Made by a program: the position numbers and the translations under genes. A stretch of DNA of 64,000 nucleotides from an uncultured Acetobacteroides sp. (lineage in GTDB: Bacteria; Bacteroidota; Bacteroidia; Bacteroidales; ZOR0009). The notes below the pieces were generated by a model. It did no database searches, was not told the DNA's origin, and worked only from the letters and a program-made list of their open reading frames with translations. The DNA lies in contig NZ_OY782755.1 in the NCBI RefSeq assembly GCF_963678165.1, forward strand, positions 248,001 through 312,000, in the 5' to 3' direction. Of this stretch, positions 1-64,000 are shown piece after piece; within the stretch, counting starts at the first letter, position 1; each line of letters starts with the position of its first letter.

Positions 1-410
1 CGGAACAGCACGGGATCGAGGTTGAAGTAGTGGCTCAACCCGGTGCAAACCCCGCCGATAACCATGCCGTTGGGGTCGCGGTAAAATTTCTTGTAGGCCA
101 TAGGGTTTCGTTTTTGATCGTTTGTGTAAGCCGATTGGAAAGTGGTGCCTGCATCCAGATCCTCCTCGTCGCCGAGGGTGGCAATGGCCTGCTTTACCAT
201 TCGGAGGTTAACTACCTGCTGTGCCGACTTAATCTCTTGGGCGAATAGCTCGGCTATCCGGGCCTCGATATCGGAGATGATCTCCTCGCCACCGGCCTGC
301 GAGGCGTACTTGCGCTTGATGGCTTCGAGGTAGGTGTTCAGGCGGGCGTAGGCGTCGTCGTCTACCACAAAGCTCATTCCTCCGATATTAACTGATAGTG
401 TTGTCTTCAT
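1..410 (-). CDS. PspC domain-containing protein (3' part outside window)
   Basis: The leftward frame starts at ATG 410 and runs off the left edge, leaving 136 residues. The first ~95 residues are acidic and probably helical (MKTTLSVNIGGMSFVVDDDA..., then a stretch rich in E, I and A). This is the usual cytoplasmic N-terminal part of large Bacteroidota PspC proteins. From about residue 103 the sequence MAYKKFYRDPNGMVIGGVCTG begins a PspC domain (the phage-shock-protein C fold with the GGVCxGLSxYF signature), normally followed by membrane segments, which are not in view here. In this phylum such genes often follow a PadR regulator; none is visible beside it. Function is envelope-stress related by family only. 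The assignment to PspC is firm; the full architecture is inferred. Confidence 0.85.
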   Translation of the reverse strand, partial: MKTTLSVNIGGMSFVVDDDAYARLNTYLEAIKRKYASQAGGEEIISDIEARIAELFAQEIKSAQQVVNLRMVKQAIATLGDEEDLDAGTTFQSAYTNDQKRNPMAYKKFYRDPNGMVIGGVCTGLSHYFNLDPVLF

Positions 411-629
411 ACCAAATACTGTTTAATGCACTTTATTCTGTTTTGCAAGTATAACGCTTAAGCCCTGTACTTGGTTACACATAGTAGTATAACTTTTTCC
501 AATTTTTTTGAAGACGTTGGCCAAAATTGCTGATGTATTGGCTCTTATATCTTCAAAAAAAGTTGATGTAACCTGTGCGAATCGCCAATTTGACCTCCTT
601 TTTTGTAGCTTTACCCAAAACAAAACGCA

Positions 630-1427
630 ATGCCAATAGCCGAACTCCGAAAAATGGCGGCCTCTGCCACCTCCGATGGGATGGTGAGCTACCGCCTATC
701 AACCCTCGATGGTGAGGTGTGCATGAATGAGCTTATAGGAACCCCCATCAGCCTAAGATTTACCGGCACCATTCGGTGCATCGGCTGCGGGAGCATCACC
801 AAGAAGACGTTTGGGCAGGGGTACTGCTACCGCTGCTTCATTTCGTTGCCCGAAACCGAGCCCTGCCTGCTGAAGCCGCACCTGTGCCAGGCGCATCTGG
901 GGGTTGCCCGCGACATGGCCTACGCCCAGGAGCACTGCCTTATCAACCACTACGTGTACCTGGCCCGTTCGGGTGGCCTTAAGGTGGGCGTTACCCGCCA
1001 CACGCAAATCCCCACGCGGTGGATCGACCAGGGAGCTTGCCAGGGCCTCGTTATTGCCCAAACGCCCAACCGCTACCTGGCGGGGGTAATCGAGGTGGAG
1101 CTCATGAAGCACTTCAGCGATAAAACCAACTGGCGGGCCATGCTCACCAACAGCGAACCCGATGTTAACCTGCTCGACGAGCGCGAGAGGGCTATCGGTG
1201 CGCTAAGCGGCGAGCTGGCGCAGTATGCCGTTACGGATGGGGTGATGCTGGATCTCTGCTACCCCGTTGAGGCGTACCCCGCAAAGGTTACCTCATTGAA
1301 CTTCGATAAAACATCGGAGGTTGAGGGTGTCCTGAAGGGCATCAGGGGGCAGTACCTGATCTTTGACGGGGGAAGGGTACTCAACCTGCGAACGTTTAGC
1401 GGCTACGAGGTGGAGCTTGGCTGGTAG
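630..1427 (+). CDS. DUF2797 family protein with zinc-knuckle
   Basis: 265 residues, starting at ATG 630. The N-terminal part carries two CxxC-type pairs (CIGCGSITKK... and CYRC, residues ~50-68) that look like a zinc site. They are followed by a GIY-YIG-like core: HYVYLARSGGLKVGVTR (about residues 105-122) and RWIDQGA, then an acidic LMKHFSDKTNWR helix. This matches DUF2797, a family of unknown biochemical role whose core resembles GIY-YIG nucleases. The gene stands alone between the divergent PspC gene and the convergent pepE. The family call is confident; nuclease activity is not shown. A short tandem-repeat array begins ~60 bp after the stop codon. Confidence 0.82.
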   Translation: MPIAELRKMAASATSDGMVSYRLSTLDGEVCMNELIGTPISLRFTGTIRCIGCGSITKKTFGQGYCYRCFISLPETEPCLLKPHLCQAHLGVARDMAYAQEHCLINHYVYLARSGGLKVGVTRHTQIPTRWIDQGACQGLVIAQTPNRYLAGVIEVELMKHFSDKTNWRAMLTNSEPDVNLLDERERAIGALSGELAQYAVTDGVMLDLCYPVEAYPAKVTSLNFDKTSEVEGVLKGIRGQYLIFDGGRVLNLRTFSGYEVELGW

Positions 1428-1484
1428 GCAGGCCGTGCAGGCGGACATGCGCGCTGATTTTTTTTGCGCTTCCTTCAAAAGCCT

Positions 1485-1735
1485 ATTTCAAGCGTGAAAC
1501 GGCTTTCTGCGCTTTGCGGAAGTGCATTTCAAGAGTGAAATGGCTTTCCGCGCTTTGCGGAAGTGCATTTCAAGGGTGAAATGGCTTTCCGCGCTTTGCG
1601 GAAGTGCATTTCAAGGATGAAATGGCTTTCCGCGGTTTGCGGAAGTGTATTTCAAGCGTGAAACGGCTTTCCGCAGTTTGCGGAAGAGCATTTCAAGGGT
1701 GAAACGGCTTTCCGCAGCCAGCGGAAGCGCATTTG
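1485..1735. repeat. Array A: six tandem 41-bp units, each with two hairpins
   Basis: The phase marker GGCTTTC recurs at 1501, 1542, 1583, 1624, 1665 and 1706, a strict 41-bp period. Each unit holds two inverted repeats: TTCCGC-(5 nt)-GCGGAA and ATTTCA-(4 nt)-TGAAAT. Between units the arms are nearly invariant while the loops vary (GCTTT, GGTTT, AGTTT, AGCCA in the first; AGCG, AGAG, AGGG, AGGA in the second), so the pairing rather than the loop seems to be kept. The array lies between the 3' ends of two convergent genes and contains no plausible gene. Confidence 0.95.
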
Positions 1736-1792
1736 CCCGACCAAACGGCGCTTTCTCCGATAAGCTGGAGGGGTTGGGATCATCCGAATAGA

Positions 1793-1827
1793 AAAAGCAC
1801 CGTAGCTTTTGCTGCTACGGTGCTTTT
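1793..1827. terminator. Bidirectional terminator between convergent genes
   Basis: A perfect 14-bp stem, AAAAGCACCGTAGC / GCTACGGTGCTTTT, with a 7-nt loop. A-rich and T-rich flanks on both sides suit termination in either direction, for the DUF2797 gene and for pepE. Confidence 0.85.
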
Positions 1828-1852
1828 CTATGGCTATCGGCTAAGGTTTTAC

Positions 1853-2548
1853 CTAAAGCTTTAGCGCGTTGATGTCGGTAATCTCGATTGGCGCCTGGCC
1901 GTACTTGAACACCCGGATGGGCTTGGGGCCTATGAGCTGGTATTCGCTGCCCTCTAGGCGGATCATGCAGCCCTCGCGGAGGCCAAGCACGGTCATATCC
2001 TGGTTCAGCGCGATGAACTCCTCAATACGCTGCTCGCGGGTTTCGCCGGCGTGGCCGTCGGGATGGGCGTCGAGGTAGTGGGGGTTAATCTGGAAGGGGA
2101 TTAGGTTGAGCGCGTTGAACGACTCTGGCTCCACAACGGGCATGTCGTTGGTGGTGCGAATGGTGGGGCAGGCCATGTTCGATCCGGCGCTCCACCCGAT
2201 GTAAGGCGTTCCGCATTGCACCTTGCTGCGGATGGCATCAACTAGTCCGTTATTCTGTACGCACTGCAGCAGGCGGAAGGTGTTGCCCCCACCTACAACG
2301 ATAGCCTCAGCCTTTTCTACGGCTTCAACAGCGTTGTCGAAATGGTGAATCGACTTAACCGCTACGCCAACTTCGGCCAGGCGGTTGGCCACCTTGGCCT
2401 CGTACTCGTCGTACGAGAAGGTTACCGCCGCGTAGGGGATGAAGAGCACGCTTTTAACATCGCCCAAGAAGCTGCGGATTTCGTTTTTGGGGTATTCGAG
2501 ATACTGTTCTCCAGCGTTGGTGGAGTTGCTTATTAGGAGTAATCTCAT
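1853..2548 (-). CDS. pepE: Peptidase E, Asp-specific dipeptidase (S51)
   Basis: 231 residues, ATG at 2548. Cytoplasmic serine dipeptidase that cleaves Asp-X dipeptides. The nucleophile is S120 in GWSAGSN, H157 lies in NPHYLD and D135 in TTNDMP. These are the same residue numbers as the catalytic set of the Salmonella enzyme, so the protein is full length and collinear. VVGGGNTFRLL (residues 84-94) is the family's glycine-rich strand-turn. It ends 19 bp downstream of the ThiF-like gene on the same strand and may be co-transcribed with it. Peptide salvage is the expected role. Confidence 0.96.
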   Translation of the reverse strand: MRLLLISNSTNAGEQYLEYPKNEIRSFLGDVKSVLFIPYAAVTFSYDEYEAKVANRLAEVGVAVKSIHHFDNAVEAVEKAEAIVVGGGNTFRLLQCVQNNGLVDAIRSKVQCGTPYIGWSAGSNMACPTIRTTNDMPVVEPESFNALNLIPFQINPHYLDAHPDGHAGETREQRIEEFIALNQDMTVLGLREGCMIRLEGSEYQLIGPKPIRVFKYGQAPIEITDINALKL

Positions 2549-2566
2549 GGTCGGCTTTTATTTAGA

Positions 2567-3262
2567 TTAAAGTTGTTCCGTTTCAAAGGTATTTACGTCG
2601 CACTTTCGGAGGAAGGAGCATGCTTTCCCAAGAAGCGCGTTTATGGCTACCGCTGCCGCTGCGCCTCCCGATATGGAGCTTACGTAGCTGGGGTAGTAGT
2701 AGTCCGACTTGTAGATTGCATCGATGTCGGCAATAGCCTTGCCAATCAGCGGCAGCACATCCTTGCCGGTAGCGCAGAGCAGGTACGAGTGGAAGTTGCA
2801 GCCGGTAGTCCAAACCAGAATCTTGTCTTTCCGTTGGCAGTAGTCCCCAACCAGCTGCAGGATTTCCTTGCTGTAGCTGGCGTAGATCACGATCTCGATA
2901 TCGTCGAGGATATCGTCGATGTTGGAGGCGCGAATCTCCACATTCTTGATGTTGACGCGCTCCACCAGCCGCATGTTGATGAGCTTTTCCTTGATGGCGA
3001 TGGTCTTCAGCTTGCCGATATCGCCCTTGGCAAACAGGCTTCCCTGCGGAAGGGTGAACTCATCGATGGTGCGGTAATCTACCACCTTGATGCTGCTCAC
3101 GCCGGTGGTGATCAGCGCCAGGAGCGTGCTTACCCCAACGCCGGTTAGCCCAACGACGGCTATCCTAGAGCTTTTCAGCTTGGTTATCTCGTCGGGGCCC
3201 AGCCCTTCGAGCTCCATTATACGGGCAAAACGCCGCTTCTCCCAGTCAACAAGTTTATCCAT
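2567..3262 (-). CDS. Stand-alone ThiF/MoeB/HesA-fold protein
   Basis: 231 residues, ATG at 3262. The N-terminus, KRRFARIMELEGLGPDEITKL, and the following SRIAVVGLTGVGVSTLLAL strand-loop-helix (residues ~32-51) match the start of E1-like adenylyltransferase domains. They are followed by VVDYRTID at the end of beta-2. The canonical GxGGxG loop is altered to GLTGVG, and the usual N-L-x-R-Q segment that holds the adenylation arginine reads LPQGSL. The zinc CxxC pairs of MoeB/ThiF are absent. The fold is therefore clear but a canonical adenylation reaction is doubtful. No ThiS- or MoaD-like partner lies nearby; pepE follows on the same strand. Confidence 0.75.
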   Translation of the reverse strand: MDKLVDWEKRRFARIMELEGLGPDEITKLKSSRIAVVGLTGVGVSTLLALITTGVSSIKVVDYRTIDEFTLPQGSLFAKGDIGKLKTIAIKEKLINMRLVERVNIKNVEIRASNIDDILDDIEIVIYASYSKEILQLVGDYCQRKDKILVWTTGCNFHSYLLCATGKDVLPLIGKAIADIDAIYKSDYYYPSYVSSISGGAAAAVAINALLGKACSFLRKCDVNTFETEQL

Positions 3263-3347
3263 GGTGTGTCTGCAAATGCGGTCGAAATTTACGGCTTAAT
3301 TTTGGGTTCCCAAAGATAGGTAAAGCGCGCCTGCGATAAAAGAAAAA

Positions 3348-3367
3348 AGCCTCCAGCATGGGAGGCT
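3348..3367 (-). terminator. Terminator of the sigma/anti-sigma/OMP operon
   Basis: AGCCTCC-(6 nt)-GGAGGCT stem. Read leftward it is followed by TTTTTTCTTTT. It sits 31 bp after the stop codon of the outer-membrane protein gene. Confidence 0.85.
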
Positions 3368-3397
3368 CCTTCGGATTTGTTTATGTTGGGGGTGGTT

Positions 3398-4315
3398 CTA
3401 GAAGTTTAGCGTAACGCCTGCCGCAAAGGGGTAGAGCTCGGGGCCCTTGCCGTCTTGGAACATCTTGGTTAGCGAGTAGGTCGCGTAAACGCCCCAGTCG
3501 TGGTAGCCCAGCTTGGCCATTAAGCTAGCGCGGAAGGGGTTTAGGTAAAACGAATTCCAAACCTTGTCCTTTTTCTTGCCGTGGTCGTCCACAACAATCT
3601 TGGTGTGCGAGTTCAGTAGCAGCGATCCAACAATGCCGAACGAGGCGTACATCGATCTATCGCCACCTCCGTTAACCTCGATGGCTACCGGAACGTTCAG
3701 CCACCAATCGGTTAGCTTGGTTTTTCTGATATTCTTTCCGCTATACTCCTGCATGTTTTTTAGCTCCATAACGTTCATCTTTCCGTTATCTTTTACAAGC
3801 GTAATGTCGTTTTCGAAGCGGTAGTTGTGCCACTCGGTACCAACACCTGCCGTTAGACCCACATACTTGCAGATGGGCTGGCTTACGCTGGTCAGGTTCA
3901 GCACCACGTTGATGGACTTGGAGTGGTTAAGGTCCATCAAGTCGTACCTTTCGCCATTAGCGCCAACTGGTACGCTGGTGCCCCCGTTGCTGTTGAAGTA
4001 GGTGTTGATACCCAGCCCAAAGCCGTCGAGGTGCGAGTGAAACTTCTTATCCTTATTGTGGCGGCCAGTCCAAACCGAGATATCTCCCGATTTGTCCTCG
4101 AATACGTAGATTCCTTTCTTTCCGAGCTTAACCACTACGGTGTCGATACCCTCTTTAATGTTATCTCGTGAGCTGCCATCTCCCGAATTCTTTACGATAA
4201 CGGTATCTACCGATATCTTCTGGTCAACCTTAACGGTATCCTTCTTTTCCTGTGCATTCGATACTCCCGCAAGAAGTAGAGAGGCGGATAGTAGTGCTAA
4301 TAATTGCTTATTCAT
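3398..4315 (-). CDS. Putative outer-membrane beta-barrel protein
   Basis: 305 residues, ATG at 4315. A signal peptide (MNKQLLALLSASLLLAGVSNA|Q) is followed by a polar, K- and D-rich region to about residue 90. After that, alternating aromatic/polar strands continue to a terminal ...YPFAAGVTLNF. A final strand ending in F is typical of Bacteroidota beta-barrels. I do not recognise a named family. It is the last gene of a leftward cluster, 56 bp after the anti-sigma gene, and is followed by a strong terminator. The context suggests it is a target or partner of the ECF sigma system. The role is unknown. Confidence 0.7.
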   Translation of the reverse strand: MNKQLLALLSASLLLAGVSNAQEKKDTVKVDQKISVDTVIVKNSGDGSSRDNIKEGIDTVVVKLGKKGIYVFEDKSGDISVWTGRHNKDKKFHSHLDGFGLGINTYFNSNGGTSVPVGANGERYDLMDLNHSKSINVVLNLTSVSQPICKYVGLTAGVGTEWHNYRFENDITLVKDNGKMNVMELKNMQEYSGKNIRKTKLTDWWLNVPVAIEVNGGGDRSMYASFGIVGSLLLNSHTKIVVDDHGKKKDKVWNSFYLNPFRASLMAKLGYHDWGVYATYSLTKMFQDGKGPELYPFAAGVTLNF

Positions 4316-4371
4316 GGTTTTACGTTTTTTGGGTTTTGTTTTGCAGTATGACGATGAGCTATCTGGGAAAG

Positions 4372-5481
4372 TTACTTGAGCCCATCATTTTTTTTCGAGT
4401 ATTTTAGGTAACCCGCCTCAATGTTCATTGCTACAAGATTTCCGTCTGCATCATACTTGCTCGAGTACTCGATATTGGTTCCAAAAATGGAGTTAAGGCT
4501 GCTGATGGCACGTGCAATAAAGACGCCCTTACGCCTTCCCTTTGCATCGCTTATTTTCTGAGAAATCGTTTCGGATTCCGTTTTGGCCTTTTCCAGAAAA
4601 GCAGCCAAATTCGTCGCAATCTCTTTATTCGAAGAGCTGCCGTCTGCTGTTTTTGCTGATGCCGCTTGATCTGGCTTAATGCTGAGACTTGCAAGGTGGT
4701 CGCCATGCTCCTGTACAACCCTTGCTTCGCCTACAGAGGCGATGTAGGCAATTTCGGAATGCTCTCGCACAACAACAGCCGAGTCCTGATTGGCGCTACT
4801 CGAATTGGTGCCACCATTAATCTTTTGGATGGAGCTCGTTGTGCTCCTTCGGTCGTTGGATTGTTGCGCTAGCTGCTCACCGTTTATGGGTTTGGATGTG
4901 GATGTTGCTTGTCTAATGGCATCGTTCGTGTTCTGCGGAGCAACCACCATTTTAGGCGCAGCATTGTTGCTGAGCTCTTTTACCTGCTCTTCGTGTATCG
5001 TAAAGTAGAAAACAAGAAGCACAGCAGCGGCAATGCCCGAGTATGCCACAAGGTTTCGCTTAAGCCCCGATTTGAAGACATTCTTCTTGAGCTCGTCTTT
5101 GAATGGGCATATTACCTTTTCCTCCTCTAGCTTCGTCTGCTGAAATAGGTCAAAGTCAACCTTAAGCTTCGCATTAGCGGCAATTGACTCATCTAAGATG
5201 ACCTTTTCGGGAGGGGTAATGTCATGCTCCAGCTCGGCAACGCAGAGGTAGTCGAACGAGGAAAGTTCGTATCCGATCTTAGGATCGCGCTTCACCAGAA
5301 TGCTCGAAAAATCCTCGCTGGTAATATTGCAATCGGCGGTTTGCTCCATAAGCAGGTAAAACTCCTCCTCTAAATCGGGATTGGCTGCAAGAAAGCGTAA
5401 AAGCCCTTCAACCAACTCGTCGGAGAGGTTTCCGTCAAAGTAGTCGAGGAAATATTCCTCGTAGTTCTTTCTAGTAATCAT
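4372..5481 (-). CDS. Putative transmembrane anti-sigma factor
   Basis: 369 residues, ATG at 5481, starting 2 bp after the sigma gene ends. The N-terminal ~140 residues are acidic and cytoplasmic-like (NYEEYFLDYFDGNLSDELVEGLLRFL..., a zinc-less anti-sigma-like helical region). One membrane segment follows at about residues 143-165 (NLVAYSGIAAAVLLVFYFTI), then a low-complexity S/N/Q-rich periplasmic region and a C-terminal GIxSLNSIFGTNIEYSSKYD segment. This layout matches Bacteroidota anti-sigma proteins encoded directly behind ECF sigma factors. The homology is not strong enough to call it FecR. Its likely role is to sequester the adjacent sigma factor until an envelope signal arrives. Confidence 0.72.
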   Translation of the reverse strand: MITRKNYEEYFLDYFDGNLSDELVEGLLRFLAANPDLEEEFYLLMEQTADCNITSEDFSSILVKRDPKIGYELSSFDYLCVAELEHDITPPEKVILDESIAANAKLKVDFDLFQQTKLEEEKVICPFKDELKKNVFKSGLKRNLVAYSGIAAAVLLVFYFTIHEEQVKELSNNAAPKMVVAPQNTNDAIRQATSTSKPINGEQLAQQSNDRRSTTSSIQKINGGTNSSSANQDSAVVVREHSEIAYIASVGEARVVQEHGDHLASLSIKPDQAASAKTADGSSSNKEIATNLAAFLEKAKTESETISQKISDAKGRRKGVFIARAISSLNSIFGTNIEYSSKYDADGNLVAMNIEAGYLKYSKKNDGLK

Positions 5482-5483
5482 GG

Positions 5484-5969
5484 CTATATTACGTTCTCAA
5501 TTTTACCAATGTAGTTCTTTAAGAAAAGGCGAGCGCGGTAGATGTACACCTTAACCTGCGACTCGCTTAGACCAGTGATGTTCCCTATTTCATCGTAGCT
5601 GTATCCCTCATAATCGCGCAAAAGTATTACCGATTTCTGATCTTCGGGAAGCAGCGAAAGCCCTTTTTGCAAAATTTCCTTTAAATCGGGGCTTACGGTC
5701 GAAACCGAATCGGTGACGCGCTCAAGTCCCATATCTTCACCAATACGCTGCCTTTTACGGATATGGTCGATGGTAGCATGATACACCGTGGTAAACAAGT
5801 AGGATTTTGCTTTCTCAAATGCTATTTCTCCGACTCTTATCCAAAGTTTCTCAAAGGTATCTTGTACAATATCGTGGCATAAATCGCCATCCTTTAGCAT
5901 TTTTACAGCAAATCTGTAAATGCTATCAGCATAAAGGTCAACGCATTTATTATACTCGTGTGGAGTCAT
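5484..5969 (-). CDS. ECF (sigma-70 family) RNA polymerase sigma factor
   Basis: 161 residues, ATG at 5969. Region 2 spans about residues 8-75 (DLCHDIVQDTFEKLWIR, then SYLFTTVYHATIDHIRKR). Region 4 spans about 105-155 (LPEDQKSVILLRDYEGYSYDEIGNITG, then SESQVKVYIYRARLFLKNYIG, a helix-turn-helix). There is no region 3, as expected of ECF factors. It is the first gene of a tight sigma/anti-sigma/outer-membrane-protein operon and is divergent from the phosphatase gene at 6175. Autoregulation from the 5970-6174 gap is plausible but not shown. Confidence 0.92.
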   Translation of the reverse strand: MTPHEYNKCVDLYADSIYRFAVKMLKDGDLCHDIVQDTFEKLWIRVGEIAFEKAKSYLFTTVYHATIDHIRKRQRIGEDMGLERVTDSVSTVSPDLKEILQKGLSLLPEDQKSVILLRDYEGYSYDEIGNITGLSESQVKVYIYRARLFLKNYIGKIENVI

Positions 5970-6174
5970 CTGTTTTCTTAGGTTTTTGCTATGACGATTT
6001 ATTCCCCCTAAAGTTACAGGAGACTAAAGGTAAAATGAATATTTTTGCCCCTCACCCTAAGGGTAATTTTTCTTAGGGATAGCTTGAAAACAATGCAATG
6101 TTCATGTTGGGGCAAAACGGTTAAACGTTGCTATCGTGGATATTCATCATATAAAGTAAATATCAGGTCACTAA

Positions 6175-6963
6175 ATGAAACGAATTTTTGGAGTAGTAGC
6201 AATTGCTGGAGTATTGTTGCTTGTAAGCGGCAAGCCAGCAGAGAAGAGTCAAGGTGCTGTTGCATCGGATTACCTTATCCAGGCTGTTTTGTGGTATCAG
6301 TCGTCTCCCGAGATGCAGGCGCTTTACCTGCAGGGGTTCAATATGGCAAAGATGAATCTTGCCTCTTTTGTCAAGGATCGAAAAGATAAGCCACAGGCTG
6401 TTGTTGTCGACATCGATGAAACAATGCTCGATAACAGTCCATTACAGGGGCGTTTGATTCATACAGGAAAATCCTTTAAGCCTGAGATCTGGAAGGAGTG
6501 GTCAGATCTGGCTAAGGCAAAAGCGGTACCAGGTGCTGTTGATTTTACCAAGTTTGCCAAATCACTTGGAGTAACGGTAATCTTTATCAGCAATCGAGAC
6601 ACTTCCGAGATGTCAAATACGCTCAAAAATCTTAATGATGCGGGATTCGAATTTGCATCGAAGGAGAACATGTTCTTTAAAACAAACGAGTCATCTAAGG
6701 ATGCTCGTCGTAAGCAAGTTTCCGAAAAGTATGATATCGTAATGCTTATTGGCGACAATCTCTCCGATTTCAATACGGTGTTCGATACGCGTGATGGCTC
6801 TACCGAGTATGCCCGCCTAAACGAGCTGAAGAACCAGTTTGGCTATCGCTATATTGTTCTACCAAACCCGACCTACGGCGATTGGGAAAAGCCAATTACC
6901 AAGGGATGTAAATCCGAATTGGAAAAGTATAATGCTAGAGTTGCGAAGGTTGTTGGCTTCTAA
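6175..6963 (+). CDS. 5'-nucleotidase / acid phosphatase, e(P4) family
   Basis: 262 residues, ATG at 6175. Class C (DDDD) HAD phosphatase. The nucleophile motif VVVDIDETMLDNS has D79 and D81, motif II is FISNR (residues ~137-141) and the metal motif GDNLSDF is at 193-199. e(P4) proteins are normally outer-membrane lipoproteins that dephosphorylate nucleotides. Here the leader MKRIFGVVAIAGVLLLVSGK has no lipobox cysteine, the expected Cys position being G19/K20, so the protein is either periplasmic or has lost lipidation. Its TAA stop overlaps the stop codon of the convergent cyclo-ligase gene. Confidence 0.9.
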   Translation: MKRIFGVVAIAGVLLLVSGKPAEKSQGAVASDYLIQAVLWYQSSPEMQALYLQGFNMAKMNLASFVKDRKDKPQAVVVDIDETMLDNSPLQGRLIHTGKSFKPEIWKEWSDLAKAKAVPGAVDFTKFAKSLGVTVIFISNRDTSEMSNTLKNLNDAGFEFASKENMFFKTNESSKDARRKQVSEKYDIVMLIGDNLSDFNTVFDTRDGSTEYARLNELKNQFGYRYIVLPNPTYGDWEKPITKGCKSELEKYNARVAKVVGF

Positions 6964-7511
6964 CGGTTAATAATGCCTGCTTCTGTTACTACCATATCCA
7001 GTGGTACGTCGTGAGGATCGACAGGAACATTATCTACAATTTGGAAGCTGAAGGCTACGCCAATTTTCACTGCGACCGATTCCGAAAGGAGTCGGTCGTA
7101 GTAGCCTTTGCCTCGTCCCATTCGGTTGCAGCAGTTATCAAAGGCTACTCCTGGCACTATTACCAAATCAATATTGCAGATATCAACCTTATCGTCTGAT
7201 GTTGGCTCTAGAATCCCGAATACGGGCTCTGGCTTCATTTTCTCTGTCCCTTCAAATCTCACGAGTTCTAGATCATCGCCATTGATTAAGGGTAGGTATA
7301 CTTTCTTACATTTCGACCAGTGTTCAACTGTCTTGTGCGTCATAACCTCATCGCTCATCGACCAGTAAGCCAAAATGGACGATGCTTTCTTGAATGATTC
7401 AGTCTCTTCTATTTGTGCAAATATGGCATCCGAGGTTCTCTCCCAGTCTTTCTTATTCTGTTCGTTTTTCAGCACCTTGATACGATTCCTCAATTCTTTC
7501 TTGGTGGTCAT
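6960..7511 (-). CDS. 5-formyltetrahydrofolate cyclo-ligase
   Basis: 183 residues using ATG 7511 (MTTKKELRNRIK...). An upstream in-frame ATG at 7550 would add 13 residues inside the neighbouring gene and is less likely. The enzyme converts 5-formyl-THF to 5,10-methenyl-THF with ATP in the cytoplasm. The signature NRMGRGKGYYDRLL (Mg-ATP loop) and the final VPLDMVVTEAG are present, and the length is typical. It begins 5 bp after the stop of the large gene upstream, so the two are probably translated from one mRNA. The 3' end overlaps the stop codon of the convergent phosphatase gene by 4 nt. Confidence 0.93.
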   Translation of the reverse strand: MTTKKELRNRIKVLKNEQNKKDWERTSDAIFAQIEETESFKKASSILAYWSMSDEVMTHKTVEHWSKCKKVYLPLINGDDLELVRFEGTEKMKPEPVFGILEPTSDDKVDICNIDLVIVPGVAFDNCCNRMGRGKGYYDRLLSESVAVKIGVAFSFQIVDNVPVDPHDVPLDMVVTEAGIINR

Positions 7512-7516
7512 AATTG

Positions 7517-10354
7517 CTAGTTGAAGTTTATGGAGAATACTGAATTCCATGTGGTAGTGCCGTCATTATTGTAGGAAACACGCGCCCCTGCTGTAATGGG
7601 GAATGTACTTCTAAGTAGGTTTAGGTCGAAAAGTATATCCATTCCAGTTGAGGAGTAGTATGTTTCTGGGTAGATTTTCCCAATGATTTTGTTGCTTTTG
7701 TCCTTTACGTAGTACATCGAGGTATTTTCAGCAAAATCGGCAAAAAGGTTGAGCCTAATCCTTTTTAGGTAAACCAGCCAGGATAGGTTAAAGTCAGGAT
7801 AGGCTATTGGAAGGCTGTAGTCGTTGAAAGCAGCCTTGTAATAGTTGGAACGGTATGAGTAGTTGTAGCCGCGAGGCAGAATAAATGCGTTAGAGTAGTA
7901 GTAGCGATCAACTTCCTGATTCTGGTAGCAAAGGCGTGTCATAAAACCATGGTTTTTGAAGAGTCCAGGAGTAATAATTCCTAGCCTGTAGGCGTATAAA
8001 CGACCAAGATTTCCGTCCTCAAAAGGTGCCGCTGTAGTCTTAAAGTAAAAATTTACACCCCATCTGGGAAAAATATTTTGATGTGCCAGTTTCATCTGCA
8101 GTGCACCATAAAACGATGTAGTGACTTCATCTAGTCCTTCTTCATACTTAGCCGTCGAACTATTGAATAGTACATCGTTATAGTGACTGTACTCAATAAA
8201 TGGTTGAATTAATGCACTCCATGCTCCATACGAGAATTGTAAGGGTAAATACGATGATAATGCCAGCTTATAGCGATGAAGGGAGCTGTCTGGGGTGTAA
8301 GGATGATTGTTTACCTTGTAGGATATGGGGCTTGTGTTATAACGATCGAATTGGAGGTTGAGTACAGGAACCCATCCTCTAAATGTTTGGCTTACGTTAA
8401 TAATATGCCCCTCTGGAGTATACCCATATCCTAATGTCGTAAACGAGGTACTTAGTAGATTCTGGGAAACAAGCGTAAGACCTGGATGAATATTTAAGTT
8501 TAGTTCTTGAACCTCGGAGGGATCGAAGTAAAATGGAGCCCAGCTATGGAAATTGAATAGATGGGTAAACTTGTTATACTTGTGCACTTTAAAATCTGGA
8601 ACAGAAAGAACACTATCTTGAAGATTGACACCAACATTTTTCGAGAGCAAATCGGCAACAGGATAGTTCGTTCTACTGATTTCGTCTATTTGTAATGGAG
8701 TTGGGTCTATAGTGCGTTCGGTTAGCCCATAACCATTAAGGTTGTATTCCGAGGCTATAATTTTTGATGGACTTAAAATGGAATAACTACTTATTCCATA
8801 AGTTGGTTCGTATAGTTTACTAAATGCTTTTGTTGAGATATTAAATGAGTATAGGCACGATTTGCCAGAGTAATCGGCGATGAATGTAATTGAATCGCGA
8901 GAAACCTTTACGCAGCTCATATTCTTTCGACCAAAGTTTAGCAGCGTGTCAATTTTATTGGATGAAAGGTCTTGTTGTACGACCATCATATTGTCATGGC
9001 TGTCGAGCGTTACGTAGGCAAGATTACTAGAAGATATCCACTGAAGATCTTTTGCTTGCCCGTAAGGTATGGGATATTCGTTTATGCGCTTAAAATTTTT
9101 GGAATATAGTCCGATCGATAGTTTGTTGGATGGCAAATTCTGTAAGGTTGCAAGCGAATCACCTTTTATGGTTGGGTAGGAGTAGTACTTCCAGTCGGAC
9201 AATGTAGAATACGAATTGTTGATGATGGAGTATTTTCGTATTACCGAATACCTTACCTGTGCCCAACGTCCTGCATACATGTATTCGGTCCAGTATATGT
9301 TCTCTCCGTCAGAAAAAGGGCTTGAGTCTATGGAGCCTATTGTTTTTAGCGCCTCTTCCTTCCCTGATGAGCTGATGCGTACCAGTTGTGGGTTCTTTGA
9401 GAGGGTATTCTTGAATGCATAAATGTCACTTCCAATTTTTAAGGGGTGAAGGTAATCGATGTAATTTCTAATATTTTTATTAATAGTGTTTTTACTACGA
9501 TTATTTGATAGTTTACTCCAAGATGAATCGTAGAATGAAAAACTCTTTTTGAATAGCTGCTCTCGTGTATTGTTGGTGTACTTTTTTATTCCAAATGAGA
9601 AAGGTGCAAGAAGGAATGAATAATTGGTGGTATATCGGACAACTTTATTCCAGATGTCGTTGCCATAAGCTGCTCTAGCATATGACACCATATGGTAACC
9701 AAGGTGGTAATGATCAGGAATTGGAATTTTGTACGATCCGTTCAGATACTGATCAAACTTAAGGCTTAGTCCTTCCGCTGTTCTTGTTCGATATTCAAGG
9801 TTGAAATCGGCGTTGCGTCCGCGTCCTGATTGGGTGTAGGCGGTTTCTGAAGCTACAGCATCGCCTTCGTAGAACCATAAGGGCACTAGCGAGGTCATTA
9901 ATCCGATGCCTTGTTCTCCTAATGCGTAGTACGATAAGCCTGTAAGTCCCTTGTAAAGCGTAGATATTTGTGATACGTGACGAAATTCGTGAATTGCAAG
10001 CTCGCGTGACCACGACATAGCCTCGAAGTTGTGAGGTGGAATTGCCAGCAACTCCATGCGTTTAGGTGCCCAAGAAACAAATCCGTTTGAAATTGAATTT
10101 TTACTATGTATAAGTACTTGTATCTTTTTAGTAAATATTTTTTTATCGAATTGTGTATAATTATACGATTGCTCCAGCATTGCTGCTATTCGGAGGGCGT
10201 AATCGTGTAGTGGCTGGGGAAAGACAACTTTAAAATGTGGTGTTTCAACATAGTTGAACTTAACGCTGCTAGGGTCTTCGCCAACAGCATAGTATTGGCT
10301 AAAGCAGTACTGTGAAAACAGCAGTGATAGACAAAAAAGGAGAACTTTTTTCAT
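7517..10354 (-). CDS. HEXXH metallopeptidase-like / propeller / OM-barrel protein
   Basis: 945 residues, ATG at 10354. Signal peptide (MKKVLLFCLSLLFSQYCFS|Q). Residues ~30-260 hold a gluzincin-like region with HEFRH (HExxH, about residue 123) and WFYEGDAVASET about 40 residues later, which supplies a candidate third ligand E. Residues ~290-570 have repeated strand pairs like a TolB/WD40 propeller (for example IYWTEYMYAGRW, VSRDSITFIADYSG). From ~620 to the end there are alternating strands of beta-barrel type ending in VFSINFN. It is noticeably more AT-rich than its neighbours. A surface or outer-membrane protease is plausible; no named family or substrate is claimed. Confidence 0.7.
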   Translation of the reverse strand: MKKVLLFCLSLLFSQYCFSQYYAVGEDPSSVKFNYVETPHFKVVFPQPLHDYALRIAAMLEQSYNYTQFDKKIFTKKIQVLIHSKNSISNGFVSWAPKRMELLAIPPHNFEAMSWSRELAIHEFRHVSQISTLYKGLTGLSYYALGEQGIGLMTSLVPLWFYEGDAVASETAYTQSGRGRNADFNLEYRTRTAEGLSLKFDQYLNGSYKIPIPDHYHLGYHMVSYARAAYGNDIWNKVVRYTTNYSFLLAPFSFGIKKYTNNTREQLFKKSFSFYDSSWSKLSNNRSKNTINKNIRNYIDYLHPLKIGSDIYAFKNTLSKNPQLVRISSSGKEEALKTIGSIDSSPFSDGENIYWTEYMYAGRWAQVRYSVIRKYSIINNSYSTLSDWKYYSYPTIKGDSLATLQNLPSNKLSIGLYSKNFKRINEYPIPYGQAKDLQWISSSNLAYVTLDSHDNMMVVQQDLSSNKIDTLLNFGRKNMSCVKVSRDSITFIADYSGKSCLYSFNISTKAFSKLYEPTYGISSYSILSPSKIIASEYNLNGYGLTERTIDPTPLQIDEISRTNYPVADLLSKNVGVNLQDSVLSVPDFKVHKYNKFTHLFNFHSWAPFYFDPSEVQELNLNIHPGLTLVSQNLLSTSFTTLGYGYTPEGHIINVSQTFRGWVPVLNLQFDRYNTSPISYKVNNHPYTPDSSLHRYKLALSSYLPLQFSYGAWSALIQPFIEYSHYNDVLFNSSTAKYEEGLDEVTTSFYGALQMKLAHQNIFPRWGVNFYFKTTAAPFEDGNLGRLYAYRLGIITPGLFKNHGFMTRLCYQNQEVDRYYYSNAFILPRGYNYSYRSNYYKAAFNDYSLPIAYPDFNLSWLVYLKRIRLNLFADFAENTSMYYVKDKSNKIIGKIYPETYYSSTGMDILFDLNLLRSTFPITAGARVSYNNDGTTTWNSVFSINFN

Positions 10355-10360
10355 TTGGTT

Positions 10361-10720
10361 TTAACCTCCTGCTTTTTTTGCCTTGTATCCTGCTTTTAGA
10401 AGTAGGTCTAGGATCTTTTCTCTAAAATCGCCTTGGATAAGAATCTCGCCATCCTTTACAGAACCGCCAACTCCGCACTTCGATTTGAGCATCTTGCCGA
10501 GTTCCTTAATATCCTCTTCGGAACCAATAAAGCCTGTAACCAATGTAACGACTTTACCTCCGCGCTGCTTTTTGTCGAGCATTACGCGCAGGTTTTGATG
10601 CTTTGGCTCTAATGTTTGCTGGTTGCTGCCGTCTTCTGTTTGCTCGTACTGAAAGTCGGGATTTGTTGAGTATACGACGTTTAGTCTATCCTTCCAGCTG
10701 CTATTTTCTTTCTTGGCCAT
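10361..10720 (-). CDS. yciH: SUI1/eIF1-like translation factor (YciH family)
   Basis: 119 residues, ATG at 10720. The C-terminal ~75 residues are the SUI1 fold ([21 protein letters not shown], then [20 protein letters not shown] and [10 protein letters not shown]). The N-terminal 45 residues are a polar extension common in Bacteroidota. Bacterial YciH proteins resemble eIF1 and are thought to influence initiation fidelity; their exact role is unsettled. It ends 6 bp before the start of the HEXXH gene on the same strand. Together with the cyclo-ligase, this makes a probable three-gene leftward operon. Confidence 0.92.
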
Positions 10721-10853
10721 TTATGGTCGATTTTTGCGGGCTAATATAGCTAATAGCTTGTTAAAAGACTATGTTTAACTTTCGGCCCTATTGATAAAAA
10801 GATTATTTTCGCTTGTTTTTAGAATATAAATGTAAATCAGATATTATACGAAA

Positions 10854-13800
10854 ATGAAGAGTTTCAAATTCTACAACTTGCTCGTTGGTTGGATTACTTT
10901 TGCCATTGCGGCAGTTGTATATCTGCTCTCTATTGAGCCATCGGGTAGCTACTGGGATTGCAGCGAGTTTATCGCAACAGCCTTTAAGATTCAAGTGGGG
11001 CATCCACCGGGAGCACCTCTTTTTATGATTATTGCTAGGTTCTTTACGCTATTTGCAGGAGGTAACTTGGAGCATGTTGCGGTAACGGTTAACGTGATGT
11101 CGGCTTTGGCAAGTGCGTTTACCATTCTGTTCCTATTCTGGACCATTACCCACCTCGCTCGTCGTATTTATGCCCGCACTGAGGAGCTTAATCCTAGCCA
11201 AATTTTTGGAATTATTGGTGCTGGAGTTGTAGGTGCTTTAGCCTATACATTTTCGGATACATTTTGGTTTTCGGCAGTTGAAGGTGAAGTTTATGCCATG
11301 TCGTCGCTGTTTACGGCAGTGGTATTCTGGGCTATCCTAAAGTGGGAAAATGATTTTGGAAAGCCTTTTGCCAACCGCTGGCTTGTACTCATTGCCTACC
11401 TAATGGGATTGTCTATTGGGGTTCACCTTTTGAACCTTCTTGCAATTCCTGCCATCGTATTTGTGTACTACTTCAAAACCTATAAGGTTACTAAAATTGG
11501 AGTCCTTAAATCATTTGGTATTTCGGCGCTAATTCTTGGTGGTATTCTTTACGGTATTATTCCAGGCTTTGTCAAGGTAGGTTCGTGGTTCGAGTTGCTA
11601 TTTGTTAACAGCATGGGGCTACCATTCAACTCGGGCTTTTTCTCCTACCTATTTTTGCTCGTTGGTGGCCTTATCTGGGGCGTTTACTATACCTACAAGC
11701 ACGGTAAGGTTATCGGTAATACAATAATTCTTTGCGTTTCGGTTATTATGATTGGGTACTCGAGCTACTCTATGATTGTTGTTCGTGCTTTTGCCGATAC
11801 GCCTATCAACGAGAATGACCCTGAGAATGTATTCGCCCTTATCAACTACCTTAACCGCGAGCAGTACGGCGATCGCCCTCTTGTAAAGGGGCAATACTTC
11901 TCGGCGCCTGTTACCAGTCAAACTCCTCGCTACTCGTACACCAAAAACGCGAAGACCGGGAAGTACGATAAGTTTGTCATTTCGCTAGACTATACGTTCA
12001 ACCCTCAATTTGAAACCATATTCCCCCGTATGTATAGCGCGCAGAAGGATCATGTCGATCAGTACATGAGTTGGGGTAATATTAAGGGTAAGCAGGTGAT
12101 GATTACCAACGAGAAAGGAGAAGAGGAGGCTGCCATTGTACCAACCTTTGGCGAGAACTTGAACTTCTTCTTCACCTATCAGGTGGGCTACATGTACATG
12201 CGCTACTTTATGTGGAACTTTGTGGGTCGCCAAAACGACATACAGGGCCAAGGTGGTGGCGGGGTTTACGGCAACTGGATTTCGGGCATTCCTTTTATCG
12301 ACAAGGCAATTACCGGCAGCGATCAGACTGTCGATTACATGAAGGGCAATAAGGGTACCAACAAGTACTACTTCTTGCCGCTCATCCTTGGGCTGATTGG
12401 CATTTTCTACCAGGTTAAGCGCGATCCGAAGAATGCCTTTGTGGTTGGTCTGCTCTTCTTCTTGACGGGCTTGGCCATTGTACTCTACCTAAACCAAACG
12501 CCGCTACAGCCTCGCGAGCGTGACTACGCCTACGCTGGATCGTTCTACGCCTTTACCATTTGGATTGGCTTGGCTGTGCTGTCTATCCAGGAGTTCTTGG
12601 ATAAAAGGGTGAAGGGGCTGGCTGCGCCTGCTTTGGCTACAGGCCTTTGCCTGTTTGCTGCGCCAATGCTTATGGGCTCTCAAACCTGGGACGACCACGA
12701 CAGATCGAACCGCTATATGGCCGAAGATTTCGCCTACAACTACCTGCAGTCGACGCTGCCCAACAGCATTATTATCACCAACGGCGATAACGATACCTTC
12801 CCGCTGTGGTTCCAGCAGGAGGTGAAGGATGTTAGAACCGATGTTCGCATCATGAACACGAGCCTTTTGGGAACCGACTGGTACATCGACCAGATGAAGA
12901 AGAAGGCGTACAAGTCGATGCCGCTCCCCATTACCATCCCCCACGACAAGTATGTTCAGGGTGTCAACGACCAGATAATTGTGGATAACAGGGTGAAGGG
13001 CTACCACGATGCCAAGGAGGTGATGGATTTCATCCTCGATAGCGACCCTAGCACCAAGATTCCTTACGATAACGAGCTGCTGAGCTACTCGCCAACGAGC
13101 TACATCAAGATCCCCGTTAACAAGAAGAACGCTATTGCCAGCGGTATTGTAGCGGCTAAGGATGCCAGTAAGATGGTGGATACGCTCTACATCAATATCG
13201 AAAAAAGATATTTGAGCAAGAGCGATTTTGTGGTGCTCGATATTCTTGCCCACTACCAGTGGGATAGGCCCATTTATGTTGTATCGCCTGGTGGCGAAGG
13301 CGATCTGGGCTTCTCGGATTACCTGCAGTTTGATGGGTTCGCCTACCGCCTGGTTCCGATCAAAACGCCTTACAATAAAAGCTCGCTCGATGCCGGACGC
13401 GTGGACACCGACGTGCTCTACAACAACCTGATGAAGAAGTACCGCTGGGGCACCATTAACAACCCCAACATCTACATCGATCAGAACATGACCCGCACGG
13501 TGGTTCAGGTGCTGCGCATTCGCGACATGTTTAGCAAGCTGGCCGCCGAGCTCATCAAGGAGGGCAAGATGGCTAAGGCGCTCGAGGTACAGGATAGGGG
13601 TATGGCGCTGGTGCCATTCAGCATGTACGCGCCCGAGTTTATGCCCTACAGTATTGCTCCTATCGTCGAGAATTACTACAAGCTGGGCAGGGCTGATAAG
13701 GCCAATAGGATTGCCGAGGAGATGCTTGTCCGAAACGTGAAAACCTTGAGCTTCTTCCTGAAGCTCGATCCGAAGTTTAGCAACAATCTGAACATGGAGA

Positions 13801-13976
13801 AGGTGACGGGCTTCCAGGGTATGCTGTTCGTGTCGGAGGTGGTGAAGAAGTACAACCAGCCCGCGCTGTACAAGAAGTACGAAGCGGCGTTGCAATCCTT
13901 CTACCCCTACGTTGCGCCCTACTTCCAGCAGCAGGCTGCCCAGCCTACCGATTCGGTGGTGCAGGAGCAGGAGTAA
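10854..13976 (+). CDS. DUF2723 membrane protein, O-mannosyltransferase-like
   Basis: 1040 residues, ATG at 10854. The N-terminal ~580 residues carry about a dozen hydrophobic segments. The conserved first periplasmic loop, IEPSGSYWDCSEFIATAFKI (residues ~26-45), is followed by VGHPPGAPLF. The D and E of WDCSEF sit where PMT-type glycosyltransferases hold their catalytic acid. Residues ~600-800 form a soluble domain with SIIITNGDNDTFPLWFQQE. The C-terminus is helical and TPR-like (KMAKALEVQDRGMALVP...). It probably transfers a sugar from a lipid carrier to exported proteins; Bacteroidota protein O-glycosylation is the known context. It is a single-gene unit divergent from yciH. Confidence 0.88.
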   Translation: MKSFKFYNLLVGWITFAIAAVVYLLSIEPSGSYWDCSEFIATAFKIQVGHPPGAPLFMIIARFFTLFAGGNLEHVAVTVNVMSALASAFTILFLFWTITHLARRIYARTEELNPSQIFGIIGAGVVGALAYTFSDTFWFSAVEGEVYAMSSLFTAVVFWAILKWENDFGKPFANRWLVLIAYLMGLSIGVHLLNLLAIPAIVFVYYFKTYKVTKIGVLKSFGISALILGGILYGIIPGFVKVGSWFELLFVNSMGLPFNSGFFSYLFLLVGGLIWGVYYTYKHGKVIGNTIILCVSVIMIGYSSYSMIVVRAFADTPINENDPENVFALINYLNREQYGDRPLVKGQYFSAPVTSQTPRYSYTKNAKTGKYDKFVISLDYTFNPQFETIFPRMYSAQKDHVDQYMSWGNIKGKQVMITNEKGEEEAAIVPTFGENLNFFFTYQVGYMYMRYFMWNFVGRQNDIQGQGGGGVYGNWISGIPFIDKAITGSDQTVDYMKGNKGTNKYYFLPLILGLIGIFYQVKRDPKNAFVVGLLFFLTGLAIVLYLNQTPLQPRERDYAYAGSFYAFTIWIGLAVLSIQEFLDKRVKGLAAPALATGLCLFAAPMLMGSQTWDDHDRSNRYMAEDFAYNYLQSTLPNSIIITNGDNDTFPLWFQQEVKDVRTDVRIMNTSLLGTDWYIDQMKKKAYKSMPLPITIPHDKYVQGVNDQIIVDNRVKGYHDAKEVMDFILDSDPSTKIPYDNELLSYSPTSYIKIPVNKKNAIASGIVAAKDASKMVDTLYINIEKRYLSKSDFVVLDILAHYQWDRPIYVVSPGGEGDLGFSDYLQFDGFAYRLVPIKTPYNKSSLDAGRVDTDVLYNNLMKKYRWGTINNPNIYIDQNMTRTVVQVLRIRDMFSKLAAELIKEGKMAKALEVQDRGMALVPFSMYAPEFMPYSIAPIVENYYKLGRADKANRIAEEMLVRNVKTLSFFLKLDPKFSNNLNMEKVTGFQGMLFVSEVVKKYNQPALYKKYEAALQSFYPYVAPYFQQQAAQPTDSVVQEQE

Positions 13977-13995
13977 GCGGATAACCTATGATAAA

Positions 13996-14029
13996 CGAAG
14001 AGGCTGCCCTAGTTGGGGCGGCCTCTTCG
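13996..14029 (+). terminator. Hairpin after the DUF2723 gene
   Basis: CGAAGAGGC-T-GCCC, a 5-nt loop, then GGGGCGGCCTCTTCG: a GC-rich stem of about 13 bp starting 20 bp after the stop codon. The following T-run is poor (GGCGTTTATG), so it may act with the second hairpin at 14162. Confidence 0.6.
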
Positions 14030-14161
14030 GCGTTTATGGGGTGGTGGCGGCGAAGGGGAGGTGCGCGTTAGCGGCCGATGCTCGATGGCATCGAAGCGTT
14101 TTAGGCTCGGCTACCCTGCCTTAAGCGGCGGATGGGGGCGCTGGTGCCCCCAAAAAAGGTA

Positions 14162-14192
14162 GGCCCCAAGTCGATTCGCTCGAGTTGGGGCC
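14162..14192. terminator. Terminator shared by convergent genes
   Basis: GGCCCCAA-(15 nt)-TTGGGGCC stem. Read leftward it is followed by TACCTTTTTT, a good U-tract for the DUF6261 gene. Read rightward it is followed by CTGTTTT. Confidence 0.75.
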
Positions 14193-14235
14193 CTGTTTTC
14201 ATCTTTGCAAAATGTTCAAAACTCTAACACTAATC

Positions 14236-14976
14236 TCACTTATCTTTCTTCGGGTCCTTGCTATTCTTGGCGCGGGTGGCGCGCTGCTTTTGCAGGGTCA
14301 CGTAGCGGCCAATGATGGTGTTTATCTTTAGCACCAAATCCTTTAGCTCGGGCTTGTTGTAGAATTCGATTTCGCTCTCCACGAAGCGGAAGAGCTTGGC
14401 AACGGCCTCGCCCAGCAGGTCGGCCGCCTGGGCGGTGTTGCTCTTGGCCTCCTGCTCGGCCTCCTTGGTCACCCGGGCAGCCGAGTGCGCCTTGATGTTG
14501 GCTTGGCCCTCCTCGATTTCGGCAACCCACTCCTGGGCCTTCATGGTTTCGATGGCCTGCTTCAGCTCGGGCTCGGTCTTGAGCATGCTCAGGAGGGTGT
14601 CTACGCGGATGGTTTCGTCGGCGTAGGGCATTCGGTCCATATCCCAGCCCACCTTTCGGTAGGTGTTCACGATAAGCTGGCCGGCGTGCGCCCACTCAGC
14701 GTTCTTGCGCGATGCGCATACCTGCGCGTAGTCGCGGAGGTTTGTCAGACCGTTGTCGCGCTGGTCGTCATCGGTCTCTATCAGGCTGCTCATGTCTACC
14801 GTGCTCAGCTTTTCGAGGGTTTTGCGGTAGGTGGCCAGCCTTGCCTCTACTTCCTGAAGGTGGGCGGCCAGGTTGGGCGAGCTCACCTTGAAGGGGGTGG
14901 TTGCCTCAGCGACTTCGGAGGCGAATGCCCCCTTTTCGTTGATGTGCATTTTCTTGAAATAGTATCCGTCTATCAT
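14236..14976 (-). CDS. DUF6261 family protein
   Basis: 246 residues, ATG at 14976. Helical, charged cytoplasmic protein with no signal peptide or membrane segment. The opening MIDGYYFKKMHINEKGAFASE and the later NTYRKVGWDMDRMPYADETIRV, plus a long Ala/Glu/Lys coiled-coil (residues ~145-190), resemble DUF6261, a family I know only from Bacteroidota and without a known function. The C-terminus is very basic (RATRAKNSKDPKKDK), which might contact nucleic acid. It is expressed alone, with a terminator after it and a tandem-repeat array just upstream of its start. Confidence 0.65.
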   Translation of the reverse strand: MIDGYYFKKMHINEKGAFASEVAEATTPFKVSSPNLAAHLQEVEARLATYRKTLEKLSTVDMSSLIETDDDQRDNGLTNLRDYAQVCASRKNAEWAHAGQLIVNTYRKVGWDMDRMPYADETIRVDTLLSMLKTEPELKQAIETMKAQEWVAEIEEGQANIKAHSAARVTKEAEQEAKSNTAQAADLLGEAVAKLFRFVESEIEFYNKPELKDLVLKINTIIGRYVTLQKQRATRAKNSKDPKKDK

Positions 14977-15130
14977 ATTTAAGCTATTTGGGTGTTTTCA
15001 GACCTTAAATATAGCTGAAAATTTAATCTGATGCTCTTTTATGTGTTAAAATCATTAGATAATGCAAAATAATTTGGAGATGATTGCTGGCGATGTTTGG
15101 GGGTCTCTTGGCCGGCGATGGGCGATATGC

Positions 15131-15325
15131 ATGGGGATTTTGTTGTCGCAGGTTTGCGGCAGCCCAATCCCTATGGGGATTTCGTTGCCGCAGAGCTGCA
15201 GCGGCCAAATCCTCATGGTGATTTTGTTGTCGCAGAGTTGCAGCGACCCAATCCCTATGGGGAATTCGTTGCCGCAGAGCTGCAGCAGTCAAATCCTCAT
15301 GGGGAACGGCTTGCCGCAGGTTTTG
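15131..15325. repeat. Array B: five 42-bp units alternating in 84-bp pairs
   Basis: The word ATGGGG or ATGGTG begins at 15131, 15173, 15215, 15257 and 15299, an exact 42-bp period. Two unit types alternate (AATCCCTATGGGGATT and AAATCCTCATGGTGATTT), giving an 84-bp higher-order period. Each unit has an outer inverted repeat around ATCC/GGAT and an inner one: GCCGC...GCGGC in one type, GTCGC...GCGAC in the other, a paired C-to-T and G-to-A change. Because 42 is divisible by three, both strands stay open and encode 14-residue repeats (about LRQPNPYGDFVAAE), probably fortuitously. It lies between mnmH and the DUF6261 gene. Confidence 0.95.
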
Positions 15326-15452
15326 CCAATAAATTATGCATGCGTAACGGGGCGGCGAGGCGTGGGGAGGGGGGGTGGCTGATGCTGCGCACCGTGCCGC
15401 AGTACGGCAGCGGCGCTACAAGGCATGTGGGGCTTACAGTGTGGATGAGCGT

Positions 15453-16475
15453 CTAGGCCATCTGCAGCAGCACGGCGGCCGCCTGGGCGGGGTTGTCGTA
15501 GCCGAGGGCGATGTCGATGAGGGTTTCGGGGGCGCGCTTCTGGTTCTGGATGAGGTAGGCCTTGTCGTAGTAGGCGAGGGTGAGGTCGGCGATGCGGGCG
15601 TAGTCGTGCTCGGCGAGGGCCTCCACGCACACCTTGTAGGTGTCGAGGCCCAGGCGGCGCTCGATCTTGTCGAGGGCCTGGCGGATGACCTCGCTGCCGA
15701 ACCCGGCATAGTCGGCCACCAGGCGCTTTACGCGGAGCTCCTTGGGGATGCTGATCCGATACACCCGGGCCGTGCGCATCTTGTCGAACAGCTCGTCGCA
15801 GATGGCCACGCGGCCGATGTTCTTGCTCTCGTCCTCGATCCAGATGGGCCTGCCGAAGTCGAAGGCCCTCCACTCGTCGAAGAGCCGGTTCTCGAACATC
15901 TCGGCGAAGGGCTGGGGCTCCTGCCCGATGGCGCCGAAGGCCGATCCCTTGTGGTTGGCGTACCCCTCGAGGTCGAGCACCTGCGCGCCCTGGCGCTTCA
16001 TCTCCAGCAGGATGTCGGTCTTCCCGCTGCCGGTCATCCCTCCTAGAATACGGATTTCGGCCTGCTGGCTGCCCAGCTGCTCGCGCAGGTAGGTGCGGTA
16101 GGCCTTATATCCCCCCCGAAGGAGGTACACCTTGAAGCCGGCCGTTTCGAGCAGCCAGGCCACGCTGGCGCTGCGCATGCCGCCCCGCCAGCAGTGGACG
16201 GCAATCTCGCCCTGGGCGTTTACCTTCCGGCGGGCAAGCCGCACCATGTCGGCCAGCTTGGGGCCCACAAATTCGAGGCCGGCCAGCACCGCTAGGTCCT
16301 TGCCCTGCTTGGTGTACTTGGTGCCCACCACGGCGCGCTCCTCGTCGGTGAAGAGCGGCATGCTGAGCGCGCCGGGGATGTGCCCCTTGGCGTACTCCTG
16401 GGGCGAGCGAACATCGAGGATGGCGGTGCTGGGGCGCAGCTCCAAGAACTTATCCGGGCTTAGGGTGGTTGGCAT
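15453..16475 (-). CDS. mnmH: tRNA 2-selenouridine synthase
   Basis: 340 residues, ATG at 16475. It replaces sulfur by selenium (or adds geranyl) at 2-thiouridine of the tRNA wobble position, using selenophosphate. The N-terminal rhodanese domain (residues ~1-130) has the active cysteine C95 in HCWRGGMRS. A P-loop, GGMTGSGKT, lies at 145-153, followed by the conserved WIEDESKNIG segment. Length is close to the E. coli protein. No selenophosphate synthetase gene (selD) lies in the window. It follows the AIM24 gene after a terminator, so it may have its own promoter. Confidence 0.95.
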   Translation of the reverse strand: MPTTLSPDKFLELRPSTAILDVRSPQEYAKGHIPGALSMPLFTDEERAVVGTKYTKQGKDLAVLAGLEFVGPKLADMVRLARRKVNAQGEIAVHCWRGGMRSASVAWLLETAGFKVYLLRGGYKAYRTYLREQLGSQQAEIRILGGMTGSGKTDILLEMKRQGAQVLDLEGYANHKGSAFGAIGQEPQPFAEMFENRLFDEWRAFDFGRPIWIEDESKNIGRVAICDELFDKMRTARVYRISIPKELRVKRLVADYAGFGSEVIRQALDKIERRLGLDTYKVCVEALAEHDYARIADLTLAYYDKAYLIQNQKRAPETLIDIALGYDNPAQAAAVLLQMA

Positions 16476-16515
16476 GGCGGCTATGCTGATTTTGGGAGGT
16501 AAAGGTATAAAAAAA

Positions 16516-16531
16516 GGAGGCGTTGGCCTCC
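16516..16531 (-). terminator. Terminator after the AIM24 gene
   Basis: GGAGGC-GTTG-GCCTCC stem. Read leftward it runs into TTTTTTTATACC. It separates the AIM24 gene from mnmH. Confidence 0.8.
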
Positions 16532-16538
16532 CTGATTG

Positions 16539-17303
16539 CTACTCCTCGTAGAGCTTGCCGAGCAGCTTGCCCTCCGTCATGTGCAGCTGCTGGAGGCAGG
16601 TGGTGATGGTCTGCACCATCTTCTTGAGCGGGAGCGACTGCATCCACACCTTGCCGGTGCCGCTTAGCGTGGCCAGGGTAGAGCCCGTGTTGCCGAGCAC
16701 CATCGTCTTTAGGCGGCCGCTGGCTTCAACCGAGTAGCTGATGCCCGACTGGAACCCAACGATGCTGCTGATCTCCGCGTGGATGGCCTCGTTGTTCAGC
16801 TCGCGCTCAATCAGCAATCCGCAAACGGCAATGTACACTTCGCCCTCACCCGAAATCTTTTCCAGCGGCACGGTTTCGTTCTTGGGGGTAATGCCCATCC
16901 TGGTGGGGGTGTAGGGCTGCAGCTTAAGCCCCTTGGGCCCGCAGATAAACGCGTTGCGCTGCACCACAATTTCGTGGTTAAACGCCGACAAGTCGATTAG
17001 GTGGATGCTGCCAACGTAGGGCGTGGAGAACGTAATCTTGCGGCTTCCCCGGCCGTAGTTGGTGAAGTAGGTGAGGAAAAGCGTCTCGCAGGGTAGCGGC
17101 TTCAGCTCGGTAGGAAACATCTTGCCCATTATGCCCATATTGGGCTCCGAGCCATCGCCAAGGCACGTTTCGTACGTTATCCCATCGTCCATAAAAACCA
17201 TGGTGCCCGCCTCGGCAACAATGGTCTCCCCGGGGTTAAGCGTTACCTCTAGCGTTTGATAGGTCTCCCCTGTAATCTGGTAGCGGATTGGTAGCGGAAT
17301 CAT
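16539..17303 (-). CDS. AIM24 / TIGR00266 family protein
   Basis: 254 residues, ATG at 17303. The all-beta protein opens with RYQITGETYQTLEVTLNPGETIVAEAG, a hallmark of TIGR00266. It has internal repeats of the type VGSIHLIDLSAFNHEIVVQRNAFI and a final GTGKVWMQSLPLKKM segment. It is a cytoplasmic trimer-forming family of unknown role; the mitochondrial relative AIM24 affects cristae. Length is normal. It is transcribed alone, with rsgA upstream on the same strand and a terminator after it. Confidence 0.88.
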   Translation of the reverse strand: MIPLPIRYQITGETYQTLEVTLNPGETIVAEAGTMVFMDDGITYETCLGDGSEPNMGIMGKMFPTELKPLPCETLFLTYFTNYGRGSRKITFSTPYVGSIHLIDLSAFNHEIVVQRNAFICGPKGLKLQPYTPTRMGITPKNETVPLEKISGEGEVYIAVCGLLIERELNNEAIHAEISSIVGFQSGISYSVEASGRLKTMVLGNTGSTLATLSGTGKVWMQSLPLKKMVQTITTCLQQLHMTEGKLLGKLYEE

Positions 17304-17407
17304 CGTGTGCTGTTGTTAGAAATTGGTTATACAACTTAAAAATTTAAGTTACTTAACACAGCACTTTGGCGATTGTTTATTTATCCATCAAAAAAGTTAC
17401 GGATCGG

Positions 17408-18361
17408 CTAAAACTTTGTGCGGTACTTCTCGTCCTCGTCCTCAAGGATTTTCAGGTAGCTCTCGTAGCGCGAGAAGGCGATCAGCTCGTTGGTAACGGC
17501 CTCCTTCACGGCGCAGCCCGGCTCGTGGGTGTGGGTGCAGTTGTAGAACTTGCAGCCCTCGGAGTACCTAAAGATATCCTTAAAGAAGTGGAAGAGCTCG
17601 TCCTTCTTTACGTCGATAATGCCGAAGCCCTTTATGCCTGGGGTGTCGATGACGTAGCCGTCGCTCCCGTAGGGGAACATCTCCGAGAAGGTGGTGGTGT
17701 GGGTACCCTTGTGGTGGTAGTCCGATATCTTTCCGGTCCTAAGGTCGAGGTTGATGTCCAGGGCGTTGAGCAGGGTCGACTTGCCGACCCCCGAGTTGCC
17801 CGACAGCACGCTCACCTTGCCCTCGAGGCGGCTGCGGAGGGCATCGAGGTTGGTGCCTTCGGTGGCCGATACCTCCATCACCTCGTACCCCGCAAGGGCG
17901 TAGTCCATCTTAAAGAGCTCCAGCTCCACCTTGGCATCGATATCGTAGAGGTCTATTTTGTTGATGACGATGGTGGCAGGGATCTTGTACGCCTCGGCGG
18001 CCACCAAAAAGCGGTCGACGAACTCGCGGCTGGTCTTGGGCAAATCGATGGTAACCACCAGGAACACCTGGTCGATGTTGGAGGCAATGATGTGCGCCTC
18101 CTTCGAGAGGTTCGTCGAGCGGCGGATGATGTAGTTCCTGCGCTCCATGATTTTGGAGATGACGCCAACCTCATCCTCCTCCGAGGTGTCGACCTTTACG
18201 TAGTCGCCAACCACAATAGGGTTGGTGGTTTTCACGTCCTTCAGTCGGATCTTTCCCCGCATCTTGCACTCCAGCTTCTCGCCCGTTTCGCGGTTTACCA
18301 CCGTGTACCAGCTGCCGGTTGCCTTAACCACGAGCCCCGTAAATTCTTTCGATTGTGCCAT
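17408..18361 (-). CDS. rsgA: Ribosome small-subunit GTPase A
   Basis: 317 residues from ATG 18361 (MAQSKEFTGLV...). A TTG six codons upstream is possible but less likely. Circularly permuted GTPase that checks late 30S maturation. N-terminal OB fold (residues ~8-75), then G4 (VINKID), G1 (GNSGVGKST) and G3 (VIDTPG) in permuted order. The C-terminal zinc finger is CKFYNCTHTHEPGC. All functional motifs are intact and the length is normal. It is transcribed leftward after the AsmA-like gene but is separate from it. Confidence 0.97.
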   Translation of the reverse strand: MAQSKEFTGLVVKATGSWYTVVNRETGEKLECKMRGKIRLKDVKTTNPIVVGDYVKVDTSEEDEVGVISKIMERRNYIIRRSTNLSKEAHIIASNIDQVFLVVTIDLPKTSREFVDRFLVAAEAYKIPATIVINKIDLYDIDAKVELELFKMDYALAGYEVMEVSATEGTNLDALRSRLEGKVSVLSGNSGVGKSTLLNALDINLDLRTGKISDYHHKGTHTTTFSEMFPYGSDGYVIDTPGIKGFGIIDVKKDELFHFFKDIFRYSEGCKFYNCTHTHEPGCAVKEAVTNELIAFSRYESYLKILEDEDEKYRTKF

Positions 18362-18424
18362 GACCAATATTTTGCTCAAATTTAGGAATAAAGATTGGGA
18401 ATGAGGGAATGCGACGAGAAGCGC

Positions 18425-21010
18425 CTACTCGTCGTCCCAGGTAACCTTAAACTTGGGCTTCTCCTCCTCCTTCTTGGGCTCCTTCTTCTCCGGCTTCACC
18501 TGCGCCGGATTTTGCTGCGTTGCTGCTTTATGCTGGGATGGCACATCCTCGCCGTCCCATTGCAGCTTAAAGCCTTTCGATGGCGCTGCTGCCGCAGGCT
18601 TTGGCTCATTTGCTTTCTTAGGAGCCCCGTTGGTTGGGTTCATCTCGGGCAGCGACCAGCTTTTGCCGTTCCAGTCGTAGCTTACCTTCGAGGTTTTACT
18701 GTTGCCCTCTATTTTGAAGTAAAGCAGCATATTATTCTCGAACTCCTGCTGCGAAACCTGCCTCTTTAGTCCCGATCTAGCCTTCTTAAATAGGACGTCC
18801 TTCAGCGACAGCTTCACGCGGTAGCTGTAGTTCCCGTCGAAGCTGTGCGAACCCGTCAGCCCAAGGTTAATGGCCGAAGAGGCGATGTACATAGCCGGGA
18901 TGTTAACCACCCCGTTTTTAATGGTGATCTGGTTCTTGAGGTTTGCGAATCGAATATTCTCCAGCTCCTTAAGGTCGATAAACTTCGATAGCTTGTAGGC
19001 TGGCTCAAATTTAATTAGTTGCCCGTTGCTGATGTTGATGTTGGCTACGCAGTCAATCGATTTGGGGTCGAGCCTACCTCCTTGGAAGTGTTGCCCCCTA
19101 AATGCAAAGTCGCCGCTTGCCATACCCCTAATGTTCTGGTTGGTTAGCATCTTTTGCCCAAAGTTGTTGAACGACGAGAATAGCGACTCGATGCTGACGC
19201 TATCAACCTGTGCGTACATGTCTACGGCAATAGTTTTTCTGGGTGTAGGTTCTATTTTCCCCACCATGCCAACTTTACCTCCAAAGGCGTTTGCCTTTAG
19301 CTGCGAGAAGGTGATGGTTGGACCTTCTTTCTGGATCATCGCCTCAAGGTTTTCCATCCTCACCCCTCGAAGGATTGCCGATTTCGACTTAACGTTAAGC
19401 GTAAGATTTACTAGGTTAAGCTCCTTTTGATTAATGTTATCCCTCTTCTTGAAGTTAAGGGCAAGAAGGTTGTCGAAGTTTATTTCTTTGGTGTTTGCAT
19501 TAATCTCCGCAGAGATGGGTTTGCCGGATAGCAGCCCGTCGTAAAGATCGGTAATACTTGCTATGATATGCCCATTTGCAGAACTAGATGTAAAGTTTAT
19601 GTTAGCCTTAGTAAGCGTTGGTATAAAAGATATTTCGCCTTTAGATATGCTGTACTTACTTCCGTTTATGGGGAAGTTTATCTCGCTAAGCTTAAAGTTG
19701 CCGTTGCTTACAAGGCGAATGAGCTTAAGAGGCGAGAGCGAATCAAAGTTTACAATGCCGTTGGCGGTTATGTTTCCGATAACGGTACCATCAATTTGCT
19801 TGGTTGAGTCGATATAATATGCATCGTTTAACTGGCTGATGAATAGGTTGAAATTGCTTGATAAGCTTATCAAAGGTTTATTGAAGTCTGTGAGTGTAAG
19901 CTTCCCCTCAAAATCGCCGAAGTTGGTGTAGATTTTGAACGAGTCCAGATTTACGAATGCCTTATCGGCATCCCCTTTGCCATTGGAGAAAGTTCCCTTC
20001 ATGTTTACGGATGCTATGCTCTTGTCTGTAAGCAGCTCGCTTTTACCTCCGCGAACGTCAAATTCACCATAAATGAAAGGATTGTGTCTGCTATCCCAAA
20101 ATCCTTTAGCCTTTGCGCTTATGTTTACCTTGCCTTCTACGTTTACCTTCTCGAGGTTATCGCTGATTTTGGGGATCAACTCGTTCATCTCTTTTAGCAC
20201 CAAATCCGTTCCCACAACAGAGGCATCAACAAAGAATCGGGTTTCTGTCGAAAATCCACCCTCGACGTTAAGCTTGTTGCTCTTGTATGTAATGGTGAAG
20301 TCAGAGAAGCTAAACAGTTTATAGGATGATGATTTAATCTTTCCATCAAACTCGAATCGCCTATTGCTTACGTAGCTAATCTTGCCAAACGCGAGCTGGT
20401 TTACCATGACATCGACCTTTGATTTTACGTCGAAATCTTCTAAACCAAAACGACCTCTACTTTTGAGGCTGTTTATGGTGTTTACAAGGGCAACCTGCCT
20501 GTTGAGGTTGATGAGGCGGAGCTTTGTCCTTAGTATTTTTACCTCTCTTACCTTCAGCAATATCTGCTTATTTTCTCCCTCCTTGCTCTTTTTGAGGATA
20601 TGGAAGTTATCCCTCCCCTTTTTATCGATGAGCAGGTTGAGCTCGCCATCCTTAATGGCTATCTGTTTCAGCGTTATCTTGTCGTTGAGGAGATCTATTA
20701 CGTTAAGCTTAATGTTGAGCGTGCGCGCCTTTAACAGCGTATCGGGCTTAATTATCCGGCGAAAATCTCTGCGCGCAATATCCTTGGTAGATAGGATGGA
20801 TACGTCGTAAAGGCGGATGGAGGCATAGGGGAAATCCTTGATAAGGGAGAAGGAGGCGTCGCCAATGGTAATGCGGCTGCGGATATTCTTGCGGATATTC
20901 TCCATTGCGGCGCTGATGATCCTATCCTGAAAGATGAGGCCCATTAGCGTTAGCAGAAATACTACGGCAATTGCTGAAAAAAATACAATACGAAAAACGC
21001 TCCTTTTCAT
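18425..21010 (-). CDS. AsmA-like inner-membrane/periplasmic protein
   Basis: 861 residues, ATG at 21010. An N-terminal membrane anchor at residues ~7-27 (RIVFFSAIAVVFLLTLMGLIF) is followed by the conserved AsmA start: SRITIGDASFSLIKDFPYASIRLYDV. A long repeated beta-strand region follows, then the AsmA C-terminal domain (~610-790). The last ~60 residues are low-complexity K/E/P (EKKEPKKEEEKPKF) bracketed by two similar FKLQWDGEDV and FKVTWDDE motifs. AsmA proteins belong to the repeating-beta-groove group that affects lipid transport to the outer membrane. It is divergent from the rhomboid gene (51-bp gap). Confidence 0.9.
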   Translation of the reverse strand: MKRSVFRIVFFSAIAVVFLLTLMGLIFQDRIISAAMENIRKNIRSRITIGDASFSLIKDFPYASIRLYDVSILSTKDIARRDFRRIIKPDTLLKARTLNIKLNVIDLLNDKITLKQIAIKDGELNLLIDKKGRDNFHILKKSKEGENKQILLKVREVKILRTKLRLINLNRQVALVNTINSLKSRGRFGLEDFDVKSKVDVMVNQLAFGKISYVSNRRFEFDGKIKSSSYKLFSFSDFTITYKSNKLNVEGGFSTETRFFVDASVVGTDLVLKEMNELIPKISDNLEKVNVEGKVNISAKAKGFWDSRHNPFIYGEFDVRGGKSELLTDKSIASVNMKGTFSNGKGDADKAFVNLDSFKIYTNFGDFEGKLTLTDFNKPLISLSSNFNLFISQLNDAYYIDSTKQIDGTVIGNITANGIVNFDSLSPLKLIRLVSNGNFKLSEINFPINGSKYSISKGEISFIPTLTKANINFTSSSANGHIIASITDLYDGLLSGKPISAEINANTKEINFDNLLALNFKKRDNINQKELNLVNLTLNVKSKSAILRGVRMENLEAMIQKEGPTITFSQLKANAFGGKVGMVGKIEPTPRKTIAVDMYAQVDSVSIESLFSSFNNFGQKMLTNQNIRGMASGDFAFRGQHFQGGRLDPKSIDCVANINISNGQLIKFEPAYKLSKFIDLKELENIRFANLKNQITIKNGVVNIPAMYIASSAINLGLTGSHSFDGNYSYRVKLSLKDVLFKKARSGLKRQVSQQEFENNMLLYFKIEGNSKTSKVSYDWNGKSWSLPEMNPTNGAPKKANEPKPAAAAPSKGFKLQWDGEDVPSQHKAATQQNPAQVKPEKKEPKKEEEKPKFKVTWDDE

Positions 21011-21061
21011 TTTTAAACTCTAAATTTCCATCCAGTTAACCAAATACAAAATACCTTCCCT

Positions 21062-21718
21062 ATGGAAAAGAGGCGGTTAAAGATAGCCCTTTTTGCATCG
21101 ACCTACATGCTTTTGCTGGTTTGGCTGGCGTTTTTTGTGGAGTACCTTTTGGGCGATAGCATGCCCAACCTCGGGATTATGCCGCGCGAGTGGGGGAGCA
21201 TTGCCAACTTTCTGGCTGCGCCTTTCATCCATAAGAGCATCGATCATCTGCTCAACAACAGCATTGTGTTCTTTATTCTTTCGCTTACCTGCTTCTACTT
21301 TTATGGGGGAATTACGCTTTGGGTGGTGCTTGGAGGCGTTGTCTCGGGCTTCTTTGTTTGGGTGTTTGGGCGAGAGGCCTACCACATGGGCTTGAGCGGC
21401 GTGTGCTACTGCCTTACCTCCTTCCTTTTCTTCAGCGGCATCGTCCGAAAGAATATATCGCTGATGACGATCTCGCTGCTGGTGGCCTTCCTGCAGAGCG
21501 AGATGATATGGGGGCTATTCCCGTCGCTAAACGAGCCGCTAAACATCTCGTGGGAAGGGCATTTATCGGGTGGCGCAGCTGGCTTCTTCCTGGCGTTTTA
21601 CTACCGTAAGCAGGGGCCTCCAAACGATCCTGAACCCGAGGATGATTTTGAGGATGAAGGGGGTGAAAATCAGCATGAAGGAGATGATAATCCTCCGTCG
21701 GATAATGCAAAAGAGTGA
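21062..21718 (+). CDS. Rhomboid-family intramembrane serine protease
   Basis: 218 residues, ATG at 21062. Six hydrophobic segments. HLLNNS (about residue 61) matches the rhomboid HxxxN helix. The serine motif is HMGLSGVCYC (about residues 108-117, GxSG). The dyad histidine is in WEGHLSGGAAG (about 170-180). All catalytic elements are present, so it is likely active against single-pass membrane substrates. The tail (from ~188) is acidic and disordered (EPEDDFEDEGGENQ...). The bactofilin gene follows 88 bp downstream with its own promoter. Confidence 0.9.
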   Translation: MEKRRLKIALFASTYMLLLVWLAFFVEYLLGDSMPNLGIMPREWGSIANFLAAPFIHKSIDHLLNNSIVFFILSLTCFYFYGGITLWVVLGGVVSGFFVWVFGREAYHMGLSGVCYCLTSFLFFSGIVRKNISLMTISLLVAFLQSEMIWGLFPSLNEPLNISWEGHLSGGAAGFFLAFYYRKQGPPNDPEPEDDFEDEGGENQHEGDDNPPSDNAKE

Positions 21719-21782
21719 ACTACAAATAAGGTTAAAGATGCGAAGATGGGCGGATATGAAGAATGCGCATCGCTTTAAATTA

Positions 21783-21790
21783 TATATTTG
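21783..21790 (+). promoter_or_regulatory. Bacteroidota -7 promoter element for bactofilin
   Basis: TATATTTG fits the TAnnTTTG -7 consensus. The predicted transcript start (~21797) lies ~10 nt before ATG 21807, which supports that start. No clear -33 element is seen. Confidence 0.5.
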
Positions 21791-21806
21791 TCCAAATCTC
21801 AATAAA

Positions 21807-22190
21807 ATGAAATTACTAGGGAATATGGCGAAAAATGTAGAGGTAGAGCCAATGTCTAACAACCTGAATATTTTGGGTTTTGGTTCGGAAATAAAAGGGG
21901 AAGTAGCTACGAATGGGGATATTCGAATTGACGGAACGCTCAATGGGAACATTACCGCCAAGGGAAAGATTGTTGTGGGAGAAACTGGCCGCATTGTGGG
22001 AAACGTTTACAGCAAGCAGTGCGATGTTTTTGGGTATGTAGAGGGTAACATCAATACGCAAGATATTCTATCGCTAAAGGTATCGGCCAATGTTAATGGC
22101 GATATGGTTTGCGCTAAACTGTCGATTGAGCCAGGGGCTAAGTTTAGCGGCAAGTGCGACATGAACCAGGTGCCCGGCGAAGCACTATAG
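21807..22190 (+). CDS. Bactofilin (polymer-forming cytoskeletal protein)
   Basis: 127 residues from ATG 21807 (MKLLGNMAKNVE...). ATG 21825 is a second candidate; the longer open frame upstream overlaps the rhomboid gene. The core from residue ~22 has the regular six-residue beta-helix pattern of DUF583: GFGSEIKGEVATNGDIRIDG, TLNGNITAKGKIVVGETGRI and VGNVYSKQCDVFGYVEGNIN. The N-terminal tail is short and polar, and the C-terminus KCDMNQVPGEAL is short too. Bactofilins assemble without nucleotide into filaments used in cell shape or envelope organisation. No peptidase partner is adjacent other than the rhomboid. Confidence 0.92.
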   Translation: MKLLGNMAKNVEVEPMSNNLNILGFGSEIKGEVATNGDIRIDGTLNGNITAKGKIVVGETGRIVGNVYSKQCDVFGYVEGNINTQDILSLKVSANVNGDMVCAKLSIEPGAKFSGKCDMNQVPGEAL

Positions 22191-22340
22191 CGCACCGTAC
22201 AATTATTGATAGAGGATTTTGCTGGTTCTGCAGCATTGTCCTCTTTTTACAACTTATGCTACTTATGAAAAGAGTAAATTATTTGTCCGTCGCAGGCGGG
22301 CGAACAACCCTTATAGTTAGAAATATATTCCGCTTATAGT

Positions 22341-23315
22341 ATGTATTCATTTAGCGACCTACAAGCCATTGTCGAAAAATCGTTCGGGCAGCTGCACCTA
22401 CCCAACGAACCTCAAAATCTCTACGAACCTATTTCGTACACCATCTCGTTAGGAGGTAAGCGCGTGCGGCCGGTGCTGTGCCTGATGTCGGCCAACCTCT
22501 TCTCCGATATTATCGATAAGGCCGTGAAGCCAGCGCTGGGGCTGGAGATCTTCCACAACTTCACCCTTATCCACGACGACATCATGGATAAGGCCGAGGT
22601 GCGCAGGGGCAAGCCAACCGTTTACCGGAAGTGGAACCCCAACGTGGCCATCCTCTCGGGCGATGCGGCCTGCATCCTTGCCTACAAGTGCATTGCGCAG
22701 GCCGATGCGGCGGTGCTGCCGGAGGTGCTGCGGGTGTTCTCCGCCACGGCGCTGGAGGTTTGCGATGGGCAGCAGCTCGACATGGAGTACGAGCGACTCC
22801 CTTTTGTCACCGAGGAGGACTACCTCCGGATGATCGAGCTTAAAACCTCGGTTCTGCTGGCCGGTGCGGCAAAGATTGGGGCGCTTATTGGCGGTGCATC
22901 CATGGTGGAGGCCGATCGCATGTACAACTTCGGGCGCTACCTGGGCCTAGCCTTCCAGCTGCAGGACGACCTGCTGGATACCTATGGCGACCCCAAAACG
23001 TTCGGAAAGGCCATCGGCGGCGATATCCTGGCCAACAAGAAAACCTTCCTGATGATAAACGCCCTTAAGCTTGTCGGGAAGGAGAGCCTAGCCAAGCTGC
23101 ACCAGCTGATGAAGAGCGCCGACGTGGCCCCCGAGGATAAGGTGGACCAGGTGAAGCAGGTGTTCGATGAGGTTGGCGTACGGAAGATTGCCGAGGACAA
23201 GATTTCCCACTACTTCGACCTAGCGCTTGCCGAGCTGGGCAAGGTTGGCGTGCGCGACGAGCGCAAGGAGGTGCTCCAGCACTTTGCCCAAAAGCTGATG
23301 GGCCGAAACCGGTAG
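22341..23315 (+). CDS. Trans-prenyl diphosphate synthase, short-chain type
   Basis: 324 residues, ATG at 22341. It condenses isopentenyl diphosphate onto an allylic primer. The first aspartate motif is LIHDDIMDKAEVRRG (D79, D80, D83) and the second is FQLQDDLLDTYGD (D209, D210, D213). The residue five before the first motif is F74. In this family an aromatic residue there limits product length, suggesting FPP/GGPP (C15-C20). A second, different synthase lies 710 bp downstream. Cytoplasmic; length and motifs are complete. Confidence 0.93.
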   Translation: MYSFSDLQAIVEKSFGQLHLPNEPQNLYEPISYTISLGGKRVRPVLCLMSANLFSDIIDKAVKPALGLEIFHNFTLIHDDIMDKAEVRRGKPTVYRKWNPNVAILSGDAACILAYKCIAQADAAVLPEVLRVFSATALEVCDGQQLDMEYERLPFVTEEDYLRMIELKTSVLLAGAAKIGALIGGASMVEADRMYNFGRYLGLAFQLQDDLLDTYGDPKTFGKAIGGDILANKKTFLMINALKLVGKESLAKLHQLMKSADVAPEDKVDQVKQVFDEVGVRKIAEDKISHYFDLALAELGKVGVRDERKEVLQHFAQKLMGRNR

Positions 23316-23354
23316 CCGGCAAGGGAGAATTTATAGGGAACAAACGCCCAATAG

Positions 23355-23394
23355 AGTTGGCTATCCTCCCGCCCAAGCGGGAGGATAGCCAACT
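23355..23394 (+). terminator. 18-bp perfect hairpin after the prenyl synthase
   Basis: AGTTGGCTATCCTCCCGC, loop CCAA, then the exact reverse complement. It lies 40 bp after the stop codon. No U-tract follows (TCAACC), so it may act as an RNA-stabilising stem or a weak terminator. Confidence 0.65.
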
Positions 23395-23577
23395 TCAACC
23401 AAGTTCATGTGCTTGAGATTATCCATTACTCCTAAGTTCGGGAACTTTTCAATCCTCGAATACCTACCTCGCCGCATCTCGGGGGTAGATACCGGGCCGC
23501 TCGGCAATGCCCCGAAGGTACCCCGCTGCCGCTTCAGCAGGCTCTAACCCCCATCCTACCCATCTCCAGCTGCCTTT

Positions 23578-23820
23578 AATGTATCTCTGATATACCTCTT
23601 ATGTATCTCCGATATACATCACATGTATCTTTGATATACATACGAAGTATCTTCGATATACATCGAATGTATCTTTGATATACATCGAATGTATCTTTGA
23701 TATACATCGAATGTATCTTTGATATACATCGAATGTATCTTTGATATACATCGAATGTATCTTTGATATACATACGAAGTATCTCCTATATACCTCTAAA
23801 GTATATCGGAGATACATTTT
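23578..23820. repeat. Array C: eleven tandem 22-bp units
   Basis: GTATC, or GTATATC in the last unit, begins at 23581 and then every 22 bp to 23801, eleven units in strict phase. The central units share ATGTATCTTTGATATACAT followed by CGA; the outer units diverge (CTC, CTT, CAC, ACGA linkers). Each has an inverted repeat, ATGTAT...ATACAT, or TATC-(3 nt)-GATA. The last unit is close to the reverse complement of the first. No spacers exist, so it is not CRISPR. The 22-bp unit has no stop in any leftward frame, which makes artificial open frames. Confidence 0.96.
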
Positions 23821-24024
23821 GCCTATTTCGGGCATTGCTTCGGTGCGGCAGAGCGGGAGGTACAGCCTATTTTTAGCGGCTACTAGCCTATTGGGGCCTC
23901 CTTCGAATGGCTCGGCAGGGGCGCGCGCATCCCTTTTATTTCCTCGCCTGCTTACATTTTGCCCGCAAATAGGCCTCGGTTGCGGCATATTTTGCTTTCT
24001 TTGTGAGCATAAATTGTTCGTTGA

Positions 24025-25002
24025 ATGTCCGCATCATCAAAAATTATAAAGGCGCCGGTTTTAGAGGAGATGGCATCGTTCGAAGGGTACTTCAAGAATG
24101 CGATGGCCTCGAAGATCCCATTCCTGCAGACGATCGTAAACTACCTCCTGCGCCGAAAGGGCAAGCAGCTGCGCCCAACCATCGTTTTCCTTACCGCCAA
24201 GCTTAACGGCGCCGTTAACGAGAAGACCTACGTGGCCGCCTCGATGATCGAGATGCTGCACACCGCCACGCTCATCCACGATGATGTGGTGGACGAGGCC
24301 TACGAGCGGCGGGGGGCGCTATCCATCAACGCTATGTGGCGCTCCAAGATTGCGGTGCTCCTGGGCGACTACCTCCTGGCGCGCGGCCTGCAGTTGGCGG
24401 TGAATTCCAGCTCGTTCGACCTGCTCCGCATCATGTCGGAGGCCGTTAAGGAGATGAGTGAGGGCGAGCTGCTGCAAATCGAGAAGGCCCGCAAGCTCGA
24501 CATCACCGAGGAGGTGTACTTCGACATCATCCGCAAGAAGACCGCTACGCTTATCGCATCCTGCGCGGCAAATGGGGCGCAGTCGGTTGGCGCCGATCCC
24601 GCAGTGGTGCAGCAGATGAAGCAGTACGGCGAGTACATCGGCATCGCCTTCCAGCTCAAGGACGACCTGTTCGACTACCAGCATACCAACCTCGTGGGCA
24701 AGCCTACGGGCAACGACATCAAGGAGAAAAAGATGACGCTCCCGCTGATCCATGCCCTCCAGCATGCCCCAAAGGACGAGCGTAAGCGCGTGCTAAAGCT
24801 CGTTCGGGGAGCACGCTCCAAGCCCAAGAATGTGGGCGAGGTGGTCGACTTTGTTGCGGCGAGCGGCGGCATCGCCTACACCGAGCAGCAGATGCTCGAG
24901 TATCGCGACAGGGCCATTGAGCTGCTGGCCGGCTATCCCGAGAGCGACGTAAAAGCAGCCCTAGTGGAGCTGGCGCACTACACCACCCAGCGCAGCAAGT
25001 AA
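24025..25002 (+). CDS. Trans-prenyl diphosphate synthase, long-chain type
   Basis: 325 residues, ATG at 24025. The first aspartate motif is ATLIHDDVVDEAYERRG (D86, D87, D90) and the second FQLKDDLFDYQ. LRRKGKQLRPT at ~43-52 is the conserved primer-side loop. The residue five before the first motif is A81; a small residue there allows longer chains, consistent with an octaprenyl or heptaprenyl (menaquinone side-chain) synthase. It differs clearly from the 22.3-kb synthase, so the two are not a recent duplication. The 79-bp gap to the methyltransferase gene allows co-transcription. Confidence 0.93.
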   Translation: MSASSKIIKAPVLEEMASFEGYFKNAMASKIPFLQTIVNYLLRRKGKQLRPTIVFLTAKLNGAVNEKTYVAASMIEMLHTATLIHDDVVDEAYERRGALSINAMWRSKIAVLLGDYLLARGLQLAVNSSSFDLLRIMSEAVKEMSEGELLQIEKARKLDITEEVYFDIIRKKTATLIASCAANGAQSVGADPAVVQQMKQYGEYIGIAFQLKDDLFDYQHTNLVGKPTGNDIKEKKMTLPLIHALQHAPKDERKRVLKLVRGARSKPKNVGEVVDFVAASGGIAYTEQQMLEYRDRAIELLAGYPESDVKAALVELAHYTTQRSK

Positions 25003-25080
25003 TATTCACATTCAGCATCCCCCTAAAAGACGTCGTTGCGCTAGCTTTTTAGGGGAATAACCTCTACCTTCGTACGCGTT

Positions 25081-26238
25081 ATGGGCGATTTTAAGTTTAT
25101 AGATCTATTCTGTGGAATTGGGGGCTTTCACTCGGCGATGAGCCAGCTGGGCGGCGAGTGCGTTTTTGCCGCCGACATCGATGACAACTGCCGTAAAGTG
25201 TACGAAAGCAACTACGGATTGGCACCCCACTGCGACGTTAGCGCGGTAGATGCCGCCGATATACCCCAGCACGACGTGCTTTGCGCCGGATTCCCCTGCC
25301 AGGCCTTCTCCAAGGCCGGTAAGCAGGCCGGCATGAACGATCCGCGCGGTACCCTCTTCTTCGATATCGTACGCATAGCCAAGCACCATAAGCCAAGCTA
25401 CATGCTGCTCGAAAACGTCCGCAACCTTGTTGGGCACGACAACGGCAACACCTGGCGCGTAATAAAGGCCAACCTCGACGAGTTGGGCTACGAGTTCTCG
25501 CACGAGCCCATCATCTTCAGCCCGCACAACATAGGAATTCCGCAGTTCCGCGAGCGCGTTTTCATCCTTTGCAAGCGTAAGGATGTTGCGCGTGGCGAGG
25601 TGGAGTTCAGCGAGCCCCGTAGGCGTCCGCACTGCGACATCCGAAAGGTGGTAGATCATTCGCTGGATGACAAGCGCTACACCATTACCGACAGCGAACG
25701 CGAGATCCTCGAAATCTGGAACGACTTTGCCAAGAACGTCAGCAAGCCGCTCCCCACATTCCCCGTTTGGACGGCCGAGTTTGAGCCTGAAAACCTGACG
25801 GCGGATATTTCTGGCTATCCGAAGTGGAAGAAGCGAATTATTGAGCAAAATAGGGTGCTCTGGGAGCAGAATAAGCCATTCCTGAAGGATTGGTATGCCA
25901 AGGCGCAAATGAATAAACATTTCACAGGAGCCAAGGCTAAATTCGAATGGCAGGTGGGCGATGCAAAGCCCGAAGTGTGGAGCCACCTTATACAGTTCCG
26001 CCCATCGGGGGTGCGCATAAAAAAAGCCACCTACTTTCCGGCATTGGTGGCAATCACGCAAACATCTATAGTGGGCGAACTATCCCGCCGAATTACCCCC
26101 AAAGAGGCAGCAGCCCTACAGTCATTCCCTGCCGACTTTAAGCTGCATCCTGTCGACCGGATTGCCTACAAGCAGCTAGGAAATGCGGTAAACGTTGAGG
26201 TGGTTAAGTTCTTTGCCAAGCGGCTACTTGGCAAGTAG
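25081..26238 (+). CDS. DNA (cytosine-5-)-methyltransferase, solitary
   Basis: 385 residues, ATG at 25081. Motif I is FIDLFCGIGGFHSAM (residues ~6-20). Motif IV is GFPCQAFSKAG with the nucleophile C73. Motif VI is LLENVRNL (~110-117), VIII is IPQFRERVFIL, and IX-X end in LGNAVNVEVVKFFAKRL. All catalytic motifs are intact. The target-recognition region is about residues 190-325; its specificity cannot be read. No restriction endonuclease, Vsr or controller gene lies beside it: upstream is a prenyl synthase and downstream a convergent Lrp regulator. It is therefore either an orphan epigenetic methyltransferase or the remnant of a restriction system. Confidence 0.95.
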   Translation: MGDFKFIDLFCGIGGFHSAMSQLGGECVFAADIDDNCRKVYESNYGLAPHCDVSAVDAADIPQHDVLCAGFPCQAFSKAGKQAGMNDPRGTLFFDIVRIAKHHKPSYMLLENVRNLVGHDNGNTWRVIKANLDELGYEFSHEPIIFSPHNIGIPQFRERVFILCKRKDVARGEVEFSEPRRRPHCDIRKVVDHSLDDKRYTITDSEREILEIWNDFAKNVSKPLPTFPVWTAEFEPENLTADISGYPKWKKRIIEQNRVLWEQNKPFLKDWYAKAQMNKHFTGAKAKFEWQVGDAKPEVWSHLIQFRPSGVRIKKATYFPALVAITQTSIVGELSRRITPKEAAALQSFPADFKLHPVDRIAYKQLGNAVNVEVVKFFAKRLLGK

Positions 26239-26260
26239 AAGAGGAGGAGATAGGCCAAGC

Positions 26261-26785
26261 CTATTCGTTCTCCTCCTTTGCCGTCGAAGACGACTTCTTG
26301 CTTGCCTTTGTGTTCTTCTTATCCTTCACGTAAACCTGGCGCTCGAAGGCTTGGTCTAGCGAAATAAGGGTTTCGGTACGTGCTACCCCAGGAATCTTCT
26401 GAACGGTATTAACCAGCACTTCCAAGAGGTGATCGTTGTCGCGGCAGTAAATTTTTAGCATTACGGCGTAATCTCCGGTCACAAAGTGGCATTCCACAAC
26501 CTCTGGTATTCGCTTAATAACCTCTACTGCCTCGGTGTAGTAACTGGTTTGAATCAGCGAAACTCCAACAAAGGCGCATACATCGTAGCCAAGAGCCTTG
26601 GGCTTTACAATTAGGCGCGAGCCATCGATAATGCCGGCATCTTCCATCTTCTTTACGCGTTGATGGATTGCCGCACCCGAAATGCCGCACTCTCTAGCAA
26701 TCTCCAAAAAGGGCATGCGGGCATTCTTAATTAGGTAGGAAAGAATCTTCTGATCGATGCTGTCCAAGTGAATTTTACCACCCAT
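26261..26785 (-). CDS. Lrp/AsnC family transcriptional regulator
   Basis: 174 residues from ATG 26785 (MGGKIHLDSIDQKIL...). A longer frame reaches back to 26869 but has no family similarity there. N-terminal winged helix-turn-helix (DQKILSYLIKNARMPFLEIAREC, then SGAAIHQRVKKMEDAGII). The C-terminal RAM/ligand-binding domain is ~75-150 (VEVIKRIPEVVECHFVTGDYAVMLKIYC). The tail is a basic/polar extension (KKNTKASKKSSSTAKEENE). It is probably an amino-acid-responsive regulator; its targets cannot be inferred from the neighbours. Convergent with the methyltransferase gene. Confidence 0.93.
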   Translation of the reverse strand: MGGKIHLDSIDQKILSYLIKNARMPFLEIARECGISGAAIHQRVKKMEDAGIIDGSRLIVKPKALGYDVCAFVGVSLIQTSYYTEAVEVIKRIPEVVECHFVTGDYAVMLKIYCRDNDHLLEVLVNTVQKIPGVARTETLISLDQAFERQVYVKDKKNTKASKKSSSTAKEENE

Positions 26786-27241
26786 AACATTACATTTTAT
26801 TACGTATTTTGCGAATATAACTATTAATTCGAAAGATGCAAGAGTTAAAAAAGTTAAAGAGCGGCGCAAGGCGCATGCATATAGATTTTAATGGCTTATA
26901 CATTGTAATCGTTTAGCTATTGCTAAAGTTTTAAAGTGTTTTTTTACGCATTCTCTGCTACGATTTGTAACGTAATGGCCTATTCGGATAATAATCTAAA
27001 GGATATTTTAAGGTTCTTTCAGAGCATAAAAACAGCAGCCTACAATTTGTAACCTGGCATAATTCTAAAGTATAATCCTATGAAAAGATAAAATGGTAGG
27101 AGGTCTTCTATTCAAGAATAGATCAACTATTAGCCATGTTTTTGAAGCGGGTTGGAGGGGTTTGTATCGTTTATGGATATGTGAGGGAATAGGAGCATTT
27201 TAAGCCGCATTTTGGCGATGATTCGGTATGTCGTAAAAAGC
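26786..27241. other. AT-rich intergenic region without a gene
   Basis: I see no credible reading frame. A 13-mer TAC(G/A)ATTTGTAAC occurs twice about 80 bp apart (near 26960 and 27040). It may be part of the regulatory region of the Lrp gene, but nothing firmer can be said. Confidence 0.5.
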
Positions 27242-27272
27242 AAGAGGCGTCGCTAATTCAGCGACGCCTCTT
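27242..27272. terminator. Terminator downstream of tRNA-Arg
   Basis: AAGAGGCGTCGCT, loop AATTC, AGCGACGCCTCTT: a 13-bp perfect stem. Read leftward it is followed by GCTTTTT, so it can end the tRNA transcript. Confidence 0.85.
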
Positions 27273-27275
27273 TTG

Positions 27276-27347
27276 TAGCTCCAACAGGACTCGAACCTGT
27301 ATTTAAAGTTTAGGAAACTTCCGTTCTATCCCTTGAACTATGGAGCC
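27276..27347 (-). tRNA. tRNA-Arg (anticodon CCT)
   Basis: 72 nt on the minus strand. Acceptor GGCTCCA/TGGAGCT with a G-T first pair and discriminator A. D stem GTTC/GAAC with an 8-nt loop. Anticodon stem GAAGT/ACTTT with loop TTCCTAA, giving anticodon CCT (AGG codons). T stem ACAGG/CCTGT with loop TTCGAGT. CCA is not encoded. It is transcribed toward the Lrp gene. Confidence 0.95.
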
Positions 27348-27395
27348 ATTCGGAACGCGAAAGTAGTAAAAAAATCGCGTTCGAGCAATGCTTTT

Positions 27396-28406
27396 TTACT
27401 TGCCGACCTTTTCGCCGTCATAAGCCCACTTGAGGTAAAGTGTTCCCCAAGTAAAGCCACCGCCAAAAGCGGCAAATATGAGGTTATCACCCTTCTTCAG
27501 CTGCTTCTCAAAGTCCCAAAGGCATAGAGGAAGCGTTGCCGAGGTGGTGTTACCGTATTTTTCGATGTTAATCATAACCTTTTCGCGCTCAACGTTTGCA
27601 CGGTTCGCGGTAGCATCAATGATGCGGAGGTTGGCCTGATGGGGAACTAACCAAGCGATATCTTCACCCTTAAGGTTGTTTTTTTCCATCAGCTCTAGGG
27701 TTGTGTCTGCCATGTTCGAAACTGCCCATTTGAAAACGGCTTGCCCTTCCTGGTAGACGAAGTGTTCACGGTTTTCAACGGTTTCGTGGCTAGCTGGGTA
27801 GCACGACCCTCCTGCTTTTAGGTAGAGGTGCTTGCGACCAGTGCCATCCGAGCGTAGAATGGAGTCTACAATACCTAGCCCTTCGTAGTTGGGTTCAATG
27901 AGCACTGCTGCTGCACCATCACCAAATATTGGGCATGTCGTGCGGTCTGTGTAGTCAATGATGGAAGACATCTTGTCGGAGCCAACTACGATTACCTTTT
28001 TGTGGCTGCCCGATTCGATGAATTTTTGAGCTACGGTTAAGGAGTAGAGGAAACTCGAGCAAGCTGCGTTAAGGTCAAACCCAAAGGCATTTTTAATGCC
28101 GCATTTGTCTGCTATGATGTTGGCCGTAGCAGGGAATGCCATGTCGTGGGTGACAGTACCACAGATAATTAAATCAACCTCTTCGGGTTTCGTATTTGTT
28201 TTCTCAAGGAGTTGGTTAACTGCAGCTGCACCCATATCTGAGGCTCCTTTGCCTTCGCCTTTTAGGATATGGCGGGTTTTAATTCCAATGCGAGTCATTA
28301 TCCACTCATCGGTGGTATCCACCATGGTACTTAACTCGTCGTTGGTGAGAATATATTCGGGGATATATCCTCCAACACCTGTAATTGCAGCCGAAATTTT
28401 CTCCAT
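27396..28406 (-). CDS. fabH: Beta-ketoacyl-ACP synthase III
   Basis: 336 residues, ATG at 28406. It starts fatty-acid synthesis by condensing an acyl-CoA with malonyl-ACP. Catalytic triad: C116 in [12 protein letters not shown]256 in VPHQANLR and N286 in [10 protein letters not shown]. The N-terminal [18 protein letters not shown] and [10 protein letters not shown] segments are typical. Length is normal. Last gene of the yceD-rpmF-plsX-fabH cluster, separated from plsX by 83 bp holding a hairpin. Confidence 0.97.
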
Positions 28407-28454
28407 CTGACTTGATTTATTTCCTCTCCTTTTTATGGGGAGTATAAGTTAAAG

Positions 28455-28485
28455 AAACCTCACCCATAGAGTATGGATGAGGTTT
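28455..28485 (-). terminator. Hairpin between plsX and fabH
   Basis: AAACCTCA...TGAGGTTT with an inner CCATA-GAG-TATGG. Read leftward it is followed by CTTTAACTT. It may attenuate or process the operon mRNA between the two genes rather than end it. Confidence 0.6.
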
Positions 28486-28489
28486 TAAA

Positions 28490-29425
28490 TTATTGTAAGT
28501 TCTCGCGAATGTGTTCTACAATTCCTCCATTAACGCAATCAATCGTTTGTTTTATCATATTTTTGATTGCCTTAGCGTTGGATATTCCGTGGCCAATGAT
28601 CACCACGCCGTTAACACCGAGGACAGGAGTTCCTCCGATATTTTCGAAGTTGAATCCCTCGAAAAAGTCGTTTCTGATGCCTTGCTTGCGTAGCAGACCG
28701 TAGAAACTTTCGGCTGTTTTAAGCAGCACGTTTCCAGTAAAGCCATCGGTTACGATGACATCTGCCTTGCCGCGAAATACATCATGGCCTTCTACATTTC
28801 CAATAAAGTTTATTCCACTAGCATCCTTTAGTTGCCCATAAGTTGCTTGGGTAAGGATGCTTCCTTTTTCTTCCTCTTCGCCTATGTTTAGCAAGCCAAC
28901 GCGAGGGTTGTCGATTCCAAGTACGTATTGTGCGTAAACGGATCCAAGCATGGCGTACTGTACGAGTACTTCAGGCTTACAGTCAGGGTTTAGCCCAACA
29001 TCCAAAAGGATAGCTTTTCTATCTAGGCTAACAGGGATAGGACTTGCAATTGCAGGACGCAACAAGCCAGGAATCTGCTTGATGGTATACATAGCGCCTA
29101 CCATCATACCTCCTGTACTACCAGCACTGGCAAATCCTTGAATTTTATCCTCCATAAGGAGTTTAAATCCGATTGCAATGCTTGATTGTGGCTTTGAACT
29201 AAAAGCTTTTACAGGATGTTCACCCATTTCAATCACCTGGTCGGTATGTACAATGTCAAAGCTAGCGATGTTAGCACCCTCGCGAACGAGGATTTCTTCG
29301 ATCTTAACTTTGTCGCCTATCAGCACCAAGCGAACATCTGAAAACTGCTTTTGGGCTTCGATTGCTCCTAAAACTACCGCTTCAGGAGCAAAATCGCCAC
29401 CCATTGCATCAACTCCAATTTTCAT
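28490..29425 (-). CDS. plsX: Phosphate acyltransferase
   Basis: 311 residues, ATG at 29425. It makes acyl-phosphate from acyl-ACP, the first step of phospholipid synthesis with PlsY. The opening MKIGVDAMGGDFAPEAVVLGA and the segments GFASAGSTGGMMVGAMYTI, VGLLNIGEEEEKG and VTDGFTGNVLLKTAE are diagnostic. Cytoplasmic and membrane-associated. Length is slightly under the E. coli protein but complete. It is preceded by rpmF (34-bp gap) and followed by fabH, the conserved bacterial arrangement linking ribosomal protein and lipid synthesis. Confidence 0.97.
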   Translation of the reverse strand: MKIGVDAMGGDFAPEAVVLGAIEAQKQFSDVRLVLIGDKVKIEEILVREGANIASFDIVHTDQVIEMGEHPVKAFSSKPQSSIAIGFKLLMEDKIQGFASAGSTGGMMVGAMYTIKQIPGLLRPAIASPIPVSLDRKAILLDVGLNPDCKPEVLVQYAMLGSVYAQYVLGIDNPRVGLLNIGEEEEKGSILTQATYGQLKDASGINFIGNVEGHDVFRGKADVIVTDGFTGNVLLKTAESFYGLLRKQGIRNDFFEGFNFENIGGTPVLGVNGVVIIGHGISNAKAIKNMIKQTIDCVNGGIVEHIRENLQ

Positions 29426-29459
29426 ACAACTTTATTTAATAAACTTGTTTGAAAGCGGA

Positions 29460-29645
29460 TTATGCGTTTACTTGTTTTTCTACTACAAGACGTCCTCTGT
29501 AAAAGCCGCACTCTGGACATACTCTGTGGTATTGTACAGTAGCACCGCAATTTGAACAAGTAGAAACCGTAGGAGCTACAGCTTTGTAGTGAGTTCTACG
29601 CTTATCTCTTCTCGTCTTCGAGATTTTGTGTTTGGGATGTGCCAT
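29460..29645 (-). CDS. rpmF: 50S ribosomal protein L32
   Basis: 61 residues, ATG at 29645. The start MAHPKHKISKTRRDKRRTHYK and the zinc ribbon CSNCGATVQYHRVCPECGFY (two CxxC pairs) identify L32. The zinc-binding form is kept. Small basic protein of the large subunit, encoded 55 bp downstream of yceD. Confidence 0.98.
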   Translation of the reverse strand: MAHPKHKISKTRRDKRRTHYKAVAPTVSTCSNCGATVQYHRVCPECGFYRGRLVVEKQVNA

Positions 29646-29700
29646 TTTACAACTTGTTTATCGTGTTAACTATTTTACTGTTTGTATTCTCTGCTTTTCT

Positions 29701-30225
29701 TTACAGCATTTCCTCTTCTTCCTCTTCTTCCTCTTCTTCCAGAGGCTCTTCGTAGAAGTTGGTTTCGATGGCTTCTAGCCGTTCTAGCATTTCTGGATTG
29801 CAGGTACTTTTGCCTTCCTCATCCAGCGGATGAATCTTTTGGTAGGGTAGGCTAAGGTATATGCTTTCGTAGATATACTGCGAGAGGTTTAATTCGCCTT
29901 CGTTGGGGTCGACATAAATGACATCTCCTTCGTCTTCCTGAATCAACGAGGAAAACTTTACAAACATGCTTCCTTTGAAGCTGATGTTTTGCGGATAATC
30001 ATCCAAGCAGCGATCGCATGTAACCATAATCTCTCCCTTAATCTCGAAATCGAGTTCAATAAAGGAACTAGCTCTTTTTGCATGCACTAGAACGTTGACA
30101 TCTCCTTTTTGGATCTCTGAATGCTCGAAGCATTTAAAGAATTTGTCGTTAACCTCGTAGCTTACTTCATGCTCTCCTAAGGCCAAGCCCTTAACGGGAA
30201 TCGTATAGCTGTTTAGATAACTCAC
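29701..30225 (-). CDS. YceD/DUF177 family protein
   Basis: 174 residues from GTG 30225 (first residues MSYLNSYTIPVKGLALGEHE); no good ATG exists near. The core has the DUF177 signature: IMVTCDRCLDDYPQNISF (CxRCL) and a later YIYESIYLSLPYQKIHP segment with STCNPE. The C-terminus is a run of glutamates. YceD is linked to 23S rRNA and L32 accumulation in bacteria and plants, in keeping with its conserved place directly upstream of rpmF. First gene of the rpmF-plsX-fabH cluster. Confidence 0.9.
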   Translation of the reverse strand: MSYLNSYTIPVKGLALGEHEVSYEVNDKFFKCFEHSEIQKGDVNVLVHAKRASSFIELDFEIKGEIMVTCDRCLDDYPQNISFKGSMFVKFSSLIQEDEGDVIYVDPNEGELNLSQYIYESIYLSLPYQKIHPLDEEGKSTCNPEMLERLEAIETNFYEEPLEEEEEEEEEEML

Positions 30226-30332
30226 TTGTCAAAAAATATCGCGCAAAGGTAGAAATTAATCTCGTATTTAAAAATATTAAACAGTTTTAGGCCAGCCGAT
30301 GTTGTCAGGGGTGGCTTAAATTCAGCTGCTTA

Positions 30333-32129
30333 CTACCTCGAATTACGCTTCCTTTGGTTCTCGTCTAGGTATATCTTACGTAGGCGCATAGAGTTTGGCG
30401 TAATTTCCACGTACTCATCCTCTTGGATGTACTCCAATGCCTCTTCAAGGCTGAAAACGATAGGTGGTGCAATTACGTTCTTCTCGTCAGTACCGCTAGC
30501 ACGCATGTTGGTTAGCTTCTTAGGCTTGGTAACGTTAATAACCAAGTCACCGCTACGGCTATGCTCGCCAATTACCATACCAGCATAAACATCTTCGCCT
30601 GGAGCGATAAAGAACTTACCTCTATCCTGAAGTTTGTTTATGGAGTAGGCAAAGGTATTACCAGTTTCCATGGCAATAAGCGAACCGTTGATACGCATCT
30701 CGATATCGCCCTTGTATGGTTCGAAGCCCTTAACGCGGTGCGCAACGATAGCCTCGCCTTGGGTTGCGGTTAGCAGGTTGCTTCGTAATCCAATGATACC
30801 ACGAGATGGAATTTCGAACTCGAGGTGCGAGCGGTCTCCGCGCTGCTCCATATTAATCATCAGACCCTTACGCTTGGTGACAAGTTCGATTGCCTTGCCA
30901 GCAACAGTTTCGGGTAGGTCGATGGTTAGGAACTCAATAGGCTCGCATTTCTTGCCATTAATCTCTTTGAAGATAACCTTTGGCTGTCCAACTTGTAGCT
31001 CGTATCCTTCGCGACGCATGGTTTCGATAAGCACGCTGATGTGTAGTACGCCACGTCCGAATACGATGAACGAGTCTGCTGTTTCTCCATTCTTCACGCG
31101 AAGAGCTAGGTTTTTTTCTAGTTCTTTTTCAAGACGTTCTTTAAGGTGGCGTGAGGTGACAAACTTACCGTCCTTACCAAAGAAAGGTGAATCGTTGATG
31201 GTGAAAAGCATGCTCATTGTAGGCTCGTCGATAGCGATAGGCTCAAGAGGTTCTGGGTTTTCGAAATCGCAGATGGTGTCCCCAATTTCGAAGCCATCTA
31301 TTCCAACAAGGGCACATATTTCGCCTGCTTGTACTTCTTCTACCTTTGCTTTGCCTAGACCTTCAAAAACCATGAGGTCTTTAATTCGGGTTTTTATCTG
31401 GCTGCCATCGCGTTTTGCGAGAACAACAGGCATGTTTGCTTTAAGTGTTCCGCGGTGAAGACGGCCAATTGCCATGCGCCCTACATACGATGAGTACTCT
31501 AGTGATGTGATGAGCATCTGTGGTGTTCCTTCGTGTGCTTCGGGTGCAGGAATGTTTTCAATGATAGAGTCGAGTAGTGCGATGATATCGGTGGTTGGTT
31601 TTTGCCAATCGGTTGACATCCATCCTTGCTTTGCGCTTCCGTATATGGTAGGAAAGTCTAACTGCTCCTCAGTAGCATCAAGATGGAACATTAGGTCGAA
31701 TACCTGTTCATGTACTTCATCTGGTCGACAGTTTGGTTTGTCTACTTTGTTAACAACCACGATAGGTTTTTTGCCTAATGCAAGTGCTTTTTGTAGCACG
31801 AAACGGGTTTGAGGCATGGTGCCTTCGAAAGCGTCAACCAGCAGAAGAACGCCATCGGCCATGTTGAGCACGCGCTCAACCTCGCCACCGAAGTCGGCGT
31901 GGCCTGGGGTATCGATGATGTTGATTTTGTAGCCTTTGTACTGAACGGATACGTTTTTGGCAAGAATGGTGATTCCGCGTTCGCGTTCTAGGTCGTTGTT
32001 GTCGAGAATAAGCTCCCCAGCTTTATCTGCATCTCTGAAGAGTTTACCTTGAAGGATCATTTTATCCACTAGAGTTGTTTTGCCGTGGTCTACGTGGGCA
32101 ATGATCGCAATGTTCCTAATATTTTGCAT
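30333..32129 (-). CDS. typA: Translational GTPase TypA/BipA
   Basis: 598 residues from ATG 32129 ([20 protein letters not shown]). An in-frame ATG seven codons upstream is less typical of the family. G motifs: [23 protein letters not shown] and [13 protein letters not shown]-like domains III and V follow, then the BipA-specific C-terminal domain, with [27 protein letters not shown] near residue 540. It acts in 50S assembly and stress or low-temperature growth. Length is normal. Single-gene leftward transcript; its upstream region abuts the divergent riboswitch unit. Confidence 0.97.
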
Positions 32130-32243
32130 CGCATGAAATTTGGACTGCAAATGTAAACATTAATTGCAGTATCGATAAGTTGTTAAAAATCATATTACTA
32201 AAAATTAGCTTAGGGAAAAGGAGGGTTCTTTCGGCAAAAGATA

Positions 32244-32251
32244 TATCTTTG
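32244..32251 (+). promoter_or_regulatory. -7 element of the riboswitch transcript
   Basis: TATCTTTG matches TAnnTTTG exactly. The predicted start (~32258) lies just upstream of the aptamer. No convincing -33 box is seen. Confidence 0.5.
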
Positions 32252-32269
32252 GGGAAATCGATGGTTTTG

Positions 32270-32425
32270 TGTGAGACCGATGCGTCTCAGCAAATTAAAA
32301 GGGAATCAGGTGTGAGTCCTGAACAGTTCCCGCTGCTGTAATCTCGAGAAAGAATCTAGGCAATCTGAGCCACTGTGAAAACGGGAAGGCGCCTACGATG
32401 TGAGAAAGTCAGAAGACCTGCCAGC
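32270..32425 (+). ncRNA. Cobalamin riboswitch without a downstream gene
   Basis: All the conserved blocks are present in order: AAAAGGGAA, GGTGTGAGTCC, CAGTTCCCGCTGCTGTAAT, GCCACTGTG, CGGGAAGGCGCC and the B12-box-like AGTCAGAAGACCTGCC (ends 32422). The aptamer therefore looks intact. It is transcribed rightward, but the next gene, frr, lies on the opposite strand and a strong terminator follows at 32503-32553. The next rightward gene starts at 35584. The unit would give an RNA of about 295 nt. A 27-codon frame at 32428-32511 opens 5 nt after the aptamer, but its end is inside the terminator stem. In other bacteria B12 riboswitches can control non-coding or antisense RNAs; that is possible here, as is a relic of a lost transporter gene. 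Confidence 0.93.
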
Positions 32426-32502
32426 CGATGTTCGATAAAAGCTTTCGGGTAAAAAGCGAGGATCCTTCCACACTCCTCATTCATTCCCCCGAACAAAAAA
32501 AG

Positions 32503-32553
32503 GCGAAGTAGTGCTTCCTGCCATAACGATGTTGCACTACTTCGCTATTTTTT
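32503..32553 (+). terminator. Strong intrinsic terminator after the riboswitch
   Basis: GCGAAGTAGTGC, a 19-nt loop, GCACTACTTCGC, then TATTTTTT: a perfect 12-bp stem with a U-tract, 80 nt after the aptamer. Confidence 0.93.
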
Positions 32554-32630
32554 CGTGTCAAGACTCGAGATGATAGGCGCTAGACGTTAGGGCAAGACAA
32601 TATTTGATAATGTGATGTGAACTCATAAAG

Positions 32631-32658
32631 AAAAAGGCAACCGATAGGTTGCCTTTTT
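32631..32658. terminator. Terminator of the pyrH-frr unit
   Basis: AAAAAGGCAACC-GATA-GGTTGCCTTTTT: a 12-bp perfect stem, symmetrical A/T tracts, directly after the frr stop codon. Confidence 0.92.
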
Positions 32659-32659
32659 G

Positions 32660-33223
32660 CTATACTGTCATAATTTCTTTTTCCTTAAGGGCGAGTAGTT
32701 CGTCAATTTTTTTGCTGTAGTTGTCGATTATCTTTTGAACTTCTACTTCTCCATCTTTTGCTACGTCTTCGGGAAGGTTTTCGGCTTTAATCAGCTTTTT
32801 GATGCTTTCGTTCGAGTCGCGGCGGATATTGCGGAGGGCTACACGGGCTTGTTCTCCCTCGTTGCGTACTTGTTTAACCAGTTCCTTACGGCGTTCTTCA
32901 GTAAGAGGAGGTATAACTAGGCGGATATGCTCACCGTTGTTGCTGGGAGTTAGTCCAATTCCTGAGGTAAGAATTGCCTTCTCGATTATGGGAAGCATCT
33001 TCTTCTCCCATGGAGCAACTATGATGGTTTTAGCATCGGGAGTGTTGATGCTGGCAACTTGGTTGATAGGCATCATGCTACCGTAGTAGTCTACCATTAC
33101 AGGGTTTAGGATGGCAGGGTTTGCCTTGCCAGCGCGGATGGTTATTAATGATTCTTCTAGGTGAAGAACGGCTTTTTCCATCTTCTCCTTGCCTTGTGCT
33201 ATAATTGTTTTAACTTCTGTCAT
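32660..33223 (-). CDS. frr: Ribosome recycling factor
   Basis: 187 residues, ATG at 33223. Splits post-termination ribosomes with EF-G. The long three-helix-bundle protein shows LEESLITIRAGKANPAILNPVMVDYYG, INTPDAKTIIVAPWEK, and RLVIPPLTEERRKELVKQV followed by NIRRDSNESIKKL. Full length. It follows pyrH by 28 bp in the usual bacterial pyrH-frr pair and ends at a strong terminator. Confidence 0.98.
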   Translation of the reverse strand: MTEVKTIIAQGKEKMEKAVLHLEESLITIRAGKANPAILNPVMVDYYGSMMPINQVASINTPDAKTIIVAPWEKKMLPIIEKAILTSGIGLTPSNNGEHIRLVIPPLTEERRKELVKQVRNEGEQARVALRNIRRDSNESIKKLIKAENLPEDVAKDGEVEVQKIIDNYSKKIDELLALKEKEIMTV

Positions 33224-33251
33224 ATGCGGTTATCTTGATTGTCAATCAAAA

Positions 33252-33965
33252 TTAGTAATTCTTTACTATTGTTCCAATCTTTTCTCCTAAAAGGAGCTTT
33301 TTTAGGTTGCCGACGGTATTCATGTCGAATACAATGATGGGTAGGTTGTTCTCCTTGCACATGGCAAACGAGGTAAGGTCCATCACCTTTAGGTTTTTGT
33401 TGTAGGCTTCGTCGAACGAAAGTTCGTCGTACTTTATGGCGGATGGGTCTTTCTCGGGATCGGCGGTGTAAACACCATCGACACGGGTTCCTTTGAGAAG
33501 AATTTCTGCTTCGATCTCCACTCCACGAAGCGAAGAAGCTGTGTCAGTGGTAAAGAAGGGGTTGCCCGTTCCTCCGCCGATAATCACTACGTAGCCTTGG
33601 GAGAAGAGTTCAAGCGCCTTGTCCTTCGAGTAGATTTCGCCAACAGGAGCCATGTTGATGGAGGTTAGCACCTTTGCCTTTTGCCCGATGCTGTTCAGGG
33701 CCGATTGAACGGCGATGGAGTTGATTACCGTTGCAAGCATTCCCATTTGGTCGCCCTTAACGCGGTCGAATCCCTTGTTAACGCCCGATAGGCCACGGAA
33801 AATGTTTCCCCCTCCAATTACGATTCCTACTTCAACGCCCAGCTGGGCAACTTCCTTGATTTGTTCTGCGTACTCGTTGAGCACTTTGGTGTTAATGCCG
33901 TACTTATCGGCTCCCATCAGGGCTTCGCCGCTAAGCTTAAGCAGAACTCTTTTATACTTGAGCAT
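33252..33965 (-). CDS. pyrH: UMP kinase
   Basis: 237 residues, ATG at 33965. Bacterial hexameric amino-acid-kinase-fold enzyme making UDP from UMP. KRVLLKLSGEALMG (phosphate site), VGIVIGGGNIFRG, and GTGNPFFTTDTASSLRGVEIEAE are diagnostic. GVYTADPEKDPSA and VMDLTSFAMCKEN are also conserved. Complete. Operon partner of frr. Confidence 0.98.
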   Translation of the reverse strand: MLKYKRVLLKLSGEALMGADKYGINTKVLNEYAEQIKEVAQLGVEVGIVIGGGNIFRGLSGVNKGFDRVKGDQMGMLATVINSIAVQSALNSIGQKAKVLTSINMAPVGEIYSKDKALELFSQGYVVIIGGGTGNPFFTTDTASSLRGVEIEAEILLKGTRVDGVYTADPEKDPSAIKYDELSFDEAYNKNLKVMDLTSFAMCKENNLPIIVFDMNTVGNLKKLLLGEKIGTIVKNY

Positions 33966-34053
33966 GAACGTATGATTTTAGAGGCAAAGGTATTCAATTC
34001 GCATGAAATGGCAATAATTAGTGAGTAGTGAATAGAGGATGGGGAAGCTACCG

Positions 34054-34779
34054 CTAGTCGAACAACTCGTGCACTACGTTGAGCGACTTTAGCTCTATTA
34101 CACCTCCGAAATGGATGGAGAAAAACTCGAGCATCTTGTCAATAAACTCGCGGCGGTCGGAGCGGGTTAGGTGAACCGTTGACAGATCGGTGAGGGTGAT
34201 GGAGTAAAGCTGCTCGAAGCAGCGCGACAGGTGGCGGTTCATGTACGAGGGGTGCTTGGGCTCTATCGGGGTAAAGTGCCCCGACTTCAGGTCAAAGAAG
34301 GCGGGTGTTCCCTCCTCGAGCAGCGTTGGGTGAAGCCCAAGGTACTTGGTGAGCTGTACCATCAGGTAGAGGTGGAAGTTATACACCCCTTCGTCGAGCA
34401 CATCGAGGGCAAGAAGGGCGTTGGATAGGAAATCGAATAGCTGCTGGTTGGGGTGCTCCTCCCTAAGCAGCTTGTAGAGTAGTTCGCTGATGAAGAAGGC
34501 CAACGAGCTCTTAACCGGATCGAAAGGGATGCTCTGGTAGGGGTAGCTGAGGCGAAACTCTTTTACTCGTTGGATATCGGCCTTATCGTTTTGGAATACG
34601 TCGAGGTCGAGCAGGAAGAGGGGCTGCAGTATGGCTGCCTTCCCCTTGCTCTTTGCCTTGTACACGCTGTTGAAGATGTAGGTCTTTCGGCCAAACGTGC
34701 TGGTGTAGATGTGGCAGATGAGGCTGGTCTCCTTGTAGCGGATGCCGTGCAGGATAATACCTTTTACCTTGTACTCCAT
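34054..34779 (-). CDS. recO: DNA repair protein RecO
   Basis: 241 residues, ATG at 34779. It works with RecR to load RecA at gaps covered by SSB. N-terminal OB fold (YKVKGIILHGIRYKETSLICHIYTSTFGRKTYIFNSV...; the second strand pair is typical) followed by a helical domain. No zinc cysteines are visible, as is common in Bacteroidota RecO. It starts 12 bp after rdgB, so the two form a leftward pair. Moderately diverged but clearly RecO by N-terminal pattern and length. Confidence 0.9.
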   Translation of the reverse strand: MEYKVKGIILHGIRYKETSLICHIYTSTFGRKTYIFNSVYKAKSKGKAAILQPLFLLDLDVFQNDKADIQRVKEFRLSYPYQSIPFDPVKSSLAFFISELLYKLLREEHPNQQLFDFLSNALLALDVLDEGVYNFHLYLMVQLTKYLGLHPTLLEEGTPAFFDLKSGHFTPIEPKHPSYMNRHLSRCFEQLYSITLTDLSTVHLTRSDRREFIDKMLEFFSIHFGGVIELKSLNVVHELFD

Positions 34780-34791
34780 CTGCCCATCGGT

Positions 34792-35367
34792 TTACAGTTT
34801 GTTTAAGAATGCTACCAACTTGGCAACGGCACGTCCGCGGTGGCTGATGGCGTTCTTGGCGTCGAGCGACATCTCGGCGAAGCTCTCCGAGTAGTCCTCG
34901 GGTCTGAAGATGGGATCGTAGCCGAAGCCGTCGGTGCCGTGGCGCTCGGTGAGGATGTCGCCATCAACGCGCCCCTCGAAGATGGTCTCCTTTCCGTCGA
35001 GGATAAGGGCGATGACGGTGCGGAAGCAGGCCTTGCGGTTGCTAGTATCGCCCAGCTTGGCGAGCACCTTGTCGATGTTATCCTCCGAGGACTTCTGCTC
35101 GCCAGCATAGCGGGCAGAATAAACGCCTGGCTCGTTGTCGAGCGCTTCAATCTCCAACCCGGTATCGTCGGCAAAGCAGCTGTAGCCGTACTTCTCGAAG
35201 ATGTAGCGGGCTTTTTGCAGGGCATTGCCTTCGAGGGTGGGGTAATCCTCGGGGATATCTTCGTTGATGTTGACCTGCGAGAGTGTGAGCAGCTCGATAT
35301 CCTGGGGGAGCATCTCCTGAACTTCCTTTACCTTATGGAGATTGTTGGTGGCGAAAACGATTTTCAT
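34792..35367 (-). CDS. rdgB: XTP/dITP pyrophosphatase (HAM1/RdgB)
   Basis: 191 residues, ATG at 35367. It removes deaminated purine nucleotides from the pool. The start MKIVFATNNLHKVKEVQEML, the core CFADDTGLEIEALDNEPGVYSARYAG and GTDGFGYDPIFRPEDYSESFAEM, and the C-terminal NAISHRGRAVAKL are all diagnostic. Length is normal. First gene of the rdgB-recO pair; a repair and pool-hygiene pairing. Confidence 0.97.
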   Translation of the reverse strand: MKIVFATNNLHKVKEVQEMLPQDIELLTLSQVNINEDIPEDYPTLEGNALQKARYIFEKYGYSCFADDTGLEIEALDNEPGVYSARYAGEQKSSEDNIDKVLAKLGDTSNRKACFRTVIALILDGKETIFEGRVDGDILTERHGTDGFGYDPIFRPEDYSESFAEMSLDAKNAISHRGRAVAKLVAFLNKL

Positions 35368-35583
35368 CTAGTTTTTATTTCTGGCAAAAGTAGGAATAAC
35401 TTACCTTATTGAATAGGGTTAGGGAACATTTAGCGTGCTTCTATGTTAGAGGTGTTTCTTTAGGAAAGAGACGGCATCTTTTATCTTTTTTCTAAAAAAT
35501 TGAATAAAAGCACGGTGAAATAGTTTGTTAAAAACTAGTAATTTCTATATTTACGCAGTTTTTAGACTCTTAGGTGAGAACAT

Positions 35584-36411
35584 ATGGATGCAAAGAAAAC
35601 TTATATCGTTGTTTTATGGGATGGTTCCGAGCAGGCCGAGAATGCCTTTAGGCATGCACTGCGCATGGATAAGCGGACGGCTTTTGCAGTTCTTATTATG
35701 TGGATGGTGAGGAAGCGGAAGTTCTTGGAATCGAAGGCGGAGTTTGATGCCGGGGTGGCCAGCGAGCAGGAGGCGCTTAGACAGGTTGCCGAAAGGTTGA
35801 ATGGCCAGTACGGCCTGCTGCCCGAGTATGTCGTAAAGTCTGGCGACGTTCGGAGCTGCATTGCAGAGGTGCTGGAGGAGTACAGCTGCTCCATTATCGT
35901 ATCGCCCGAGGAGTACAGTTTCCCCAAGGGGGTGGTTGTGAATGTCGTCAAGGAGTTTTCGAGCTCCAGCGATATCGAAGTTCCCTTGCTGGTGGCCAAC
36001 AACGCCCCTAGGCACGACAATGCCTCCATAGAGGTGGTGGTTCCGCTGGAGTACGATCCTGAGTTTAAGGATGCCGTGGAGGGTATTGTATCGCTCTCGC
36101 GTACCTACGGGTGCAACTTCAACTTTATGAAGCCCATTCTGTCGGATGGCCAGCTTAAGAAGGAGCTGGTTAGCAACATCTACTTCGCCAAGCAGGTGCT
36201 CGACGATAACCATATCGTGTACGGGATAAAATCGGCCAGCAAAGAAACCGACTTTATAGAGGAGGTTTACGATTTTGCCAGCAGCATCGAGGCTAACTAC
36301 ATCCTTTCCATGTCGCTCAACTATGGCCTTTACCGGAAGAATCCGAAATATGCCAACGCCCCCTTCATTTGGGTTAACCCCCACAAGCGACGCTACCGCA
36401 GCTTTAACTAA
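35584..36411 (+). CDS. Universal stress protein-like, two UspA-type halves
   Basis: 275 residues, ATG at 35584. Each half has a Rossmann-like Usp arrangement: IVVLWDGSEQAENAFRHALRM at the start, then RSCIAEVLEEYSCSIIVSPEEY. The second half restarts near residue 155 with IEVVVPLEYDPEFKDAVEGIVSLS. The canonical Gx2Gx9GS ATP loop is not intact, so it is a divergent member. I see no signal peptide, so it is cytoplasmic. Monocistronic, followed by a strong terminator. Its trigger is unknown. Confidence 0.72.
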   Translation: MDAKKTYIVVLWDGSEQAENAFRHALRMDKRTAFAVLIMWMVRKRKFLESKAEFDAGVASEQEALRQVAERLNGQYGLLPEYVVKSGDVRSCIAEVLEEYSCSIIVSPEEYSFPKGVVVNVVKEFSSSSDIEVPLLVANNAPRHDNASIEVVVPLEYDPEFKDAVEGIVSLSRTYGCNFNFMKPILSDGQLKKELVSNIYFAKQVLDDNHIVYGIKSASKETDFIEEVYDFASSIEANYILSMSLNYGLYRKNPKYANAPFIWVNPHKRRYRSFN

Positions 36412-36423
36412 CAACCCGATAAG

Positions 36424-36453
36424 AAGAGGGAGAGGCCTAAGCCTCTCCCTCTT
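36424..36453 (+). terminator. Terminator after the Usp-like gene
   Basis: AAGAGGGAGAGGC-CTAA-GCCTCTCCCTCTT: a 13-bp perfect stem ending in TTTTGG. Confidence 0.88.
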
Positions 36454-36504
36454 TTGGTTTATACTGTAGGCGTATTACCTGCGCTCTACCTGAATCCTCT
36501 TTGC

Positions 36505-37491
36505 TTACTCCTTCTTCTTTAGTGTCCTGCCTAAAAAATCGACCATGTACTCAACCGTTGGGGTAAACCAGGGGTGGAAGAGCCAGAAGGGGTGCACCTT
36601 TACGTCGAAGGTATGCACCTGGTGGTAGATGCCGTGCTGGTTGAGGATGCCCACCATCTCGTTCTGCCCCGCGTGGAAGCGCGGAAGGCCGCTGTTGATG
36701 AAGAGGTAGGGTACGGTGCCCTTTCCTACCCAGAAGATGGGCGAGGCATCCTTCCACACCTCGGGCTTCTGGACGAAGGTGCCGCCAAACCACGAGATGT
36801 CGGCGGCATCGGGCTTACGGGCGAGGTTGAGCGATGCGGGCGCTAGGAAATCGACCACCCCGTCGATGTCGATAACGGCCTGCACTGCGCTCGAGTGCTG
36901 GTTGTTGCCCATGCTACCCTCGAACTTGGCAATGCCGTTGGTGGCGCCAACCAGCGCGGCGAGCTGCCCGCCTGCCGAGCATCCCGAGATGGCGATGCGG
37001 CTGGTGTCGATGCCGTACCTGCCCGCGTTGGCGCGCAGCCAGCGTATGGCCGCCTTAATGTTATGCACCGCTGCGGGGTAGGCGGCCTCGAGCGATAGCT
37101 GGTACTCCACCGTTGCCGTAATGTAGCCGTTGGCGGCCAGCTGCATGGCTAGGGGGTGCTGCATCGATCGGTCACCCGAGCGCCACCCGCCGCCGTGCAC
37201 CATCACCACGGCTGGATATAGGCCAGGTTTGCGGGGATGGAACAGGTCGAGGTGCAAGGTGCGTGGTCCCCAGGCGGTGCTGTCGAGCACCGCGTAGGCG
37301 ATGTTGCGCTCGGCGGCAATGCCTTCGGGCAGTACGGGTAGAGCTGGTACCGCATCGGGGTAAACCTTGCGCACCTTGAGCAGCGACTGGTAGACGGTGT
37401 AGGTGGTATCCCTTGGAATTGTGGTTTGCTGCGCGAATGGGGCCGAGCAGATCAGGCAGAAGAGGATGGAAACGAGGGCTATCCTTTGCAT
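36505..37491 (-). CDS. Exported alpha/beta-hydrolase (BD-FAE/esterase type)
   Basis: 328 residues from ATG 37491 (MQRIALVSILFCLICSAPFAQ|Q, a good signal peptide); an in-frame ATG at 37551 would bury the leader. The oxyanion loop is VMVHGGGWRSGD and the nucleophile elbow ISGCSAGGQLAAL. A late H in KVHPFWLFHPWF is the likely triad histidine. The aromatic-rich C-terminal part resembles feruloyl and acetyl-xylan esterase relatives; the substrate cannot be read. Periplasmic or secreted. Monocistronic, leftward. Confidence 0.85.
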   Translation of the reverse strand: MQRIALVSILFCLICSAPFAQQTTIPRDTTYTVYQSLLKVRKVYPDAVPALPVLPEGIAAERNIAYAVLDSTAWGPRTLHLDLFHPRKPGLYPAVVMVHGGGWRSGDRSMQHPLAMQLAANGYITATVEYQLSLEAAYPAAVHNIKAAIRWLRANAGRYGIDTSRIAISGCSAGGQLAALVGATNGIAKFEGSMGNNQHSSAVQAVIDIDGVVDFLAPASLNLARKPDAADISWFGGTFVQKPEVWKDASPIFWVGKGTVPYLFINSGLPRFHAGQNEMVGILNQHGIYHQVHTFDVKVHPFWLFHPWFTPTVEYMVDFLGRTLKKKE

Positions 37492-37610
37492 GGCGGTACG
37501 TGTTAGGTTGGCGCTAAGGTATAAAAATTGGCGAATCGGTAGAGCCGACATGGCGCGTTACCTTGGCATGCCCTAAGCAAGCATCAGCTCGATGGTATGG
37601 GAATAAAGAG

Positions 37611-37653
37611 TAGGGCTAATCGCCCCTTCCTGAAAGAAGGTGGATTAGCCCTA
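37611..37653. terminator. Hairpin between the esterase and CarboxypepD-like genes
   Basis: TAGGGCTAATC-(21 nt)-GATTAGCCCTA. Rightward it runs into TTCATTTTT, leftward into CTCTTTATTCC. It lies 70 bp downstream of the leftward gene at 37723. Confidence 0.75.
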
Positions 37654-37722
37654 TTCATTTTTATGCGATCCTGTAATGGTTTTGCTATAGCATTCTCCCT
37701 AGATGCAAAATGGCTAGGCGTG

Positions 37723-38490
37723 CTACTTCTTTTGTTGCATGGTGTATTCGGGTTTTTCGTAGAAGCAGTCGGAGCGTCCGCTTTCGTTGGTCTCGTTGGA
37801 GTGGAGGATTACGGTGATGCGGTCGGTGCCAGGCTTGCCGGAAGTATCCTTCTCCTTCTGCACCTGTATGATGTAGCCATAATTGTAGCTACCTCGGCCA
37901 TACTCTGTGAGCTTTTGTATCTGTAGTATCTTCACCTCCTTGTCGTTTATCTTAACGGTTAGCTCGTCTGGGATGATGGTCTTTGGAGCCATGTCGGTGG
38001 TGTCATGCTTGGCATTGGAGGTCTTCTCGTATTGCTCTTTGTTGCTTTGGTTGAAATACCTTAACGACTTGGTAAGACTCATGGGGCGGAAGTAGATCAT
38101 GTAGGTGTTGAATGGACCTACCTTGGGTTCGAACACGTTTACCCCGTATACCTCCATCCTGTCGTACTGTGGGTTGATTTCCAAATCGGAGTAGGCAGGT
38201 ATGTTCCAGGCCCAGTACTCGAGTTTGGTCTTACCGTAGTGGTTGAAATTGATGGCCCAAAGACTGTAGTAGCGGCCCTTGGGCACCTTTAGCGAGTAGC
38301 GCCCATCTGCGCCCGTTTGGGTGGTGTAGAGCTGCTCGAAGTTTTTATCCGTTATGCTAACGGTAGCGCTGTCGATGGGGTTCGACTTGAAGTCGGTTAC
38401 CTGCCCGTGGATGGTAACCATCTCTTGAGCCTTAAGTCCGGTGCTCATACCAATGGCGAGTAGCAGAATTGGTAGAAATCGTGCGATCAT
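37723..38490 (-). CDS. Exported CarboxypepD_reg-like domain protein
   Basis: 255 residues, ATG at 38490. Signal peptide MIARFLPILLLAIGMSTGLKA|Q. Residues ~25-100 form an Ig-like CarboxypepD_reg domain (TIHGQVTDFKSNPIDSATVSIT and TGADGRYSLKVPKGRYY). The rest is unassigned, with two cysteine-poor strand-rich stretches and a C-terminal CFYEKPEY. Such domains often sit on outer-membrane transport proteins; here it stands alone. Likely periplasmic. Role unknown. Confidence 0.75.
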   Translation of the reverse strand: MIARFLPILLLAIGMSTGLKAQEMVTIHGQVTDFKSNPIDSATVSITDKNFEQLYTTQTGADGRYSLKVPKGRYYSLWAINFNHYGKTKLEYWAWNIPAYSDLEINPQYDRMEVYGVNVFEPKVGPFNTYMIYFRPMSLTKSLRYFNQSNKEQYEKTSNAKHDTTDMAPKTIIPDELTVKINDKEVKILQIQKLTEYGRGSYNYGYIIQVQKEKDTSGKPGTDRITVILHSNETNESGRSDCFYEKPEYTMQQKK

Positions 38491-38689
38491 AATTTATGGT
38501 TTAGGTTAAAAATGATTTTTATAGCTGCTATAACGAATGCAATGGCTAATGGCAACAGGCATTCTTCCTTTTTTTGATAGCTTAGGCTGCTGCGCTACTG
38601 GCAGTATCTGCAAAAGTACAGCGGAGACTAGCGGCCACCAGCGGCACCTTCGCCCCAATAAGCTGGTGCAATGTTACCTCTTTTTACTC

Positions 38690-38713
38690 GCCAATCCAAC
38701 CGGTTGGGTTGGC
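38690..38713. terminator. 12-bp palindrome after the DUF5686 gene
   Basis: GCCAATCCAACC/GGTTGGGTTGGC, a near-perfect palindrome without a loop (one G-T pair), 12 bp after the leftward stop codon. Leftward it continues into GAGTAAAAAGAG, so the U-tract is poor. A terminator role is inferred. Confidence 0.5.
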
Positions 38714-38724
38714 TGTTTCATCTC

Positions 38725-41127
38725 CTAAAATTCTACCTGGAATCTAGCCTTTACGCAGAAGCGGGGAGCCTGCTGTAGCCGATGGGGGCTCAGGCGGTAC
38801 ACTCCCTCGATGCGGAAGAAGCGGAGGATATTCTCGAAGCCGCCGCCTACCTCTACCAGGGGCTCGCTCACTCCGCTGAGCACGGCGGGGAAGTCCATCA
38901 CCCGCCGATGTTTGTCCGAGAGGCCGCCTATCATCACCTTGGCCGAGAGAACCTCGCGGAGGTTGAGCGCCCGAATCAGCGGGATGCGGTTGACGAAACG
39001 GCCGTTGAGGTGGTACTCGGCGAAGAGGCTGGCAAAGCGGTCGCTGGCCAGCTGCAGGTTGTTGATGGTGTTGAAGCGGTAGCGGGTGAGGCCGTAGGTT
39101 TCGTTGCCGCGGAGCACCTCCAGCAGCGGGAAGGGGACGCTGCCCAGCAGGGCGCCCCCTTCGAGCACGTACTCCAGTTTGCCCAGGCCAACGGCCAGGT
39201 GATGCTTCAGGGTGAGGTGCGCCTTGAGGTAGCCCCTGCGGCTGCCCAGCACGCTGTACTGGCCAGCGGTGAGGGCGGTGTTGACGATGGGGTAGCGCGA
39301 GCCGAGGTAGTAGCGGCGGATGAACTTGTCGACGGTCTTCTCGTCGAACGAGAAGCGCCCCTCCACGCTCACGGCTGTACCAACGATCTCGGAGACGGGC
39401 GCCCCCTGCTGGAAGAAGGGGATGTAGCGGCCCGACTCCACCCGCTGGTGCTCCACCCGTAGCCGCGCCACGATGCCCCGGCGCAGCTCGTGCTCGGCGA
39501 AGGCGGCGTAGCTGTGGCGCATCGAGAGGCGGTCGTTGGGGCGCCGGGCGGTGAGGGCGGTAATCAGGTTGTCGTCTTCGGGGGCGTTGGTGTTCTCGCG
39601 GATGAAGCGCAGGTTGCCGTTGCTCCCGATGGTGGTCATATCCCTATCGGCCTCCACGCCCAGCAGCGTGCGGTGCTCCAGCGGTGGCTTGTAGGTGAAG
39701 CCTCCGCCGTACTTCCATCCTTCATCCTTAAAGCCGTAGCCCACCTTACCCGCCACCGAGTAGCGGGGGTGGAACGCCTCGCCGGTTCGGGCGGCGAACG
39801 TTAGCCGCAGCCCCTCCACCTTGTTGTGGCGCACGTACTCGGGGTAGGGGCCCAGGTCGAACTTCCCCACGGGGATGTAGCCGGTGAGGGCGGCAGTGGA
39901 GATCTTGTCGGCAGCGCGCATCCACCACAGCTGGTTGAGCGAATCGATGGCGCTGCTCATCCGCTGCTCCTCGCGCGAGAGGGTGGCCGGCCGCAGCTGG
40001 GCCAAGCTGGCCGCAGGACGTCGGGGGGCGGTGTCGGCCGCTGCGCCGAGGCGGATGTTGCTGTAGACGGTGGTCTTGCTCACCGACAGGGTGGTGGCGC
40101 GGCTGCCCGCCTCGGCCTTCCGGTAGTAGAGCTTGGCGCGGAGGCTGTTCTGCCGGAAGAAGGTGAGCGAGTCGGCCACCCGCTGGTAGTCGTACTTCAC
40201 CTCGAAGGCGTTTAGGAAGTTGATGTTGGCCTCGCGGGGCAGCTCGGTCTCGATGCGGGACAGGCTCCACCCTAGGCCCTCCACCTGCATGGTGCCGCGG
40301 AAGGCCAGATCCTTCTTGTGCTTGGGGGTAAACTCGATGGTGTACACCATGCGGTCGCCCACCTCGGTGCTATCGGTTAGGCGGTACTTGTAGTAGGCGA
40401 AGGCGTTGTCGCCAATGGGGTTGGGGAAGAGCTTGCCGAAGAGGTCGATCTTGTTCTGGTAGAAGCTCACCTCGGTGCTCATGGCGGTGGCGTAGCCGTC
40501 CACCTGTAGGTCGTCGAGGATGCCCAGGCCGCTCTGCTGCTTGGCCACCACCTCGGCCCGCTGGAGGCCGGCGGCGCGGTCGACGGTGTTGTTGGCCACC
40601 TTTTCGGAGAAGAAGATGGGTAGCTGCGGCTTGGCGGGGACCTTGGCCCTTGCGCTGTCGGCCTTGGGCGGGGTGTCGAAGAATACGGCCAGCTTGGTGT
40701 AGGTGGTGCAGCCGTAGCGCTCGATGCGCTCGGGGTTGTTGCGCTGGCGCAGGCGGATGGCGTTGCGGACGATGGGGTGGGCCGGGTTCTCGGAGGGGCG
40801 GATCACCACCTCGCCCAGCGTGTAGCGCTCCTCGGCTAGTGTTACCTCCAGCGGCGCCTGGCCGGCGGCGGCCAGCAGCAGCTCGTAGGGCTTAAACCCT
40901 ACCGCGGTGACGGTGATCGTATCCCGATTCTGCCGGTTGGCCAGCACGAACCGCCCCTGCATGTCGGTGCGCGTCCCCAGGGTCGTACCCTTCACGGCGA
41001 CGTTGGCGAAGGGGATAGGCTCACCCGTTTGCCCATTCCTCACAAACCCCACGACCTTAAGATTTCCAGCCAAAGCATTCCCATAGCTCAGCAGCACAGC
41101 CAGCAGAGCCCATAATGTTAACCTCAT
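38725..41127 (-). CDS. DUF5686 outer-membrane protein with CarboxypepD_reg domain
   Basis: 800 residues from ATG 41127. Signal peptide MRLTLWALLAVLLSYGNALA|G. Residues ~20-110 are a CarboxypepD_reg_2 domain (VVGFVRNGQTGEPIPFANVAVKG, then GTRTDMQGRFVLANR). Next comes the DUF5686 region (~115-800), which begins VRNAIRLRQRNNPERIERYGC and ends in barrel-like strands finishing FCVKARFQVEF. The family occurs only in Bacteroidota and looks like an outer-membrane barrel with a periplasmic domain. The gene is clearly more GC-rich than the window average and has an overwhelming GC-ending codon preference. Divergent from the interrupted gene at 41614. Confidence 0.88.
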   Translation of the reverse strand: MRLTLWALLAVLLSYGNALAGNLKVVGFVRNGQTGEPIPFANVAVKGTTLGTRTDMQGRFVLANRQNRDTITVTAVGFKPYELLLAAAGQAPLEVTLAEERYTLGEVVIRPSENPAHPIVRNAIRLRQRNNPERIERYGCTTYTKLAVFFDTPPKADSARAKVPAKPQLPIFFSEKVANNTVDRAAGLQRAEVVAKQQSGLGILDDLQVDGYATAMSTEVSFYQNKIDLFGKLFPNPIGDNAFAYYKYRLTDSTEVGDRMVYTIEFTPKHKKDLAFRGTMQVEGLGWSLSRIETELPREANINFLNAFEVKYDYQRVADSLTFFRQNSLRAKLYYRKAEAGSRATTLSVSKTTVYSNIRLGAAADTAPRRPAASLAQLRPATLSREEQRMSSAIDSLNQLWWMRAADKISTAALTGYIPVGKFDLGPYPEYVRHNKVEGLRLTFAARTGEAFHPRYSVAGKVGYGFKDEGWKYGGGFTYKPPLEHRTLLGVEADRDMTTIGSNGNLRFIRENTNAPEDDNLITALTARRPNDRLSMRHSYAAFAEHELRRGIVARLRVEHQRVESGRYIPFFQQGAPVSEIVGTAVSVEGRFSFDEKTVDKFIRRYYLGSRYPIVNTALTAGQYSVLGSRRGYLKAHLTLKHHLAVGLGKLEYVLEGGALLGSVPFPLLEVLRGNETYGLTRYRFNTINNLQLASDRFASLFAEYHLNGRFVNRIPLIRALNLREVLSAKVMIGGLSDKHRRVMDFPAVLSGVSEPLVEVGGGFENILRFFRIEGVYRLSPHRLQQAPRFCVKARFQVEF

Positions 41128-41268
41128 CAATGCGTATTGTATCCCTTAATTTACAGCGGGCAAGTATAGCGAAATATTCTCTACACTTTTTGACGATTAA
41201 AGTAAGCTAACAGTAAGGCTGGTGGGCGTTGGGGGCGCGGGTGGCGGCCTGTGCACCCCAACAGCGGC

Positions 41269-41499
41269 GATGTATGACTTAACATTGATGATGTTCGACT
41301 CAACATCGAGGATGTTTGCTCCAACAACGGCGATGTACGCTCCAACATTGCCGATGTTCGACCCAACATCATCGATGTTCGCTTCAACATCAACGATGTT
41401 TGCTTCAACATCAACGATGTTTGCTTCAACATTGGCGATGTTCGTTCCAACATCAACGATGTTCGCTTCAACATCGGAGATGTTCGTCTTAATATTGCT
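41269..41499. repeat. Array D: eleven tandem 21-bp units
   Basis: GATG begins at 41269, 41290, 41311 and every 21 bp to 41479. The consensus is GATGTTCGCTTCAACATC plus three variable linker bases. Each unit is an inverted repeat, GATGTT-(6 nt)-AACATC. Several changed arms stay pairable through G-T (AACATT, AATATT). Linkers vary (AAC, ATC, GAG, GCC, GGC, GGA) while arms are kept. 21 is a multiple of three, so a heptapeptide frame (MFASTST-like) stays open on one strand. It sits in a divergent promoter gap between the DUF5686 gene and the gene at 41614. Confidence 0.96.
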
Positions 41500-41613
41500 G
41501 TTGTTTTGTAAAAAACTTTAGGTGATAAGCTAAAAAAAACGAGCGTAAGCTATATAGGTTATATGCATAATCGCTATCTTCGAATTGTTAACGCAATAAT
41601 AATTGGATAACGC

Positions 41614-41970
41614 ATGAAGTATCAAATTCCGAGAGAACCCCAAAAGATCGGGGAGCTTGGCGATACAGTTGTCGCCAAGAACACGGCCGATGGAGCTACC
41701 TCCGTCATTGCGCCGCTGGTAAAGGACGAGGTTAAGGTGTCGATCGCCAACCTTAAGGCGTACTCCAAGCGCGCCGAGGAGCTTCGCCGTCAGAGCGAGG
41801 AGGCCTACGAGCTGCGCGACAACGAGGCCAAGAAGGTGACCCAGTTCCTGCGCTCGGTTCGCGACGTGGTGAACGCCAACTTCCCCGACTAGCCCAAGAA
41901 GCTTACCGAGTACGGCTTCGAGATTAACGAGGTTGCCCCTAAGGCCAAGAAGAACGACGACAAGAAGTAG
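41614..41970 (+). pseudogene. Small charged coiled-coil protein, interrupted by an in-frame amber codon
   Basis: The frame from ATG 41614 gives 92 residues, MKYQIPREPQKIGELGDTV..., and stops at TAG 41890-41892. The same frame then continues as clear coding sequence for 25 codons (PKKLTEYGFEINEVAPKAKKNDDKK) to a second TAG at 41968. I read this as a 118-codon gene with one internal amber codon, most simply from CAG or AAG by one change. The protein is helical, with SKRAEELRRQSEEAYELRDNEAKK; I recognise no named family. The truncated form may still be made. Readthrough, a fresh nonsense mutation or a sequencing error are the options. A terminator follows. Confidence 0.7.
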
Positions 41971-41986
41971 CGTCGGCCGATGAAAC

Positions 41987-42023
41987 AGAAAAAGCGTAGC
42001 TCCGGCTACGCTTTTTTTATGGG
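41987..42023 (+). terminator. Terminator, first of two identical 37-bp copies
   Basis: Stem AAAAAGCGTAGC-TCCG-GCTACGCTTTTT with a T7 tract. The 37 bp are identical to 43501-43537. Confidence 0.92.
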
Positions 42024-42478
42024 GTGAGGGTAAGCCCTAGCTGGTTTTCGAAATCGGTTAGGCCGTGGTTAGGGCAACCGCTATGCCGTATGTTGGGTGC
42101 GAATCTCCAAATCGTAGTGCCCCACGGGCAGCCCCAAAAACAATTTGCTTTTAGGGAGGCGTGCTGATCGCACGTACTGCCGCATAGCTGGGGTGGGTAT
42201 CACCTCTACGGGAGGGGGAGGGGGCTAAGACCGCATGAAAGCCCTTCCGATTACCTCCCCCGTCTGCTCCGCCGAGTACGTTTCCCGTAAGCTTATAAAA
42301 TCTTTAAGCTCCCGATCCGCTTCTTTACAATACCCTTATTGCTTATGCTGCAATTTTGTGCCGATTCCGTACGGGGTGATCCGAGCGCAGAATAACCAGC
42401 GGTTACCACAACACATCTGGGATAGGCAAGCCAACACGTACCCCCCCAATGGAATTTTTACTGTAAACCGTAAGCGCT
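42024..42478. other. Intergenic region before the small membrane gene
   Basis: 455 bp without a gene I can support. A frame opening at 42235 (120 codons) has composition unlike its neighbours and overlaps the small gene at 42479, so I do not call it. The region probably contains the promoter for 42479-43479; no clear TAnnTTTG is seen. Confidence 0.45.
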
Positions 42479-42649
42479 ATGACAGAGATGGTAATTGTTC
42501 TGCTGCTACTGGGTGGGGTAGCTCTGCTGTTTTCTATGGGAGCCCTGATAGGGCATCTGCTCGGGTTGGGCAAGAAAATGGAGGAGATGCAGCATGAGAG
42601 GCGTAGAAGCAGCGCTAGGAACCAGCAAGGGAATATAAGCAAGAGGTAG
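42479..42649 (+). CDS. Small single-pass membrane protein
   Basis: 56 residues, ATG at 42479. One hydrophobic segment (MTEMVIVLLLLGGVALLFSM, then GALIGHLLGLG) is followed by a basic/polar tail, KKMEEMQHERRRSSARNQQG. The layout, N-out with a positively charged C-terminal tail inside, resembles many small inner-membrane proteins. It ends 35 bp before the porin-like gene on the same strand, so both are probably one transcript. No family recognised. Not certain to be translated. Confidence 0.5.
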   Translation: MTEMVIVLLLLGGVALLFSMGALIGHLLGLGKKMEEMQHERRRSSARNQQGNISKR

Positions 42650-42684
42650 CAGCTACCTCAAACGTTGTTCAACTATAAAGTAAT

Positions 42685-43479
42685 ATGAAAAAGAAAAACA
42701 TTTTGTTTGCAGCAGGTATGGGCGTTGGATTGATGCTAACCTCAGCTTCGGTATTGGCTCAAAAAGACTCTTCCTCGGTTAGAATTTCGTTCGGAGCCGA
42801 TGTGGTAAGCAGTTACATTTGGAGAGGATCCCCAAGCATGACTCCCAATGGGACCACGTCGAGCCTTCTTTCGCCAAACCTTCAGCCCAATCTGACGGCC
42901 AGCTATAAGAATTTCTCCGCTGGCGCATGGGCCTCCTACGACTTCTTAGGCAGCTACTACGAAACCGACCTATTTGCATCCTACACCCTGCAGAAGCTGA
43001 CCTTTACCGTAAACGACTACTTCTGGAGCTACAACGCCCGCTACTTCGACTACAAAAACGCCAGCACGGCACATATTATCGAGGCAATGGTAACCTTTAA
43101 TGGCGGAGACGAGTGCCCATTCTACCTGACAGTGGCTACATTTCTGTACGGAGCCGACAAGAAGGCGACCTACGATCCTACAGAAGCAGATTTAAGGAAG
43201 CAAAACTACAGTTCGTACGTTGAGGCTGGGTATCGCTTTAAAGTAGGAGCATCCTCGGTAACATCTTTTATTGGCGCAACACCAACCGACGGTTACTATG
43301 GCGATGGGGCTGGTGTAACCGGAAGAGCAAATGTAAAAGGGTTTCAGATAGTAAATGTGGGTGTAGCTACTACGAAGGATTTGCTGATATCCGATAGATT
43401 TTCGGTTCCGTTTAAAGCATCGTTAGTTGCCAACCCTGTACTCGAAAAAGTCTTTCTAGTTATTGGCTTCACGTTGTAG
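42685..43479 (+). CDS. TorF-like putative outer-membrane porin
   Basis: 264 residues, ATG at 42685. Signal peptide MKKKNILFAAGMGVGLMLTSASVLA|Q. The opening strand ISFGADVVSSYIWRGSP resembles the start of the TorF/Gcw_chp porin family (S-x-Y-x-W-R-G). Alternating amphipathic strands (LTASYKNFSAGAWASYDF, YETDLFASYTLQKLTFTVNDYF) run to a terminal VIGFTL, ending in a hydrophobic residue as OM barrels do. It follows a small membrane gene in a likely operon and ends in a terminator identical to the one upstream of the cluster. Substrate unknown. Confidence 0.75.
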   Translation: MKKKNILFAAGMGVGLMLTSASVLAQKDSSSVRISFGADVVSSYIWRGSPSMTPNGTTSSLLSPNLQPNLTASYKNFSAGAWASYDFLGSYYETDLFASYTLQKLTFTVNDYFWSYNARYFDYKNASTAHIIEAMVTFNGGDECPFYLTVATFLYGADKKATYDPTEADLRKQNYSSYVEAGYRFKVGASSVTSFIGATPTDGYYGDGAGVTGRANVKGFQIVNVGVATTKDLLISDRFSVPFKASLVANPVLEKVFLVIGFTL

Positions 43480-43500
43480 GTTCATTATCATTCCACGAAA

Positions 43501-43537
43501 AGAAAAAGCGTAGCTCCGGCTACGCTTTTTTTATGGG
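43501..43537 (+). terminator. Terminator, second identical 37-bp copy
   Basis: Same 12-bp stem, TCCG loop and T7 tract as 41987-42023, placed 22 bp after the porin-like stop codon. Confidence 0.92.
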
Positions 43538-43545
43538 TTGGTAAG

Positions 43546-43574
43546 CCCCGACAGGTTTTCAAAACCTGTCAGGG
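43546..43574. repeat. Palindromic element with ACAGGTTTT arms
   Basis: GACAGGTTTT-C-AAAACCTGTC, flanked by CCC and GGG. Related in core to the hairpin at 60926-60958 (AACAGGTTTT). Lies between two convergent genes, so it may also act as the S9 peptidase terminator. Confidence 0.7.
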
Positions 43575-43586
43575 CTGGCAGTATTT

Positions 43587-46160
43587 CTACAAGTTCTTCT
43601 CGGGGTACAGCTCGTTCCACCAGCCGTCGTTGCCCTGCAGGTACTTGGCAAACCAGGCGAAGATGGTGTTGTTCCAGGCGATGCGCGCCTTGTAGCCCAC
43701 GATGGTGTGGTTCTGCCCCTCCACGGTTACGAACTCGGCCGTCTTGCCGAGCACTTTGAGGGCGGTGTACATCTGGATGCTCTCGCCGATGGGCACGTTG
43801 GTATCCTCCTGCCCGTGCAGGAATAGGATGGGGGTGTTCACCTTGTTGGCGCTGAACAACGGGCTCTGGCCGATGTAGAGCGATGGGTTGTTCCAGGGGT
43901 AGCTGTTGGCGGTAGCGCCGGCGCTGTAGGTGTAGCCCCAGTAGCCCTCGCCCCAGTAGCTGGTAATGTCGCTGATGCCGGCGTGCGAGATGGCGGCGGC
44001 AAAGAGGTTGGTGCGGGTCTGCAGGTACTGCGTCATAAATCCGCCGTACGATGCCCCGATGCAGCCCACCTTGGTGGCATCCACGTAGGGGTGCTCGGCC
44101 ATAAACTTCGTGGTTCCCTCAATGATGTCGTCGGCGGTCTTCTTGCCCCAGGTGTTCACGTGGCGGGCCGAGAACTCCTGCCCGTACCCGATGGCGCCGC
44201 TAGGCTGAACCACGTACACCACGTAGCCCATCGAGGCGTAGAGGTGCAGCGGGTAGCGGCTCTCGAAGTTGCGCTCGGTGGGGGTAGTTCCGCCGTAGTA
44301 GTTTACGATAAGCGGATACTTCTTGGCGGGGTCGAATCCGGGTGGAAGATAGAAGCGCCCCTCGATGGTGGTGCCATCCTTGGCCTTAAAGTTCCAGTCG
44401 TGCATTTCGCCCAGCTGGATCTTGCCCATCTTCTCCTTGGCCGGATCGGCAAGCGTGGCGGTGCTGCTGGTCGAAGGGCTGTAGTAGTACGCCACGCTGG
44501 GGTAGGAGCCGCTCTGTCCGGCGTACACAATACCGTCAGCCTCCCTGGCAAAGTCGAACGACGATACCACGTCGCAGCTCGTTGGTATTTTAATGTATTT
44601 CGATGATGCAATATCGTAGCGGTAAAGGTTGTTGCGGTCCTTCTCGCTTACCTGCATGATGATCGACTTGCCGTCGGCGCTCCACTCAGCGGCATCAACC
44701 GACGGGTCGAAGCTCTTGCTGATGGGCTCCACCTTTCCGCTCTCGATGGTGTAGAGGAAGGCCTGGTTGTCGTAGCTATTGGCAATGGGCGACTTCTTCA
44801 CGTTCTGTCCGATCTTGTTGAAGGCCTCGGGGCCACCCAGCACGATCAGCTGCTTGGTATCAGGCGACAGCTTTACGGCTCCTAGAAACTTCTGATCCTT
44901 AAGGATGGTATCTGCCCTAAAGCTCTCGGCATCGATTCGGTAGATGCTGCTCACCGAGAAAGGACGCTCGGTGTACACCTCCTTAGCTACAGTTACGATG
45001 ATGGACTTGGAGTCGGCCGAGATATCGCTCAAGTAGGTCGATTTATAGCCAAAGGTCATGCGCTGCTTGATGCCCGACTTCAGATCGATCTTGTAGAGGA
45101 ACGAGCGATCCCTCCAGCCCGGCTGGCGATCTTCGGGGGTTACGATCTGGTGCATGGGGCCCTTCTCCTCGATCTTCACGTCATCCTCCACTTGGCAAAC
45201 TACGTACTGCTCGTTGGGCGCCCATCTAATGGCCGCCTTCTCGGGGATGTTTTTGGCAACCACCGCTAGCTCGCCAGTCTCGACGTTGTAGGTGGTAAGG
45301 GCGTTGTCGTTTGTGGCGTCAACCCACCAAAGGCGGCTGCCCGATGGCATCCACTCGCACGCTGCGCTGCCTTGTGGGGTAAACACCTCCTGCTGATTCC
45401 TCAGGTTGTAGTATCGGGTAAAGCGGCTAGTCTTTCCGGTTTGCGTATCCACCTTCGAGAAGGTGACGCTGGCGTACTTCCCCGATGGCGATATGGAGGT
45501 GGATGCAACCTTAACCCCTTCTAGGATGTCGTTGATGGTAATCGGGCGCTTGGCGCTGTTGATGGTTAGCTGCTCGCGCTGCTTTTCGGGGATGTCGAGT
45601 TTGATGGTTAGCTTGGCGGTATCCGTGTAATCCTTTGGGAAAAGCAGCTTCACCAAAAACTGGTGCTGTCTAGGAGGTAGCTTCAGCTGCAGCTTGGAGC
45701 TCTTGGCCTCTTCGCCCGCCTTCTCTGTTGAGGTCTTCTCGGTGATCCTCGATCCATCTACGTAAACCTCGAACTGCAGCGGCGACTTCACCGATAGCGT
45801 TCCCTTGGTAAAGCTGCCGGCATCGGCAAAGAAGAGCGCGTAGCCAACAGCAGTCTTGCCGTTGCCGATAAAGATAAACTCGCCCTTGTTGCTTTCCGTA
45901 GGTTTCCATGCGTTATCGGGCTTCCCAGCATCGTTGCAAACGCTTCCATTTACCAGCGAAAGGTTGGCACAGGGCAGCCCCACCTTAAAAAGGTCGCTCG
46001 ACGAGAACTGATCTCCCTTTACGTTGGCAATATTTCCAAAAGCGGGTTCGTTAAGGGGGTAAGGTCCTGCCAAAAAGAGCGTATTTACGGGTTTCGGCTG
46101 GGCTGTTGCCACCAATGTTGCTCCAAATAGGAGCAAAAAAGACCAAAATGTATGCTTCAT
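43587..46160 (-). CDS. S9 family prolyl-oligopeptidase-like peptidase
   Basis: 857 residues, ATG at 46160. Signal peptide MKHTFWSFLLLFGATLVATA|Q. A large N-terminal propeller region (residues ~200-600) is followed by the alpha/beta-hydrolase catalytic domain from ~610. Triad: S704 in GCIGASYGGFM, D786 in FLHGQEDTNVP and H818 in VEGQNHTI. WKYYGGTTPTERNF-like sequence at the domain start (NYYGGTTPTERNF) is also typical. It is a periplasmic dipeptidyl or acyl-aminoacyl peptidase used in protein catabolism by many Bacteroidota. Monocistronic, leftward. Confidence 0.93.
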   Translation of the reverse strand: MKHTFWSFLLLFGATLVATAQPKPVNTLFLAGPYPLNEPAFGNIANVKGDQFSSSDLFKVGLPCANLSLVNGSVCNDAGKPDNAWKPTESNKGEFIFIGNGKTAVGYALFFADAGSFTKGTLSVKSPLQFEVYVDGSRITEKTSTEKAGEEAKSSKLQLKLPPRQHQFLVKLLFPKDYTDTAKLTIKLDIPEKQREQLTINSAKRPITINDILEGVKVASTSISPSGKYASVTFSKVDTQTGKTSRFTRYYNLRNQQEVFTPQGSAACEWMPSGSRLWWVDATNDNALTTYNVETGELAVVAKNIPEKAAIRWAPNEQYVVCQVEDDVKIEEKGPMHQIVTPEDRQPGWRDRSFLYKIDLKSGIKQRMTFGYKSTYLSDISADSKSIIVTVAKEVYTERPFSVSSIYRIDAESFRADTILKDQKFLGAVKLSPDTKQLIVLGGPEAFNKIGQNVKKSPIANSYDNQAFLYTIESGKVEPISKSFDPSVDAAEWSADGKSIIMQVSEKDRNNLYRYDIASSKYIKIPTSCDVVSSFDFAREADGIVYAGQSGSYPSVAYYYSPSTSSTATLADPAKEKMGKIQLGEMHDWNFKAKDGTTIEGRFYLPPGFDPAKKYPLIVNYYGGTTPTERNFESRYPLHLYASMGYVVYVVQPSGAIGYGQEFSARHVNTWGKKTADDIIEGTTKFMAEHPYVDATKVGCIGASYGGFMTQYLQTRTNLFAAAISHAGISDITSYWGEGYWGYTYSAGATANSYPWNNPSLYIGQSPLFSANKVNTPILFLHGQEDTNVPIGESIQMYTALKVLGKTAEFVTVEGQNHTIVGYKARIAWNNTIFAWFAKYLQGNDGWWNELYPEKNL

Positions 46161-46251
46161 TGCAGTTTTATTAACAAAAATGACTGTTTGTATTGTTTGA
46201 ATTAGTTAATTTGCAACTGATAAACCTAACGTAACTTAAATTTTGTATGTC

Positions 46252-48708
46252 ATGCAGCCACTCCAGAAAATGTTTCGGGCACTTAGCCTGAAGGCGAAGA
46301 TTCGATTCTATGTCTTGTCCATTACCGGTCTTATTCTTCTTGCCGTTTCTGTTTACCTAACCTTTTCGATTAAGGCGATATCGAAAAAATCGGCAATTGC
46401 CGTCACCGACGAAATGGTGCTGAACCACGCCAAAGATATTACGAAGAACCTGAGCAAAGATATATCCTTTGTGAGCTCTATTGCTTCGGCTTCAAAATTT
46501 TATTTTAATGGAGGAATCGCCAGCAAAGATTCGCTGATGAAGCAGCTACTGCTTAATCTAGCCAAGGACAACCCGCAGTATAAGGCGGTTTGGCTTACCC
46601 TCGAGTACGCCTCCTTCAATCCAGCTGTCAGCAAAACGGGGCGCAAGCTTTTTGCTGCCGAATTCGCCGATGGGCGGTTGGACTTTACGCTCGAGGATAG
46701 GAATATGAAGGGCGAGGATAGCAACGGGCTCTACGATCAGGTAAAAGCTAAGCCTGCGCTTACCGTTCTCGATCCCTACTTTGACACCAACTCGAAGGGG
46801 AACAATTCGCTTGTCACTAGCGTCATTGCTCCCATAAACAATGGCAGCTCCTTTGCCGGAATTGCAGGAGTAGACTTCAGCCTTTCGTCTTACACGAAGC
46901 TAACCGAAGATATTAAGCCTTACCCTGGCACTTTGGCGTTCATCTTTACCTCGAATGGCTACATTGTTTCGCATTCCGATGCCTCCCTAATCGGTAAGCA
47001 GTACTCCGAGATTGGTAAAGAGTCCCAAAAGCAGCAGGATGTGATGGCGAGCATAAAGGAGGGAAAAAGCATAAAGTACGACGAAGACATTGATGGCGTA
47101 TCGTACTACACGAGCATCGTTCCGATAGGTATAGGGAGCGATGGCAAGAACTGGGCTTTGGGTATTTCGATTCCTAAGAACGAAATTTACCACGAGGCCA
47201 ACAGAATAACGCTAATTGCTGCCCTGCTCTGCCTGATTGGCCTAATTTCCATTGTAATTTCCACCAGTATCTTCTCGAGACGGCTAACGGTGCCCATCGG
47301 AAAGCTAACCCATGCAATTAAAAAGTTGGCAAAGGGCGAGATTTCGGAGGCAAATAAGCTGGATTTAAACACAAAGGATGAAATTGGCGATATGGCCGAG
47401 TCGTTAAACAGCCTGATCGATGGGCTTAAGGATACCGCAGCCTTTGCCGATAACATTGGGCGTGGGATGTTGAATGCCGATTACTCTCCTTTAAGTGAAA
47501 AGGATCTCCTAGGGAAGTCGCTACTCGACATGCGCAGCAGCCTAATGCGCAGTAAAGAGGAGGAGGAGAAACGAAAAATAGAGGATGAAAAGCATGCTTG
47601 GGCAACCGATGGTATAGCAAAGTTCGCAGAGCTGCTCCGCGAGAACAACCACGACATCAAGGAACTCTCGTTTAGCATCGTAAAGAACCTAGTTAAGTAC
47701 TTGGATGTTGTTCAAGGAGGTCTGTTCATCCTTAATGATGCTAATCCCGAAGATGTTCATCTCGAAATGACCGCATGCTTTGCCTACGACCGAAGAAAGC
47801 TGCATGAATCGAGAATAAATATTGGGGAAGGATTGGTTGGTCGCTGCTTCTACGAGAAGGAGTTCATTTACCTGAGGGAGATTCCTCAGGATTACATCAA
47901 CATCACCTCCGGTTTGGGCGATGCACGCCCAGGCAGCCTTCTGTTGGTCCCCTTAAAGCTGAATGATACTGTCAATGGTGTCGTAGAGCTGGCCTCGCTT
48001 AAACCAATCGAGGATTATAAGATAAGTTTTGTAGAGAAAGTTGCCGAAAGCATCGCTTCTACGCTATCGAGCGTGCGGATTAACATCCAAACTTCGGAGC
48101 TACTAGTGCGAACCCAGCAGCAGGCAGAAGAAATGGCCGCTCAGGAAGAGGAAATGCGCCAAAACCTCGAGGAACTTACCTCTACCCAGGAGGAAATGGC
48201 CCGCGTGCACGACGAACAGGTGAAGGCAAAGGATTTGCTGGCGCACGAGCAGCTGCTATTCAACAACCTGCTGGAGTCGGTGCCCGATTTGGTTTACTAC
48301 AAAGACCTGGACTTCAGAATTACGCACTGTAGCAAGTCGCTTCTCGATAAAAATGGGTGCACTGTTAGCGAGGTGGTTGGCAAAACCGATGTTGAGCGGT
48401 TCGGAGAAATGGGCTACCGCACGCTGAGCGACGAGCAGGATATCATAAAGTCTGGCATCCCGCTGATGAATGTTGAAGAGGTATTCACCTATCCCGATGG
48501 AAAGGTAGAATGGCTTAACACCAGCAAGATTCCTTTACGCAATAACGACGGAAAGATCATCGGGATTTTCGGAATCACGCGCGATATCACCGATGTAAAG
48601 AAGCTTACCGAAGAGCTCTGCCAGGAAAAGGCAAAGAACGAAGCAAATGCGCGGCGTATCGAAGAGCTTAAGACCCATACTAAAGTAGTAGGCAAGCCGG
48701 TGCAGTAG
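46252..48708 (+). CDS. Cache-HAMP-GAF-PAS sensory protein without output domain (copy 1)
   Basis: 818 residues from ATG 46252 (MQPLQKMFRALSLKAKIRFYV); aligned with its paralogue this start fits. Two membrane segments (~21-43 and ~320-343) bracket a Cache-type periplasmic sensor (~45-315, with GVDFSLSSYTKLTEDIKPYPG and a long SHSDASLIGKQYSEI). HAMP is at ~345-400 and GAF at ~470-610. The coiled-coil QQAEEMAAQEEEMRQNLEELTSTQEEMARV lies at ~620-655 and a PAS/PAC at ~670-790. It ends there: there is no HisKA, GGDEF, EAL or MCP signalling region. It presumably signals by dimer contacts with an unknown partner. Confidence 0.85.
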   Translation: MQPLQKMFRALSLKAKIRFYVLSITGLILLAVSVYLTFSIKAISKKSAIAVTDEMVLNHAKDITKNLSKDISFVSSIASASKFYFNGGIASKDSLMKQLLLNLAKDNPQYKAVWLTLEYASFNPAVSKTGRKLFAAEFADGRLDFTLEDRNMKGEDSNGLYDQVKAKPALTVLDPYFDTNSKGNNSLVTSVIAPINNGSSFAGIAGVDFSLSSYTKLTEDIKPYPGTLAFIFTSNGYIVSHSDASLIGKQYSEIGKESQKQQDVMASIKEGKSIKYDEDIDGVSYYTSIVPIGIGSDGKNWALGISIPKNEIYHEANRITLIAALLCLIGLISIVISTSIFSRRLTVPIGKLTHAIKKLAKGEISEANKLDLNTKDEIGDMAESLNSLIDGLKDTAAFADNIGRGMLNADYSPLSEKDLLGKSLLDMRSSLMRSKEEEEKRKIEDEKHAWATDGIAKFAELLRENNHDIKELSFSIVKNLVKYLDVVQGGLFILNDANPEDVHLEMTACFAYDRRKLHESRINIGEGLVGRCFYEKEFIYLREIPQDYINITSGLGDARPGSLLLVPLKLNDTVNGVVELASLKPIEDYKISFVEKVAESIASTLSSVRINIQTSELLVRTQQQAEEMAAQEEEMRQNLEELTSTQEEMARVHDEQVKAKDLLAHEQLLFNNLLESVPDLVYYKDLDFRITHCSKSLLDKNGCTVSEVVGKTDVERFGEMGYRTLSDEQDIIKSGIPLMNVEEVFTYPDGKVEWLNTSKIPLRNNDGKIIGIFGITRDITDVKKLTEELCQEKAKNEANARRIEELKTHTKVVGKPVQ

Positions 48709-48740
48709 AATATGTGTCTCGCTTAGCCAATTATCTAAGA

Positions 48741-48771
48741 AAGGGAGGATGCTGTCCAAGCATCCTCCCTT
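48741..48771 (+). terminator. Terminator between the two sensory genes
   Basis: AAGGGAGGATGC-(7 nt)-GCATCCTCCCTT then TTCATTT, 32 bp after the first sensory gene. It implies separate transcripts for the two paralogues. Confidence 0.85.
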
Positions 48772-48918
48772 TTCATTTGGGTATACGAAAGCAACCTTTC
48801 AATGATTCGCATTGTGCAGTCTCTCCTCAACTTCGGATGGTTGTGCAAGGTTGTGCATCGCCACTGTTATAATTTTAATATTTCAGCTTAAATTGTTTTA
48901 GTTTGATTGTTTTTTTTA

Positions 48919-48926
48919 TACGTTTG
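48919..48926 (+). promoter_or_regulatory. -7 element for the second sensory gene
   Basis: TACGTTTG fits TAnnTTTG; a TTG at 48893 is 23 bp upstream, in the -33 range. The predicted start of ~48933 places it upstream of ATG 48963, which supports that codon as the start. Confidence 0.55.
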
Positions 48927-48962
48927 GCAGTTATGTCCGGGAGTCTTAAAAATGTAAATAAA

Positions 48963-51764
48963 ATGAGTTGGTTGCGTAAATTTAACAAGTTGTCTATTCG
49001 ATCGAAGATGCATCTTTACATAGGTGCTTCGGTGGCATTAATAATGCTGATCTCATTCCTCTACTTTATTATCTCGTTACGGATCAATACTCGGGAGAAC
49101 GCGACCCTTATGGTCGACGAACAGGTAAAAGGGTATTCGGCACAGATCCAACGGGTCACCAATCAGGGTTTCAGCTTCTGCGAATCGCTGGCATCTTCTG
49201 TGGTTTACATGTTCGATCATAGCGTTTCCAATCGCGAAACGCTACTTCAGCAGTCCCTGCTCAACATTTCGAAGAACAACCAGCAGTTTAAGTGCATTTT
49301 TGTATCGTTAGAGCATTCGGCCATTACGCCCGGCTACAATAAGGCCTCAGGGCGCCGTACATTCCTTACCGTTCCTTCGTCGAACATGCCGGTTATGACA
49401 GTCGACAAGGATATGGACTCGTTTGACGCTAATGGGCACTACTATCAGGTAAAGAGCATCGGTAAATCCGATGTAAAAGAGCCCTACTACTACAACTACT
49501 ACAACAATAGCAGCCAGGAGCTGCTCATTACAACGCTTGATTGCCCCGTTAAGTATAATGGAACATCAGTAGGTGTTGCCGGAGTTGATATTGGCATCGA
49601 CGAATACCAGAAAATTGTCGATCAGGTTAAGATTTTCCCAGGAACATCCGCCTTTTTGGTGTCGTCTAAAGGGTTTATTGCCGCGCATACCGATAAAAAG
49701 CTAGTTGGTAAAACCTTCGATAACGTTTTTGGCGAAAAGAACAGCGAGCTTCAGCTCGATAAGATGCTTTCCTCGTCCGATATCACCAAAACCTACATCG
49801 AAATCGATGGTACGAGCTACTATTCGGTGGTTGTTCCCATTACCATGGGCGAAAGAGGCACCCGTTGGGCGTTGGGGGTAACCATTCCTACCAGCGAGAT
49901 CTTTGCGCAGTCGCGTAAGTCGGTATTGTTTGCCATTCTGGTGTGCCTACTTGGCCTAATCGTTACCACCTTTGTCATTAACTACCTGGCAAAGGCCATA
50001 ACCAAGCCGCTGGAGGATGTAACGCAGTCCATAAAGAAGCTATCCACCGGTGAGGTTAGCGAGCAGGAGAAGCTCAACATCAAAACCGGCGACGAGATGG
50101 AAGAAATTGCCGGATCGCTAAACATGCTGGTTGATGGGCTGGGCCGAACCGCCAAGTTTGCCCAAGAAATTGGGAATGGAAACCTAAATGCCAACCATCA
50201 GCTACTCGGCGAGAAGGATGTACTCGGCATTTCGCTCGAAGAAATGCGCAGCAGCCTGATTCGCGCCAACGAAGTAGAGGATGAGCGCAAAAAGGAGGAA
50301 GATAAAACGCGTTGGGCCAACCAAGGCTATGCAAACTTTGCCGAGCTGCTGCGCCTTAACAACAGTAACCTTAAGGAGCTCTCGTTTTCCATCGTAAGCA
50401 ACCTCGTAAAGTACCTGGATATCAACCAAGGAGGCATGTTTATCCTAAATGGCGAAGATGAGTCGGATCGTTTCCTCGAAATGACCGCCTGCTTTGCCTA
50501 TAACCGCCGCAAGATGATGGAAAAACGCTTCGAAGTGGGCGAAGGCCTAGTGGGGCGCTGCTTTGTCGAGGGCGAAACCATATTTTTGCTCGAAATCCCC
50601 GACAGCTACATCTCCATCACCTCCGGTTTGGGCGATACCACTCCCAAATGCCTGCTGCTGGTTCCGCTAAAGATCAACAACGAGGTCAACGGCGTGATCG
50701 AGCTCGCCTCGCTGACGCCAATTGACGACTATAAGGTGAAATTTGTCGAAAAGATCGCCGAAAGCATCGCCTCGACCCTCGCCTCCGTCCGCATAAACAT
50801 CCACACCGCCGAGCTGCTCGATCAAACCCGCTCCCAAGCCGAGGAGATGGCCGCTCAGGAAGAGGAGATGCGCCAGAATTTGGAGGAGCTTCAGTCCACG
50901 CAGGAGGAGATGGCCCGCGTTCAGGAGGAGCAAAAGATCGCGCAAGAAGAGCTCTTCAAGGAAAAATCGATGTTTGCCAACTTTTTGGACACGGTTGTCG
51001 AGTATGTTTACTTCAAAGATCTGCAAAGCCGCTTCATTCGCGTAAGCAAATCGCTTTTAGGGCTACATAAAGTTAAGGACGACTCGGAGCTTTTGGGTAA
51101 ATCAGACTTCGACCTCTTCGGCGGCGAGCATTCGCAAAAGGCGTACAACGATGAGCAAACCATCATCCGTACCGGCCAAGCCATTTACGGCATGGTCGAG
51201 CGCGAAGATCACAACGATGGCTCCGTAACCTGGGTAGAAACCAGCAAAATGCCGCTGAAAGATCTCAATGGGCAAATCATTGGTACCTTTGGCATATCGA
51301 AGGATATCTCAAACATCAAGAATCTGGAGGCCAAGCTCTCCTTCGAGCGCAACCTGCTCAATAACTTCCTCGATACGTCCTCCGATTACATCCACTTTAA
51401 GGATGAAAATGGCCGATTCCTAAGAGCGAACAGGCTTAAGTACGAGCGTCACGGGCTAAAATCAGAGGAAGAAATCATCGGGAAGAGCGATAAGGACTTC
51501 TTTGGCGAAAAGTATACCGTCGAAACCGATGCCGAGGAGCAGGAAATCATCCGTACCGGCAAGCCCATCCTAAATAGGGTGGAATGCCGTACCGATTCTG
51601 CCGGCAACAAGCGCTGGTTCTCCATCAACAAGATGCCGCTTCGCAACGAAGATGGAGCAACCATTGGCACCTGGGGTTATACCCGCGATGTAACTGAGCT
51701 CAAGGAGCTCGAGCTGAAGCAAAACGGCCAGAATTCCGAAAGCGATAAGGCCGATTTAAACTAG
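48963..51764 (+). CDS. Cache-HAMP-GAF-PAS-PAS sensory protein without output domain (copy 2)
   Basis: 933 residues from ATG 48963 (MSWLRKFNKLSIRSKMHLYIG). ATG 48933 is also in frame but would sit at the predicted transcript start. The architecture parallels copy 1: Cache sensor between two membrane segments, HAMP (ITKPLEDVTQSIKKLSTGEVSEQEK), GAF, the near-identical coiled-coil AEEMAAQEEEMRQNLEELQSTQEEMAR, and then two PAS/PAC units instead of one. PAS 1 starts at FANFLDTVVEYVYFKDLQSRFIRVSKS and PAS 2 at LLNNFLDTSSDYIHFKDENGRFL. The two PAS units resemble each other, suggesting an internal duplication. No kinase or cyclase domain follows; the C-terminus is a polar tail. Confidence 0.85.
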   Translation: MSWLRKFNKLSIRSKMHLYIGASVALIMLISFLYFIISLRINTRENATLMVDEQVKGYSAQIQRVTNQGFSFCESLASSVVYMFDHSVSNRETLLQQSLLNISKNNQQFKCIFVSLEHSAITPGYNKASGRRTFLTVPSSNMPVMTVDKDMDSFDANGHYYQVKSIGKSDVKEPYYYNYYNNSSQELLITTLDCPVKYNGTSVGVAGVDIGIDEYQKIVDQVKIFPGTSAFLVSSKGFIAAHTDKKLVGKTFDNVFGEKNSELQLDKMLSSSDITKTYIEIDGTSYYSVVVPITMGERGTRWALGVTIPTSEIFAQSRKSVLFAILVCLLGLIVTTFVINYLAKAITKPLEDVTQSIKKLSTGEVSEQEKLNIKTGDEMEEIAGSLNMLVDGLGRTAKFAQEIGNGNLNANHQLLGEKDVLGISLEEMRSSLIRANEVEDERKKEEDKTRWANQGYANFAELLRLNNSNLKELSFSIVSNLVKYLDINQGGMFILNGEDESDRFLEMTACFAYNRRKMMEKRFEVGEGLVGRCFVEGETIFLLEIPDSYISITSGLGDTTPKCLLLVPLKINNEVNGVIELASLTPIDDYKVKFVEKIAESIASTLASVRINIHTAELLDQTRSQAEEMAAQEEEMRQNLEELQSTQEEMARVQEEQKIAQEELFKEKSMFANFLDTVVEYVYFKDLQSRFIRVSKSLLGLHKVKDDSELLGKSDFDLFGGEHSQKAYNDEQTIIRTGQAIYGMVEREDHNDGSVTWVETSKMPLKDLNGQIIGTFGISKDISNIKNLEAKLSFERNLLNNFLDTSSDYIHFKDENGRFLRANRLKYERHGLKSEEEIIGKSDKDFFGEKYTVETDAEEQEIIRTGKPILNRVECRTDSAGNKRWFSINKMPLRNEDGATIGTWGYTRDVTELKELELKQNGQNSESDKADLN

Positions 51765-51880
51765 GATATTCCGGTAACGCATAAAAGCATAGGCAACTCT
51801 ATCTGTCGGGTTTCGACATCTAAGCCGGTGGGCTCTGATGAAAAACGGGAACGGCAGGAGGAGTTGCCTTTTTTTGCGCC

Positions 51881-52681
51881 AGCACATCAGCTACGGATAA
51901 AAGCGAAGGAGAACGCAACAGCCTGCTACACGTCTGCAACCCCCACGCGGCAAAACAGGACAAAAGAGGAGTTGCCCGTAGACCATTCCGACTTGTAGCA
52001 TGCCACCGCAACGGCAGATTTTACCTCGTAGAGGTTAAACATGCGCGTCATAACCAGTTTTTCCCGTTTTCAATCAAAAAAATGGTTCGATAACGTTTTA
52101 GGAGGGGATTGTAGATTTGAAACCACTCTTCCAACGAAGCCCGAAGGGCTTTAACTTTAATAACCCCGAGTGAAACTCGGGGAATTTGATCGTGAGATGG
52201 AAACAACCCAGAATGGGTTGAATGTCTTCGCTAAAAACGGGTAAGAGGCAGCAGAATACTGGTATAAATCCAATCGTACCCACGCTTTTCCTTCCTCAGC
52301 ATATCAGCTACAAATAAAAACGAAGAAGAACGCAACAGCCTGCTACACGCTTGCAACCGCCACGCAGCAAAACAGGTCAGAAAGAGAGTTGCCCGTAGGG
52401 CATTCCGACCTGTAGCATGCCACCACAACGGCAGATTTTACCTCGTAGAGGTTAAACATGCGCGTCATAACCAGTTTTTCCCGTTTTCAATCAAAAAAAT
52501 GGTTCGATAACGTTTTAGGAGGGGATTGTAGATTTGAAACCACTCTTCCAACGAAGCCCGAAGGGCTTTAACTTTAATAACCCCGAGTGAAACTCGGGGA
52601 ATTTGATCGAGAGATGGAAACAACCCCAACGGGGTTGAATGTCTTCGCTGAAAAGCGGGAAGAAAGTCGAGAATACTAGTA
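51881..52681. repeat. Two direct copies of a 384-bp element
   Basis: Copies at 51881-52264 and 52298-52681, offset by exactly 417 bp, nearly identical from ~52014 to ~52240 and diverging more outside. Each contains several short perfect hairpins: CCCCGAGT-GAA-ACTCGGGG, AGCCC-GA-AGGGCT, and AACCC(AGA/CAA...)GGGTT that differs between copies but stays paired (AACCCAGAATGGGTT versus AACCCCAACGGGGTT). This is the pattern of a mobile or REP-like repeated element of Bacteroidota. No transposase gene lies in it. It fills the non-coding stretch after the second sensory gene. Confidence 0.85.
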
Positions 52682-52803
52682 AAACCACTTTAGTTTCTCA
52701 GAGATTTCACGTTTAAAATATGAATAAAAACGATTATTGGAAGAACGACCAACCAACGGCGGACAAACTTATCAGAGTAGGATAACGTTCTTCCGTAAAC
52801 ACT

Positions 52804-53040
52804 ATGGCGAAGCCATACCAGACTGGCAGGAATTCTGTTCGAGCGAGCGGAGCTGCTACAACGCCAATTAGCGTAACAGCGATGAAAGGATTAGAAACAA
52901 TTATTTTAGATGGCGACATTCCACCGCGACCGAGCGAGTTAATTCGTGCCAAGGGTTTTTTGGTTCTTTTTGCCCTTCAAAAAGAACAGATAAGAAGAGG
53001 GAATTCTCTTTACAAAGCCCTAACCTCTGCTAAATGCTGA
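52804..53040 (+). other. Doubtful 78-codon frame in repeat-rich DNA
   Basis: The frame from ATG 52804 encodes MAKPYQTGRNSVRASGAATT..., with a last half (GDIPPRPSELIRAKGFLVLF) that I associate with repeat-derived hypothetical proteins. A frame on the other strand is equally open. There is no promoter, partner gene or domain. I think it is part of the repeated element, not a gene. Confidence 0.35.
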
Positions 53041-53095
53041 AGCTATATTTTAAAAGGCGAAATCCCTCGGGTAAAACCCATTCCTAAAACTGTTT

Positions 53096-53176
53096 CAATA
53101 CGAGAGCATCGCATCTCTACCAGCCCGAATCAGCGTCGCAGGGGTAGAGACTCATTGCATGTATCTCGTTGTATTG
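53096..53176. repeat. Imperfect long inverted repeat
   Basis: Left arm CAATACGAGAGCATCGCATC then TCTAC (53096-53120); right arm GTAGAGA...GCATGTATCTCGTTGTATTG (53144-53176). Arms of 25-33 bp with a ~23-bp loop. Looks like a small MITE-like or structured-RNA element. No gene inside. Confidence 0.6.
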
Positions 53177-53179
53177 TAG

Positions 53180-53845
53180 AATCTGGATTAAAAGCGAAAT
53201 ACCAGACAAAACCCTACCTAAGAGTTGAAAAACCAACCTAATTCTTTATAAAAACAGCCCCAATGCACCACGAAATCCCGCTTACGATTTGCAAAACCTC
53301 GATAAATATTTACAAAAATCATTCAAAAATCTACGTGAAATGCCCTTTAGATCGGCAAAAACCTGCCTAAAATCGGCAAAATCAAGGCAAATACTTATAA
53401 AAACAGCCTCAATATCGATGTGAACGCCTCAATGCACCACGAAATCCCCCTTAGGATTTGAAAAACTAAGGTCGAACTTTACAAAAACCAACCAAAAATC
53501 TACGTGAAATGCCCTTTAGATCGCCAAAATCCTGCCTAAGAATCGAAAAACTAAGGTTATTATTTGCAATATCTGCCCTAAGATTAGTGTGAACTCCCCC
53601 TACGATCGCTAAAATCTCGCTTACGATTGGTAAAAACGCGATAATTATTTACAAAAACCTTCCAAATAGCTGTGTGAATCGTCTTTTAGAACGACGAAAT
53701 CCTGCATAAAATTTGAAAAAGCTAAGGAAAAAATTGGCAAAACCGCCCCTAAGATTGGTGTAAATCAGGCTAAGAACTGATAGAAACAAGCCTAAGATTG
53801 GCGGAAACTAGGTTTTGTAGCGCCAATACCACCTACAATCTTTTA
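53180..53845. repeat. Array F: about 28 degenerate 20-23-bp modules in 85-bp groups
   Basis: The sequence parses into modules starting GAAA or AAAA with a consensus near RAAA-N-CCTGCCTAA-RATYGGY, of 20, 20, 21, 22 or 23 bp, mean about 21. The word GTGAA (GTAAA once) marks every fourth module at 53335, 53420, 53504, 53589, 53674 and 53760: steps of 84-86 bp. Two of these super-units are almost the same (53331 and 53500, 169 bp apart). The array occupies the whole gap before the nuclease gene at 53915. I see no open reading frame that would explain it. Confidence 0.85.
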
Positions 53846-53914
53846 GAAGAAAAGTAGAAATAGCTAAACCTCGATAAGGATATTTCTATACTTTAGTGCC
53901 GCTTAACAAAGTCG

Positions 53915-55309
53915 ATGAATAGTCAGGAAGAAGAGAATAGGAACCAGCGTTTTGCCGTTGTCGATGTCGAAACCTCGGGTGGCGATCCCCGAAGGGAACG
54001 CATTACCGACATAGCTATCTACCTGCTCGAAGGAGGAGTTATCGTTGAAGAGTTCTGTACGCTTCTAAATCCAGAAAAACCCATCCCCGGCTACATCACC
54101 AAGCTTACCGGCATCACCAATAGCATGGTAAAGAACGCCCCAAAGTTCTACGAAGTCGCCAAAAAGATCGTGGAGATTACCCGCGATGCCATTTTTGTAG
54201 GCCATAACGTCGGTTTCGACTACAGCTTCGTGCAGAACGAGTTCAAAAGGCTAGGCTACAGCTACCGAAGGGTCACCTTCGACACCGTTCGCGTAAGCCG
54301 GAAGCTGCTACCCGGGCATGCCAGCTACAGCTTGGGGAATCTCAGCGACGATTTGGGCATTATTCTCCAGAATAGGCACCGTGCCGCTGGCGATGCGCGC
54401 GCCACCGTCGACCTTTTTAAAATACTACTTGATAAAGCTGTTGATGAGGATATCGCAATCACCATCAGCATCGCAAAAATCTTTGGAAAAGACATCGCTC
54501 GGCTACTTTTCGAGAGCCTACCCGAGGAAACCGGCGTCTACTACCTCCACGACAGCGACGGAAACATCCTATACATCGGCAAAAGCACCAATATTGCCAA
54601 GCGAGCGCTCGGTCACTTTGCCAGCTACGACGATCCGAAAGCGCTAGAGATGTGCACCAAGGTCGCCGATATCAGCTACGAGCTCACAACCTCCGAGCTT
54701 ATTGCGCTTTTAAAGGAAGATATCGAGGTAAATCGGCATCATCCGCCCTATAACCGCTGGCATAGGCGCAAAAGCAGCGGATATGGGCTCTACGCCACCT
54801 ATAACGAGGAAGGATACCTCGCCTTAACCATCGCAAAGTCGTCGAAAAATGGGGTGTTGGTGTTCACCTATTCGTCAACTCAGAAGGCCAAGCAGGCGCT
54901 CGCCCCCATTATCGAGAAGTTTAGCCTCTGCCAGAAGATATGCGGACTAAGTAAGTCGGAAGGTGCCTGCTTTCACTACCAGATTGGGATCTGTAAGGGC
55001 GCATGCTGCGGCGAAGAAGGTCCCGATCTCTACAACCAGCGCGTAGAGCAGGCAATCGCCTATCTAAGCAACACCACCAAGAACTTCTTTGTCGTAGAAA
55101 CCGATAAGGGCTCCGATAAAGTCGCGTTCGTTAAGGTCGAAAAGGGGAAGTTTGTCGGCTACGGCCAGGCATCCGGCGATTTTCTTAGCGGTAACCCGCA
55201 CGAGCTGCACGATCTGGTAGCCTCATCGCCCGAAACCCCCAATTCCATGAAGATCATCAACGCCTACATCGGTAAATCCAAGACCGCCAAGGTCGTTTAC
55301 TTCCAGTAG
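53915..55309 (+). CDS. DEDDh exonuclease fused to a GIY-YIG/UvrC-like nuclease
   Basis: 464 residues, ATG at 53915. Residues ~12-185 are a DnaQ-like DEDDh exonuclease: FAVVDVETSGGD, VGHNVGFDYSF and HRAAGDARATVDL. Residues ~200-285 are a GIY-YIG domain (ETGVYYLHDSDGNILYIGKS, then ALLKEDIEVNRHHPPYN). A cluster CQKICGLSKSEGACF...YQIGICKGACC near 345-375 matches the Fe-S cysteine region of UvrC. This fusion is found in Bacteroidota and Actinobacteria and is probably a Cho-like repair nuclease with an editing exonuclease. Alone in its operon, just downstream of repeat array F. Confidence 0.92.
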   Translation: MNSQEEENRNQRFAVVDVETSGGDPRRERITDIAIYLLEGGVIVEEFCTLLNPEKPIPGYITKLTGITNSMVKNAPKFYEVAKKIVEITRDAIFVGHNVGFDYSFVQNEFKRLGYSYRRVTFDTVRVSRKLLPGHASYSLGNLSDDLGIILQNRHRAAGDARATVDLFKILLDKAVDEDIAITISIAKIFGKDIARLLFESLPEETGVYYLHDSDGNILYIGKSTNIAKRALGHFASYDDPKALEMCTKVADISYELTTSELIALLKEDIEVNRHHPPYNRWHRRKSSGYGLYATYNEEGYLALTIAKSSKNGVLVFTYSSTQKAKQALAPIIEKFSLCQKICGLSKSEGACFHYQIGICKGACCGEEGPDLYNQRVEQAIAYLSNTTKNFFVVETDKGSDKVAFVKVEKGKFVGYGQASGDFLSGNPHELHDLVASSPETPNSMKIINAYIGKSKTAKVVYFQ

Positions 55310-55404
55310 GCGAGCTCATCCGCAGCATTTTTCTGCTCCAATCCAGCGTTTCCCCTCGAATACTGATGCATTCGATGGTTTATTATGCGATTTTTTTTGG
55401 TGAA

Positions 55405-55446
55405 AATATACATATAATTACAATACATAAGAATAAAATGTATATT
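55405..55446. promoter_or_regulatory. Inverted repeat and -7 element in front of the PadR gene
   Basis: AATATACAT (55405-55413) and ATGTATATT (55438-55446) are exact reverse complements 24 bp apart. The right arm overlaps the -7 element TATATTTG (55441-55448). PadR proteins commonly bind ATGT...ACAT dyads, so autorepression by the next gene is likely. Confidence 0.6.
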
Positions 55447-55452
55447 TGTGCC

Positions 55453-55788
55453 ATGTATTCAAGAGAACTACTTAAAGGAACGCTGCAAACCATCATTCTC
55501 AAGCTGCTTGAGGATAATGGCAGGATGTATGGCTACGAAATTACCCAGAAGGTTAAGCTGCTTACCGAGGGTAAAATATCAATTACCGAGGGTGCGCTTT
55601 ACCCAATACTTCACAAGCTGGAAGCTGACGGAACGGTTACAACCGAAGAGGAGTTCATCGGCAAGCGTATTCGTAAGTACTACACGCTTACCGTAAGCGG
55701 AAAGACCGTAACCGAAGGCAAAGTCAACGAGCTTAACGATTTCATATCGACAATAGGCGTTCTACTTTCACCCAAATCTTTGGCGTAA
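55453..55788 (+). CDS. PadR-family transcriptional regulator
   Basis: 111 residues from ATG 55453 (MYSRELLKGTLQTIILKLLEDNG). An upstream ATG at 55366 lies outside the family similarity and inside the operator. Winged helix-turn-helix: GRMYGYEITQKVKLLTEGKISITEGALYPILHKLEADG, then EFIGKRIRKYYTLTVSGK in the wing. The short C-terminal helix gives the dimer. Expected to repress its own operon through the inverted repeat at 55405. The stop codon overlaps the next gene's ATG (TAATG), so the two are translationally coupled. Confidence 0.94.
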   Translation: MYSRELLKGTLQTIILKLLEDNGRMYGYEITQKVKLLTEGKISITEGALYPILHKLEADGTVTTEEEFIGKRIRKYYTLTVSGKTVTEGKVNELNDFISTIGVLLSPKSLA

Positions 55789-56204
55789 TGGAGTTATTGG
55801 ATAGCGATGTTGAGAGAATCAAGAGCGATTTGGCCTGCCAAGGAGTGACGGCGGATAAGTTATCGGACAGTTTGCTAGATCATATCTGCTGCGCCATAGA
55901 AGAGATGGATGCTAACGACTTTGAGACCGCCTACAAGCTGGTTCTCGAACGTTTTGGAGAGGATGGAATTCGTCGTGTACAGGAAGAAACTACTAATTTA
56001 ATCTATAAAAAGGAGTTTACTATGAAAAAGACCATGTACGTTTTGGGCTATTTTGCCTCAATGTTTGCGGTAACTGGTGTGCTTTGTAAGATGATGCATT
56101 GGCCAGGAGCAGGTCCATCGCTTCTGCTAAGCGGCCTGCTGCTCAACTTTGGTTTTTTACCGCTTTACTTTCGCGATAAGTACAAGCAGTCAGTTAGTCG
56201 TTAA
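55788..56204 (+). CDS. PadR-coupled membrane protein with N-terminal helical domain
   Basis: 138 residues, ATG at 55788, overlapping the padR stop. Residues ~1-75 are a soluble helical domain (DVERIKSDLACQGVTADKLSDSLLDHICCAIEEM, then YKLVLERFGED), like the permease-prefix domain common beside PadR genes. From residue ~78, MKKTMYVLGYFASMFAVTGV begins two membrane segments with a short CKMMHWPGAG loop and a terminal YFRDKYKQS. No named family. It is the probable target of the PadR regulator. A decayed partial copy of its membrane part follows immediately. Confidence 0.75.
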   Translation: MELLDSDVERIKSDLACQGVTADKLSDSLLDHICCAIEEMDANDFETAYKLVLERFGEDGIRRVQEETTNLIYKKEFTMKKTMYVLGYFASMFAVTGVLCKMMHWPGAGPSLLLSGLLLNFGFLPLYFRDKYKQSVSR

Positions 56205-56244
56205 GCTCGGAACACCATTTTTATAACCTATAAATGGTTTTACC

Positions 56245-56426
56245 ATGAAAAAAGCGATGTACATTTTGGTTACCTTGCCTCAATGCTTGCGGTAGCTGGA
56301 TTACTTTGTAAGATGATGCACTGGTCGGGTGGAGGACCAGCCCTTTTACTCAGCGGAGCGCTGCTTAACTTTGGCTTCCTCCCGCTTTACTTCCACGATA
56401 GGTACAAGCAGTCGATCGGCAGGTGA
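56245..56426 (+). pseudogene. Frameshifted tandem copy of the PadR-coupled membrane segment
   Basis: Starts ATGAAAAAAGCGATGTACAT, matching the internal MKKTMYVLG point of the intact gene. After the TTTTGG around 56262 one base is missing relative to the intact copy, giving a premature stop (CGG TAG). In the other frame the remainder is well kept: LASMLAVAGLLCKMMHWSGG, then GPALLLSGALLNFGFLPLYF and HDRYKQSIGR before TGA. Most differences from the intact gene are silent or conservative, so the frame was lost recently. Confidence 0.9.
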
Positions 56427-56434
56427 AAAAAGTA

Positions 56435-56459
56435 AAGGAGAGGCGGCAATCCTCTCCTT
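56435..56459. terminator. Terminator after the PadR cluster
   Basis: AAGGAGAGG-CGGCAAT-CCTCTCCTT: a 9-bp perfect stem just after the decayed copy; U-tract weak (TTCACT). Confidence 0.75.
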
Positions 56460-56529
56460 CACTCCACAAAAATTCCAAAAATAAGTCGACAATTATTCTC
56501 GCATTCCGTTAGCATTTACGCCGCATGGA

Positions 56530-56724
56530 CTACTTTTTTGCCGGAGCAGTAGCCTTTTCCTTAGCAGGTTTTACTCCCTTGCTGGCTTTGGGCGCCTTTG
56601 CCTTCTTGCAGCATTCCTTTTTCTCTACCGGAGCCTTCACCTTTTCGGTTTTCACGGCAGGAGTTTGAGCAAAAACCGATCCTGCAAGGGCTACCATCGC
56701 TACAAGCGTCAAAATCTTCTTCAT
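56530..56724 (-). CDS. Small exported Lys/Ala-rich protein
   Basis: 64 residues, ATG at 56724. Signal peptide MKKILTLVAMVALAGSVFA|Q, then a low-complexity basic region (VEKKECCKKAKAPKASKGVK, ending EKATAPAKK) with a CC pair. The mature part of ~44 residues is positively charged and may bind envelope polymers or DNA. Similar short secreted KA-rich proteins occur widely in Bacteroidota; function unknown. Monocistronic. Confidence 0.7.
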   Translation of the reverse strand: MKKILTLVAMVALAGSVFAQTPAVKTEKVKAPVEKKECCKKAKAPKASKGVKPAKEKATAPAKK

Positions 56725-56874
56725 TGCAATTAGTTTTAGTGTTCTACAAGCTTTGTTTGGTCATCAATCCATGGCTGGATTGCACTTGTAAATATCCGAA
56801 GCAAGCATTAGAATACGATTAAGATCGCCTTAGAAAGCGCTTAAACTTTATAGATTGGGGTGATGGGCAATTCT

Positions 56875-58242
56875 CTAGCACGCAGGTAGGCTAATCGTGA
56901 ACTCCGAGCCAACATTTACCTCCGACTTTACCGTTATTGTCCCCTGATGCAGCGCAATAATCTGCGAGGTGAGCGCTAAGCCCAAGCCATGCCCGTCAAC
57001 TTTTAGGTTCGAAGGCACCCGATGGAAGGGTTGGAAGATATTCTTGAGTTCCTCCTCGGGAATACCAATGCCATTATCCCTAAAAGTGATGCACACCATC
57101 TTGCTATCCTTGTAGCTCAGCGAAACCGCCACCGCATTATCGGGCGAAAACTTGCAGGCGTTCGACATAAGGTTGAAGAAGGCGGTTTTAAGCAGCTGCT
57201 CCTCGCCGGCAACGTAGAGCTCGTCCTCGTTTCCGGGGAGGTTTGCGAACTCGAGGTGTACCTTACTGCCCGGATATGCCCTAGAGTATTCGGCAATCGA
57301 GGTCATCACCAGCTCATCCATGCGAATTCGGTTGCTGGCAAGGTTCTTCGAGTCGATATTCGTCTTGGCAAGGTCCAGCAGCTTCGTCGAAAGGTTGTTT
57401 AGGTTGAGGATCTCCTCCTTGAGCGAGGTGAGCATCTGCTGCAGTTCGGCGTTTTCGGGGTGATTCATCATCATCATCTCAATTTCGCTGAGCATGATGG
57501 TCAGCGGAGTCCTAAACTCGTGAGAGGCATGCGATACGAAGCTCTTTTGAAGGGTAAACGCCAGCTCCAGCCGCTCGAGCATGCGGTTAAACGTGGATGA
57601 CAGCTCCGAAATCTCATCGCGCCCATTCCCCTCGTTCAGCCGTTGGTTCAGGTTTTTCTCCGTGATGAGGTTTACCCGCGCCACCACCTTCGACATGGGC
57701 TGGAGCGCACGCCGTGCAAAGTACCATCCTCCCAGAAACGACAGCAGAATACCCAGTAGCGTAGAGATTATCAGCGAAATTCTCAGGGTGGCGAGCCTCT
57801 TTTTACCATGCTTATCGATGGCGGATACGAACACCGCATAGGAATTTGCCCTATTCCCGTACTCTATACCGATGGCTTCGTAGCTATTCCTGAGTTGCAG
57901 AGATAGGTGCTTAACCTTGAATATCCGTAGCGCAAGCGCCGGGGTGATGTCCCGATCTTCCGCCTGGTCGTTGTACACCAGCTTTCCTTTTCTATCGAAG
58001 ATCATTACCTGCTCGTGGAAGAGTATGGAGGCGGTGGTGTCCAGCCGTCTTATCAGCTCCTTATTGGTATCCACCACATCGGTGGCGATGGAAGCCATAA
58101 TTAGCGCGCGATCTTGCAGGCGGTTGTAGAAATCGCTTCGGCGCGATTGCTCCGACGAGATGTAAATGGTTGCCGAGAAGACAATAAGAATGGCGCTCAC
58201 GATGGCGGCAAACTGGATGGCGAGCTTACTGCGGATGTTCAT
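56875..58242 (-). CDS. Sensor histidine kinase
   Basis: 455 residues, ATG at 58242, 1 bp after the response regulator gene ends. Two membrane segments (~10-28 and ~155-175) bracket a small periplasmic domain. HAMP is at ~176-230 (RRALQPMSKVVARVNLI...). The phospho-acceptor H241 is in SHASHEFRTPLTIM (HisKA). The catalytic domain has N box LMSNACKFSPDN, G1 FRDNGIGIPEEE and G2 GHGLGLALTSQIIA. All catalytic boxes are intact. Stimulus unknown. Confidence 0.97.
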   Translation of the reverse strand: MNIRSKLAIQFAAIVSAILIVFSATIYISSEQSRRSDFYNRLQDRALIMASIATDVVDTNKELIRRLDTTASILFHEQVMIFDRKGKLVYNDQAEDRDITPALALRIFKVKHLSLQLRNSYEAIGIEYGNRANSYAVFVSAIDKHGKKRLATLRISLIISTLLGILLSFLGGWYFARRALQPMSKVVARVNLITEKNLNQRLNEGNGRDEISELSSTFNRMLERLELAFTLQKSFVSHASHEFRTPLTIMLSEIEMMMMNHPENAELQQMLTSLKEEILNLNNLSTKLLDLAKTNIDSKNLASNRIRMDELVMTSIAEYSRAYPGSKVHLEFANLPGNEDELYVAGEEQLLKTAFFNLMSNACKFSPDNAVAVSLSYKDSKMVCITFRDNGIGIPEEELKNIFQPFHRVPSNLKVDGHGLGLALTSQIIALHQGTITVKSEVNVGSEFTISLPAC

Positions 58243-58243
58243 G

Positions 58244-58936
58244 CTATGCTTCCTTTAGCACATAGCCCAAACCAATTTGGGTATGGATAAGCTTGCTGTC
58301 GAAACCCTTGTCCACCTTGTTGCGGAGGTAGTTCATGTACACCTCTATGACGTTGGTGCCGGTGTCGAAGGTGATATTCCAGATCTTTTCGGCGATATCT
58401 ACCTTTGAAACTACCTTATTCTTGTTCTCCAGCAGGTACTGTAGCAGTAGAAATTCCTTTGCGGTGAGCTCTATGGCCTTGCCAGCTCGGGTAACGATCT
58501 TCGAATCGGGGTCGAGCTCCAGATCGGCAGCGCGAAGCACCCTAGATGGCGCGGCGGTAACGGCGCTATTGCGCTTCAGAAAGACGCGAATGCGCGCCAG
58601 CAGCTCCTTCATCTCGAACGGTTTGGCAATATAGTCATCGGCACCAGAGTCGAACCCTTCGAGCTTATCGTCGATGGAGTCTAATGCGGTTAGAAAGAGG
58701 ATGGGCACGTTGGTGTTTCGCTCGCGGATGGCTCGGCACACCTGGTAGCCATTCTCGTGGGGCAGGTTGATGTCGAGGATAATCAAGTCGTACTTGTGCT
58801 GGATGCCCAGCCTACGCCCCATCATGCCATCGTAGGCAACCTCTACCGAGTACCCGCTGGTCTCTAGTCCCTTTCGAATGAGGTCGGCAACTTTCACTTC
58901 GTCTTCAACCACCAGTATCTTTACGGCTGTTTCCAT
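58244..58936 (-). CDS. OmpR-type response regulator
   Basis: 230 residues, ATG at 58936. Receiver domain with the acidic pocket EDE (11-13) and phosphoacceptor D55 in YDLIILDINLPHENG. K near 105 is in DYIAKPFEMKELLARI. The C-terminal winged helix is ~130-228 (IELTAKEFLLLQYLLENKNKVVSK, then VIEVYMNYLRNKVDKG). It controls unknown promoters, probably with its cognate kinase encoded next on the strand. A small frame overlaps its start by 16 nt. Confidence 0.97.
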   Translation of the reverse strand: METAVKILVVEDEVKVADLIRKGLETSGYSVEVAYDGMMGRRLGIQHKYDLIILDINLPHENGYQVCRAIRERNTNVPILFLTALDSIDDKLEGFDSGADDYIAKPFEMKELLARIRVFLKRNSAVTAAPSRVLRAADLELDPDSKIVTRAGKAIELTAKEFLLLQYLLENKNKVVSKVDIAEKIWNITFDTGTNVIEVYMNYLRNKVDKGFDSKLIHTQIGLGYVLKEA

Positions 58937-59088
58937 CGCTTCTCCAAATAAATGCCTGCTAAGGTAGCATATTCTCCTTCGATATCAGAGCGGAAACCGT
59001 ACGTTTTTTGGTGATGCTCATCGCTGAAAGGCTTGTAGATCATCAGATGCCTTCGCATTTCGGCTTTGAAGCGCTTGCCGAACTCCAT
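58921..59088 (-). CDS. Possible small protein upstream of and overlapping the response regulator
   Basis: 55 residues, MEFGKRFKAEMRRHLMIYKP..., from ATG 59088. Codon choice looks coding, and the frame overlaps the response regulator start by 16 nt, which could couple their translation. I recognise no family. A longer frame from 59226 would begin in the tyrS terminator and is unlikely. Confidence 0.4.
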   Translation of the reverse strand: MEFGKRFKAEMRRHLMIYKPFSDEHHQKTYGFRSDIEGEYATLAGIYLEKRWKQP

Positions 59089-59215
59089 GTTTTGGATTTC
59101 CGCATCTTCTTTGGGGAGCAGTTGCGGGGCAAATGGGCGTCGGCCGAGAATGCTTGGCGTTTTAGGCGGGTGAGGCGCTTGCCCGTGGGCGGGGATGCGT
59201 ACGTCGGAAAAAGCA

Positions 59216-59249
59216 GCAGAGGGCATCCCGCCTCCGGAATGCCCTCTGC
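59216..59249 (-). terminator. Terminator of tyrS
   Basis: GCAGAGGGCAT-(12 nt)-ATGCCCTCTGC. Read leftward it is followed by TGCTTTTTCC, 22 bp after the tyrS stop codon. Confidence 0.85.
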
Positions 59250-59271
59250 AAAGTCTATCCTTAAAAAGAAA

Positions 59272-60564
59272 TTACTGCGCCTTGATGATGAAATAGTTCT
59301 TCTTGCCCTTCTGTACCAGCAGGAACTTGCCGTTGAGCAGCAGATCCGACCCGATGGTGGCATCAACCGCATCAACCTTATTCTTGTTGATGCTTACGCC
59401 GCCGCCCTGGATCATCTTGCGAGCTTCGCCCTTGGATGGGAACACGGCGGTGGTGGTGGCCAGCAGCTCGATAACGTTGGCACCGGCGTCGAGTATCGAC
59501 TTCTCGATCTCGAACTGGGGTACGCCCTCGAATACCGACAGGAAGGTGTCCTCGTCGAGCTTAACCAGCGCATCGGCGGTGGCGTTGCCGAAGAGGATTT
59601 GCGAGGCCTCCACTGCGGCGTTGTAGTCCTCCTCGGAGTGAACCATGGTGGTTACGTCCTTGGCTAGGCGCTTTTGGAGAATGCGCAGGTGTGGCGCTTC
59701 GTGGTGCTCGGCTACGAGTTGCGCGTACTCTTCCTTGGTGATGAAGGTGAATATCTTGAGGTACTTCTCGGCATCCTCGTCGGATACGTTGAGCCAGAAC
59801 TGGTAGAACTTGTAGGGCGAGGTGTAGGCCTTCGATAGCCAGATGTTGCCGCTCTCGGTTTTGCCGAATTTGCCGCCATCGGCCTTGGTGATTAGCGGAC
59901 AGGTGAGCGCGTAGGCTTCGCCTCCAGTCTTGCGGCGGATCAGCTCGGTGCCGGTGGTGATGTTGCCCCACTGGTCCGATCCCCCCATCTGCAGTTTACA
60001 GCCCTTGTGCTGGTTGAGGTAGAGGAAGTCGTACCCCTGAACCAGCTGGTAGGTGAACTCGGTGAACGACATACCGTCGCGAGTCTCGCCCGTAAGGCGC
60101 TTCTTTACCGAATCCTTGCTCATCATATAGTTTACGGTGATGTGCTTGCCCACGTCGCGGATGAAATCGAGGAACGAAAATTCCTTCATCCAGTCGTAGT
60201 TGTTTACCAGCTCGGCGCGGTTGGCTGCATCGCTCTCGAAGTCGAGGAACTTGGCCAGCTGTGCCTTGATGCACTCCTGGTTGTGGCGAAGGGCTGCCTC
60301 GTCGAGCAGGTTGCGCTCTACCGACTTACCCGATGGGTCGCCAATCATGCCGGTTGCACCGCCCACAAGAGCGATGGGCCTATGGCCTGCACGCTGCAGG
60401 TGGCGCAGCATCATCACGCCCACAAGGTGGCCGATGTGCAGCGAGTCGGCAGTTGGGTCGATGCCCACGTAGGCTGATACCATCTCTTTGGCAAGTAGCT
60501 CTTCTGTTCCGGGCATCATATCGTGGATCATGCCCCTCCACGAAAGTTCTTCTATAAAGTTCAT
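59272..60564 (-). CDS. tyrS: Tyrosyl-tRNA synthetase
   Basis: 430 residues, ATG at 60564. Class I synthetase charging tRNA-Tyr. The HIGH motif is in [18 protein letters not shown] and the KMSKS equivalent is KFGKTESG. An S4 RNA-binding domain ends the protein ([20 protein letters not shown]). Length fits bacterial TyrS. The upstream region has no T-box; array E lies behind its start. Confidence 0.98.
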
Positions 60565-60697
60565 CTGAGTAATATTTTCTTAGGTGGATGCGCGAGGTGC
60601 CCTCCTGCGAGCGGCATCCGGCATTGTGCTCCCTATTAATGAGTAAAACTGGAGCAAAGATAGTAAAATGGATCGACTTCGAGAGGTGGCGCTGGGG

Positions 60698-60905
60698 CCA
60701 TCTGCGATGCGTAGAACGCCAGCATGGGGACGCAGAAGGCATCCAACCCCCTTTGATTGTCTCCCCGGAGTTCCGTTGGGATCATCCAACCCCCTTTGAT
60801 TGGTCCGCCGGAGTTCCGTTGGAGCCATCTAACCCCCTTTGGTTGCCTCCCCATAGTTCCGTTGAAGACATCCAACCCCTTTTGATGGGCTCACCAGTTC
60901 TCTGC
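60698..60905. repeat. Array E: four 43-bp units plus a degenerate one
   Basis: The word ATC(C/T)AACCCC begins at 60741, 60784, 60827 and 60870, an exact 43-bp period; a weaker relative starts near 60698. Each of the first three units has CCAAC or CTAAC paired with a distal GTTGG or GTTGA and a GGAGTTCC core (TAGTTCC in the third). The array sits between tyrS and the CvpA gene. Units degrade toward both ends. Confidence 0.9.
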
Positions 60906-60925
60906 TGGTACATCTATACGAAAAA

Positions 60926-60958
60926 GACCTAACAGGTTTTAAAAACTTGTTAGGTCTA
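60926..60958 (-). terminator. Hairpin after the CvpA gene, ACAGGTTTT family
   Basis: AGACCTAACAGGTTTT-A-AAAACTTGTTAGGTCT: a 16-bp stem with one G-T pair, 28 bp after the leftward cvpA stop, followed leftward by TTTTCG. Same core as 43546-43574. Confidence 0.75.
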
Positions 60959-60985
60959 GGCATATATTAGGGTAAAGATTTCCGG

Positions 60986-61468
60986 CTAGAACAGCCCCTT
61001 CACGTAGGGGAAGAACCAGGGTACCACCTTCCACATGTTGAAGAGGAGCGATCCGCTAGTCGTATGCTCGGGCAGGATGCGCACCACGCCGTTCAGCACA
61101 GAGAGCAGCCATAGACCGGCGCACACCAGTACGAAACTCTTCAGCAGGCCGAAGGCCAGCCCCAGCACCTTATTGGCCGTGCCCACCGAGGTGTCTTTGA
61201 ACGCCTGCCCGATGATGCGGCTGCTGAGGTGCAGCAGGATGAATACGCCAACGAAGATGATGAACGAGGCCACGAAGACGCTCGCCCTAACGCCCACCTC
61301 AAAGTGCTCGCTTACGAATACGCCAATCCAGTTCGAGAGGTGGAAGGCCAGGTAAATGCCCAAGAAAACGGCCCCAAAGCTTACCAGCTGGTTGAGGAAT
61401 CCCTTAATGTAGCCCGAAATGGCGCCCCAGCCGAGCAGGGCAAGAATTACGATATCTAAGAAGTTCAT
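60986..61468 (-). CDS. CvpA family membrane protein
   Basis: 160 residues, ATG at 61468. Four hydrophobic segments. The start MNFLDIVILALLGWGAISGYIKGFLNQLVSFGAV... and the later LSSRIIGQAFKDTSVGTANKVLGLAFGLLK match CvpA (named for colicin V export; more recent work points to envelope homeostasis). Inner membrane. Followed by a palindromic terminator. Confidence 0.9.
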   Translation of the reverse strand: MNFLDIVILALLGWGAISGYIKGFLNQLVSFGAVFLGIYLAFHLSNWIGVFVSEHFEVGVRASVFVASFIIFVGVFILLHLSSRIIGQAFKDTSVGTANKVLGLAFGLLKSFVLVCAGLWLLSVLNGVVRILPEHTTSGSLLFNMWKVVPWFFPYVKGLF

Positions 61469-61600
61469 TGCAGCAAAATATTTGAAGGCAAAAGTAGCTG
61501 AAATCGGTAAAGGTGCGCTCTCCTATTTTGTCGAATTGAACCTTGCCCAACAAGTTTTGTTACTTTTCCCTTTCTTTGCCAACGCAAAAAGTAACAGCCA

Positions 61601-62059
61601 ATGAATCGCCTTATACGCATTGCCCCCAGAATAAAGCCGGGAATTCCCAAGCGCTACCTGCTGCTGGTTGCCGCTCTTGTGTGGAGTTTTGCAGGCGGTA
61701 TGCTTCTTGCCAAAGGGCTTACCTACCTTTTGGCCCATCCCGACATGCTGCTGGTTCGGCTCGTTGCAGGCGCACTTGCTGGGGTAGCCTTCTTCTGGCT
61801 GCTTTTTATGAGGATATCGCTGAAGCACATCAACCGCATCAAGTCCATCGACGTGGTGCGCCCCTGCATCTTCTCGTTCTTCGACGTCAAGGGCTACCTG
61901 ATGATGGGGGGCATGATCTCTATGGGCATCGCGCTGCGCCACCTCAACTTCATCAACAAAGCCTACCTCTTTAACTTCTACGTGGCGATGGGCATACCGC
62001 TGCTCCTCTCCGCTGTTCGTTTCGTTTGGGCGTGGGTGCGCTACCATAGGGTGGTGTAG
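61601..62059 (+). CDS. Hypothetical four-pass membrane protein
   Basis: 152 residues, ATG at 61601. Hydrophobic segments at ~20-42, ~50-72, ~93-115 and ~122-145. Basic loops (LKHINRIKSIDVVRP) suggest the N-terminus is cytoplasmic. A central CIFSFFDVKGYLMMGGMI motif looks conserved. Family not recognised. Divergent from cvpA (132-bp gap), convergent with tag. Confidence 0.7.
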   Translation: MNRLIRIAPRIKPGIPKRYLLLVAALVWSFAGGMLLAKGLTYLLAHPDMLLVRLVAGALAGVAFFWLLFMRISLKHINRIKSIDVVRPCIFSFFDVKGYLMMGGMISMGIALRHLNFINKAYLFNFYVAMGIPLLLSAVRFVWAWVRYHRVV

Positions 62060-62103
62060 ACAATAGACGCTAGATATTAGGCATTAGACTATTCCGAGAT
62101 ACA

Positions 62104-62676
62104 TTAACGCACCATCCCCTGTACCTCCCCATGCCGAGGGCAGCTCACCAGATGGTCGTTCACCAGCCCTGCAGCCTGCATGTGGGCGTAAACCGTAGTT
62201 GGTCCAACAAACTTAAATCCGCGCCTCTTCAGATCTTTGCTCAGCCGTACCGATTCGGGCGTTTGGGCGGGTAGCTGGCTTAGCTCCGTAAAGTGGTTTA
62301 CGATGGGCTTTCCACCAACAAAGCTCCAGATGTACTCCGTAAACGAGCCAAACTCCTGCTGAACCTCTAGGAATCGGCGGGCGTTATTCACCGCCGCCTC
62401 CACCTTTTGGCGGTTGCGGATGATGCCGCTATCCTGCAGCAGCTCCTCCACCTTTGCCGCATCGTACAGCGCCACCACCTGCGGGTCGAAGCTGGCGAAA
62501 GCCCTTCGGTACCCCTCGCGGCGACGAAGAATGGTAAGCCAGCTAAGCCCCGCTTGTGCGCTCTCCAGCGTTAAGAATTCGAAATGCATCCGATCGTCGT
62601 AGACCGGAACTCCCCATTCGTAGTCGTGGTACTGCACGTAAAGCGGGTCGTTGCTCGACCAAGGGCATCTCTCCAT
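62104..62676 (-). CDS. tag: DNA-3-methyladenine glycosylase I
   Basis: 190 residues, ATG at 62676. Removes 3-methyladenine (HhH-like fold). RCPWSSNDPLYVQYHDYEWG start; the zinc ligands C4, H17, H175 and C179 fall at the same numbers as in E. coli Tag. SAQAGLSWLTILRRREGYR holds the active-site region. KRRGFKFVGPTTVYAHMQAAG is typical. Complete, monocistronic. Confidence 0.97.
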   Translation of the reverse strand: MERCPWSSNDPLYVQYHDYEWGVPVYDDRMHFEFLTLESAQAGLSWLTILRRREGYRRAFASFDPQVVALYDAAKVEELLQDSGIIRNRQKVEAAVNNARRFLEVQQEFGSFTEYIWSFVGGKPIVNHFTELSQLPAQTPESVRLSKDLKRRGFKFVGPTTVYAHMQAAGLVNDHLVSCPRHGEVQGMVR

Positions 62677-62903
62677 GGCATGATGTATTTAAGGGTGCGT
62701 AAAATAGTTTTTATAAAGAACCGCAAATTATAAACATTTCTTAGCTGGTCGATGTTTATCCCTAAGCTAGCAGAAAACCGCAAGTCTTGGGATGGTAAAA
62801 TCGTTGGCAAATTAGGGGTTTTACGGATTTTACAGCACAAGTACGTATGGATTTTGAATCTGGTTAAGAAGAGAGTTTAAACCATTTAAAAACCTTTAGC
62901 AAC

Positions 62904-63269
62904 ATGAAAATTCTGGTGGTGGAAGATGATGAGGTAACCCTTAAAGCGTTGGAGTATCGGTTAAAGCTGGAAGACTTTGATATCACGGCTGCTTCTGATG
63001 GTAAGGCTGCCGCCAAGCTGCTTTTGGTGGAAACGTTTGACCTGATTGTGTCAGACATTTTGATGCCGCATGTCAACGGCTTGGAATTGCTGAATATGGT
63101 ACGCTGCGATATGAAGCTGTCGACCCCGTTTGTTGTCATGTCATTTCTTGGGCAGTCAAACAACACCCATAAGGCGATAGAGATTGGCGCTTCCGATTTT
63201 ATAGAAAAGCCAATAGATATCGATGAACTGATTGGGAAAATCAAAAAATATAAAAAAGTAGCAGTATGA
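62904..63269 (+). CDS. Single-domain response regulator (receiver only)
   Basis: 121 residues, ATG at 62904. Acidic residues E7, D8, D9 in VVEDDE, phosphoacceptor D51 in DLIVSDILMPHVNG, S80 in VVMS and K102 in FIEKPIDIDEL. No output domain. Its stop codon overlaps the ATG of the next gene (ATGA), so the pair is translationally coupled. Its output must be through protein contacts. Confidence 0.96.
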   Translation: MKILVVEDDEVTLKALEYRLKLEDFDITAASDGKAAAKLLLVETFDLIVSDILMPHVNGLELLNMVRCDMKLSTPFVVMSFLGQSNNTHKAIEIGASDFIEKPIDIDELIGKIKKYKKVAV

Positions 63270-64000
63270 GGAAGATGCTCAAGGTAGCGTTAGCCTTCCT
63301 TGTGTTGGCTTTTGGGGCTGCAACGTGGCTACCTGCTCAGGATACCTCCGAGCTTTTTGCCCTTGCCAAGAAGTTGGCTAATGAAAAGGTATACTTCCAG
63401 TCGCAGCAGGTATTACGCGAAATTTTGGGCAAGGAGGATAATGGGGATGTAAGGTTCTACCTCGGTCTCGTATACTCCTGGAATGGACAGTACGATGAGG
63501 CACGAGAGGAATTTCGGTCTTTAGTAAAGGACAGACCAGCCAGCTTGGAGCTGGTTAACGCGCGGTATAATGTGGAGCTGTGGTCGGGTAGTTATGCCGC
63601 AGCCATCGATGTTCTCGATTGGGGAATAGCGCAGCATCCTAACGAGCTGGATCTTCAGCTTAAGAAAGCGAAGATGCTCGGTTATCTGAATCGGGATAAG
63701 GAGGCGGAAAAGGTGCTCGAGGAGGTGCTAAGCAAGCAACCCAACATGGTTGAGGCTCAAGACCAGCTGGTGTTCATTCATAATTCCAATCTAAAGAATA
63801 CGGTATCGGCGAATGGAACCGTCGACATCTTTAGTGATAACCTTAGCACATGGTATTCGTCGTATCTGCAGTATAGCCGTAGGCTCGATATTGGTACGGT
63901 AATCGGTAGGCTGAACTATGCCAATCGGTTTAGCACAAATGGGTATCAGCTCGAAGCCGATGGCTACCTTTCGCTGTGGAAGGGTGGCTATTCGTACGCT
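63266..64000 (+). CDS. TPR protein with YaiO-like outer-membrane barrel (3' part outside window)
   Basis: 245 residues before the right edge, ATG at 63266. Signal peptide MRKMLKVALAFLVLAFGAATWLPA|Q. Residues ~30-175 hold TPR-like helix pairs (LFALAKKLANEKVYFQSQQVL, FYLGLVYSWNGQYDEAREEF). At ~180 NTVSANGTVDIFSDNLSTWYSSYLQYSRRL begins the YaiO-type barrel. Such proteins are usually beside envelope-polysaccharide genes. Coupled to the preceding receiver-domain gene by an ATGA overlap. Confidence 0.85.
   Translation, partial: MRKMLKVALAFLVLAFGAATWLPAQDTSELFALAKKLANEKVYFQSQQVLREILGKEDNGDVRFYLGLVYSWNGQYDEAREEFRSLVKDRPASLELVNARYNVELWSGSYAAAIDVLDWGIAQHPNELDLQLKKAKMLGYLNRDKEAEKVLEEVLSKQPNMVEAQDQLVFIHNSNLKNTVSANGTVDIFSDNLSTWYSSYLQYSRRLDIGTVIGRLNYANRFSTNGYQLEADGYLSLWKGGYSYA

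Follow-up and report, generated by a model that had tools for sequence, protein, structure and literature searches.

The window, i.e., the whole stretch of 64,000 nucleotides analysed from an uncultured Acetobacteroides sp., carries six tandem arrays (A–F), all of which were confirmed at the positions given by the initial annotation (Table 1). The term owner is used here for a gene of an array-linked family situated directly downstream of an array. Array B lies 154 bp upstream of such an owner, a DUF6261 gene whose product has a Lys-rich C-terminal tail, and its ortholog in genome G001 comprises 42 bp x10.2 with a unit identity of 0.83. Array D, whose sequence family includes an array of G001 (L149:157-447), is located 128 bp upstream of a small gene; arrays are present within 600 bp upstream of 3/3 members of this gene's family in the sampled sequence, two of the three being one locus in G000 and G001, and a Pfam search of the 92-aa protein gave nothing above the cut-off. 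Array A is placed between the convergent genes for a DUF2797 protein and a peptidase S51 and has a counterpart of the same position and period in G001. Its family has four places in this genome; one (L002) precedes a DUF6261 gene at 3.787 Mb by 106 bp, and another (L005) is a short run of roughly three 41-bp units flanked by convergent genes. Array C occupies a gap with two polyprenyl synthetase genes on its sides and aligns to G001 gap-free within the array, its core GTATNTNNNATATAC being mostly retained, while array E lies 176 bp upstream of a tyrosyl-tRNA synthetase gene in a gap that holds a 42-bp array in G001. Array F, next to a gene for an exonuclease with a GIY-YIG match, shows autocorrelation peaks at 85, 64 and 21 bp (0.47, 0.41 and 0.41 vs 0.28 expected), and the super-period of 84–85 bp ascribed earlier to B and F was recovered as 84 bp in the former and 85 bp in the latter. 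An interspersed repeat of ~250–400 bp also occurs near array F and three other arrays, the majority of its copies not being close to arrays.

Table 1. Arrays of the window and the genes downstream of arrays B and D.
Feature	Position	Strand	Description
Array A	1485..1734	.	41 bp x6.1, dyadic, ownerless
DUF6261 (PF19775) gene	14236..14976	-	246 aa, Pfam E 2.6e-17; owner of array B
Array B	15130..15305	.	42 bp x4.2, 84-bp super-period, whole-unit dyad
Array C	23578..23817	.	22-bp units, ~11 by eye (TRF 9.4), ownerless
Array D	41259..41486	.	21 bp x10.9
Small gene, 92 aa	41614..41892	+	possible owner of array D
Array F	~53180..53860	.	degenerate ~21-bp units, 85-bp super-period
Array E	60740..60886	.	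43 bp x3.4, dyadic, ownerless

The lengths of the six arrays follow a rule that extends well beyond the window. In an 864-kb sample of the Acetobacteroides genome (the 64-kb window plus 40 stretches, surveyed by 20-kb stretches), 57/63 tandem arrays have a period of 21–22 or 41–43 bp (21 bp, n=20; 22 bp, n=3; 41 bp, n=7; 42 bp, n=24; 43 bp, n=3), and a first-order Markov copy of the same sample yields no array. The clustering at ~21 and ~42 bp claimed from the sequence alone is borne out by this sharply peaked histogram, as is the view that something besides sequence accompanies length. The same rule is present in Tannerella, Parabacteroides and Draconibacterium, and no arrays were found in 20 class- and phylum-level genomes represented by one 20-kb stretch each. 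The arrays of the sample are intergenic for the most part and non-coding in appearance; a coding tandem repeat was rejected (mean third-position share of 0.38 in the best open frame, with 3/41 arrays having no open frame), as was a CRISPR array, the units adjoining head to tail with spacers absent.

A family-specific cause fits the length rule best, as a DUF6261 or HTH gene is situated directly downstream of many arrays. In 1.63 Mb of sampled genus sequence, a 41–42-bp array lies directly upstream of 13/14 DUF6261 genes, and the region upstream of the fourteenth has a 43-bp lag of 0.58; the background for the genus is 78/1161 genes with an array upstream. Counted by lineage, with close pairs (identity >0.6) entered once, the linkage amounts to 9/10 (p 3e-10). 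Outside the genus, a clear 41–43-bp period was found upstream of 15/18 sampled DUF6261 genes (controls, 15/338 and 3/492), the limit of 0.54 between clear and unclear having been fixed only after the initial 13 values were known. These 13 genes, picked blind to upstream DNA out of 77 DUF6261 matches in seven genomes, all have 41–43 bp as the top lag (controls, 40/338), and a second set of five genes from five genomes was clear in 2/5, its three unclear regions including two genomes with a single DUF6261 copy. The family reaches 38, 33 and 18 copies in genus genomes, 15 in T. forsythia and 36 in a Parabacteroides MAG, and is absent from 35/49 genomes. Copy number correlates with array density across the 49 genomes, some of which were chosen for their arrays (rho 0.74); among the nine array-bearing genomes, rho is 0.3 (p 0.43).

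A second linkage involves a family of Cro/C1-type HTH genes, 7/9 of which in the genus are directly preceded by a 21- or 42-bp array; the two array-less members show 21-bp lags of 0.62 and 0.52, and by lineage, counted in the same manner, the figure is 6/7 (p 6e-7). PF13443 is matched by all six HTH-family proteins scanned, and the family profile has a weak PDB match to the XRE-family HTH protein 8q86 (E 8.5e-4), a code contained in a paper on the SaPI2 repressor Stl2 (PMC11846896). For DUF6261, a profile search of PDB gave a best E of 0.1 or worse, and the single-sequence model of the window protein (pLDDT 43) was too poor for use in a fold search. Matches of owner proteins in PADLOC, PHROGs and NCBIfam are weak only; no DUF6261 was found in viral contigs and plasmids for the members tried, nor did tblastn with one DUF6261 and one HTH member give a plasmid match. 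Of six relatives of the HTH family in viral contigs, none is accompanied by an array of 21 or 42 bp; one viral contig (L274) contains a 23-bp x2.6 repeat. Apart from these families, arrays were seen upstream of two and downstream of two out of five genes of a ~160-aa family, and upstream of 3/8 genes of a family of ~311-aa proteins containing a CarboxypepD-like domain; neither family is claimed as an owner.

The sequences of the arrays had been described as unrelated, which holds in part: blastn sorts the 91 arrays collected in three genomes of the genus, with 1.05 Mb of the 4.30 Mb of G000 covered, into 66 families, of which 16 have at least two members, orthologous pairs included, and some arrays do share a sequence family as dispersed copies of one another. 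In 8/10 pairs of such copies examined, homology stops within ~66 bp of the array edge and the flanks are unrelated; furthermore, three arrays of this genome form a family for which no member was found in the two congeners. No recognised owner adjoins 68/94 genus arrays, and ownerless arrays are enriched in convergent-gene gaps (17/61 vs 60/514 array-free gaps of 100–1000 bp; OR 2.9, p.001). The dispersed copies, the family with no member found in the congeners and the enrichment in convergent-gene gaps would suit a selfish, REP-like system in which the owner or a partner copies the array into new intergenic sites and arrays persist through being spread or protected by the owner. Such a system is nevertheless considered unlikely, as owners match no Pfam transposase family, two array families searched genome-wide occupy just three and four places, several ownerless arrays keep their position in G001, and 163/181 array flanks are without a match elsewhere in the sampled part of the same genome, which argues that common element ends are absent. 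A BrickBuilt-type MITE was rejected on the same flanks, and a common flanking element on the interspersed repeat found near array F, most copies of which are not near arrays. Among ten array families, exactly one owner was found in six and two owners in none, so that a single owner for each family amounts to no more than a tendency (permutation p 0.18).

The symmetry of the units differs by period and by family. Inverted repeats had been noted in arrays A–E; by a whole-unit dyad test they stand for A (p.036), B (p.0005) and E (p.027) and not for C (p.34) and D (p.11). In the sample, 12/34 arrays of the 40–44-bp class are dyadic at p<.05 as against 1/23 of the 20–23-bp class, the signal being weaker in a longest-stem test (9/57) and a folding-energy test (16/57) of the units. 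Likewise, 13/24 DUF6261-owned arrays (p<.05) and 0/7 HTH-owned arrays are dyadic. The frequent dyads of the 41–43-bp units, together with the invariable position of the array upstream of its owner wherever found (DUF6261 and HTH), could be taken to indicate control at the RNA level, in which the leader transcript of the owner gene would include the array, whose units would act as repeated hairpins or as RNA bound by protein. This appears quite improbable in view of the HTH fold, which is DNA-binding, the HTH-owned units without a dyad, the preference of ownerless arrays for convergent-gene gaps and the lack of any Rfam family at the window arrays.

Helical phasing as such, proposed in the initial annotation on the ground that 21 and 42 bp equal two and four turns, is not supported. 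None of the 63 arrays of the 864-kb sample has a period near 31–32 or 52–53 bp, and the quantum is therefore 21 bp rather than any integer of helical turns. Within units, A/T content shows no periodicity of 10.5 bp (W p.73, WW p.51), while the signals of AA/TT and purines weakly exceed those of shuffles without dinucleotide preservation at 10.5 bp, and equally or almost equally so at 7 bp; A-tract curvature was rejected on these results. A single sequence-tolerant nucleoid protein, or DNA curvature, selecting helically phased repeats is hence scarcely credible: the whole-turn lengths and the weak 10.5-bp excess speak for it, and the flat W/WW signal, the missing whole-turn periods and a linkage specific to gene families speak against it.

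A mutational origin of the rule, suggested earlier as copying or repair with a fixed step, was assessed from duplications and substitutions. Two-copy duplications outside arrays number 19, of which 16 are of 11–15 bp; the lack of a 21-bp preference among them counts against generic fixed-step copying or repair. Neutral minisatellites with a 21-bp mutational step (slippage, staggered nicks or repair), to which gene linkage would be secondary, are in agreement with the super-periods of the sampled arrays, which are close to multiples of 21 bp, with the turnover of array sequence between species and with substitutions that show neither strand-specific nor A-specific bias (transitions, 0.62 vs 0.49 in intergenic DNA). 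They are nonetheless very unlikely, leaving both the 13/14 linkage and the pairing of DUF6261 with 41–42 bp and of HTH with 21 bp unexplained, besides the duplications just described. Adjacent units differ by only about half as many indels per mismatch as intergenic DNA (OR 0.55, p 1e-5; banded alignment); this deficit speaks for the recognition-site reading given below and may partly reflect a detection bias of TRF. Copying by a diversity-generating or other reverse transcriptase was rejected, with no RVT_1 match in three congeners and no A-specific bias.

Array sequence follows the relatedness of the owners at close range. The units of four orthologous owner pairs have a similarity of 0.74, as against 0.42, the shuffled value, for 80 low-identity pairs; when all 91 owner pairs are taken, array similarity shows no significant correlation with protein identity (Spearman 0.17, p 0.11). 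Related arrays are kept by orthologous owners, and distant paralogues have length alone in common. The position of many arrays directly before small genes of few families suggests a matched array for each protein, with the length set by the family. We therefore lean towards reading the arrays as iterated recognition sites of array-specific proteins, in which the protein family would set the step and the paralogue the sequence. An owner gene (DUF6261, small Cro/C1-type HTH and perhaps other small families) lies directly downstream of its own array, and its protein would bind the units side by side and cooperatively, possibly with autoregulation. The fold would set the step, with direct units of 21 bp for HTH proteins and units of 41–43 bp, made of two 21-bp halves that are often dyad-related, for DUF6261 proteins. 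Since sequence specificity would be private to each paralogue, arrays of different owners would be alike in length only. The ownerless arrays may represent dispersed copies or secondary sites. As for the single nucleoid protein put forward at the outset, the gene-family-specific linkage does not support it. A wider and decidedly speculative possibility is a chromosomal addressing system in some Bacteroidales, consisting of dozens of paralogous protein–array pairs in which DUF6261 or HTH proteins would form nucleoprotein filaments on private arrays, the fold serving as a 21/42-bp ruler, the paralogue fixing the sequence and extra array copies elsewhere providing docking sites that would link distant loci.

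With this linkage, a length rule in non-coding DNA becomes a gene–array pairing open to test, and for DUF6261, a Pfam family with up to 38 copies per genome, it gives an initial clue to function. Should binding be confirmed, many natural pairs would be available for studying how fold geometry is kept while sequence specificity changes, as well as the role of repeated arrays on the bacterial chromosome; an addressing system, if true, would be a bacterial counterpart to length-constrained satellite DNA and the first function of DUF6261. A literature search, in which DUF6261 was not among the names used, found no paper on an array–owner system.

Several known systems share features with the arrays. 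In plasmid iterons and centromeres (Rep-iteron, ParR-parC, TubR), the gene of a small DNA-binding protein is directly preceded by a tandem array of the sites that the protein binds, with units of approximately two turns. The owner-linked arrays described here likewise lie directly upstream of a protein gene and have units near two helical turns; the HTH family, by its PF13443 match and the arrays before 7/9 genes, apparently conforms to this plan, whereas for DUF6261 the array is in place and DNA binding is presumed. Unlike plasmid iterons, these arrays are chromosomal, with as many as 38 copies of DUF6261 in one genome and a sequence of its own in each array examined. REP/BIME elements with RAYT transposases combine dispersed extragenic repeat arrays with a linked gene family and resemble the present arrays in both respects; however, the owners are not Y1 transposases, and many array sequences obey one length rule. 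Membership in REP/RAYT was rejected, as owners match PF19775 or PF13443 and G002 has arrays and no Y1_Tnp (PF01797 matches: G000, 7; G001, 3; G002, 0). Porphyromonas gingivalis also belongs to Bacteroidales. Its BrickBuilt elements are intergenic tandem arrays of 23 nt, 19 in one genome, that form a single sequence family embedded in a MITE that has a leader, a tail and inverted ends (PMC4596501); the host order and the intergenic arrays of short units are shared, unlike the flanks, which here have no common element in the sampled sequence. The tandem repeats of archaeal Borgs are pervasive, independent and fast-evolving with many sequences, 43–65% of them within ORFs and with A-rich units (PMC9879509); the many independent, rapidly evolving repeat sequences are similar, whereas the arrays described here are mostly intergenic, follow the 21/42-bp rule and are linked to gene families.

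The six tandem arrays (A–F) of the window were all recovered where the initial annotation had placed them, and its claim that unit lengths cluster at ~21 or ~42 bp was borne out on a larger scale. The source genome (G000) is a single contig of 4.30 Mb, of which the window covers 248001-312000; its closest named relatives place it in the Bacteroidales. Sampling comprised the window and 40 further 20-kb stretches at even spacing (864 kb in all; Tandem Repeats Finder, arrays ≥80 bp, score ≥100), and 57 of the 63 arrays have a period of 21, 22, 41, 42 or 43 bp, with none near 31-32 or 52-53 bp, while a Markov copy of the sample yielded no arrays. The density (65 arrays in 1.05 Mb) extrapolates to ~270 for the whole genome. 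Two congeners, which with the source genome are the three representatives of its family in the set compared, gave 15/15 (G001, 220 kb) and 3/4 (G002, 160 kb) arrays fitting 21-22/41-43 bp. According to a home-made gene finder, 53 of the 63 arrays lie outside predicted genes and the other 10 overlap predicted genes consisting mostly of the array itself. Sequence variation within the arrays shows no concentration at third codon positions. We conclude that the length rule is genuine and concerns mainly non-coding DNA.

The description of the arrays as unrelated in sequence holds in part, as 91 arrays from the three congeneric genomes fall into 66 blastn families, but some arrays are related. Among 106 orthologous intergenic intervals of G000 (the source genome) and G001, an array is present in both in nine, in G000 only in four, in G001 only in two and in neither in 91; the period is identical in seven of the nine shared cases and the unit sequence still recognisably related in six (p.01 or less). 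In dispersed families, homology ends within ~66 bp of the array in 8 of 10 pairs examined, and one family (at L039) has three members in G000 with none found in the congeners. The array C family has a second, two-unit copy at L043:1373-1523 with part of the left flank (79%), so some dispersal includes flanking DNA.

Adjacent units differ by substitutions while keeping register: gap events per mismatch number 71/2179 between adjacent units, whereas orthologous intergenic DNA lacking arrays has 203/3418 (odds ratio 0.55, p 1e-5), a comparison in which Tandem Repeats Finder may favour gap-free arrays. A whole-unit dyad (p<.05) was detected in 12/34 units of 40-44 bp (Fisher 4e-10) vs 1/23 of 20-23 bp, and 7/24 of the 42-bp units conceal a 21-bp half period; thus, 21 bp is the common quantum, repeated directly in some arrays and making up one half of a larger unit in others. 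Outside arrays, tandem duplications with just two copies are rare: 380 kb of intergenic DNA contain 19, of which 16 measure 11-15 bp. Arrays of 14 bp, a length also frequent in two-copy duplications of the genus, occur in G002 at L152:1-99 and 668-763.

Clustering of the genes beside 120 arrays revealed two larger families, always with the array upstream: DUF6261 (PF19775; 13 array-adjoining genes, of which T. forsythia contributes one) and, with seven genes, a Cro/C1-type HTH family. Counted from the gene side, in genus sequence selected independently of arrays, 13/14 DUF6261 genes have an upstream array, all of 41 or 42 bp and none downstream (in one case separated from the gene by an insertion of about 1.6 kb), as do 7/9 HTH-family genes (21 or 42 bp). 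Against a background of 78/1161 genes with an array ≤600 bp upstream, this gives p 7e-15 and 2e-7 with genes taken as independent, and 3e-10 and 6e-7 with close relatives (four DUF6261, two HTH pairs) counted once (9/10 and 6/7 lineages). The three array-less genes show weaker upstream autocorrelation lags at 43 (0.58), 21/42 (0.62) and 21 (0.52). A smaller family, including the window gene 41614-41892 that adjoins array D, has arrays in 3/3 cases, two of which occupy one locus in two species. In an alignment of the nine HTH-family proteins, the HTH is followed by a CTPN..EW.P motif that is invariant among them.

Outside the genus, the linkage could be followed through PF19775, which is present in 14 of 49 genomes searched and absent from the other 35 as well as from 14 control genomes. 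Copy numbers are 38, 33 and 18 within the genus, 36 for a Parabacteroides MAG, 15 for T. forsythia and 8 for Draconibacterium; eight further genomes have 1-7. In a first test on 13 of 77 hits from seven genomes, with upstream regions chosen blind to content, the strongest lag in the range 15-60 was 41, 42 or 43 in all 13 (0.54-0.98), vs 40/338 gene-upstream windows of the same genomes (15 reaching 0.54). Five further, shorter regions from five genomes gave two clear cases and three unclear ones (G055, 0.45 at 43; G125, 0.49 at 42 and 24; G073, 0.51 at 17, with 42 third), vs 28/492 windows of DUF6261-free genomes with a strongest lag of 41-43 (3 reaching 0.54). A clear 41-43-bp period therefore precedes 15/18 of the DUF6261 genes sampled outside the genus; the cut-off applied, 0.54, was chosen once the initial 13 values were known.

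The most likely cause of the length rule is a set of protein-array pairs, for which we infer binding, cooperativity and purpose. The step would be dictated by the protein fold and the sequence by the individual paralogue. Such a division would account for the distribution of dyads (13/24 DUF6261-owned arrays at p<.05, Fisher 1e-13; 0/7 HTH-owned) and of unit similarity, which averages 0.74 for four orthologous pairs (protein identity >0.6) and 0.42 for 80 pairs of identity <0.3, equal to the shuffled value. Across all 91 owner pairs, protein identity and array similarity correlate weakly (0.17, p 0.11). Plasmid iterons and centromere arrays work in a like manner; the present arrays share their linkage to a gene, whose product would bind them. 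By the tests applied, the arrays fall outside CRISPR, RAYT-REP, BrickBuilt and reverse-transcriptase systems.

The main rival to protein-array pairing is a REP-like, selfish role of the owner. Of 94 genus arrays, 68 have no recognised owner alongside; the Pfam scan covered about 50 different array neighbours, and further owner families may have escaped it. Ownerless arrays are enriched between convergent genes (17/61 gaps vs 60/514 array-free gaps of 100-1000 bp), a placement more in keeping with dispersed copies at harmless sites than with a role at the promoters of other genes. Exactly one owner occurs in 6/10 array families and two in none, a trend only (permutation p 0.18). Protein-array pairing also offers a place for the ownerless array A, whose family occupies four places in G000. 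At one of these (L002), the array precedes a DUF6261 gene at 3.787 Mb by 106 bp; the distance to it would be ~0.76 Mb on a circular contig.

Beyond the genus, 11 of 22 arrays around tyrosyl-tRNA synthetase (80 named loci, mostly Bacteroidales, 1.34 Mb) measure 20-23 or 40-44 bp, two of these 11 lying inside genes. The corresponding count for the order's other families, sampled in 20 stretches, is 1/8; for 20 genomes at class and phylum level, each represented by a single 20-kb stretch, 0/5 arrays follow the rule. It is followed by 9/11 arrays in T. forsythia, 5/5 in an uncultured Parabacteroides and 3/4 in Draconibacterium aestuarii, genomes picked since one array had already been seen there. 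Arrays of 22 bp occur in G125 (L100:4185-4296, L270:10803-10883) and G127 (L056:13621-13709), two of the three being dyadic at p<.05; as these genomes hold one and no DUF6261 copies, respectively, another owner family may exist.

Further features of the window and of other sampled stretches, with two HTH-family genes
Feature	Location	Strand	Remarks
HTH-family gene	L016:14300-14653	-	one of nine sharing CTPN..EW.P
HTH-family gene	L007:19123-19473	+	one of nine sharing CTPN..EW.P
Cobalamin riboswitch	window 32245-32439	+	RF00174, 92.7 bits
Tandem duplication of ~417-bp segment	window 51880-52681		92% matches; between ORF ending at 51764 and array F
Interspersed ~250-400-bp repeat	window 52701-53180		also L010, L025, L159, L167, L172, L024, L041 and others
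Three tandem tRNA-Lys (ttt) genes	L018:10939-11204		in 96-bp repeat

In the genus sample, the interspersed repeat recurs in some dozen other copies, complete or partial (74-87% identity), three of which lie ≤1 kb from an array.
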